A DNA stretch of 28,994 nucleotides. It comes from a virus. Positions within the stretch are counted from its first letter, which is position 1; each line of letters begins with the position of its first letter. Under the pieces are notes generated by a model. The model searched no databases. It saw nothing but the letters and a program-made list of their open reading frames with translations, and was not told where the DNA came from. The stretch is from the IMG/VR virus record IMGVR_UViG_3300042888_001950, positions 1 to 28,994 of that record; one strand, written 5' to 3'. Made by a program: the position numbers and the translations under genes. Of the stretch, positions 1 through 28,994 are shown piece after piece.

Positions 1-2
1 AC

Positions 3-161
3 TTTGAACGTGCAGTTGAATTAAGAGACCAAATTAAAAAATTGGAATCTAATCAAGAAAAAATTGAAACTCTAACTTTAGAATTAGAAACTTCAATTAA
101 AGAACAAAACTTTGAGAAATCAATTAAGTTGAGAGACCAAATTAATAAGTTGACTAAGTAA
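3..161 (+). CDS. C-terminal end of a UVR-motif protein (5' truncated by window edge)
   Basis: The frame is open from base 3 to a TAA at 159-161, giving 52 residues with no start in the window. It begins FERAVELRDQIKKLE and later repeats a similar pattern (FEKSIKLRDQINKL). This is the UVR helical-hairpin motif (F-E-x-A-x-x-L-R-D-x-I) known from UvrB, UvrC and McsA/ClpC-type proteins, where it mediates protein-protein contact. Two copies in tandem at a C-terminus are visible; the rest of the protein lies outside the window, so its function cannot be stated. A strong terminator follows directly, so this gene ends the transcription unit entering from the left. Confidence 0.7.
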   Translation, partial: FERAVELRDQIKKLESNQEKIETLTLELETSIKEQNFEKSIKLRDQINKLTK

Positions 162-167
162 TTTACT

Positions 168-194
168 AAACCCCACCTTTGAGTGGGGTTTTTT
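168..194 (+). terminator. Intrinsic terminator after the UVR-motif gene
   Basis: The stem AAACCCCAC (168-176) pairs with GTGGGGTTT (183-191) around a 6-base loop and runs into a T tract ending at 194. Confidence 0.85.
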
Positions 195-241
195 ATTTAT
201 TAAAATTACTGAATAGTTATTATTATAAAAAAAATTATATT

Positions 242-484
242 ATGGGAATTAAAAAAGAAATTATTGAAGGTACTAAAATTATTAATGAAATTGAATCAAG
301 TAATTTAGTTAAAACTATCTATGATGTTGAGAGTCAAAAATTAATAGCGGAATTCAAAAATGGGTTTAAATATGAGTATGATGAAGTGCCTCACAAAACA
401 TATACTCAATTTAGGATGTCAGAATCTCAAGGAAAATTCTTCAACACTAACATCTCAAAGACTTTTAAGTATAAAAAATTATAA
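242..484 (+). CDS. KTSC-domain small protein
   Basis: 80 residues. An upstream in-frame TTG at 179 lies inside the preceding terminator, so the ATG at 242 is chosen. The body matches the KTSC domain pattern: a YDVESQKL strand, then a F-K-N-G-F-K-Y-E-Y hairpin, V-P near the middle, and a C-terminal MSESQGKFFNTNI segment (S-x-G-x-F-F). KTSC domains occur as small stand-alone phage and bacterial proteins or fused to other domains, with no settled biochemical role. It sits between a terminator and the nucleotidyltransferase gene, with a very AT-rich leader and no Shine-Dalgarno sequence. Confidence 0.75.
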   Translation: MGIKKEIIEGTKIINEIESSNLVKTIYDVESQKLIAEFKNGFKYEYDEVPHKTYTQFRMSESQGKFFNTNISKTFKYKKL

Positions 485-502
485 ATTTTTCTAAAAAATT
501 GG

Positions 503-510
503 ATATTTAT
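503..510 (+). promoter_or_regulatory. ATATTTAT candidate late-promoter box
   Basis: An exact octamer ends 5 bases before the ATG at 516. The gap is unusually short, so a transcript from here would be nearly leaderless. This makes it the weakest of the exact upstream matches. Confidence 0.35.
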
Positions 511-515
511 CTTTA

Positions 516-1286
516 ATGGATAATAATATTAAAAATATTTTACAAAGTTTTCACTTACAAGACACCTTAAACCCTAAAATATGGGTTATGTCTGAAGATG
601 ATGAAATTGGTAATATGAATCCTAAAGTTAGGACTCGTTTACTTGACATTGCCTACGACTTTATTGATTTCTTAGGTGTGGATGTTATTGTGTCGGATGT
701 TGTTATGACAGGTTCATTATCAAATTATAATTGGTCAAAATACTCTGATGTTGATTTACACATCATTGCTGATTTTAATCAATTCAAGGAATCTGAATTA
801 CCTTTATATAAAGACTTATTTATATTAAAAAAAACAATATATAATGATAACCATGATATTACTATTTATGGTTATGATGTTGAACTATATGTTCAAGATG
901 AAAATGAAGCTCACTTTAGTAGTGGTGAATACTCTATTCTATTTGATGAATGGAAATCAAAACCTAAAAAAGAGAATGTTGATATTGACACCGAATTAAT
1001 TAAAACAAAAGCTAAAAAATGGATGGATTCTATTGATGCTATAATAGAACAATCAAAAGATGAATCTTTAGAAGAGTCTAAATTATTAATAGGTAAGTAT
1101 AAGGATAAGTTAAAGAAATATAGAACAAGTGGGTTAGAAAAAGACGGAGAATATTCTAATGAAAATTTAGTATTTAAGGTTTTAAGGAGAAATGGGTATG
1201 TTCAAAAGTTATTTGATTTCTTAAATAAAAACACAGATAAAATCCTCTCGCTTGACGAAAAAATAAAAAATACATCAGAAAAGTAA
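516..1286 (+). CDS. Pol-beta-type nucleotidyltransferase
   Basis: 256 residues. The N-terminal half carries the nucleotidyltransferase superfamily signature: G66-S67 in MTGSLSNYNWSKYSDVDLHI with the metal-binding pair D78 and D80 (S-D-V-D), and a plausible third carboxylate at D121 in YGYDVELYV. The C-terminal part is helical and lysine/glutamate-rich, with no domain I recognise. Such enzymes transfer a nucleotide to a protein, nucleic acid or small molecule; the substrate cannot be told from sequence. All core catalytic residues look intact. It lies between the KTSC gene and a head-region gene, followed by a 57-base spacer with a candidate late promoter, so it may be expressed separately from the head genes. 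Confidence 0.75.
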   Translation: MDNNIKNILQSFHLQDTLNPKIWVMSEDDEIGNMNPKVRTRLLDIAYDFIDFLGVDVIVSDVVMTGSLSNYNWSKYSDVDLHIIADFNQFKESELPLYKDLFILKKTIYNDNHDITIYGYDVELYVQDENEAHFSSGEYSILFDEWKSKPKKENVDIDTELIKTKAKKWMDSIDAIIEQSKDESLEESKLLIGKYKDKLKKYRTSGLEKDGEYSNENLVFKVLRRNGYVQKLFDFLNKNTDKILSLDEKIKNTSEK

Positions 1287-1303
1287 TATTTTTAATTCTG
1301 ACT

Positions 1304-1311
1304 ATATTTAT
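1304..1311 (+). promoter_or_regulatory. ATATTTAT candidate late-promoter box
   Basis: The exact octamer is followed two bases later by ATAAAA, and lies 32 bases upstream of the ATG at 1344. The leader in between is A-rich with no Shine-Dalgarno sequence. It would drive the head-region genes starting at 1344. Confidence 0.55.
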
Positions 1312-1343
1312 ATATAAAATTAATTCAAAACAAAAATAAAAAA

Positions 1344-2714
1344 ATGGGAAATAATTTAAGACCAATTGGTAGTGAAAAATTGCAAGGTATGGAGAAAATC
1401 AACCGTATGCTTGAAATTGCTAGATATAAAGAATCAACACCTAATCCTATCAATGAGGATAAGTCAGTAGAATACACTAAAACTTTATCTGATGGTAACA
1501 ATTACCAAATCATTAAAGAAAAAAGTGGTTATGTTCTAAAAAGAACATTATTGGAATCAGATGGTAATTCTGATTATTTAGAACCAATGAGAAATAGAAA
1601 ATATTACCCATCATATTCTCAAGCATTAAAAAGATTAAATCTTATTGCTAAAGAAGTTAATGTTAATGAAGGTGTTGAAAGTAATACATCTTTATTTAAT
1701 GAAAGTCAATCTGACGCTACAAAATATATTTTGAAAATGTCAGCTAACGAACAAGCCCCTGTTGCGGGACAAGTACCTGCTCCAGCACCAGCCCCCGCGG
1801 CTGCACCGGCTCCTGCCCCAGTTGCTGCACCAGCACCAGCTCCGGAAGAAGAATTAGATTTAGATTTTGATATGGAGGATACTGAAGGTGAAGAGGATGA
1901 TAATGAACCAGTATCAATAAAAGTTATTCAGAAATTAACTGGAAAATTAGCTCAAAAATTAAGAGCTTTTGACGAGGCTAATGAAGAAGAACCAATGTCA
2001 TCTAAAGATATTAAGTATGTTGTTAATTCTATTTTATCAGCAATTGATGTTGAAGCGTTAGATGAGGAAGATAAAGACGATATCTTAAGTAAATTAGAAG
2101 GTATTGAGGACGAATCTGAATTTGGTGGTGAAGAAGATTTTGATGGACTATCTGACGAAGATGGTTTAGAAGATGAAGAATTAGAAACTGAATTACCTGA
2201 AGGTGAAATGGGAGAAGCTTTTGATAGCGAAGAAATGACAATGTTTGATGATTTTAGTGAAGATGATTATGAAGAAATTTCTGACCTTAAAAGTCATATG
2301 TCTGGAAACAGAATGAACCCAAGAGCTGACAGAGAGTATCTTGATTTAAGTGATAACGATGAAGATTCTGATAGAACTAAAAAACATTTTGGTCTTGAAC
2401 CTCGTCACAGAAAAAATATGGGAGATATGTTTGAAGGTATTTTTTCTGAATCTAAAGTTGATAAAATATTAGAAAGATATTTTGAGACTGAAAAAACTGA
2501 AAATACTAAAAAAACTCCTATCACTGAAAATAGAAAAGTTATTGTTAACAGAATTAAAAATTTATCTGAAAGTATTTCACAAGAAGTAGCTTCAACTAAG
2601 TTTACGAGAAATAACCCAACCGCTAAATTAATTGGTAAAACAACTAAAAACTTTTTAGTATTTGAAAATAATAATACAAAAGTAAGAATCTCTACTAAAG
2701 GTGAAATTCTATGA
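1344..2714 (+). CDS. Acidic head-region protein with Pro/Ala linker, function unknown
   Basis: 456 residues, not recognised as a named family. In order: an N-terminal region (1-130) including a YQIIKEKSGYVLKRTLLES stretch that looks like a small folded domain; a low-complexity Pro-Ala linker (about 139-167, repeated P-A-P-A); a very acidic middle (168-345) with short helical islands; and a basic C-terminal segment (385-456). The layout (ordered end, flexible linker, acidic spacer, basic tail) recalls phage scaffold or core proteins, but that is inference from composition and from its place ahead of terminase. It overlaps the next gene by 4 bases (ATGA), indicating translational coupling. Confidence 0.6.
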   Translation: MGNNLRPIGSEKLQGMEKINRMLEIARYKESTPNPINEDKSVEYTKTLSDGNNYQIIKEKSGYVLKRTLLESDGNSDYLEPMRNRKYYPSYSQALKRLNLIAKEVNVNEGVESNTSLFNESQSDATKYILKMSANEQAPVAGQVPAPAPAPAAAPAPAPVAAPAPAPEEELDLDFDMEDTEGEEDDNEPVSIKVIQKLTGKLAQKLRAFDEANEEEPMSSKDIKYVVNSILSAIDVEALDEEDKDDILSKLEGIEDESEFGGEEDFDGLSDEDGLEDEELETELPEGEMGEAFDSEEMTMFDDFSEDDYEEISDLKSHMSGNRMNPRADREYLDLSDNDEDSDRTKKHFGLEPRHRKNMGDMFEGIFSESKVDKILERYFETEKTENTKKTPITENRKVIVNRIKNLSESISQEVASTKFTRNNPTAKLIGKTTKNFLVFENNNTKVRISTKGEIL

Positions 2715-3121
2715 ATCATTTAATTTACGTAAATGAATTAGGACCAAATTATAAAGGCGATAACATTTACGAATTTATTTTTTCGGATACTATAGATAAT
2801 ATCTGGGGCGAAAATTGGGAATCAAAACCATCTAATGGTTACCCTTTACCCCCAGATTTAGAATTTGTTAAAAAAGTGGGTGTATTGAAAAATGACCTAA
2901 TAACAATGTCAGTAATTCAGAATTCTGATTATTTCTCAATGATGGATTGTCTTGATGGTGTTGTAGCTTTAGCTTGGGAAAACGAATCGGATTATGTTGA
3001 TTTTAGTCATAAAAAAAGATTAGTGTTCTTATTCGGTGATACTGAAGAATCTGTTAAAGATAAACTATACGAACGAGATATCGTTTTAGAAATTGAAAAA
3101 AAAACAATATATGAAAATTAA
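2711..3121 (+). CDS. Hypothetical protein, 136 residues, coupled to upstream gene
   Basis: The start ATG overlaps the upstream stop (ATGA), and the 3' end overlaps the next gene by 11 bases, so it sits in a tightly packed head-region operon. The sequence is a soluble mixed alpha/beta type, rich in aromatic and acidic residues (NIWGENWESK, ALAWENESDYVDF), without signal peptide, membrane segment or metal-binding motif. I do not recognise the family. The close coupling on both sides argues that it is real and that its product is needed together with its neighbours. Confidence 0.65.
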   Translation: MNHLIYVNELGPNYKGDNIYEFIFSDTIDNIWGENWESKPSNGYPLPPDLEFVKKVGVLKNDLITMSVIQNSDYFSMMDCLDGVVALAWENESDYVDFSHKKRLVFLFGDTEESVKDKLYERDIVLEIEKKTIYEN

Positions 3122-4076
3122 TCACAAATTATTAAAATTGGTTGAGTATGGTATGAAAACTACCACTCTAACTTCCTTGACTGAATCTCAAGTGAATAAT
3201 CTATATAATAGATTAGTAGAAGGTAAAAAAGAAACTAAAGAAGCTACAACAACTAATCTTAACGCTAAAGAAACAACTTATAGTTCTGGTGAAGTTGGAG
3301 CTATGAAAACCAAAGGACTTGGTGTTAATGTTAAAAATGGTGAAGTTAGACCAACTGGTGACGGAGGTCTTAAAGTTATCACTAAAGAAGGTGAAATGAC
3401 TGAAAAAGCCGAATCTAAACAACAACAAAAATTTATGGGTTTAGCTTTGTCAGTTAAACGAGGTGACACGCCTAAAGGTGAAGTGTCTAAAAAAGTTAAA
3501 GAGACAGCTAAAAAAATGTCTGAAAAAGATTTAGAAGATTTTGCATCTACAGAACATAAAGGTTTACCTAAAAAAGTTAAAAAAGAAGAAACTAAAGAAA
3601 GTTTTGGATTTGGTGATTATGGTAAAAAATTAGCATCTGCTGCTGCTGGTGCAACTAAAAAGAATTTAGGTCAAATAAGTCCTAGTGTATCTATTGGTGA
3701 ATCTAAAGAAGCTATTATAGAAAGAAAAATTATTCAATTGGTTGAGAAACACCTTACACCAAAAATGACTAAACAAGACTTCTTAAATTTAGTTAAAGAA
3801 CAAGGAACTAAAGAAGCCCCTGTTAAGACTCCTGTTAAGACACCAACAAAACCAAAAAAAGATAATCCTTATCAACCAAAACATAAACCAGCTCCTAAAG
3901 CTGAAGTTAAAGAACAAGGAACTAAAGAAGCTCCGGTGAAAACTCCGGTAAAAACTCCTACAAGACCAAAACCGTTTAATCCTTATCAGCCAAAGCATAA
4001 ACCAGCTCCTAAAGCTGAAAATAAAGATTTACCTGAATGGTTATCTTTCACATCATTAGGTCTTAAATTAAAATAA
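3111..4076 (+). CDS. Lys/Thr-rich protein with DUF3008-like domain and tandem duplication
   Basis: 321 residues from the ATG at 3111; an in-frame TTG at 3093 lies deeper in the upstream gene and is less likely. An N-terminal helix ends in TSLTESQ. Residues 100-157 (KQQQKFMGLALSVKRG, then KKVKETAKKMSEKD and LEDFASTEHKGLPKKV) match the DUF3008 pattern seen in many phage proteins (function unknown). Residues 228-303 are two nearly identical 38-residue repeats made of Lys, Pro and Thr (KTPVKTP..., YQPKHKPAPKAE). The protein is strongly basic outside the N-terminus, so DNA or acidic-protein contact is plausible but inferred. It ends 5 bases before the next ATG. Confidence 0.65.
   Translation: MKINHKLLKLVEYGMKTTTLTSLTESQVNNLYNRLVEGKKETKEATTTNLNAKETTYSSGEVGAMKTKGLGVNVKNGEVRPTGDGGLKVITKEGEMTEKAESKQQQKFMGLALSVKRGDTPKGEVSKKVKETAKKMSEKDLEDFASTEHKGLPKKVKKEETKESFGFGDYGKKLASAAAGATKKNLGQISPSVSIGESKEAIIERKIIQLVEKHLTPKMTKQDFLNLVKEQGTKEAPVKTPVKTPTKPKKDNPYQPKHKPAPKAEVKEQGTKEAPVKTPVKTPTRPKPFNPYQPKHKPAPKAENKDLPEWLSFTSLGLKLK
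3792..4019 (+). repeat. Tandem duplication, two 114-base in-frame copies
   Basis: Copy 1 is 3792-3905 and copy 2 is 3906-4019. Each encodes 38 residues starting VKEQGTKEAPVKTPVKTP and ending KHKPAPKAE. Protein identity is much higher than DNA identity: many differences are synonymous (CCTGTTAAG against CCGGTGAAA), so the duplication is not recent and the peptide looks constrained. Confidence 0.9.
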
Positions 4077-4081
4077 TAGTT

Positions 4082-5419
4082 ATGAGTTTAAATTCTAAAA
4101 TAGAACAAATATTAAAAGCGAAAACTAAACTTGAAACTAAATTAATTCAAGAAGGTTTAACTAAAAAAGAACATAGTGTTTTGAATGAAATCAATTCTAC
4201 TATGAAAGAACAGATAGATTACGAAGGTCCTGAAAGAATGGAACCGGGTATTGAGAGAAAGATTACATCAAAAGAAACTCCTTTTGCTGGACATCCTGCA
4301 ATTCCTGAAGGTGACAAAGATTTTATTGAAACTATTTCATCTAAAAGATTTAAGGATTCTGTAGCTAAAGTTAGAAGATTTTTAGGTGACACAACACCTA
4401 TCCAAGGTCGTAATCCAATGATGGGTTTAATGTCTATGGTTATGAGAGGCTTACAACAGACTATGTCTATAGAGTCTCAAAACAAGGAAACTCTTGAGAA
4501 TTTGGCGGTTGAGTTAGTTAAAAAAGAATTAGGAATACCTGAAGGTTCATTACAATTTGACGCCCAATTAGTTCATAGACCTATGGGTGCCGCTGAAGGT
4601 ATGAGAGGTGAAGCTGAAGAACCTAGTGAAGAAGAAGTTAAAGACGCTTTTGCTAAAGCTGAAGAACACCAAGAAGAATTGGCGGATTTCGCGGATGAAT
4701 TTGAGAAATTTAATTTAGAAAAAGCTAAAAGAAGACTTATCAACTCATTAATACAAGGTGCTGCTTTTAAAGGTGGTCATATGTATGTTTTACTTAATGA
4801 TGAGTTAAATGCAATTAACCCTAACTTAATGAATTTATATGGTGTTAATCAATCATTGATGGAACACTTATATTGGTTATACCCAGATATGGAACAAATG
4901 GCAGGTTCTGGTGGTGGTCAAATGGGACAATCAGAAGTTGATAATGAAACAGACCCACCTACAGTTGTTGCTCGCGCCGCTACTTTCCCTTTATTGGTTC
5001 ACGAATTAGTTAAAGGTGTTTATGAAGTATTTGGAACTCACGGATTACCGGATGACCCAAGACAAGCTGAAATGGTTATGGGTGCTGAAGATACTTTACC
5101 CGCAGAAATTTGGGATTCTAGATTAGGTCCTATATTTTGGGAAAAATTTACAGATGCTTACCCTGACAAATTATTTGATGAGGATAAAAAACATTTACAA
5201 CATTATCTTTTTGTTAGGTTCTCAAGATTAGATGCTGCGGAATTTATGAAAATTGCAAAATTAATCTTAAAAGGTGACCCACAAGGAAGTAAATTTATTG
5301 ATAGAATGGTTAATGAAATCATTGAGGATTTGAAAAAACAAGAATACGAAGATAAGGATAATGATGATTACGATGATGATGATTTGAATGATATTGATTT
5401 GTCAGCACTTGGTTTTTAA
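4082..5419 (+). CDS. Hypothetical protein upstream of terminase, likely structural
   Basis: 445 residues, no family recognised. The N-terminus is a charged helix (KIEQILKAKTKLETKLIQEG). The middle (190-280) is helical, including a segment KAKRRLINSLIQGAAFKGG that leads into a hydrophobic, Asn-rich stretch. A glycine-rich loop (about residues 278-285) separates this from a second helical domain with FPLLVHELVKGVYEVFG. The last 25 residues are almost all Asp/Glu/Asn (DNDDYDDDDLNDID). No signal peptide or catalytic motif is visible. The length, the gene order (directly before terminase, 17-base gap) and the lack of enzyme motifs favour a virion or head-assembly role, but this is inference. Confidence 0.6.
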   Translation: MSLNSKIEQILKAKTKLETKLIQEGLTKKEHSVLNEINSTMKEQIDYEGPERMEPGIERKITSKETPFAGHPAIPEGDKDFIETISSKRFKDSVAKVRRFLGDTTPIQGRNPMMGLMSMVMRGLQQTMSIESQNKETLENLAVELVKKELGIPEGSLQFDAQLVHRPMGAAEGMRGEAEEPSEEEVKDAFAKAEEHQEELADFADEFEKFNLEKAKRRLINSLIQGAAFKGGHMYVLLNDELNAINPNLMNLYGVNQSLMEHLYWLYPDMEQMAGSGGGQMGQSEVDNETDPPTVVARAATFPLLVHELVKGVYEVFGTHGLPDDPRQAEMVMGAEDTLPAEIWDSRLGPIFWEKFTDAYPDKLFDEDKKHLQHYLFVRFSRLDAAEFMKIAKLILKGDPQGSKFIDRMVNEIIEDLKKQEYEDKDNDDYDDDDLNDIDLSALGF

Positions 5420-5436
5420 AAAATTAAATTAACATT

Positions 5437-7209
5437 ATGGCAAACCTAACAAAAGAACAAGTATTAATTGAATATGTAAGATGTCATAAAGATATTGAAT
5501 ACGCGTTAAGAACTTATTTACAGACATACGATAATACAGTATCAAAATATGTTCCTTTAGAATTATACCCTGACCAATTATCATTACTTAATGATTATGA
5601 GGATTATAATGAAAATATTGCATTGAAATACAGACAAGCGGGGGTATCAACAGTTACCGCCGCTTGGGCTTCAATGAAACTATCCTTCGCAAAAAAAACA
5701 AAACCTGAAAAAGTACTTATTATTGCCAATAAATTAGATACATCTTTAGAGATGGCTAATAAAATTAGAGCGTTTGTAGCTCAATGGCCTAGTTGGGTTG
5801 GTATTGACTTTTCAGTAGAAAAAAATTCACAAAAACATTACAAATTAAATAATGGTAGTGAGGTTAAAGCTGTAGCGACATCCAAGGATGCACTGCGTGG
5901 TTTTACCCCCACTATACTTGTATTTGATGAGGCTGCGTTTATTGACGCTGATAGTGATTTCTGGGCTGCGTGTATGGCATCCCTTTCCACTGGGGGTAAA
6001 GTAATAGTTGTTTCAACTCCCAATGGATTTGACCCTATTTATTACGAAATATACGACCAAGCCTTACGAGGAATGAATGACTTTAAGATATCAGAGATGT
6101 TTTGGTATCGTGACCCTCGTTATACTAAAGATTTATATTTGGTTAAAACACATGATACCATTCATTATCTTTTAAATAAAGAGGATTACAATAAAAATGA
6201 ACTTATTAGTTGGGCTCATATCCCAGCGGACCAAAGGGATTATGTGGAATTAAAATCAATGATGGATAATGGTTATAAACCATGTTCAAGTTGGTTTGAG
6301 AGTATGGTTAAGAAATTAAAATATGATAAGAGAAAAGTATCACAAGAGTTAGAATGTAACTTTTTAGGTTCTGGTGATAATGTATTTGATTCTAATTTAA
6401 TGCAGAACATTCACGAGAATATGATTACTGAACCTAGTAATAAAATGATGGCTAACGCATTATGGTTATGGAAAGAACCGGTGATAGGTCATAAATACAT
6501 TATGGGTGTGGATGTCAGTCGTGGAGATAGTGAGGATTTTAGTTCTTTTCAGATAATTGATTTTGATGAAAGAGAACAAGTTGCTGAATATGTTGGGAAA
6601 GTTCCCCCCGATGTTATGGCGGAGATTGCATATAAGTGGGCTAATATGTATTCAGCTTATGTGGTTATAGATATTACTGGGGGTATGGGGGTTTCAACTG
6701 CGAGAAAGATGCAGGAGATGGGTTATAAGGATTTATATATTGATGGTGTTGACACCACTAATAAATGGGCTTACAATCCTAAATCGGCAGAAAAAATACC
6801 TGGAATAAATTTTAACAATAAAAGGGTTCAAATTATTGCGTCATACGAAGAAGTATTGCGTCATAAGTTCAGAATATATAGTTCAAGACTATACAATGAA
6901 ATGAATTCCTTTATATATATTAATGGTCGTCCTGACCACCAAAGAGGTCACCATGACGATTTAATTATGTCAATTGCGATGGCAACTTATGTTGCTGAAT
7001 CATCATTTAGTAATTTAACTAAAGTTACTGAACATACAAAAGCGATGATTGATTCATGGTCTGTAAATAATAATACTGACATAAATAAATCTTTAGAGTT
7101 TAACCCTGTAATACCAAATTATACAGATAGACAAGGTCAATTTAATGGTGGTAATATAGCTAAAGAAGACTATAACAAATACGGGTGGTTATTTGGAGGT
7201 ATGAGATAA
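5437..7209 (+). CDS. 17: Terminase large subunit (gp17-like packaging ATPase/nuclease)
   Basis: 590 residues. This is the motor that pumps phage DNA into the prohead and cuts it. The ATPase domain shows a Walker A-like loop KYRQAGVST (residues 64-72), Walker B ILVFDEAAF with D164-E165, and the coupling motif VVSTPNG (191-197). The C-terminal RNase H-fold nuclease shows acidic residues at D359 (MGVDVSRGD), D412 (VVIDITGG) and D507-D508 in RGHHDDLIMS. The usual Walker A lysine position is occupied by V in this loop, a variation found in some phage terminases. The length is close to T4 gp17 (610). Portal follows after 63 bases, with no sheath or tube gene between. Confidence 0.95.
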   Translation: MANLTKEQVLIEYVRCHKDIEYALRTYLQTYDNTVSKYVPLELYPDQLSLLNDYEDYNENIALKYRQAGVSTVTAAWASMKLSFAKKTKPEKVLIIANKLDTSLEMANKIRAFVAQWPSWVGIDFSVEKNSQKHYKLNNGSEVKAVATSKDALRGFTPTILVFDEAAFIDADSDFWAACMASLSTGGKVIVVSTPNGFDPIYYEIYDQALRGMNDFKISEMFWYRDPRYTKDLYLVKTHDTIHYLLNKEDYNKNELISWAHIPADQRDYVELKSMMDNGYKPCSSWFESMVKKLKYDKRKVSQELECNFLGSGDNVFDSNLMQNIHENMITEPSNKMMANALWLWKEPVIGHKYIMGVDVSRGDSEDFSSFQIIDFDEREQVAEYVGKVPPDVMAEIAYKWANMYSAYVVIDITGGMGVSTARKMQEMGYKDLYIDGVDTTNKWAYNPKSAEKIPGINFNNKRVQIIASYEEVLRHKFRIYSSRLYNEMNSFIYINGRPDHQRGHHDDLIMSIAMATYVAESSFSNLTKVTEHTKAMIDSWSVNNNTDINKSLEFNPVIPNYTDRQGQFNGGNIAKEDYNKYGWLFGGMR

Positions 7210-7235
7210 AAATATTTCTCAATTACCATATAGGA

Positions 7236-7243
7236 CTATTTAT
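7236..7243 (+). promoter_or_regulatory. Near-match late-promoter box (CTATTTAT) before portal
   Basis: Seven of eight bases match ATATTTAT. It lies 29 bases upstream of the portal ATG at 7273, in the only sizeable gap between terminase and portal. The trailing ATAAAA seen at other sites is absent. Confidence 0.3.
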
Positions 7244-7272
7244 ATGGGAAGAAAATAAGTTATATTAAGAAT

Positions 7273-9138
7273 ATGGAAAATAATCAAAACAATCAAAATA
7301 ATTTAACTGTTTGGCAAAGATTATCAAAAGCGTTTGGTCCTAATTCATTATTGAATCAAGACTATCCGACTTATAAAGTTGATAAAAAAGAGTTGTTAAA
7401 AACAACTTCTAAAGCTGAATACGAAAAAGAAAAGTTACAGGCTCAACAAACTTATTACTTAGGTAATCAGTGGACTAAAATTGAAAGTAACTTATATACT
7501 CAAGCGGTTTATTATGAACCAACTCGTTTAGCATCATTTTATGATTATGAAAGTATGGAGTACACACCTGAAATTTCTGCAGCATTAGACATTTATGGTG
7601 AGGAATCAACAACGGTTGACCAAAATGGTCATATGTTACAAGTATTTTCTGAATCAAAACGAATCAAATCAATCTTAACGGATTTATTCAACAACGCTTT
7701 AGATATTAATACAAATTTACCTATGTGGACAAGAAATACTTGTAAATATGGGGATAATTTCGTTTACCTAAAATTAGATGGTGAAAAAGGTATTGTTGGT
7801 GCTATGCAACTTCCTAATATTGAAATAGAACGATTAGAGAGAGGTATGGCAGCTAAATCCGCTAATGTTGAGGAATTACCTGAAAATAGAGGGTTAAGGT
7901 TCAAGTGGAAATCTAAAGATATGGAATTTAACACTTGGGAGATTGCTCACTTTAGATTATTAGGTGATGATAGAAAATTACCTTATGGTACTTCTATGTT
8001 GGAGAAAGCGAGAAGAATTTGGAAACAATTATTACTATCTGAAGACGCGATGTTAATTTATAGAACATCAAGAGCACCTGAGAGAAGAGTATTTAAAGTT
8101 TTCGTTGGTAATATGGATGATAAAGATGTTGAACCATATGTACAACGTGTTGCGAATAAATTCAAAAGAAGTCAGGTTGTTGATTCAAGTTCAGGAAATG
8201 TTGATATGAGATTTAATCAAATGGCTGTTGACCAAGATTATTTCATCCCTGTTCGTGACCAAGCGGCTGCTTCACCTATTGAGACTTTACCCGGTGCTCA
8301 AAACTTAGCTGAAATCGCGGATATTGAGTATATTCAAAAGAAATTATTAACGGCTCTTAGAGTCCCTAAAGCCTTTTTAGGGTTTGAAGAACCTGTTGGT
8401 GGTGGTAAAGATTTATCGTTAATGGATATTCGTTTCGCAAGAACAATTAATAGAATACAAAATTGTATGATTGCCGAATTAAATAAAATTGCAATTATTC
8501 ATTTATTTTTATTAGGTTTTGAAGATGAGTTATCTAATTTTACATTAGGTTTAACTAACCCATCAAGTCAAGCGGATTTATTAAAAATTGACATATTCAA
8601 AGAAAAATTGTTGGCTTATAAAGATGCTGTAGCACCTATTGAGGGTATTGCTCCGGTTTCTGTATCTTGGGCTAAAAAACATATCCTAGGATTTTCTGAT
8701 GAAGAAATTAAACTTGATTTACAACAACAACGTATTGAGAAAGCGGCCGGTGCTGAATTAACTAATACCGCAACAGTTATTACTCATACAGGTATCTTTG
8801 ATAATATTGATAAGTTATATGGTAATAAACCTGGAGCTCCACAAGCTGCCGGTGCAACACCACCAGCAGAACCTGGAAGTGAAGGTGGCGGAGAAGATTT
8901 TGGTGCGTTAGGCGGAGCCCCTGAGATGGGTGGTGAAGAATTAGGTGGAACTCCACCTCCAGGACCTGAAGCAGGTGGTGAAGCTGGGGTAACACCAGAA
9001 TCATTTAAGAAAACCAACCATAACATTTTATTAGAAAATGAAGGGCTATTTAATGACGATTCTTACATCAATTTATCTAAAGGTGAAAATTATTTAGGAG
9101 AAATTGAAGACCAATTGGATAAACTTCTGAATGGTTAG
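7273..9138 (+). CDS. 20: Portal protein (gp20-like)
   Basis: 621 residues; T4 gp20 is 524. Portal dodecamers form the unique vertex through which DNA enters and leaves. Typical gp20 stretches are present: LPYGTSMLEKARRIWKQLLL, YRTSRAPERRVFKVFVGN, DQDYFIPVRD, LPGAQNLAEIADIEYIQKKL and ALRVPKAFLGFEE. The core ends near residue 510. A C-terminal extension of about 100 residues follows: a Gly/Pro/Glu-rich disordered linker (about 518-575), then a short helical tail (ENEGLFNDDSYINLS to the end). This tail is extra relative to T4 and could be a flexible tether inside the head or removed by the prohead protease (LLE just before NEG is a possible site); that is inference. Confidence 0.95.
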   Translation: MENNQNNQNNLTVWQRLSKAFGPNSLLNQDYPTYKVDKKELLKTTSKAEYEKEKLQAQQTYYLGNQWTKIESNLYTQAVYYEPTRLASFYDYESMEYTPEISAALDIYGEESTTVDQNGHMLQVFSESKRIKSILTDLFNNALDINTNLPMWTRNTCKYGDNFVYLKLDGEKGIVGAMQLPNIEIERLERGMAAKSANVEELPENRGLRFKWKSKDMEFNTWEIAHFRLLGDDRKLPYGTSMLEKARRIWKQLLLSEDAMLIYRTSRAPERRVFKVFVGNMDDKDVEPYVQRVANKFKRSQVVDSSSGNVDMRFNQMAVDQDYFIPVRDQAAASPIETLPGAQNLAEIADIEYIQKKLLTALRVPKAFLGFEEPVGGGKDLSLMDIRFARTINRIQNCMIAELNKIAIIHLFLLGFEDELSNFTLGLTNPSSQADLLKIDIFKEKLLAYKDAVAPIEGIAPVSVSWAKKHILGFSDEEIKLDLQQQRIEKAAGAELTNTATVITHTGIFDNIDKLYGNKPGAPQAAGATPPAEPGSEGGGEDFGALGGAPEMGGEELGGTPPPGPEAGGEAGVTPESFKKTNHNILLENEGLFNDDSYINLSKGENYLGEIEDQLDKLLNG

Positions 9139-9146
9139 ATATTTAT
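9139..9146 (+). promoter_or_regulatory. ATATTTAT candidate late-promoter box
   Basis: The exact octamer starts right after the portal stop codon and is followed by AT and then ATAAAAAA. It lies 15 bases before the ATG at 9162, one of the best matches to the extended pattern. Confidence 0.6.
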
Positions 9147-9161
9147 ATATAAAAAAGTAAA

Positions 9162-9881
9162 ATGATAAAGTTCGGTATATTAAAATCACAGGTTGAGAAT
9201 GTATTATTAGAATCATATAAAAATGATACATTTAAAAAAGAAGTACAAAATTTTAAGAAACTTGTATTAGAAAATAAAAATATTAATAAAATATTTTATC
9301 TATATGATGATTTAACCTCTAACAAGGGGTTAAATGAATCTATAGTTAATGAATACATCACTGAATGTATTTCAATTTATGAAAATACAATTAATAAAAT
9401 TACACCATCCGATATTGATAAATTAAAGAAATGGGTTGGTAATAATAAAACAGAAAATATATATGAATCTGTTGACAATTTATTTTCAAAAGATGTTCTT
9501 ATGATTGAGTCAAGAATTCAATCTAAAAAAGTTATTTCAGAAACTTTAAAAGTATCCCCTAAACAAATTCAGGAAAATGTTAACATACCTTTAGGTTCAA
9601 TGGTTAATATTGCAAATAAAACTATTAACACATTTATTGAAAATTTAGAGGAGTCAGATAAAAAAGAATTAAAAACTTTATTATCAACAGATGATGAAGA
9701 ATTAAAATTAAAGTATGATTCAATTAAAGAAACTATCATCACAAAATTAACTAAAATGAAAGGCGATGAACTAGATGTTTCAACTAACAATACAATCAAC
9801 GAAACAATTGATAGAGTTGTTTCAGAAAAATATGATAAATTAAATTATGTTAAACTTAAAACTTTAAACGAAAATTTATAA
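9162..9881 (+). CDS. Helical protein between portal and protease, possible prohead core component
   Basis: 239 residues, predominantly Lys/Glu/Asn/Ile/Leu, consistent with long helices and some coiled coil. No family recognised and no enzyme motif. It begins MIKFGILKSQVENVLLES and is rich in hydrophobic-x-Glu triplets (VLLE, LNE, ISE), the kind of site cut by T4-type prohead protease. In T4 the genes between portal (20) and protease (21) are the prohead core proteins 67 and 68, so position and composition make a core role plausible, though no sequence homology to them can be claimed. It has its own candidate promoter and ends just before a strong terminator. Confidence 0.6.
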   Translation: MIKFGILKSQVENVLLESYKNDTFKKEVQNFKKLVLENKNINKIFYLYDDLTSNKGLNESIVNEYITECISIYENTINKITPSDIDKLKKWVGNNKTENIYESVDNLFSKDVLMIESRIQSKKVISETLKVSPKQIQENVNIPLGSMVNIANKTINTFIENLEESDKKELKTLLSTDDEELKLKYDSIKETIITKLTKMKGDELDVSTNNTINETIDRVVSEKYDKLNYVKLKTLNENL

Positions 9882-9903
9882 ATCAATCTATAAGTTTAAA
9901 ATC

Positions 9904-9930
9904 AACCCCTCCGATAACGAGGGGTTTTTT
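9904..9930 (+). terminator. Intrinsic terminator between portal unit and protease unit
   Basis: The stem AACCCCTC (9904-9911) pairs with GAGGGGTT (9919-9926) around a 7-base loop, followed by a T run to 9930. Confidence 0.85.
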
Positions 9931-10007
9931 ATTACCTATATATTTTTTTGACAATAAGGTATTATTTACTTACTTTTTTAAAAAATAAACTAAAAATATG
10001 TACATTA

Positions 10008-10478
10008 ATGAAAAAAGGAAAAACATCACAGATTGATGGATTTGATAATGCAAAAATAACTTACGGAACAGTAGATTCTGTAAATCTAAAATCAATTTAT
10101 CTTAACATACAAACTTGGGTTGAACCAATAACCGAAGTTGAAGATTGGAATAGAATAGTTTTAAACTTAAGTAGAAACATTAAACACTCCATTTACGAGG
10201 TTATGAATGAAGATGTATTCACAAAAACTTTTATAGTTGATTTAGATTTGAGGTCAAGTGGATTATCAATATTAAAGAAATCATTTATGAATTTAGAAAT
10301 TAATTTTTATCTTAACGATAGTGAAATTGATTTTAAAGATGAAAAAATAAGAAAAACATTGTCAAAAATAACATACGAAATATTCAAAGAGAATTTTAAA
10401 GATAATAAATATTTTAATTTTTATTTAACTAAAACATCTAAATTATGTGATAATATGTTAGAAATAGAAAATTCTTAA
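10008..10478 (+). CDS. Hypothetical protein upstream of prohead protease
   Basis: 156 residues from the ATG at 10008. The reading frame stays open to a TTG at 9948, but that lies next to the terminator's T run, so the ATG is preferred. The sequence is mixed alpha/beta (IYLNIQTWVEPI, TFIVDLDLRSSGLS, LEINFYLN) with a lysine-rich helical end. No signal peptide or motif is visible and the family is not recognised. It is isolated upstream by a terminator and downstream by a candidate promoter for the protease, so it forms a short unit of its own in the head cluster. Confidence 0.6.
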   Translation: MKKGKTSQIDGFDNAKITYGTVDSVNLKSIYLNIQTWVEPITEVEDWNRIVLNLSRNIKHSIYEVMNEDVFTKTFIVDLDLRSSGLSILKKSFMNLEINFYLNDSEIDFKDEKIRKTLSKITYEIFKENFKDNKYFNFYLTKTSKLCDNMLEIENS

Positions 10479-10485
10479 TATTTAT
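10478..10485 (+). promoter_or_regulatory. ATATTTAT candidate late-promoter box before protease
   Basis: The exact octamer overlaps the stop codon of the upstream gene, is followed by TA and then ATAAAAAC, and lies 17 bases before the protease ATG at 10503. Confidence 0.6.
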
Positions 10486-10502
10486 TAATAAAAACATTTA
10501 TT

Positions 10503-11237
10503 ATGAGTAATATAGAAATTAATAAAACTAATGTCCTTAATAAAAAATTAATTCTAATTGAATACGATGCGGGTTATATTTCACCAAAAGATGAGTATAA
10601 TTCTAAAATAATTAAAGAGTCTGATGGTATGTTAGACCATTCAAAACCTTTTGAATTTTACGCTGTATTACAAAAATACGATACCCCTAATAGAAATGGT
10701 AGAGTATACCCTAAAAGACTATTAGAAAGAGAAGCTCAGAATTATAGAAAAATGATTGAGAAAGGAACTGCGTTATCAGAATTAAACCATCCTGAATCAT
10801 CATTAATTGACTTAGATAGAGTATCACATTTAATTACTGATGTATGGTGGGAAGGACCTGCGTTAATCGGTAAAATAAAACTATTAACAACACCAGGTTA
10901 CCACGAAAGAGGTATTGTATCATCTAAAGGTGATTTGGCTGCCAATTATTTAAGACAAGGGGTTACTTTAGGTATCTCATCAAGAGGTGTAGGTTCGCTT
11001 AAAAAAGTGGGTGAACAAAATGAAGTTCAAGACGACTTTGAACTAATTTGTTTTGACTTAGTTTCATCACCATCAACACCGGGGGCGTATCTATACCATA
11101 ACGAAGGTGATAGACAGAAATATGATGAAAACCTTGACGAAGAAAAAAAGACAACTATAGAGCGACAAGTCGGAAGTAATGGTAATAAATCACTTGACTT
11201 AATGAAAAAATTAAACGATTATTTAGGAAACAAATAA
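10503..11237 (+). CDS. 21: Prohead core protease (gp21-like, peptidase S77)
   Basis: 244 residues; T4 gp21 is 212. This serine protease cleaves scaffold, capsid and internal proteins during prohead maturation. Family landmarks appear in order: TPNRNGRVYPKRLLERE (61-77), ALSELNHPES with candidate catalytic His96, DLDRVSHLITDVWWEG, LGISSRGVGSL with the nucleophile serine in the S159-S160 pair, and DDFELICFDLVSSPSTPGA including D185. All expected catalytic positions look intact. The N-terminal 45 residues and the Lys/Glu-rich C-terminal 40 residues are less conserved and may be removed on self-cleavage. It is followed after 12 bases by a small gene and then a terminator. Confidence 0.93.
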   Translation: MSNIEINKTNVLNKKLILIEYDAGYISPKDEYNSKIIKESDGMLDHSKPFEFYAVLQKYDTPNRNGRVYPKRLLEREAQNYRKMIEKGTALSELNHPESSLIDLDRVSHLITDVWWEGPALIGKIKLLTTPGYHERGIVSSKGDLAANYLRQGVTLGISSRGVGSLKKVGEQNEVQDDFELICFDLVSSPSTPGAYLYHNEGDRQKYDENLDEEKKTTIERQVGSNGNKSLDLMKKLNDYLGNK

Positions 11238-11249
11238 ATAAAATATAAT

Positions 11250-11459
11250 ATGGACGAAAAGTACTTTGTTGCAAAAATCGCAATTGATTCAATTGATAAT
11301 GAATCAGGTAAATTAAAAAAACTTAGAGAAGAAAAATTAGTTAGGGGTTATAATCCAACTGATGTTGAATCTAAAGTAACCAAAATCTATGAAAACTATA
11401 ACCTTGCTTGGAGAATTACAGGAATTGTTGAAAGTAAAATTGACGAGGTAATAGAATAA
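11250..11459 (+). CDS. Small hypothetical protein after prohead protease
   Basis: 69 residues, highly charged. It contains KLKKLREEKLVRGYNPTDVE followed by a segment ending NYNLAWRITGIVESK. Its start is 12 bases after the protease stop with an AT-rich spacer, so the two are almost certainly co-transcribed, and a strong terminator follows 21 bases after its stop. No domain recognised. Its fixed place between protease and scaffold suggests a head-assembly role, but nothing in the sequence shows which. Confidence 0.6.
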   Translation: MDEKYFVAKIAIDSIDNESGKLKKLREEKLVRGYNPTDVESKVTKIYENYNLAWRITGIVESKIDEVIE

Positions 11460-11480
11460 TTATCAATTAAAATTAAATTA

Positions 11481-11509
11481 AAAGAGGACTTATTAAGTCC
11501 TCTTTTTTT
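11481..11509 (+). terminator. Intrinsic terminator after protease unit
   Basis: The inverted repeat AAAGAGGACTTA (11481-11492) / TAAGTCCTCTTT (11494-11505) is followed by a T run to 11509. It separates protease from scaffold and capsid transcription. Confidence 0.88.
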
Positions 11510-11578
11510 GTTTATATAAAAAAATATTCATTTTTAATACAAAAAAAGTGATTTTTTTTAACTTTTTCTTTTTTCTCA

Positions 11579-11586
11579 ATATTTAT
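11579..11586 (+). promoter_or_regulatory. ATATTTAT candidate late-promoter box before scaffold/capsid
   Basis: The exact octamer lies 17 bases before the scaffold ATG at 11604 and is preceded by a marked T-rich tract (11550-11576). It is the only candidate promoter between the terminator at 11481-11509 and the capsid gene, so it probably serves both scaffold and capsid. Confidence 0.6.
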
Positions 11587-11603
11587 AATAAATAAAAACA
11601 ATA

Positions 11604-12971
11604 ATGGCAAAAGAAAAATCTTTAGTTGAGGACGCAATCATCCAAATGAGAAATTTGGAAGAAGCTGTTGCGGAAAATGCAAAAGGAATACTTGCTTCTA
11701 CAATGAAGGAAGAAATCAAAGAACTAGTAAAAGAATCTCTGACCGAACAAGAAGACGAGATTGACACAGATGTTGAAATGGATTTACCTACGGATGACGA
11801 AGGTGATGAAATGGATATTGATAATATTGACGATATGGAAGACGAAGAAGACTTTGATGAGTTTGGTGATGACGAAGACGTTATTGACCTAACTGATATT
11901 GAAGACGATTCTGAAATCTTACGTGTATTTAGTTTATTAGGACCTGAAGATAATGTTATAGTTAAGAAAGACGAGACTGGTAACATTAGCTTAAAAGATG
12001 GTGATAAAGAATACATGATTGTTGGTGAAAACGAAGACGAAGATGCTGACATGGAAATGTTTGAAGGTTTCGGAGAATTTGAAGACGACGAAGAACAAGA
12101 AGAAGACGAACTTTACGAAGAAGATGAATTTTCAAATGAAGATGAATCTATTGACGATATCGTTTCTAAAGTATTTGGAGAAGGTCAAGACTTTGAGGAT
12201 AATGAACTTGAAGAAAATGATGAAGAAGTTGTTTACGAAATTGAAATGGACGACGAAGATTTAATGGATGAAGAAGATGAATATCTTGAGGAATCTAAAT
12301 CAACAATTAAACCTAAAGGTGTTGGTATGGGTAAACCAAAATTCTCTTATAATTCTAAACCAAATCAAGGAAAAGGTTTCAACACTAAAATGAAAGAAGC
12401 CCCTAAATCTGTTGGAACTGGAAAAGCGAAATTTGAATTTAAAGAAGACGAAGATTTTGAAAAAATAGAAACTAAAGAAGCTGCTCGCACTATCGGAAAT
12501 GGTTCTAAATCAGGTCGTGGTCTTAGAAAAGGTATTACTCCTAATAGAAACTTGGAATTCCCTATTAAAGAAAATACTGACGCTAAAGAACTACAAATCC
12601 TTAGAGAAAAAAACGAAGAGTATAGAAAAGCTTTAAATATTTTCAGAAATAAATTAAATGAGGTTGCTGTTTTTAACTCAAACTTAGCTTACGCTACTCG
12701 TTTATTTACTGAATGTACTACTTCAAAACAAGAAAAAATAAACATATTGAAAAGATTTGATGGTGTTGAAACGATTAAAGAATCTAAAAACTTATATCAA
12801 AGTCTTAAAAATGAATTGTCAGTTAAATCTGGTAAACCAATCAATGAATCTATTGAGTCTAAATTAGACAAAACACATTCAACTGGTTCTGCCGTTAATT
12901 TAATTGAATCAAAAACTTACGAAAATCCACAATTCCTTAGAATGAAAGATTTGATGAGTAAATTAAAATAA
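11604..12971 (+). CDS. 22: Prohead scaffold protein (gp22-like)
   Basis: 455 residues; T4 gp22 is 269. It forms the inner core around which capsid protein assembles and is normally destroyed by the prohead protease. The N-terminal 45 residues are helical. Residues about 50-250 are extremely acidic (runs of Glu/Asp with Met), and 230-320 is a basic, Gly/Lys-rich region. A C-terminal helical domain from about 322 contains REKNEEYRKALNIFRNKL, EVAVFNSNLAYATRLF and SKQEKINILKRFDGVE, typical of scaffold C-termini in T4-like phages. The call rests on this domain plus its place between protease and capsid. The acidic insert is long compared with T4. Confidence 0.8.
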   Translation: MAKEKSLVEDAIIQMRNLEEAVAENAKGILASTMKEEIKELVKESLTEQEDEIDTDVEMDLPTDDEGDEMDIDNIDDMEDEEDFDEFGDDEDVIDLTDIEDDSEILRVFSLLGPEDNVIVKKDETGNISLKDGDKEYMIVGENEDEDADMEMFEGFGEFEDDEEQEEDELYEEDEFSNEDESIDDIVSKVFGEGQDFEDNELEENDEEVVYEIEMDDEDLMDEEDEYLEESKSTIKPKGVGMGKPKFSYNSKPNQGKGFNTKMKEAPKSVGTGKAKFEFKEDEDFEKIETKEAARTIGNGSKSGRGLRKGITPNRNLEFPIKENTDAKELQILREKNEEYRKALNIFRNKLNEVAVFNSNLAYATRLFTECTTSKQEKINILKRFDGVETIKESKNLYQSLKNELSVKSGKPINESIESKLDKTHSTGSAVNLIESKTYENPQFLRMKDLMSKLK

Positions 12972-13002
12972 AAAATAAACATAAAATTAAACAAAAACAA
13001 AA

Positions 13003-14847
13003 ATGGGAGCATTATTAGAATCAGGTCTTGTTGGTAACATCGGACTAAAACACCTTAAAGTTATCAAAGAAGATACTATTAACAAATGGGATAAATTAGG
13101 ATTCCTAGAAGGTCTTAAAGGACACTTAAGAGAAAACGTAGCTCAATTATATGAGAACCAAGCGTCTTTCTTGATTAACGAAGCTACTTCAGAAGGTTCA
13201 TCAGGTTCATTTGAAACTGTTGTATTCCCTATCGTAAGAAGAGTTTTCTCAAAATTATTGGCGAATGAAATCGTATCTGTACAAGCAATGAACTTACCAA
13301 TTGGTAAATTGTTCTTCTTCGTACCTAAAATTCAAGGTTACAATGGTGGTGTTGAAGGTCAACAATCAGGTGACCACTACGCACCAATAGGTTCTCCAGG
13401 AAACTACTCAGGTAGTACAGAAGCTGGATATACAGGTGCTGGAGCTTACGCTAAAAATCTTTATGATTTGTTTTATGAAGGTACTGAACCAGGATTGAAC
13501 CCAGGTGGTTTATTTGATTACTCTAAAGGTAGATGGTCAGCTATTACTTCTACAGTAGCTATTCAACAATGGTCTAATGGTAATTTAGTTGACGCTGTAA
13601 TTTCTGGTACTTCAACAAGTGCTGGTGTTATTGCTGGAGGTAATACAAGAAAAGTAATTGTAAAACTTTGTGGTTTCCAAGATACTGGAGCTGGTAAATT
13701 AATTGGACCTGATGGAAATGAAATGGACACAGAAACTTTCTTGTCTGATTTAATTATCTACACTGGTTCTGGTTTAACAGTTGCCGCTGGTAGTCCATGT
13801 ACAGTTTCAACAGGAGCTTTATTGTATAGAGTTGTTACTCAACAATATGGTCAAGGTATCGTAAATGGTGCTTCAGGAACTAGAACTCAAACTTCTTGGC
13901 CAACAAACAACGGTGGTTCATTCCAAAGTCCATGTAACGCTAACGGATGTATCTTCTTAGAAGTTGATTTGTCTTGTCCAGCTTGTGCTGATTGTGGTTC
14001 TGATTCATTAGATGGATACACTGGAACAACTATTTCTACAGGTTTAACTTCATCATCTTTCAACGCTGCTTGGAGACGTTACGAAGAATTAGAATTTGAA
14101 GATAAAATCGGTGAGGTTTCATTTGATTTAGAGTCTGTTACTGTATCTGTTACAGAAAGAAAATTAAGAGCACAATGGTCTCCTGAGTTAGCTCAAGACG
14201 TTGCAGCTTTCCATAACATTGATGCTGAAGCAGAATTAACTGCTTTGTTATCTGAACAAGTTGCGGCAGAGATTGACCGTGAAATCTTAAGAGATTTACG
14301 TAAAGGTGCTGCTTGGACTTTGAGATGGGATTACAATGGATGGAGAAGAGTAGGAGCTACAACTTCTTATACACAAAAAGACTGGAACCAAACTTTGATT
14401 ACAGCTATTAACCAATTGTCAGCACAAATTCACAAATCTACTTTAAGAGGTGGTGCTAACTGGATTGTAGTTTCTTCTGAGGTTTCTGCTATCTTTGATG
14501 ACTTAGAGTACTTCCACGTATCTAACGCTTCAGCTGAACAAGACCAATATAACATGGGTATTGAAAGAGTTGGAACATTAGCTGGTCGTTACCAAGTTTA
14601 CCGTGACCCTTACTTCCCAGCTAACCAAGTGTTAATTGGACATAAAGGTACTTCATTGTTAGACACAGGTTATATCTACGCACCATACGTGCCGTTGCAA
14701 TTAACTCCAACAATGTATAACCCTTTTAACTTTACTCCAATAAAAGGAATAATGACAAGGTATGCTAAAAAAATGGTAAACAACCGCTTTTACGCCCGAA
14801 TTACTGTTGATGGTGTTAGAACATTTGATATTAAAGAATTAAGATAA
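13003..14847 (+). CDS. 23: Major capsid protein (gp23-like)
   Basis: 614 residues; T4 gp23 is 521. HK97-fold capsid subunit. Characteristic gp23 stretches are clear: RKLRAQWSPELAQDVAAFHN, AEAELTALLSEQVAAEIDRE, HVSNASAEQDQYNMGIERVG and GRYQVYRDPYFPANQVLIGH. The N-terminal 60 residues resemble the T4 propeptide; a likely protease site is after E60 in FLINE|ATSEG (hydrophobic-x-Glu), near the T4 position. Extra length lies in the 110-345 region, which contains a cysteine cluster (C311, C316, C325, C328, C331). The gene uses more C-ending codons (ATC, TTC, TAC) than its neighbours, as expected for a very highly expressed protein. A strong terminator follows. Confidence 0.95.
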   Translation: MGALLESGLVGNIGLKHLKVIKEDTINKWDKLGFLEGLKGHLRENVAQLYENQASFLINEATSEGSSGSFETVVFPIVRRVFSKLLANEIVSVQAMNLPIGKLFFFVPKIQGYNGGVEGQQSGDHYAPIGSPGNYSGSTEAGYTGAGAYAKNLYDLFYEGTEPGLNPGGLFDYSKGRWSAITSTVAIQQWSNGNLVDAVISGTSTSAGVIAGGNTRKVIVKLCGFQDTGAGKLIGPDGNEMDTETFLSDLIIYTGSGLTVAAGSPCTVSTGALLYRVVTQQYGQGIVNGASGTRTQTSWPTNNGGSFQSPCNANGCIFLEVDLSCPACADCGSDSLDGYTGTTISTGLTSSSFNAAWRRYEELEFEDKIGEVSFDLESVTVSVTERKLRAQWSPELAQDVAAFHNIDAEAELTALLSEQVAAEIDREILRDLRKGAAWTLRWDYNGWRRVGATTSYTQKDWNQTLITAINQLSAQIHKSTLRGGANWIVVSSEVSAIFDDLEYFHVSNASAEQDQYNMGIERVGTLAGRYQVYRDPYFPANQVLIGHKGTSLLDTGYIYAPYVPLQLTPTMYNPFNFTPIKGIMTRYAKKMVNNRFYARITVDGVRTFDIKELR

Positions 14848-14870
14848 TCAAATATACTTAATTAAAACTA

Positions 14871-14900
14871 AAGGGACAAGAAATTGTCCCTTTTTTTTTT
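14871..14900 (+). terminator. Intrinsic terminator after major capsid gene
   Basis: The stem AAGGGACAA (14871-14879) pairs with TTGTCCCTT (14884-14892) around a GAAA tetraloop, followed by ten T (14891-14900). The last two bases of the T run are part of the stop codon of the opposing gene. Confidence 0.9.
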
Positions 14901-16518
14901 ATAATAAAATTTCATATTTTAAATTACCGGTATCCCATATTTTATCGTAACCTAATTCAGACATTATTTGAGATTCTGTTTTATTTTTATCATAACCTAA
15001 CTTAACTAATCTATCTTTTCTATAGTTAAACCTATGTTCTCTAACATCATATTTTTTAGTATAACTATAATTAGGTTTTGTTTCCCCAATATAATTAAAC
15101 CCTGTTTTAGAATAAAAACAAAATTCATCTGAAGGTGACCAATTTCTGTTAGAATATGTTATAATTTTTTTAGGTGAATATTCCTTTATAAAATGTTTTA
15201 ATAATTTTGTAAATCCACCAACTACATTTACGGAACAATAACGATATAATTCATATTCATCTATAGTTTTATTTTTATTACCTAAAATTTTTCTTAATGA
15301 ACCAAATGACATAACGGCAACAATAATATCATTATGTTTTAGACCAAAGTATATTGTTGATTTATCATTACCTTGTAAATGGTTAGTCTTAAGAAAATTA
15401 CTTTTTTCATCACTACTTATAGTTGTTATTTCACAATTTCTCGCATAAATTTTAGTATTATTTTTCTTCAATAAATTAGTAATTCTATTTTTTACTATAT
15501 TTTTCTTTGTTAACCATTCGTCAGAAAAAATATGAATTAATTGAATGTTTTTTTCAAGACATTTTAATGTTTTATCTATATGATAATTTTTATGTTTCCC
15601 CCTATTTTCTGAGTGCCAATATAATCCATTATATTCTATAGCTATATTATAATCAGGAAAATACAAATCTAATTCAACACCATTTAATTGTTTCTTATCA
15701 CAAACTTTAACATCAACACCTAATGATTTAACATATTCCTCAATTTCTTTTTCAGATTTACTTCTGTAGTAAAAATTAGTTTCACATTTTAATAAATTAG
15801 ATACAAATGTGTCTTTTGTTTTTTTAGAAATTAAAGAGTTTTCGCCAAATTTATTTTTATATTCCTCGGTTGTTATATTATGTGATGACAAATGAGTGTT
15901 AGATAACATTTTAAATTGTTCGTCACATAATTCACAAGTGACATAATTATCTGTTTCATTAAATAACACATCTCTGTCAATAGAATTTGATAACGTTGTG
16001 AATAGTTTAAGTTCTGAAGGGAATTTTAACACATAATCACTAATTGAGTTGTGTGCGTTTTCAATATGTTTAGATAACGCCCCGGATTTATTAACAATAT
16101 CTTTGGTGACCCATCCACATTCTAAACATTTTATTGTTGTTGATTCCGGTTTAGTGATTAAATTAAAGTAAGTAAAATGCCAATAATTCCCAGTATCCGT
16201 TAAATACATTCTTCTTTTGAATGAAGATGGGATAACTTCATTAGGGTAACATTTTTTAATATGATTAGTTACTCCACCACTTTTATTTTCAATGTCATCA
16301 TATTCTTTACCACAACACTTACAAGATAGTATAATATTTTTATTATCTAACTCAATCTTTTTGACCTGTTTATGTTTGATTTGACCACCTTTAGTTTTTA
16401 ATGGTATGTTATTACTTAATAAAATTTTTTTAATTTTAAGTTTACCAACCTTAAATTCTTTAGCCAAGGTCTCAATAGAGACATTATCTTTATACTTTTC
16501 AATTATTATATCTTCCAT
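14899..16518 (-). CDS. Zinc-finger Vsr-like (EDxHD-type) homing endonuclease
   Basis: 539 residues, apparently intact. Domains in order: helix-turn-helix-like N-terminus (1-45, VSIETLAKEFKVGKLKIKKI); three zinc-finger-like modules, C66/C69/H86/C90, C131/C134/H151/H156 and C195/C198/H209/H213; a PD-(D/E)XK/Vsr-type nuclease at about 250-335 (SEKEIEEYVKSLG, ELDLYFPDYNIAIEYNGLYW, H302, H313, HIFSDEW); and a C-terminal GNAT/Mom-like region (375-505: FLKTNHLQGN, YELYRYCSVNVVGGFTKLL, KTGFNYIGET). Free-standing phage homing endonucleases of the Vsr/EDxHD group have this nuclease pattern. It sits inverted next to the capsid gene, as a mobile gene would. The C-terminal assignment is by resemblance only. 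An ATATTTAT overlaps its ATG (16517-16524) but is too close to act as a normal promoter. Confidence 0.8.
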   Translation of the reverse strand: MEDIIIEKYKDNVSIETLAKEFKVGKLKIKKILLSNNIPLKTKGGQIKHKQVKKIELDNKNIILSCKCCGKEYDDIENKSGGVTNHIKKCYPNEVIPSSFKRRMYLTDTGNYWHFTYFNLITKPESTTIKCLECGWVTKDIVNKSGALSKHIENAHNSISDYVLKFPSELKLFTTLSNSIDRDVLFNETDNYVTCELCDEQFKMLSNTHLSSHNITTEEYKNKFGENSLISKKTKDTFVSNLLKCETNFYYRSKSEKEIEEYVKSLGVDVKVCDKKQLNGVELDLYFPDYNIAIEYNGLYWHSENRGKHKNYHIDKTLKCLEKNIQLIHIFSDEWLTKKNIVKNRITNLLKKNNTKIYARNCEITTISSDEKSNFLKTNHLQGNDKSTIYFGLKHNDIIVAVMSFGSLRKILGNKNKTIDEYELYRYCSVNVVGGFTKLLKHFIKEYSPKKIITYSNRNWSPSDEFCFYSKTGFNYIGETKPNYSYTKKYDVREHRFNYRKDRLVKLGYDKNKTESQIMSELGYDKIWDTGNLKYEILL

Positions 16519-16613
16519 AAATATAATTATACCTAAAAAAGGAATGGAGTCAATTTTTTTAACAAAAATATATTTTTTTATTATTTGTATAATAAATTAT
16601 TATAAACTTTGTG

Positions 16614-16621
16614 ATATTTAT
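16614..16621 (+). promoter_or_regulatory. ATATTTAT candidate late-promoter box
   Basis: The exact octamer is followed by TA and then ATAAAAAG, 15 bases before the ATG at 16637. It is nearly identical in layout to the site before the protease gene. Confidence 0.6.
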
Positions 16622-16636
16622 TAATAAAAAGATTAT

Positions 16637-17230
16637 ATGAAAAATTTATATTCCTTAAATGATGAGGAAAAACAGAGAATATTAAATCTTCACGAGAATG
16701 CAACAAAACGTCAATATTTGGGAGAACAATTAACTGATGAAACTGGTAAATATACTCCAGTATATAAACCTGAAGTTGGTCCTGATACTCAAGTAGATGC
16801 TAGTAAGAAATTTACCCCAGCGGCAATGGCTTGTATTAAACAATTTGGTGAATATAAACCGGCTAAAACACCTGGTTTTGTTCAGGTTGAAACAGATAAA
16901 GCCACTGTATTCTTTAGTAAAGATTATGAAGTTAGATATCGACCAACCGGTGGTGAAATTATAAAGGGTCAATGGTCTTGTATGAGTAATGTTTTTAATA
17001 TTAATCTAAACGATGATTCAACTTGGTCAAGGGCTCAAGGTGGTTGGAAGAATCCGACAATTAATACTAAACCTCAAGTTAAAATAAATCCGGTTTTACA
17101 ACAAACAATGACGATTAATAAACAAATTCAACAAAAACTTGGATTAAAACAAACAGGTAAATTAACTCATAATGAATTGGAAGTTCTAATTAAAACATTA
17201 ACACCTAACGCTACACCAACTCAACAATAA
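16637..17230 (+). CDS. Small protein with peptidoglycan-binding-like C-terminus
   Basis: 197 residues. The N-terminus YSLNDEEKQRILNLHENA is a charged helix. A central domain (about 55-140, with two Cys and several Trp/Phe) is not recognised. The last 50 residues (INKQIQQKLGLKQTGKLTHNE, then LEVLIKTL) resemble half of a PG_binding_1 motif (repeated helix, T-G-x-L-T). There is no signal peptide or catalytic residue, so it is not itself a lysin. The next gene, 14 bases downstream, has the same plan: short N-terminal helix, linker, PG-binding-like end. A virion-associated or cell-wall-contacting role is a guess. It is expressed from its own candidate late promoter. Confidence 0.55.
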   Translation: MKNLYSLNDEEKQRILNLHENATKRQYLGEQLTDETGKYTPVYKPEVGPDTQVDASKKFTPAAMACIKQFGEYKPAKTPGFVQVETDKATVFFSKDYEVRYRPTGGEIIKGQWSCMSNVFNINLNDDSTWSRAQGGWKNPTINTKPQVKINPVLQQTMTINKQIQQKLGLKQTGKLTHNELEVLIKTLTPNATPTQQ

Positions 17231-17244
17231 AAATAAGAAACAAA

Positions 17245-17613
17245 ATGAACAGAAGTTATAGTAAAATTAGACATATTCAAGAAATAAATGTGTTACTTGA
17301 AAAAAAATTATTATCTGAACAAACAGGAATTGGATATGGTAATGAACCAGCGCCAATTGCTGGTGTTACAGACACAGCAACAACACCTGCTGTGACAACA
17401 ACACCTACTGCAACAACACCTGCCACCACAACAACACAATCTACTGAAACACAAACTAAAGAGGTTCAAGGAAAAGAAAAAACGGCAGAATTAGTTGGTA
17501 CTTTACAAGAATTATTAAAAAACACATATAAACAAAATATTGTGGCGGATAAAAAATACGGGTCAAAAACAGCTCAAGCTATTCTTAACACTTTAAAGAC
17601 ATTAAAAAAATAA
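17245..17613 (+). CDS. Thr-rich small protein with peptidoglycan-binding-like C-terminus
   Basis: 122 residues. Residues 1-27 form a helix (SKIRHIQEINVLLEKKLLSEQ). Residues 40-72 are a Thr/Ala/Pro-rich flexible linker. Residues 80-122 (LVGTLQELLKNTYKQ, ADKKYGSKTAQAILNTLK) match the PG_binding_1 layout L-Q-x-x-L ... D-x-x-Y-G-x-x-T-x-x-A-I. There is no signal peptide. It is paired with the upstream gene (14-base gap, shared promoter) and followed at once by a terminator. The linker-plus-binding-domain form suits a tethered accessory protein of the virion or baseplate, but this is inference. Confidence 0.6.
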   Translation: MNRSYSKIRHIQEINVLLEKKLLSEQTGIGYGNEPAPIAGVTDTATTPAVTTTPTATTPATTTTQSTETQTKEVQGKEKTAELVGTLQELLKNTYKQNIVADKKYGSKTAQAILNTLKTLKK

Positions 17614-17638
17614 AGAGACTATTCGGTCTCTTTTTTTG
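17612..17638 (+). terminator. Intrinsic terminator of the PG-binding-like pair
   Basis: The stem AAAGAGAC (17612-17619) pairs with GTCTCTTT (17626-17633) around a 6-base loop, with seven T (17631-17637). It overlaps both the + gene stop and the 3' end of the opposing gene. Confidence 0.85.
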
Positions 17639-17840
17639 TTATAGTTCTAATTGCTCTAGATATTACCTCACATTCCCCCAATGAATACATCCCACTACTA
17701 TATCCGTATTTAACGGCTTGAATTAGGAAGTAGGTTGCGTTATCTTTATCCATTGTGTTTAGAATGGTATCTAAATGTTCTTCATTATACAGAGGTATAG
17801 TTTCAAATAATTTACCAAAAAGTTCTTGTTCTTGTTCCAT
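17619..17840 (-). CDS. Small hypothetical protein, 73 residues
   Basis: The open frame extends upstream to 17894, but that part runs through the intergenic promoter region and into the divergent gene, so the ATG at 17838-17840 (MEQEQELFGKLFET) is chosen. The protein is acidic and helical, with a central AVKYGYSSGMYSLGECEV segment. No family or motif recognised. It is a single-gene minus-strand unit between two plus-strand units. On its sense strand the T4-type sequence TATAAATA lies 16 bases upstream (17858-17865), so it may share a bidirectional late-promoter element with the gene at 17874. Confidence 0.55.
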   Translation of the reverse strand: MEQEQELFGKLFETIPLYNEEHLDTILNTMDKDNATYFLIQAVKYGYSSGMYSLGECEVISRAIRTITKKETE

Positions 17841-17856
17841 AATATAATTTAATAGT

Positions 17857-17864
17857 ATATTTAT
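17857..17864 (+). promoter_or_regulatory. ATATTTAT box between divergent genes, possibly bidirectional
   Basis: On the + strand the octamer is 9 bases before the ATG at 17874. Read on the - strand the same element gives TATAAATA (17858-17865), the classical T4 late promoter, 16 bases before the ATG of the minus gene. Confidence 0.5.
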
Positions 17865-17873
17865 AATTATACT

Positions 17874-18290
17874 ATGAAAAATAATAAAATACATATTTCA
17901 GAAGCGACAAGTACTTCATCTGGAAGTAGGGGTTCTTATAACGCTCCATTATCAATTGGTATTAGATTGTTTAATAAACAGGCTATGCAACCATATTATG
18001 TACCAACATCAGAGTATGATGACGCTATGTTGACATATGATAGTTATGATGGTGAGATGAGTACACCGAAGAAGGTTATTAATAAAATTGAGAAATTGGC
18101 TCGTAAGATTGCGAAGAAGGTTAAAGATAATCCGGTATTAAATGATGATGATGGTGATATTTTAAATAATAAACTTGGTAAAGTTAATGAGTGGATTGAA
18201 ATAAGAAGTTTTAACGAAGGAAAACACGAAACCCGTAATCTACAACAAATAATAAAAGATACTCTATTACAAGAAAGAAAAAACCCCTAA
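17874..18290 (+). CDS. Hypothetical protein, 138 residues
   Basis: It begins MKNNKIHISEATSTSSGSRG, a short helix then a Ser/Gly-rich flexible stretch. The middle contains PLSIGIRLFNKQAMQPYYV, and residues about 60-138 are helical and Lys-rich. No family recognised. The IHISE|ATS sequence near the N-terminus fits a prohead-protease site (hydrophobic-x-Glu then Ala), so it could be a processed internal head protein, but that is speculation. Codon use includes many GAT/GAG and AAG-rich stretches but no clear sign of foreign origin. Its stop codon overlaps the stop of the convergent gene within a shared terminator. Confidence 0.6.
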   Translation: MKNNKIHISEATSTSSGSRGSYNAPLSIGIRLFNKQAMQPYYVPTSEYDDAMLTYDSYDGEMSTPKKVINKIEKLARKIAKKVKDNPVLNDDDGDILNNKLGKVNEWIEIRSFNEGKHETRNLQQIIKDTLLQERKNP

Positions 18291-18311
18291 TCTTCAACGA
18301 CAGGGGTTTTT
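18279..18311. terminator. Bidirectional terminator with overlapping convergent stop codons
   Basis: The stem AAAAACCCCT (18279-18288) pairs with AGGGGTTTTT (18302-18311). It has A-rich and T-rich flanks on both sides, so it can act on both strands. The + stop TAA (18288-18290) and - stop TAG (18287-18289) overlap at its stem-loop border. Confidence 0.85.
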
Positions 18312-18739
18312 TGTTTTGGTTTCGGATTCATCTTACTTAAAATGTTATCTAAAGAATGTTTTATTTGAGATTTCATTTGGTTTTTTAGTTCTTGTCTGAG
18401 ACTTTCAGTTTTGTTATCATACATAGTTGTCATTTTTCTCCAATCTCTATCGGTTAATAAAATGTTACTATAATAAAAAACATGATTGATAACACTAATT
18501 TTTTTATTATCAAGAATTACGAATATTCCTAGTTTACTATTTTTAATATATCTTTCTTCCGATAATGGAGCGATAAAGAACTCAGACTTTGGATGTTTGA
18601 TTGCGTTACGACAAATAGCAACACAGGTTTTAGTGTCCGCTAAAATACCTGGGTCAACAACATCATACATATGTTTTAACTTTAATAGTCTTTTTTTAAC
18701 TATATCTCGTTTGATTAATTTTTTAATATATTGTATCAT
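18287..18739 (-). CDS. Hypothetical basic protein, 150 residues
   Basis: Strongly basic N-terminus (MIQYIKKLIKRDIVKKRLLK). The central part (FIAPLSEERYIKNSKLGIFV, then NHVFYYSNILLTDRDWRKM) looks like a small beta-containing domain, and the C-terminus is a helical, Gln/Lys-rich tail ending KPKQKTPVVED. No family recognised, no signal peptide. Its start is the ATG at 18737-18739. The region upstream lacks the phage octamer and instead shows a TATCTTTG box, so it may be transcribed by the host polymerase rather than as a late gene. It is separated from the structural genes upstream by a terminator. Confidence 0.6.
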   Translation of the reverse strand: MIQYIKKLIKRDIVKKRLLKLKHMYDVVDPGILADTKTCVAICRNAIKHPKSEFFIAPLSEERYIKNSKLGIFVILDNKKISVINHVFYYSNILLTDRDWRKMTTMYDNKTESLRQELKNQMKSQIKHSLDNILSKMNPKPKQKTPVVED

Positions 18740-18763
18740 GGCGGGTGGGGTTTAATTACCATA

Positions 18764-18771
18764 CAAAGATA
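18764..18771 (-). promoter_or_regulatory. Candidate host-type promoter -7 box (TATCTTTG)
   Basis: On the - strand TATCTTTG fits the Bacteroidota -7 consensus TAnnTTTG. It lies 24 bases upstream of the ATG at 18739, directly after a terminator. No convincing TTG was found at the -33 position, so confidence is modest. Confidence 0.35.
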
Positions 18772-18785
18772 GAGAATATAACCCA

Positions 18786-18810
18786 TAAAAAAAAGGGAAA
18801 TTATCCCTTT
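18786..18810 (-). terminator. Intrinsic terminator of the - strand structural unit
   Basis: Read on the - strand, AAAGGGATAATTTCCC forms a short stem with the T-rich continuation (at least eight T). It follows the 54-residue gene by about 30 bases. Confidence 0.75.
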
Positions 18811-18838
18811 CTTCTATATTGTAATAAAATAATTTTAA

Positions 18839-19003
18839 TTAAGAATTTAATCCATTTCCACCAATAGTAACCGCATTCATTTGAACAACAGTTCCCCCAG
18901 TTGTGTTAGAGTATCCCGGATGTGGTGGTACGATAATTTGTAAATTCTTATCACAGTCTATTTGACATATAACTGTTTCTGTGTTTGCACTAATTTCACC
19001 CAT
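18839..19003 (-). CDS. Small conserved-looking protein, 54 residues, own promoter and terminator
   Basis: The start codon is at 19001-19003 and the TAA at 18839-18841. The product begins MGEISANTETVICQIDCDKN and continues through VPPHPGYSNTTGG to end TIGGNGLNS. It is rich in Thr, Asn, Gly and Val with two cysteines four residues apart, suggesting a small beta structure. No family recognised. It has an ATATTTAT box with trailing ATAAAAAC 13 bases upstream and a terminator downstream, which together with codon-like base use make a real gene likely. Its place next to a beta-rich structural gene suggests a small virion or tail-fibre accessory protein; this is inference. Confidence 0.65.
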   Translation of the reverse strand: MGEISANTETVICQIDCDKNLQIIVPPHPGYSNTTGGTVVQMNAVTIGGNGLNS

Positions 19004-19016
19004 TTTGTTTTTATTT

Positions 19017-19024
19017 ATAAATAT
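19017..19024 (-). promoter_or_regulatory. ATATTTAT candidate late-promoter box (- strand)
   Basis: On the sense strand it reads ATATTTAT, then AA, then ATAAAAAC, 13 bases before the ATG of the 54-residue gene. It begins immediately after the stop codon of the upstream gene. Confidence 0.6.
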
Positions 19025-20500
19025 TTAGTAATCTGAATTTTTGATGTTTACAATCTGAAATTTAATCTGTCTTTTGTATGTGTTAATTTCACCACTACTT
19101 TCAACTTTGATATCCACATAATATTCATTAGGTATTTTATCTCTAGTATCAAATATAAAATTATATTCATCAGCGGTACGGTTTAGTTTTGTCCAATCTT
19201 GAACCTGAACTTCAACTTGACCTTCTCTAACATATACTCTATAATATGCACGGATATTTGGTAATAATTTTTGAGTGGTATAAGCTTGTTTAATAACAAC
19301 CCCCACTTTTCTAACATCCGTATTATAAATTTTTTCATCTTGTTTAATACCATAAAAATCAAATCCATATAATTTTGGGTCAACAGATGATGTACCAATT
19401 TGGATTGAATGTTTTAGTGGGTATATTGTAAAGTTATTTATCACATTAGGTAATGAAAACCCATTTAAAGTTAATCCAGACCAAATGTCTGAAAAAGTAC
19501 AAGGAGTTTTATAACCAATAAGTGGTGGTATGGTGATTTCATACACACCTTTTGTTCTTCGGCAAGAAGTTAAACCGGTTAAACCAGGTATTAAAGTTCC
19601 GCTAGAATCTGATATGCTAACAGTCGGGTTAGTATCCAAATTAATAGGATTCCCATTATCGTATAGGTATAAATATAGTTTATTTATTTTACCTAATGTA
19701 AATGAATTTCTATCATCCTCAATTAGGTCATTGTAATTAGTTTCTAAAAATGGTTCGTAAAAAGTTTGAGTATGTCTAGTAAAAAACTGAACTTCATAAT
19801 TTTCCGTTAAACCTGTTAAATTTTCAACTTGTGGTTTAAATGCGATACCCCATCCTGAAATATTAGGTAAAGTTCCATTTAACACATTATTAATTTCTTG
19901 GGTCATATCAAAACTAATGTTTTCATTACCAAACTCAAAATGTTGTGTACCAACAATTGTTAAACCCGAATAAGGAACCACCCCAATATTTTTATTATTA
20001 TAAATCCCGGGTGTAGTCCAAGAGTTTATTGTTGTTGTTGCGGACCAATTTGAAGGTCTTGTTGAATAATTTTTATCAATAGTTATTTCGTATTTTAAAT
20101 CCGCGTAATCATAACCAACACCTTCATCCCACAATTGGGGGGTTGTAACAACATTATTTATATAAGGAATTCTAAATAATATTAAATCAAATGATGTTGC
20201 TCTCATTCGTTGTTGAGAAGTGGTTGTGTTTAAACTTTCAATATCAAATGTTGAGGTATTAAACATTCTCAAGGTATGTTTTATATTGTTAGTACATCCC
20301 GTGGTTATTGTTCCATCTGAAATTTTTTGTTTTAATAAATCTAAATCTAAATTAAAAATAAAGCGACTATACCCATTTGGATATTGGGTTGTCGCTGTTG
20401 AACCATAAAATAATTCTGTAACCGGATTTCTCCCTGTATTACATAAACTATTTGATATAAGAGTATTGTTCCTATTAAAGTATGAATTGTTAATTGACAT
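19025..20500 (-). CDS. Beta-rich virion/tail structural protein
   Basis: 491 residues, rich in Asn, Thr, Ile, Ser and aromatic residues, with no helix-rich or enzyme-like segments. The first 250 residues (SRFIFNLDLDLLKQKI, LRMFNTSTF, WGIAFKPQVENLTG, FFTRHTQTFYEPFLE) recall DNRLRE-type beta domains found in surface and phage structural proteins. The C-terminal 240 residues look like two or more Ig-like or beta-sandwich modules (LYLYLYDNGNPINL, VYEITIPPLIGY, YYVDIKVESSGEINTYKRQI). No signal peptide. It sits just downstream of the gp5-like hub gene, so a baseplate or tail-fibre role is likely. An ATATTTAT overlaps its ATG (20499-20506), too close to act as a normal promoter. Confidence 0.6.
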   Translation of the reverse strand: MSINNSYFNRNNTLISNSLCNTGRNPVTELFYGSTATTQYPNGYSRFIFNLDLDLLKQKISDGTITTGCTNNIKHTLRMFNTSTFDIESLNTTTSQQRMRATSFDLILFRIPYINNVVTTPQLWDEGVGYDYADLKYEITIDKNYSTRPSNWSATTTINSWTTPGIYNNKNIGVVPYSGLTIVGTQHFEFGNENISFDMTQEINNVLNGTLPNISGWGIAFKPQVENLTGLTENYEVQFFTRHTQTFYEPFLETNYNDLIEDDRNSFTLGKINKLYLYLYDNGNPINLDTNPTVSISDSSGTLIPGLTGLTSCRRTKGVYEITIPPLIGYKTPCTFSDIWSGLTLNGFSLPNVINNFTIYPLKHSIQIGTSSVDPKLYGFDFYGIKQDEKIYNTDVRKVGVVIKQAYTTQKLLPNIRAYYRVYVREGQVEVQVQDWTKLNRTADEYNFIFDTRDKIPNEYYVDIKVESSGEINTYKRQIKFQIVNIKNSDY

Positions 20501-20523
20501 AAATATCTTTTAACAATAAATAG

Positions 20524-22074
20524 TTAGTTTATACGAATATTGTTATTTAATATTGAATTTTCCGCGTTAGCTAATATTTGTTGTATTTCAGCACTTGTTT
20601 GACCATTACCTGAAGCTACAGGAACTGGTGGCATTGTCGCTATAGGATGGACATGACCAGTTACAAACGAAAACATTTTTCTAAGTAATTTCATTAATTC
20701 ATCACCTCTAACCGTTGGATAGGTTTTATTATAAACACTATTCTCATCTCCAATAAATTTATCTTGGGGAATACCATACAAAGTATTGTTAATATCTATA
20801 GGACCTTTTGGACCAGTAGAATCATGTGAAAATAGATAAATTTTTTGGCCACCTAAAACACTATATGTTATATCTTCATCTATAAATTCTGATGGTATTA
20901 CAGTGTCGGTTTTTAATTCTGATTGAGACCCTATTACAGGTTTTGAATTTTTATTTTCCCAAACTAAAAAAAAACCGGAATTTTTATCCGCTTGAGATAA
21001 TTTTATTTTTTCAATAAATCCACTAAAATTACTAGACTCATTGATATCATAATTAGAGTTTTGAAAATTAACGCCTTTTTCATAAGTTAATTTTGATGGT
21101 GTGACAATAAAAGGAAATACATCTTTTGTGTAATTATTAGCGTTATTAAATGTAAAACCGGTTATATCCATAAACCCATTAAAAACACCAGATGTAAATT
21201 TATTAACTAAAGATACTACATCATCAAAGGAATAACCATTAAATTTAAGTTCCTCTAAAGGACCTGTGTAATCACTACCAAAATCTAATTTAGTTATAGT
21301 GTCTGCGTTAAAATTACTAGTGTTAACTCTTTCACTTGGAATAACATTATAAAGCCCCACAGAACCATTAAACATCTGTTGAGTGTTTTCTAAATTATCA
21401 ATATTCCAAATAACAATTTTCTTAACCACTTTAACTACCTCAACTAAATAGTTTTGACTTTCAGAAGATTGGTTAATTTTTTGTTGTGTGTAATTTGTTA
21501 ATTGTAAAAAAGACCTTTTATTATTCCCAATAGGGAATTCATCTTTGTTTAATGTTTTTGTTTTACCAGCTCTAATTAAAACTTCATTATTTTTGACAAT
21601 AACATCAGCAGTTCCTCTACCCAATAATGAATTATCTCCAGGTTCTGGAAAAACACCATAACTAGAAATATTTCTATATTGACCAAATTTGTCCTTAAGA
21701 GACATACCTTGTTTAATTCTATCCCCAGACGCTAAAAATTTCTTAGCACCTTGATAATATTCAAAAGGTGTTGTCATAGGTGATGAAAATGGTCCTTGGA
21801 TATAAAATTGACTACCGAATGGGAAATCTTTATTCTGATATATTATATGAACATATTCATCTTTTAATGGGGTTTGATTAATATAAAAAGGTAATAATGG
21901 TAAAAACACTAAAGGGTCTCTAGATGTCCAAGAATCAATATCTTCATTCCAATTAGGGACGGACGCTAAAATATCCTTATAATTTTTAGTTTCAGGTATA
22001 ACTCTCAAACGACCCAACATCATTGGGTCTTGATTATCAATAACATGTCCAGGAAAAATTATTTGATTATCCAT
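20524..22074 (-). CDS. gp5-like baseplate hub/OB-fold protein
   Basis: 516 residues. The N-terminus [19 protein letters not shown] matches the OB-fold opening of T4 gp5 and related hub or VgrG-like proteins (G-x-V-x-x-x-x-D-P-x-x-x-G-R-x-x-V). It is followed by [19 protein letters not shown] and a beta-strand-rich segment with [20 protein letters not shown] late [16 protein letters not shown] stretch also recurs in phage hub proteins. No lysozyme domain is visible, so unlike T4 gp5 it would not digest peptidoglycan itself. It would form the central shaft or spike base at the tail tip. Its start overlaps the upstream small gene by 8 bases, showing tight coupling. Confidence 0.7.
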
Positions 22075-22285
22075 TTTGTTTCGTTCTATTTTCGTATTCT
22101 TTTAAAATTAAATTATAAGTTATTTCTAACTTATCTAAATGATGCGTTAAATTAACTAAACTATCTTTAGTTAATTTAAAGTCCTGTTGAATAAAGTCCA
22201 TTACAAAAATTAAATCTTTATTAGATGAAGATTTATAGTCTTTAATAATATTAATAACTTTTTCAGTTTGTTCTTGTTTTACCAT
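22067..22285 (-). CDS. Small coiled-coil protein, 72 residues
   Basis: [20 protein letters not shown], then a helical [20 protein letters not shown] segment with heptad-like spacing of Leu/Ile, ending ENRTKQNG. No family recognised. It starts 2 bases downstream of the preceding gene's stop (TAAttATG) and overlaps the gp5-like gene by 8 bases, so it is translated as part of the baseplate unit. A small chaperone or assembly factor is possible, but only the gene order supports it. Confidence 0.55.
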
Positions 22286-22287
22286 AA

Positions 22288-24180
22288 TTATAATTTTTTA
22301 CCGTAAGCACTTGTAGGCATAGTTCCCGCTGGTGTCACAGATAATACACCTAAAGCTATTTGTACTTTTCCATTTTCGGCTTCTTCTTTAGCCATTGCTT
22401 TCATTTGAGCGAATTTACTCAATACGTCCAAATTAGGACTACCATCAGGCATTGAACCTGTGGGTACTCCCATTTTTTGTAATTCCTCTATCGTTCCCAT
22501 AAAAGCTCTTGATTCAGAATAACCATCAAGTAACTGTGTTGCGAATAATAAAGGTAACGGTATGTCAAAACCGGGGGTTGTTAATAAATTTAACAGACCT
22601 AATAATTCATCAATTACACTTTTACATTTTCGCCAATCACTAATGAACTTTGCAACAAGAAGTAATAACGATATTAACTTTAATATTATTATTAATCGTT
22701 TGTCCATTTTTTCTCTAATAATATCAGTAATAATTACTTGTAATAATCTTTGAATATCTTTTTTTATTAGATTAAATAATTCCTCAACAAATAAAGCTCC
22801 AATTTTGGATATTAAGTTTATTGCAAATTTTTTAAACTGTTTAATAAATTCAACAAATGAATTTATGATATCAGAAATATTTTGACCTAAAGCTTTTAAC
22901 ATTGTAAAAATAGGTAAAAGTATTTTTGGTGATAATAAAGCGGATATTAAACCTTGAGCAATTAATTTAACAAAATTTAAATCTACAGCGGCTTGAGCAT
23001 TAATTGTAAGACCCCATTCTGGGTTATTAGCTAAAACATTAGTTAAATTATCCGCGGCGTCAACAAAATCTTCGTCTTTAACGAATTTTAAATTACTTAA
23101 TTCACTTAAGATTGTATCATAATCAACAGGGACTTTAATGTCATCACAACCCTCAAATTCAATAACACCATTTTTAATATTTGTTACTCTTTGGTCTATT
23201 TTTCTTAAATCAACATCCGTAAATTCAAAAAAAGATTCATCAATACCATCAAGTTCAGCTAATTTAGCAATACCACTTACATCAATTTCATTTCTCCCGT
23301 CAAAACAAAGTCCTAAAATTCTTTGAATTAAAATATCTAATTTTGTTTGATTTTCAACATCTCCAAATCCAGCACTCGCTTTCATAGAAACAGCTCCAGA
23401 CAACGCTTCCATAATATTAGTCATAATATTATTAGCGTCAACAACTTTAATAGTTTTGTAATAGTCAGACATAAATTGACCAACTTTATTAACACCATTA
23501 ACCCTATTAACTAAATCAACTTTATACCAAGGTCCTGTTTCACCAGCAGGAGTAGTTTCAACATATTGGATGTTAAATAAATCCTGTCCTGATAAACCTT
23601 TATAGTTTTTACCAGTATAATCAACATTATAAGGTTGACCAGATTGTATTCTTTGATATAACTCCCTGTTCATTGCGAAAGGGTATGTTTGTACATTTAT
23701 CTGATTTTTTTCATATAAAACATCTCCAGGACTTTCAGTCGGTTTTTTTTTAAGAAGATTTCCTAAATCAATAGAACTTACTTTAATATAGTGTGTTCCT
23801 CCAGCGTATAATTGTTGTTGGTCACAACCAACAGCGTTTAACGATTCTTTTATTACAATACTAGATATTTTAGGTTCAATATTTTGTAGTGCTTTAATTA
23901 ATAGTCTTTTAACATATTTTGTGGTATTACTACCCTGACTAGAACTAGCTTGATTAATATCTAAAAGTTTTTCAAATTGGGTTTTAATTCCTTTTTGATA
24001 ACTTTTAGTTTTATCTTTAATTTTATTTAATTGGTCAGTAACTTCTTTTTTATTTTTTTCAATAGAATCACCAATACCTTTTTTAGTGTCACTATATTGA
24101 GACTTTAACTCACCATAAGCTTTACTCGCTTCAATTTTACTTTGAGCTTTATTAAAGTCGTAGTTTATATCAAATCCCAT
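22288..24180 (-). CDS. Large structural-looking protein, probably baseplate-associated
   Basis: 630 residues, family not recognised. Residues 1-75 are a Lys/Gln/Ser-rich helix (coiled-coil-like). Residues 95-330 are a mixed domain (VGCDQQQLYAGGTHYIKVSS, SGQDLFNIQYVETTPAGE). From about 400 to 560 there is an unusual long run of hydrophobic helices (LISALLSPKILLPIFTML, FAINLISKIGALFVEELF, RLIIILKLISLLLLVAKF), which could be membrane-active or buried in a virion tube. The last 70 residues are Gly/Met/Pro-containing. It lies between a small putative terminase gene and the coiled-coil and hub genes in one unit. A tail-tip or membrane-penetrating baseplate role is plausible but unproven. Confidence 0.5.
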   Translation of the reverse strand: MGFDINYDFNKAQSKIEASKAYGELKSQYSDTKKGIGDSIEKNKKEVTDQLNKIKDKTKSYQKGIKTQFEKLLDINQASSSQGSNTTKYVKRLLIKALQNIEPKISSIVIKESLNAVGCDQQQLYAGGTHYIKVSSIDLGNLLKKKPTESPGDVLYEKNQINVQTYPFAMNRELYQRIQSGQPYNVDYTGKNYKGLSGQDLFNIQYVETTPAGETGPWYKVDLVNRVNGVNKVGQFMSDYYKTIKVVDANNIMTNIMEALSGAVSMKASAGFGDVENQTKLDILIQRILGLCFDGRNEIDVSGIAKLAELDGIDESFFEFTDVDLRKIDQRVTNIKNGVIEFEGCDDIKVPVDYDTILSELSNLKFVKDEDFVDAADNLTNVLANNPEWGLTINAQAAVDLNFVKLIAQGLISALLSPKILLPIFTMLKALGQNISDIINSFVEFIKQFKKFAINLISKIGALFVEELFNLIKKDIQRLLQVIITDIIREKMDKRLIIILKLISLLLLVAKFISDWRKCKSVIDELLGLLNLLTTPGFDIPLPLLFATQLLDGYSESRAFMGTIEELQKMGVPTGSMPDGSPNLDVLSKFAQMKAMAKEEAENGKVQIALGVLSVTPAGTMPTSAYGKKL

Positions 24181-24183
24181 ATA

Positions 24184-24561
24184 TTATTGTTTTTTAATTT
24201 TATATATGTCATCAGAATTTGAAACATCCTTATCTATTAAATTTTTAAGAGTTTCGTCATCAACACCCAAATCCAAGATAGAAAAACTTTCTTGATTATT
24301 ATTAGATTTTTCCCACATACTAGACTGTAGTTTAGATAATGTTAATTTTTTTTCAACACAATCATTGATGATTTTTTGTTGTTTCTCAATGACAGGACCA
24401 ATAAGAGTCATATCTTCAGGGTCCTTCATCATTGTCAACATTTTATTTTGAATTCTAATCGCGGTATTTCTTTGTTCAACAAGTTCATTGTAAATCTCTT
24501 GCATAAGAGATAACATAGAATCTTTAGTTAAATTAATTTCTTTTTTTTTCGGTCTTCCCAT
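24184..24561 (-). CDS. Coiled-coil DNA-binding-like protein, candidate small terminase subunit
   Basis: 125 residues. It opens MGRPKKKEINLTKDSMLSLM, an AT-hook-like GRPKKK tip common in DNA-binding phage proteins. Residues 20-85 are long helices with coiled-coil spacing (YNELVEQRNTAIRIQNKML, IEKQQKIINDCVEKKLTLSK). The central D-P-x-D-M ... K-K-L-T-L-S-K-L pattern loosely recalls the middle of T4 gp16 (small terminase). No other gp16 candidate is visible near the gp17 gene. The call is tentative: it could equally be a small coiled-coil structural or regulatory protein. It starts 55 bases downstream of the sigma-factor stop and is 3 bases from the next gene. Confidence 0.35.
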   Translation of the reverse strand: MGRPKKKEINLTKDSMLSLMQEIYNELVEQRNTAIRIQNKMLTMMKDPEDMTLIGPVIEKQQKIINDCVEKKLTLSKLQSSMWEKSNNNQESFSILDLGVDDETLKNLIDKDVSNSDDIYKIKKQ

Positions 24562-24616
24562 AATATATAATTACTTACTACTTAATTTATTTTTTAATAA
24601 TTAAAATTAATTCGTT

Positions 24617-25366
24617 TTATTTAACCATATTTTGAATTAAATCATAATACATATATTTGTATCGTTTCATCGAACCTCTTACCTCTTTGGTTGTTAAATT
24701 TGTCATTTCTCTTAATGACAATAAAATAATATTTTTATTAAATTTATTATTATCATTACCAATAAATATTTGTTCATAGTTACCAAAAATATCATATAAA
24801 GCTTGACCTAACTTAACTTCATTTTCTGTTAAGTTATTGTTTTTAAGTGTTGTATCTAACTCTAATAAGAATTTTGCAATAACATTTCCGGAATCTAAAG
24901 AATCGTTCTCAATACTATATGAAAACATTTCATCATTTTCTATACTTGATGAAATGTCCTCATAAGAAATTTTTCTATTAGTCTCCTTTTGGTCTTTAAT
25001 AATTTGTCCCATTAAGTAATTCTTACAAATGGTTCCAAAATAAGAATACGCCTTTTTTTCCTTGTCCGGTTTAAACTTATCTATTTTAGTCATTAAAAAC
25101 GAGTGAGTATCTACATGAATATCATTGAAATCCATATCTTTTCTGTATAATTTGTATCGTCTAATAATTGACGATATCATCTTATCTAAAGGTTTTTTTA
25201 AAAAATCGTTATAAATTTTATTTTTTTCTTCATATGTTTTAGCATTTAGAAAATCTATAACTGCCAACTCTTCCCTAATATCAAAATAGTTAGTTTGAGT
25301 TGGCTTTCTACCTTTCTTTTTTAACTCAACAATTGTTATACCTGTCAAATTAATTTCAAGATTCAT
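24617..25366 (-). CDS. 55: Late-transcription sigma factor (gp55-like)
   Basis: 249 residues; T4 gp55 is 185. It directs host RNA polymerase to phage late promoters. Residues 55-135 match sigma region 2: KPLDKMISSIIRRYK, FNDIHVDTHSFLMTKIDKF, KKAYSYFGTICKNYLMGQII and KDQKETNRKI, with the aromatic/basic pattern of gp55 and other small phage sigmas. After an acidic linker (136-160) there is a C-terminal segment (about 210-245: LLSLREMTNLTTKEVRGSMK, then RYKYMYYDLI) that looks like an extra helix-turn-helix, which T4 gp55 lacks. Its start overlaps the upstream glycosyltransferase stop by one base (TAATG). It would recognise the ATATTTAT boxes in this window; that link is inference. Confidence 0.85.
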   Translation of the reverse strand: MNLEINLTGITIVELKKKGRKPTQTNYFDIREELAVIDFLNAKTYEEKNKIYNDFLKKPLDKMISSIIRRYKLYRKDMDFNDIHVDTHSFLMTKIDKFKPDKEKKAYSYFGTICKNYLMGQIIKDQKETNRKISYEDISSSIENDEMFSYSIENDSLDSGNVIAKFLLELDTTLKNNNLTENEVKLGQALYDIFGNYEQIFIGNDNNKFNKNIILLSLREMTNLTTKEVRGSMKRYKYMYYDLIQNMVK

Positions 25367-26178
25367 TAAACTTCTTGTGGTTCGTAACTTAACGACCTGT
25401 CATTTGTGAAGAAGTATTCTTTTTTGGCTGAATCAATCCAAAATTTAACTTCGTCATTGGTTAATGTGGTTTCACCATTTTTATAATTCCAAAAAATAGA
25501 ACCTTGTCTTAAATTAACATGCTTGTATCCAATTCTTGGGATAGACATAATCTTAACAGCATTATGTGTTAATCTCAATAAAAATTCATATCCAAAAGTT
25601 AATTTAAAAGATGATTTTAATTTTCCAAATTCAAGGAAAGTTTCTTTCTTAATTACCATTCCAGATGTTTGGAAATTTTGATAATCGTGTAAAGTTTCAT
25701 TAGTTAAAATACCCATTTCAGATGTAAAGTTAGCTGCGAATGTTGCTTCATTTGTAAATCCAGCAAAAACACCTTTCTCGTCCGTATCAATTACAACTGG
25801 TAAAAATACAGATACTTCAGGGTAAGCTTCGGAATATTTAACAACATTTTTAACCCAAATATTTGAATATTCATCATCAAATTCAAACAATGTAACCCAT
25901 TTAGAGGTTGCTAAACTAACTCCGTGGTTAATTTGGTCAGCATAATTAGGTTCATTAGTCCATTCATGTTTAACAACATTTAAATCACCAAAATTAAAAT
26001 TATTAAGGTAATCGACTAAATAAGTTTCATTAGTATGAACAATAACAAGTTCGTTTATCGCAACTTTTTGAGTTTTTAATGACTCAATACATTTTTCAAA
26101 GTAATCTACAAATCCAATAGTTTTACCTGATTTTATTGGTAATATAACCGAAATACTAAAAGTGTTTTTATTTTCCAT
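25366..26178 (-). CDS. GT-A (family 2-like) glycosyltransferase
   Basis: 270 residues from the ATG at 26178. The frame continues 12 bases upstream to a TTG inside the previous gene's end, which is less likely. The fold pattern is that of family 2: FSISVILPIK strand, INELVIVHTN, then YADQINHGVSLATSKWVTLF leading to the metal-binding FEFDDE (about 98-103). The C-terminal half includes FQTSGMVIKKETFLEFG. These enzymes transfer a sugar from a nucleotide sugar to an acceptor. It is sandwiched between a GT-B-type enzyme (1 base apart) and the sigma gene. Virion protein, DNA or host surface glycan are possible targets, none supported by sequence alone. Confidence 0.8.
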   Translation of the reverse strand: MENKNTFSISVILPIKSGKTIGFVDYFEKCIESLKTQKVAINELVIVHTNETYLVDYLNNFNFGDLNVVKHEWTNEPNYADQINHGVSLATSKWVTLFEFDDEYSNIWVKNVVKYSEAYPEVSVFLPVVIDTDEKGVFAGFTNEATFAANFTSEMGILTNETLHDYQNFQTSGMVIKKETFLEFGKLKSSFKLTFGYEFLLRLTHNAVKIMSIPRIGYKHVNLRQGSIFWNYKNGETTLTNDEVKFWIDSAKKEYFFTNDRSLSYEPQEV

Positions 26179-26179
26179 A

Positions 26180-27241
26180 TTATTCTTCAATTGTGTTTAG
26201 TTTAGGTAATTGTTCTTCAAATGAGTTTAATCTTGTTGAAATATAACCCTCAAATAAAGTAACCACTTGTTTATTAAAATTTTCAGTTGTTGGTAAATTC
26301 TCAACAGTTTTTAACATTTCAGTTTCCAACTCTTCATTTACATTATCTTCTAACCAATTTTGTAAAAAGTCAGCAATATAATCAACCATTTGATTTTTAT
26401 TATTAATCCAAACTCCGTTAGTTTCTGTCATCCATTCCGGTACTAAATTAGGTGCTAAACCTAAAACAGGAACATTTGATTTCATTGATTCTAATGGGTA
26501 AGTACCATAACCACTTGTTTCATCAATCCATACAGATAAGAAACATTCGTTAAGAGCTCCAGCAAATTCTTTTTCAGATAAACCTCTCATATCTCTAAAA
26601 GTTATCCATCTATATTGTGGAAATTTAATATAAAAAGCTTTAATTACATTAATAGAATCTCTTTGTTCTCTTGAATGAATAGCAATCATTGGTTTTGCAG
26701 GTAGAGTATGTGGTTTGAAACTGTCAGAAATAACAGGTTCTAAAATATCAAAAGAAACATTTCTCATAACATTCTCAATAAATTCTTTTTGTTTTGCGGA
26801 TGTTGTAATACATTTAAAGAAACCTAATTGAGACCATGTTTGTCCTGGTTGTAATGTTTCTAAAATATGGTCGTAAGCTTGACATAATACAATTTTACCA
26901 CAAGGTAATTTTGAAATTTGTTCCATTATAAAACCATAAAGTTCAGGTAAAACAATAAAATCTTCCGGAGAAACTTCCAAGTTTTGTCCTTCAATTGCTG
27001 TATGAGGTAGTTCCATATACTCAGTTCCTAACCATTCACCAACACCTACATAATCCGGTTTTTCGTGCAACATAATAGGGTTGTAACCATTATTTTTTAA
27101 CGCCATAGCTAATTTGTAGATATAGGTTAAAGACGCTTTTGCGTTTCCTTTAGTGTCTTGAACTAGAAGATAAATCCTTGATTTCTTATTCTTCATGTTT
27201 TCAATTGACAATTCTAATTTTGAAATTTGTTCTTGTGTCAT
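26180..27241 (-). CDS. GT-B-type glycosyltransferase
   Basis: 353 residues. The N-terminal Rossmann-like half starts RIYLLVQDTKGNAKASLTYI, and a further segment (FIVLPELYGF, KIVLCQAYDHIL) completes it. The second half has IHSREQRDSINVIKAFYIKF, RWITFRDMRGL and the family 1/4 donor-site signature WIDETSGYGTYPLESMKSN followed by VPVLG, with E251 as the conserved acid. The C-terminal 65 residues are helical and acidic. It could start at the internal Met16 instead. It is tightly coupled with the GT-A gene downstream, so the two probably build one glycan. The donor sugar and acceptor are unknown. Confidence 0.78.
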   Translation of the reverse strand: MTQEQISKLELSIENMKNKKSRIYLLVQDTKGNAKASLTYIYKLAMALKNNGYNPIMLHEKPDYVGVGEWLGTEYMELPHTAIEGQNLEVSPEDFIVLPELYGFIMEQISKLPCGKIVLCQAYDHILETLQPGQTWSQLGFFKCITTSAKQKEFIENVMRNVSFDILEPVISDSFKPHTLPAKPMIAIHSREQRDSINVIKAFYIKFPQYRWITFRDMRGLSEKEFAGALNECFLSVWIDETSGYGTYPLESMKSNVPVLGLAPNLVPEWMTETNGVWINNKNQMVDYIADFLQNWLEDNVNEELETEMLKTVENLPTTENFNKQVVTLFEGYISTRLNSFEEQLPKLNTIEE

Positions 27242-27247
27242 TTTTAG

Positions 27248-27520
27248 TTAATATTTATTTATTAATTTTTTATTTAATAGTGTGTTAAACGCTAACTTGA
27301 AGGGAATAGATAATTCATTACTTTTAACACCTAAATTTTCGTCAATCTCATCACTTTCAGTCATGATTACCTCTAACATTAATTTTACCGTTTCATATTT
27401 GATAATACTAATATGATTAACATCCGTATCTCCAGTAAATTTTACGTCTTGTTTAACCTGTAAATATTCATCAACTTTATCTAAATCAATAAAATAATGT
27501 TCGTTTAAAATTTTTAACAT
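27248..27520 (-). CDS. Small hypothetical protein, 90 residues
   Basis: The sequence is MLKILNEHYFIDLDKVDEYL, followed by a acidic, Asp/Glu/Ile-rich body (IMTESDEIDENLGVKSNELS) and ends NKKLINKY. No family or motif recognised. Its ATG overlaps the end of the HAD-like gene by 7 bases and its stop is 6 bases before the glycosyltransferase start, so it is embedded in the glycosylation-related unit and likely functions with it. Confidence 0.55.
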   Translation of the reverse strand: MLKILNEHYFIDLDKVDEYLQVKQDVKFTGDTDVNHISIIKYETVKLMLEVIMTESDEIDENLGVKSNELSIPFKLAFNTLLNKKLINKY

Positions 27521-28116
27521 TTTGTTATTTCTTTAATTTTTTCACTCAATTCAATTATTGAAGTTATTGTATGAGTGGAGTTTATTTCCTTATTATATTC
27601 TGTCTCAAATTTTATGACTTTTTTATTTTCAGGATATTCTAATAATAAGTCAGGATTTGATGTAAGTAAAACATCAATTTCATCCCACATAGAATTAATT
27701 GTTAAATTACTGTAAAATTTTACTTTTTCTAATTGACACCCAAATTTAGATAAGAAAAACAACGATGCAGGTTTAGATTTTCCTATCTCATCCGAAACAA
27801 CACAAAAGTCGTGTTCGTCTCTTAATTGGACATAAATATCATTTAAGGTGTTAAATGTTGCGTATTCTGTTGATTGTGAATGGCCAAATATTTCCATAGG
27901 GAATTCTTCATATAAGAATGAATATAACTCATCATCATCAACAAAAGTAAAATGATTTTGTAAATTTAACGAATTCACTGGGGTTGTTATTTCATACTTA
28001 AAAGTGTCTGAATCTTCAAGGCCTTCAGTCTTATCAATCATAAATTTTTGATAAGTTTGCTCAATCTTATCTAAAGTATTTCGTAATACTCCATTAATTT
28101 CAATACCTATTCTCAT
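27514..28116 (-). CDS. HAD-like protein with degraded catalytic motifs
   Basis: 200 residues. The opening MRIGIEINGVLRNTL has the shape of HAD motif I (D-x-D-G-V-L), but the nucleophile and second Asp are replaced by Glu and Asn. Further on, FCVVSDEIGKSKPASLFFLS looks like the motif II/III region, with a lysine in GKSKP. The usual final acidic pair after MWDEIDVLL is replaced by TSNP. With both catalytic Asp positions lost, ordinary phosphatase activity is unlikely: it may bind a phosphorylated ligand or partner without hydrolysing it, or act through a different chemistry. It opens the minus-strand operon that continues to the glycosyltransferases, preceded by a terminator. Confidence 0.55.
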   Translation of the reverse strand: MRIGIEINGVLRNTLDKIEQTYQKFMIDKTEGLEDSDTFKYEITTPVNSLNLQNHFTFVDDDELYSFLYEEFPMEIFGHSQSTEYATFNTLNDIYVQLRDEHDFCVVSDEIGKSKPASLFFLSKFGCQLEKVKFYSNLTINSMWDEIDVLLTSNPDLLLEYPENKKVIKFETEYNKEINSTHTITSIIELSEKIKEITKC

Positions 28117-28191
28117 TGTTAATTTTTTATATTTAATGAATAAATGAATAGTTTTTTTAATAAAATTTTCAGATATTAATGTTAATATAAT

Positions 28192-28227
28192 AAAAAAACC
28201 CCATAAATCAAGTAGCTATGGGGTTTT
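28192..28227 (-). terminator. Intrinsic terminator of the PhoH gene
   Basis: The stem AAAACCCCATA / TATGGGGTTTT (28195-28205 with 28217-28227), read on the - strand, is followed by seven T. It lies 17 bases after the PhoH stop codon. Confidence 0.85.
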
Positions 28228-28243
28228 AAATAATAAAAATATT

Positions 28244-28984
28244 TTATTGTTCTTCGTATTTTGTTAATATTTTACTGATTAATGGGTTTCTAACGATATC
28301 TTTTTTATCTTTGAACTCAAAAACTGCGATTGAATCGTTATCTCTAAATTTATCAATTGCGTCCCATAAACCACTTTGTTTTTTATCTCTATACTTATCG
28401 GATTGTTCAATATCTCCGGAGATAAAAAATTTACTATTGTAACCAATTCTAGTTAATAATAATTTCATTTGACTTGGTGACGCATTTTGACCTTCTTCAA
28501 ATAATAGTATTGAATTATCAATATTCATTCCTCTCATAAATGCTAAAGCAAAAACTTCAATAACTTCAATCTCTTTAAGTTTTTCTCTATTTTCCTTTCC
28601 AATGATTTTATTTAATAAATAATATGATGGGAAAATATAAGGGTCCAATTTTTCTTCAACATTACCAGGAAGACTTCCTAATTTTTCTTCTGCTTCTACA
28701 GCTGGTCTAACAATGATAATTTTTTCATAAGGACTCGTTGGGTCGGCAATCAAATCAACGGCTGCCTTCATAGTTATATAACTTTTTCCAACACCGGCTG
28801 GACCTGAACATATTGTTATTTCATTCTCTATTAATGTTTCATAATATCGTTTTTGATTTTCAGTTAAAAACTTGTCTTTAGTTCTTCGTTTTATTATTTG
28901 AGCAATCAATTCTTTTTTGTTAACAATTTTTTTAGGTTCATCATTTGATGGTCCTTGTTGAGTCGGCTTTTTAGCTCTTGTCAT
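28244..28984 (-). CDS. phoH: PhoH-like P-loop ATPase
   Basis: 246 residues, ending 10 bases before the window edge with its ATG intact (28982-28984). Walker A is GPAGVGKS (61-68). The PhoH-specific stretch IVRPAVEAEEKLGSLPG (91-107) follows, then LEEGQN-type Walker B in ILLFEEGQNASPSQMK with E163-E164 (canonical PhoH has DE-A-Q-N), and the sensor-like ISGDIEQSD (188-196). PhoH-family ATPases with RNA-helicase/endoribonuclease links are widespread in phages, with no agreed role. The N-terminal 40 residues are Lys/Pro-rich. It is transcribed alone, ending at a clear terminator. The Walker B substitution is conservative (acid kept). Confidence 0.88.
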   Translation of the reverse strand: MTRAKKPTQQGPSNDEPKKIVNKKELIAQIIKRRTKDKFLTENQKRYYETLIENEITICSGPAGVGKSYITMKAAVDLIADPTSPYEKIIIVRPAVEAEEKLGSLPGNVEEKLDPYIFPSYYLLNKIIGKENREKLKEIEVIEVFALAFMRGMNIDNSILLFEEGQNASPSQMKLLLTRIGYNSKFFISGDIEQSDKYRDKKQSGLWDAIDKFRDNDSIAVFEFKDKKDIVRNPLISKILTKYEEQ

Positions 28985-28994
28985 AATTTTTAGT

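Follow-up and report, generated by a model that had tools for sequence, protein, structure and literature searches.

A conserved, oriented octamer as candidate late promoter of large T4-like phages, with a distant gp55-type sigma factor as its likely reader

The octamer [A/G/C]TATTTAT, which recurs in one orientation shortly upstream of particular genes, is most likely the late promoter of a group of large T4-like phages and, judging from sequence comparison, would be read by a phage sigma factor that is a distant relative of T4 gp55. The hosts are probably Bacteroidota; the labels of metagenome-assembled genomes bearing on the host were mixed. The analysis started from the window, that is, the whole 28,994-nt stretch of IMG/VR record IMGVR_UViG_3300042888_001950, in which the initial annotation had proposed a candidate late promoter. 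Comparison with relatives supports that proposal: the box is enriched, oriented and conserved by gene, favours virion and lysis genes among those with a label, is seldom found before genes packed closely together, and shares its genomes with a gp55-type sigma gene. We regard as likely the complete explanation, in which the box, [ACG]TATTTAT(A), would act as a -10-type element for a phage sigma factor on the host core polymerase. For uncultured T4-like phages of this kind, a very large group (at least 599 capsid relatives in IMG/VR), it would supply both a candidate late promoter and the protein that likely reads it.

In the window, all eight boxes named by the initial annotation are exact sense copies of ATATTTAT, and the one-mismatch copy before the portal gene, CTATTTAT, was likewise found (Table 1). 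The longer pattern ATATTTATnnATAAAA is present at five of the boxes (1304, 9139, 10478, 16614 and 19017). The longer form is sometimes near-palindromic, as at 1304 and 10478. Another copy, at 20499-20506 (-), overlaps an ATG, and the CTATTTAT variant slightly upstream is the likelier box of that gene. Exact copies inside genes had been described as few; of the 15 exact copies in the window, seven lie away from the eight boxes. This total is not clearly above chance (9.41 expected, sd 3.20; 15 or more in 7 of 100 shuffles), nor is that of VTATTTAT, which was reached in 23 of 100 shuffles. A box lies within 45 nt upstream of 8 of the 31 genes, against a shuffle mean of 0.61, and none of 2000 shuffles reached eight. 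The signal in the window is thus positional, and the enrichment holds by position and not by total count. The reverse complement occurs once in the same upstream regions (0.93 expected), which is the level of chance.

Table 1. Boxes and candidate sigma gene in the window
Feature	Position	Strand	Gap to ATG (nt)	Gene	Comparison
Box ATATTTAT	503..510	+	5	516-1286 (function unknown, PHROG 36119)	Box in 4/5 genomes
Box ATATTTAT	1304..1311	+	32	1344-2714	Box in 4/5 genomes
Box variant CTATTTAT	7236..7243	+	29	Portal, 7273-9138	[A/G]TATTTAT in 2/5 genomes; gap 29 in G001
Box ATATTTAT	9139..9146	+	15	9162-9881	Box in 5/5 genomes
Box ATATTTAT	10478..10485	+	17	Prohead protease, 10503-11237	Box in 5/5 genomes
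Box ATATTTAT	11579..11586	+	17	11604-12971 (scaffold by position only; without PHROG match)	Box in 5/5 genomes
Box ATATTTAT	16614..16621	+	15	16637-17230	
Box ATATTTAT	17857..17864	+	9	17874-18290	Box in 4/5 genomes
Box ATATTTAT	19017..19024	-	13	54-aa ORF, 18839-19003 (-)	Box in 4/5 genomes
Box variant CTATTTAT, likely box of the gene	20516..20523	-	15	19025-20500	[A/G]TATTTAT at gap 13-15 in four other large genomes
Candidate late sigma factor, distant T4 gp55 relative	24617..25366	-		249 aa	PHROG 234, profile comparison, VIA-align

Among relatives, the box was found in 642 of 2813 upstream regions, mostly in sense orientation, against 63 (sd 5) in dinucleotide shuffles; this set includes the genes of the window once, through the identical contig G013. 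The consensus is best read as [ACG]TATTTATA, and its longer pattern ATATTTATWWWWAAA has 134 copies in 12 contigs, compared with 11 for a backward-read control. The presence of the box is gene-specific: across the five large genomes, it was always present in 15 of 133 ortholog clusters and never in 82. The box also occurs in divergent phages, preceding 33 genes in sense and 3 in antisense of the 225 of Flavobacterium phage immuto, and 15 and 1, respectively, of the 136 of Microcystis phage Mel-JY01. Six relatives with a GC content of 0.28-0.47 have 31 sense and 4 antisense boxes before 102 genes. Those at GC 0.41-0.47 retain 9 and 2, respectively, before 48 genes. That the boxes arise by chance in A/T-rich spacers agrees with the near-expected copy total of the window, but the dinucleotide shuffles, the ortholog conservation and the persistence of the box in relatives at GC 0.41-0.47 rule out base composition as its source, leaving this reading with a negligible probability. 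In phage LR756508, which encodes a related sigma factor, no enrichment was seen in the 141,548 of 484,177 bases covered (2 sense and 2 antisense boxes for 152 genes), nor any other clear motif; this genuine negative counts against the proposed explanation.

Boxed genes include those for the protease, gp25, sheath and endolysin, while the genes for DNA polymerase, SSB and primase lack the box. Of the 23 clusters outside the window boxed in at least three genomes, 20 were scanned; seven carry a functional label (four virion or lysis, three other) and 13 do not. Some boxed genes go against the expectation for late genes, namely those for a DnaB-like helicase (5/5 genomes), a PHROG 858 regulator (4/4) and a protein that weakly matches SbcC (5/5). 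Conversely, the major capsid gene and a baseplate hub gene are never preceded by the box (0/5 genomes each). The box depends on gene spacing, being present before only 14 of 668 tightly packed genes and 136 of 252 genes that follow a gap of 20-49 nt. With such a marker, late transcription units could be drawn from sequence.

In the five large genomes, about one-third of the boxes end 3-8 nt before the ATG, so that leaderless mRNAs are predicted. The shortest common gap is 4-5 nt, which fits the geometry of T4, since the T4 late box occupies positions -13 to -6 (excerpt of PMC1524935). We propose that the A/T-rich stretch downstream of the box would be melted and transcription would start a few nucleotides further on. 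With a start site so near both box and ATG, about one-third of the mRNAs would begin at or within a few nucleotides of the AUG, and many others would carry very short leaders. Many leaderless late mRNAs would then be made in phages whose hosts rarely produce them; in Flavobacterium psychrophilum, they amount to 5.5% (excerpt of PMC9723704). The closeness of the box to the start codon, in hosts described as lacking Shine-Dalgarno sequences (excerpt of PMC6847099), might instead point to an RNA-level element that aids translation initiation. We consider this improbable, as the gap varies from 4 to more than 30 nt, packed genes rarely have the box, and in Mel-JY01 it lies at least 13 nt upstream, mostly before a purine-rich stretch (judged by eye). 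GGAG in that phage (19 sense, 5 antisense) shows no excess over the shuffle mean of 16.6.

Sequence logos show a single strong box, preceded by a weak T-rich patch 12-16 nt upstream of its start; they reveal neither a -35 element nor any further motif at constant spacing. Late promoters of these phages would lack a -35 element. If the octamer were instead bound by a different phage regulator, whether activating or repressing, near an unrecognised promoter, it would also be conserved, oriented and gene-specific, and the near-palindromes at 1304 and 10478 would suit such a role. This is unlikely given the lack of a fixed partner motif in the logos and the floor of about 4 nt in the distance to the ATG, which is expected of a -10 element and not of operators generally.

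The late promoter of T4, TATAAATA, is read by gp55 together with gp33 and the sliding clamp gp45. It consists of one A/T octamer near -10 without a -35 element (excerpt of PMC2988020). The element described here resembles it as a single A/T octamer with no -35 seen, located before virion genes in genomes that encode a gp55-type sigma factor. The initial annotation had read the box as the T4 late box reversed, but no flip is needed: aligned on the same strand, TATAAATA and TATTTATA share six of eight bases and differ in the two central positions. Sense TATAAATA is ruled out as a marker of these genes, with 64 sense and 206 antisense copies before the 359 boxed genes; the antisense count is high because TATAAATA overlaps TATTTATA. 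A literal reversal, with a T4 box on the opposite strand transcribing away from the gene, could draw on this, as the reverse complement TATAAATA forms part of many boxes. It is nevertheless very improbable, because the orientation of the box is constant and its distance from the gene that follows varies little, co-directional genes included, and the T4 genome shows the opposite orientation (245 genes; TATAAATA 21 sense and 7 antisense, ATATTTAT 4 and 13). Most likely, by sequence, the element works like the T4 late promoter with another sequence, [ACG]TATTTAT. Of the options that the initial annotation had offered, a flipped or diverged box or one read differently by its sigma factor, the flip falls away and the different reading comes closest to the findings. 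A parallel is Aeromonas phage Aeh1, a T4-like phage with a divergent late promoter, CTAAATA, alongside a diverged gp55 (excerpt of PMC1524935). Late box and gp55 changed together there too, although the box changed in its upstream bases, whereas here the change is central. Among the matches listed for open-licence PMC literature, no title concerned this late promoter; those on immuto did not deal with promoters by title, and nothing matched for Mel-JY01, for late promoters of Flavobacterium phages or for leaderless mRNAs and late promoters of Bacteroides phages.

The candidate sigma gene of the window encodes a distant gp55-type sigma factor whose region 2 is related to gp55, the match being remote. 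It was retrieved with PHROG 234 (E 0.0012), a search that was also positive in 7 of 14 cellular controls. Its profile matched nine gp55 sequences with an E of 4.3e-5 and a probability of 69%, which fell to 5.8% with T4 gp55 alone. VIA-align ranked T4 gp55 (7d7c_F) first, with a Z of 9.2, and sigma-E next, with 9.0; this fold is common to sigma factors. The Pfam Sigma70_r2 score was below the cut-off, and when the sigma profile was searched against the sequences of solved structures, a single irrelevant match came up (E 0.73). The protein carries an additional C-terminal domain without recognised relatives; modelled separately in a search for sigma region 4, this domain had no Foldseek hit with an E below 0.001. 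In gp55, a C-terminal sliding-clamp-binding motif is known (excerpt of PMC7892883). The cultured phage immuto has both the box and a relative of this sigma, immuto136C_152 (78130-78828), annotated as hypothetical, making the claim testable at the bench. Box and sigma would form a natural pair for comparison with the solved T4 gp55 complex.

RNA polymerase beta and beta-prime subunits (PF00562, PF00623) were detected in none of the seven large contigs and in 14 of 14 controls; no phage-encoded multisubunit polymerase was thus found, which implies the host core. A search for single-subunit RNA polymerase was uninformative, as nothing matched, controls included. We propose that the host core, with the phage sigma, would recognise the box on the mRNA-like strand. 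Homologues of gp45 (PHROG 223) were detected in none of the seven genomes and of gp33 (PHROG 254) in one, weakly (E 0.007) and inside a 753-aa frame; divergent versions of either could escape these searches. The missing gp45, the single weak gp33 match, the extra sigma domain and the many predicted leaderless mRNAs differ from T4. A tentative reading, to which we give somewhat less than even chances, is a distinct late system in which a sigma related to gp55 and equipped with a C-terminal domain of its own would replace gp55, gp33 and gp45, recognise [ACG]TATTTATA and yield many leaderless late mRNAs, the virion genes being translated by a route rare in Bacteroidota hosts.

Host sigma-A, or another host sigma factor, might also read the box, since Bacteroidota sigma-A promoters have an A/T-rich element near the start, at -12 to -5 (excerpt of PMC9723704). 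The consensus of these promoters, TTTG / TAnnTTTG (excerpts of PMC6847099 and PMC9723704), occurs in the same phage genomes but differs from the box in sequence, in having a -33 element and in preceding other genes. Boxed genes show no -33 element in the logos, and the box is also present in a phage recorded from Microcystis, so that a host sigma factor is an improbable reader. By the pattern TTG-N(16-21)-TAnnTTTG, the box is not a Bacteroidota sigma-A promoter. Many early and replication genes may instead be driven from this host-type promoter, which was found in 55 sense and 13 antisense instances before 463 box-less genes, and in 3 and 20, respectively, before the 359 boxed ones.

The initial annotation had proposed the octamer ATATTTAT as a candidate late promoter, and its box coordinates, the five longer patterns included, were correct on rechecking the window sequence. 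The exact octamer lies within 45 nt upstream of 8 of the 31 window genes (shuffle mean 0.61; reached in none of 2000 shuffles) and the wider box [ACG]TATTTAT within 45 nt upstream of 10, while the reverse complement of the octamer occurs before window genes at chance level (1 versus 0.93). Enrichment over shuffles was borne out in position, not in total number, the 15 copies in the window being not clearly above chance (9.41 expected, sd 3.20). The copy at 20499-20506 (- strand) overlaps a start codon and is probably not the box of that gene. An ATATTTAT copy overlaps the ATG of gene 14899-16518 (-), which gave a ROS_MUCR zinc-finger match above the Pfam cut-off and sub-threshold restriction-endonuclease matches. 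This gene directly follows that of the major capsid protein; in T4 the corresponding place is taken by segD, a homing endonuclease gene.

The window encodes a T4-like virion block with portal (PHROG 213), prohead protease (PHROG 207) and major capsid (PHROG 138), as well as a terminase (detected by tblastn) and PhoH, and is identical over all 28,994 bases to positions 218661-247654 of G013, a 282,192-base IMG/VR contig. A capsid search of IMG/VR retrieved at least 599 relatives, of which 80 were kept. These 80 loci and the window hold 551 copies of ATATTTAT on both strands; within 50 nt upstream of 1051 genes, the octamer is mostly in sense orientation relative to the gene behind it (335 versus 62 antisense). 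The longer ATATTTATWWWWAAA was found in 134 copies, against 11 of a backward-read control, in 12 contigs. An enlarged set comprised 2813 distinct upstream regions, with the window left out and the identical contig taken in. Of these, 642 carried the octamer and 131 the antisense word; 30 dinucleotide shuffles gave 63 (sd 5, maximum 73) and 78, respectively. At gaps (box end to ATG) of 4-36 nt, A is accepted as first base of the box (622 sense, 98 antisense), as are G (115, 16) and C (67, 10), but T is not (61, 215). Among the remaining single-base changes, sense copies hardly outnumbered antisense ones or did not do so at all; G at base 7 (59, 18) and C at base 4 (22, 8) stand out most clearly as exceptions. 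Sequence logos of boxed upstream regions displayed a strong box, often with G immediately upstream and A or T immediately downstream. A weak patch rich in T is also seen 12-16 nt upstream of it, and genes with longer gaps have a run of A at 12-15 nt from the start of the box; no -35 element was visible in the logos.

We compared 133 ortholog clusters, each with members in four or all five of the large related genomes G001, G002, G003, G013 and G014 (229-318 kb). The [A/G]TATTTAT box is absent everywhere in 82 clusters, present in all genomes in 15 and in four of five genomes in another 8, which ties it to particular genes. [ACG]TATTTAT precedes 136 of 252 genes with a 20-49 nt gap to their neighbour and 14 of 668 genes at most 10 nt from a co-directional neighbour. 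Among 20 boxed non-window proteins scanned, 13 had no functional label, 4 were virion or lysis proteins and 3 had other labels. Labels among 10 box-less clusters with upstream room included DNA polymerase, single-strand binding protein, primase, DNA helicase, ATP-dependent protease, two glycosyltransferases and a weak antitermination-like match, with baseplate hub as the single virion label. The major capsid gene lacks a box in all five genomes; it lies 26-66 nt behind the boxed scaffold-position gene, from which it may be transcribed. Its lack of an own box differs from T4, where P23 is the promoter of the capsid gene. P23 is the T4 late promoter in the solved complex of PMC7892883. Oriented upstream enrichment and gene specificity favour the late-promoter reading, whereas the boxed DnaB-like helicase and the box-less major capsid gene count against it.

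Box occurrence in ortholog clusters, and coordinates of window features
Feature	Window position	Strand	Genomes with box	Remark
Prohead protease cluster			5/5	
Scaffold-position gene cluster			5/5	
gp25-like baseplate wedge cluster			5/5	
Head-tail adaptor-like cluster			5/5	
Tail sheath cluster			4/5	
Endolysin cluster			3/4	
Portal cluster			2/5	
Terminase cluster			2/5	
DnaB-like helicase			5/5	non-virion label
PHROG 858 regulator			4/4	non-virion label
Weak SbcC-like match			5/5	non-virion label
Candidate late sigma	24617-25366	-		PHROG 234 (late sigma) match, E 0.0012
Box variant CTATTTAT	20516-20523	-		likely box of the gene whose start codon overlaps the 20499-20506 copy

The Bacteroidota-type motif TTG-N(16-21)-TAnnTTTG was found before box-less genes with upstream room in 55 sense and 13 antisense instances (n=463), before box genes in 3 and 20 (n=359) and before packed genes in 3 and 4 (n=659). 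This distribution suggests that the host belongs to the Bacteroidota and that early genes are transcribed with host sigma-A. Host labels of the genome-collection contigs with relatives are mixed (Bacteroidales, Paludibacteraceae, also Prochlorococcus, Mycoplasmatota, Acidobacteria and 'bacterium') and therefore do not decide the host.

PHROG 234 matches were retrieved once apiece in ten records of 157-322 kb (E 1.8e-4 to 0.005). Since 7 of 14 cellular controls were also positive, such a weak match is by itself no proof. A profile of 17 clade members aligned with nine gp55 sequences at E 4.3e-5 and 69% probability; a different 28-member alignment reached 5.8% with T4 gp55 alone. A Foldseek search with the AlphaFold model of the window protein (pLDDT 73, pTM 0.48) retrieved sigma factors at low TM, the best at E 8.7e-4. 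The top VIA-align entry was 7d7c_F, the T4 gp55 chain of the open complex (Z 9.2; 102 residues aligned at 3.2 A), level with sigma-E (Z 9.0); such Z values are common for helical models. The modelled protein thus shows a sigma region 2-like fold. Its C-terminal part (residues 156-249) was modelled at pLDDT 86, and no recognised relative of this part was found.

In T4 as a control (245 genes), TATAAATA, the late promoter word read by gp55, counted 21 sense and 7 antisense, and ATATTTAT 4 and 13. Aligned on the same strand, the clade box TATTTATA and TATAAATA differ in two central bases; the 'reversed T4 box' of the initial annotation thus arises from the near symmetry of this A/T word. The T4 box is placed at -13 to -6 in PMC1524935, and PMC7892883 describes gp55 pockets for bases -12, -9 and -8 (Y97, N13/H95 and T99). 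In a joint alignment with gp55s, the Y97 column holds Y in 17/17 clade members, immuto, Mel-JY01 and LR756508; the T99 column holds G in 17/17 clade members, Q in immuto and S in Mel-JY01 and LR756508; and the H95 column holds Y in the clade, with F or Y also in 4/9 gp55s. The sigma would keep the -12 contact, with altered recognition of the box centre, a scheme with which the residues of this remote alignment, at an assumed box register, agree only loosely. We infer that the box would act as a late promoter of gp55 type with an altered sequence.

This predicted promoter would often come with little or no leader. In the 2813-region set, gaps of 0-3 nt account for 3 exact boxes in total, 4 nt for 78, 5 nt for 67 and 8-11 nt for 4 to 6 each, with a second peak at 14 nt (73). 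Gaps of 3-8 nt occur in 158/423 boxed genes of the five genomes and in 18/71 of G013 alone. If the start site is placed as in T4, mRNAs of short-gap genes would be leaderless or nearly so. In the gp25 cluster (gaps 4-7), the five genomes encode proteins alike from their first residue, which makes this ATG very probably the genuine start. Leaderless mRNAs are given as 5.5% for F. psychrophilum in PMC9723704, and leaders above 10 nt in 87% of predicted F. johnsoniae transcripts in PMC6847099. In G001 (238754-242671, -), six adjacent genes are each preceded by a box of their own at a gap of exactly 4 nt; five of them encode 148-149 aa and the other 507 aa. An MK..ITE-like N-terminus was seen in 36/158 genes of the five genomes with a box at 3-8 nt, 31/247 with longer gaps and 79/1301 box-less genes, and an [LI]xE triplet near the N-terminus in 79/158, 115/247 and 362/1301. 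The T4 prohead protease cleaves by the rule LxE, and the MK..ITE-like N-terminus could be a capsid-targeting peptide cleaved by the prohead protease.

The predicted late promoter appears widespread among uncultured T4-like phages, and we found no published description of such a promoter in open-licence PMC literature. Six genome-collection relatives gave 31 sense and 4 antisense boxes (102 genes), three of them, at GC 0.41-0.47, giving 9 and 2 (48 genes). In Microcystis phage Mel-JY01 (131,485 of 190,001 bases covered), ATATTTAT precedes 15/136 genes in sense, a tail tube gene included, and one in antisense (shuffles: 2.2, sd 1.1). These boxes lie at least 13 nt from the ATG and, judged by eye, most are followed by a purine-rich stretch; GGAG there (19 sense, 5 antisense) was near the shuffle mean of 16.6, so the Shine-Dalgarno count was not relied on. 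In uncultured phage LR756508 (141,548 of 484,177 bases covered), the box is not enriched (2 sense, 2 antisense of 152 genes); this 484-kb phage encodes an immuto-like sigma (LR756508.1, 100327-100995). Flavobacterium phage immuto, with a 28% identical terminase, has [ACG]TATTTAT before 33/225 genes in sense and 3 in antisense. Its boxed genes include terminase, portal, tail sheath, tail completion, baseplate hub and tape measure, the capsid gene not being among the 33. A ribonucleotide reductase gene is boxed too, as is groES, with gaps of 40-42 nt. The immuto homologue of the window sigma (78106-78828, E 3.2e-19) also gives the strongest immuto match to the gp55 profile (E 0.0021), and has relatives in Mel-JY01 (36.4%) and LR756508 (40.5%). 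Immuto also has a second recurrent word upstream of genes, perhaps a further promoter class or an operator: over the 148 genes covered at 30001-129999, sense/antisense counts are 20/1 for TATATTTA, 17/1 for ATATTTAG and 16/1 for TTTAGGTA.
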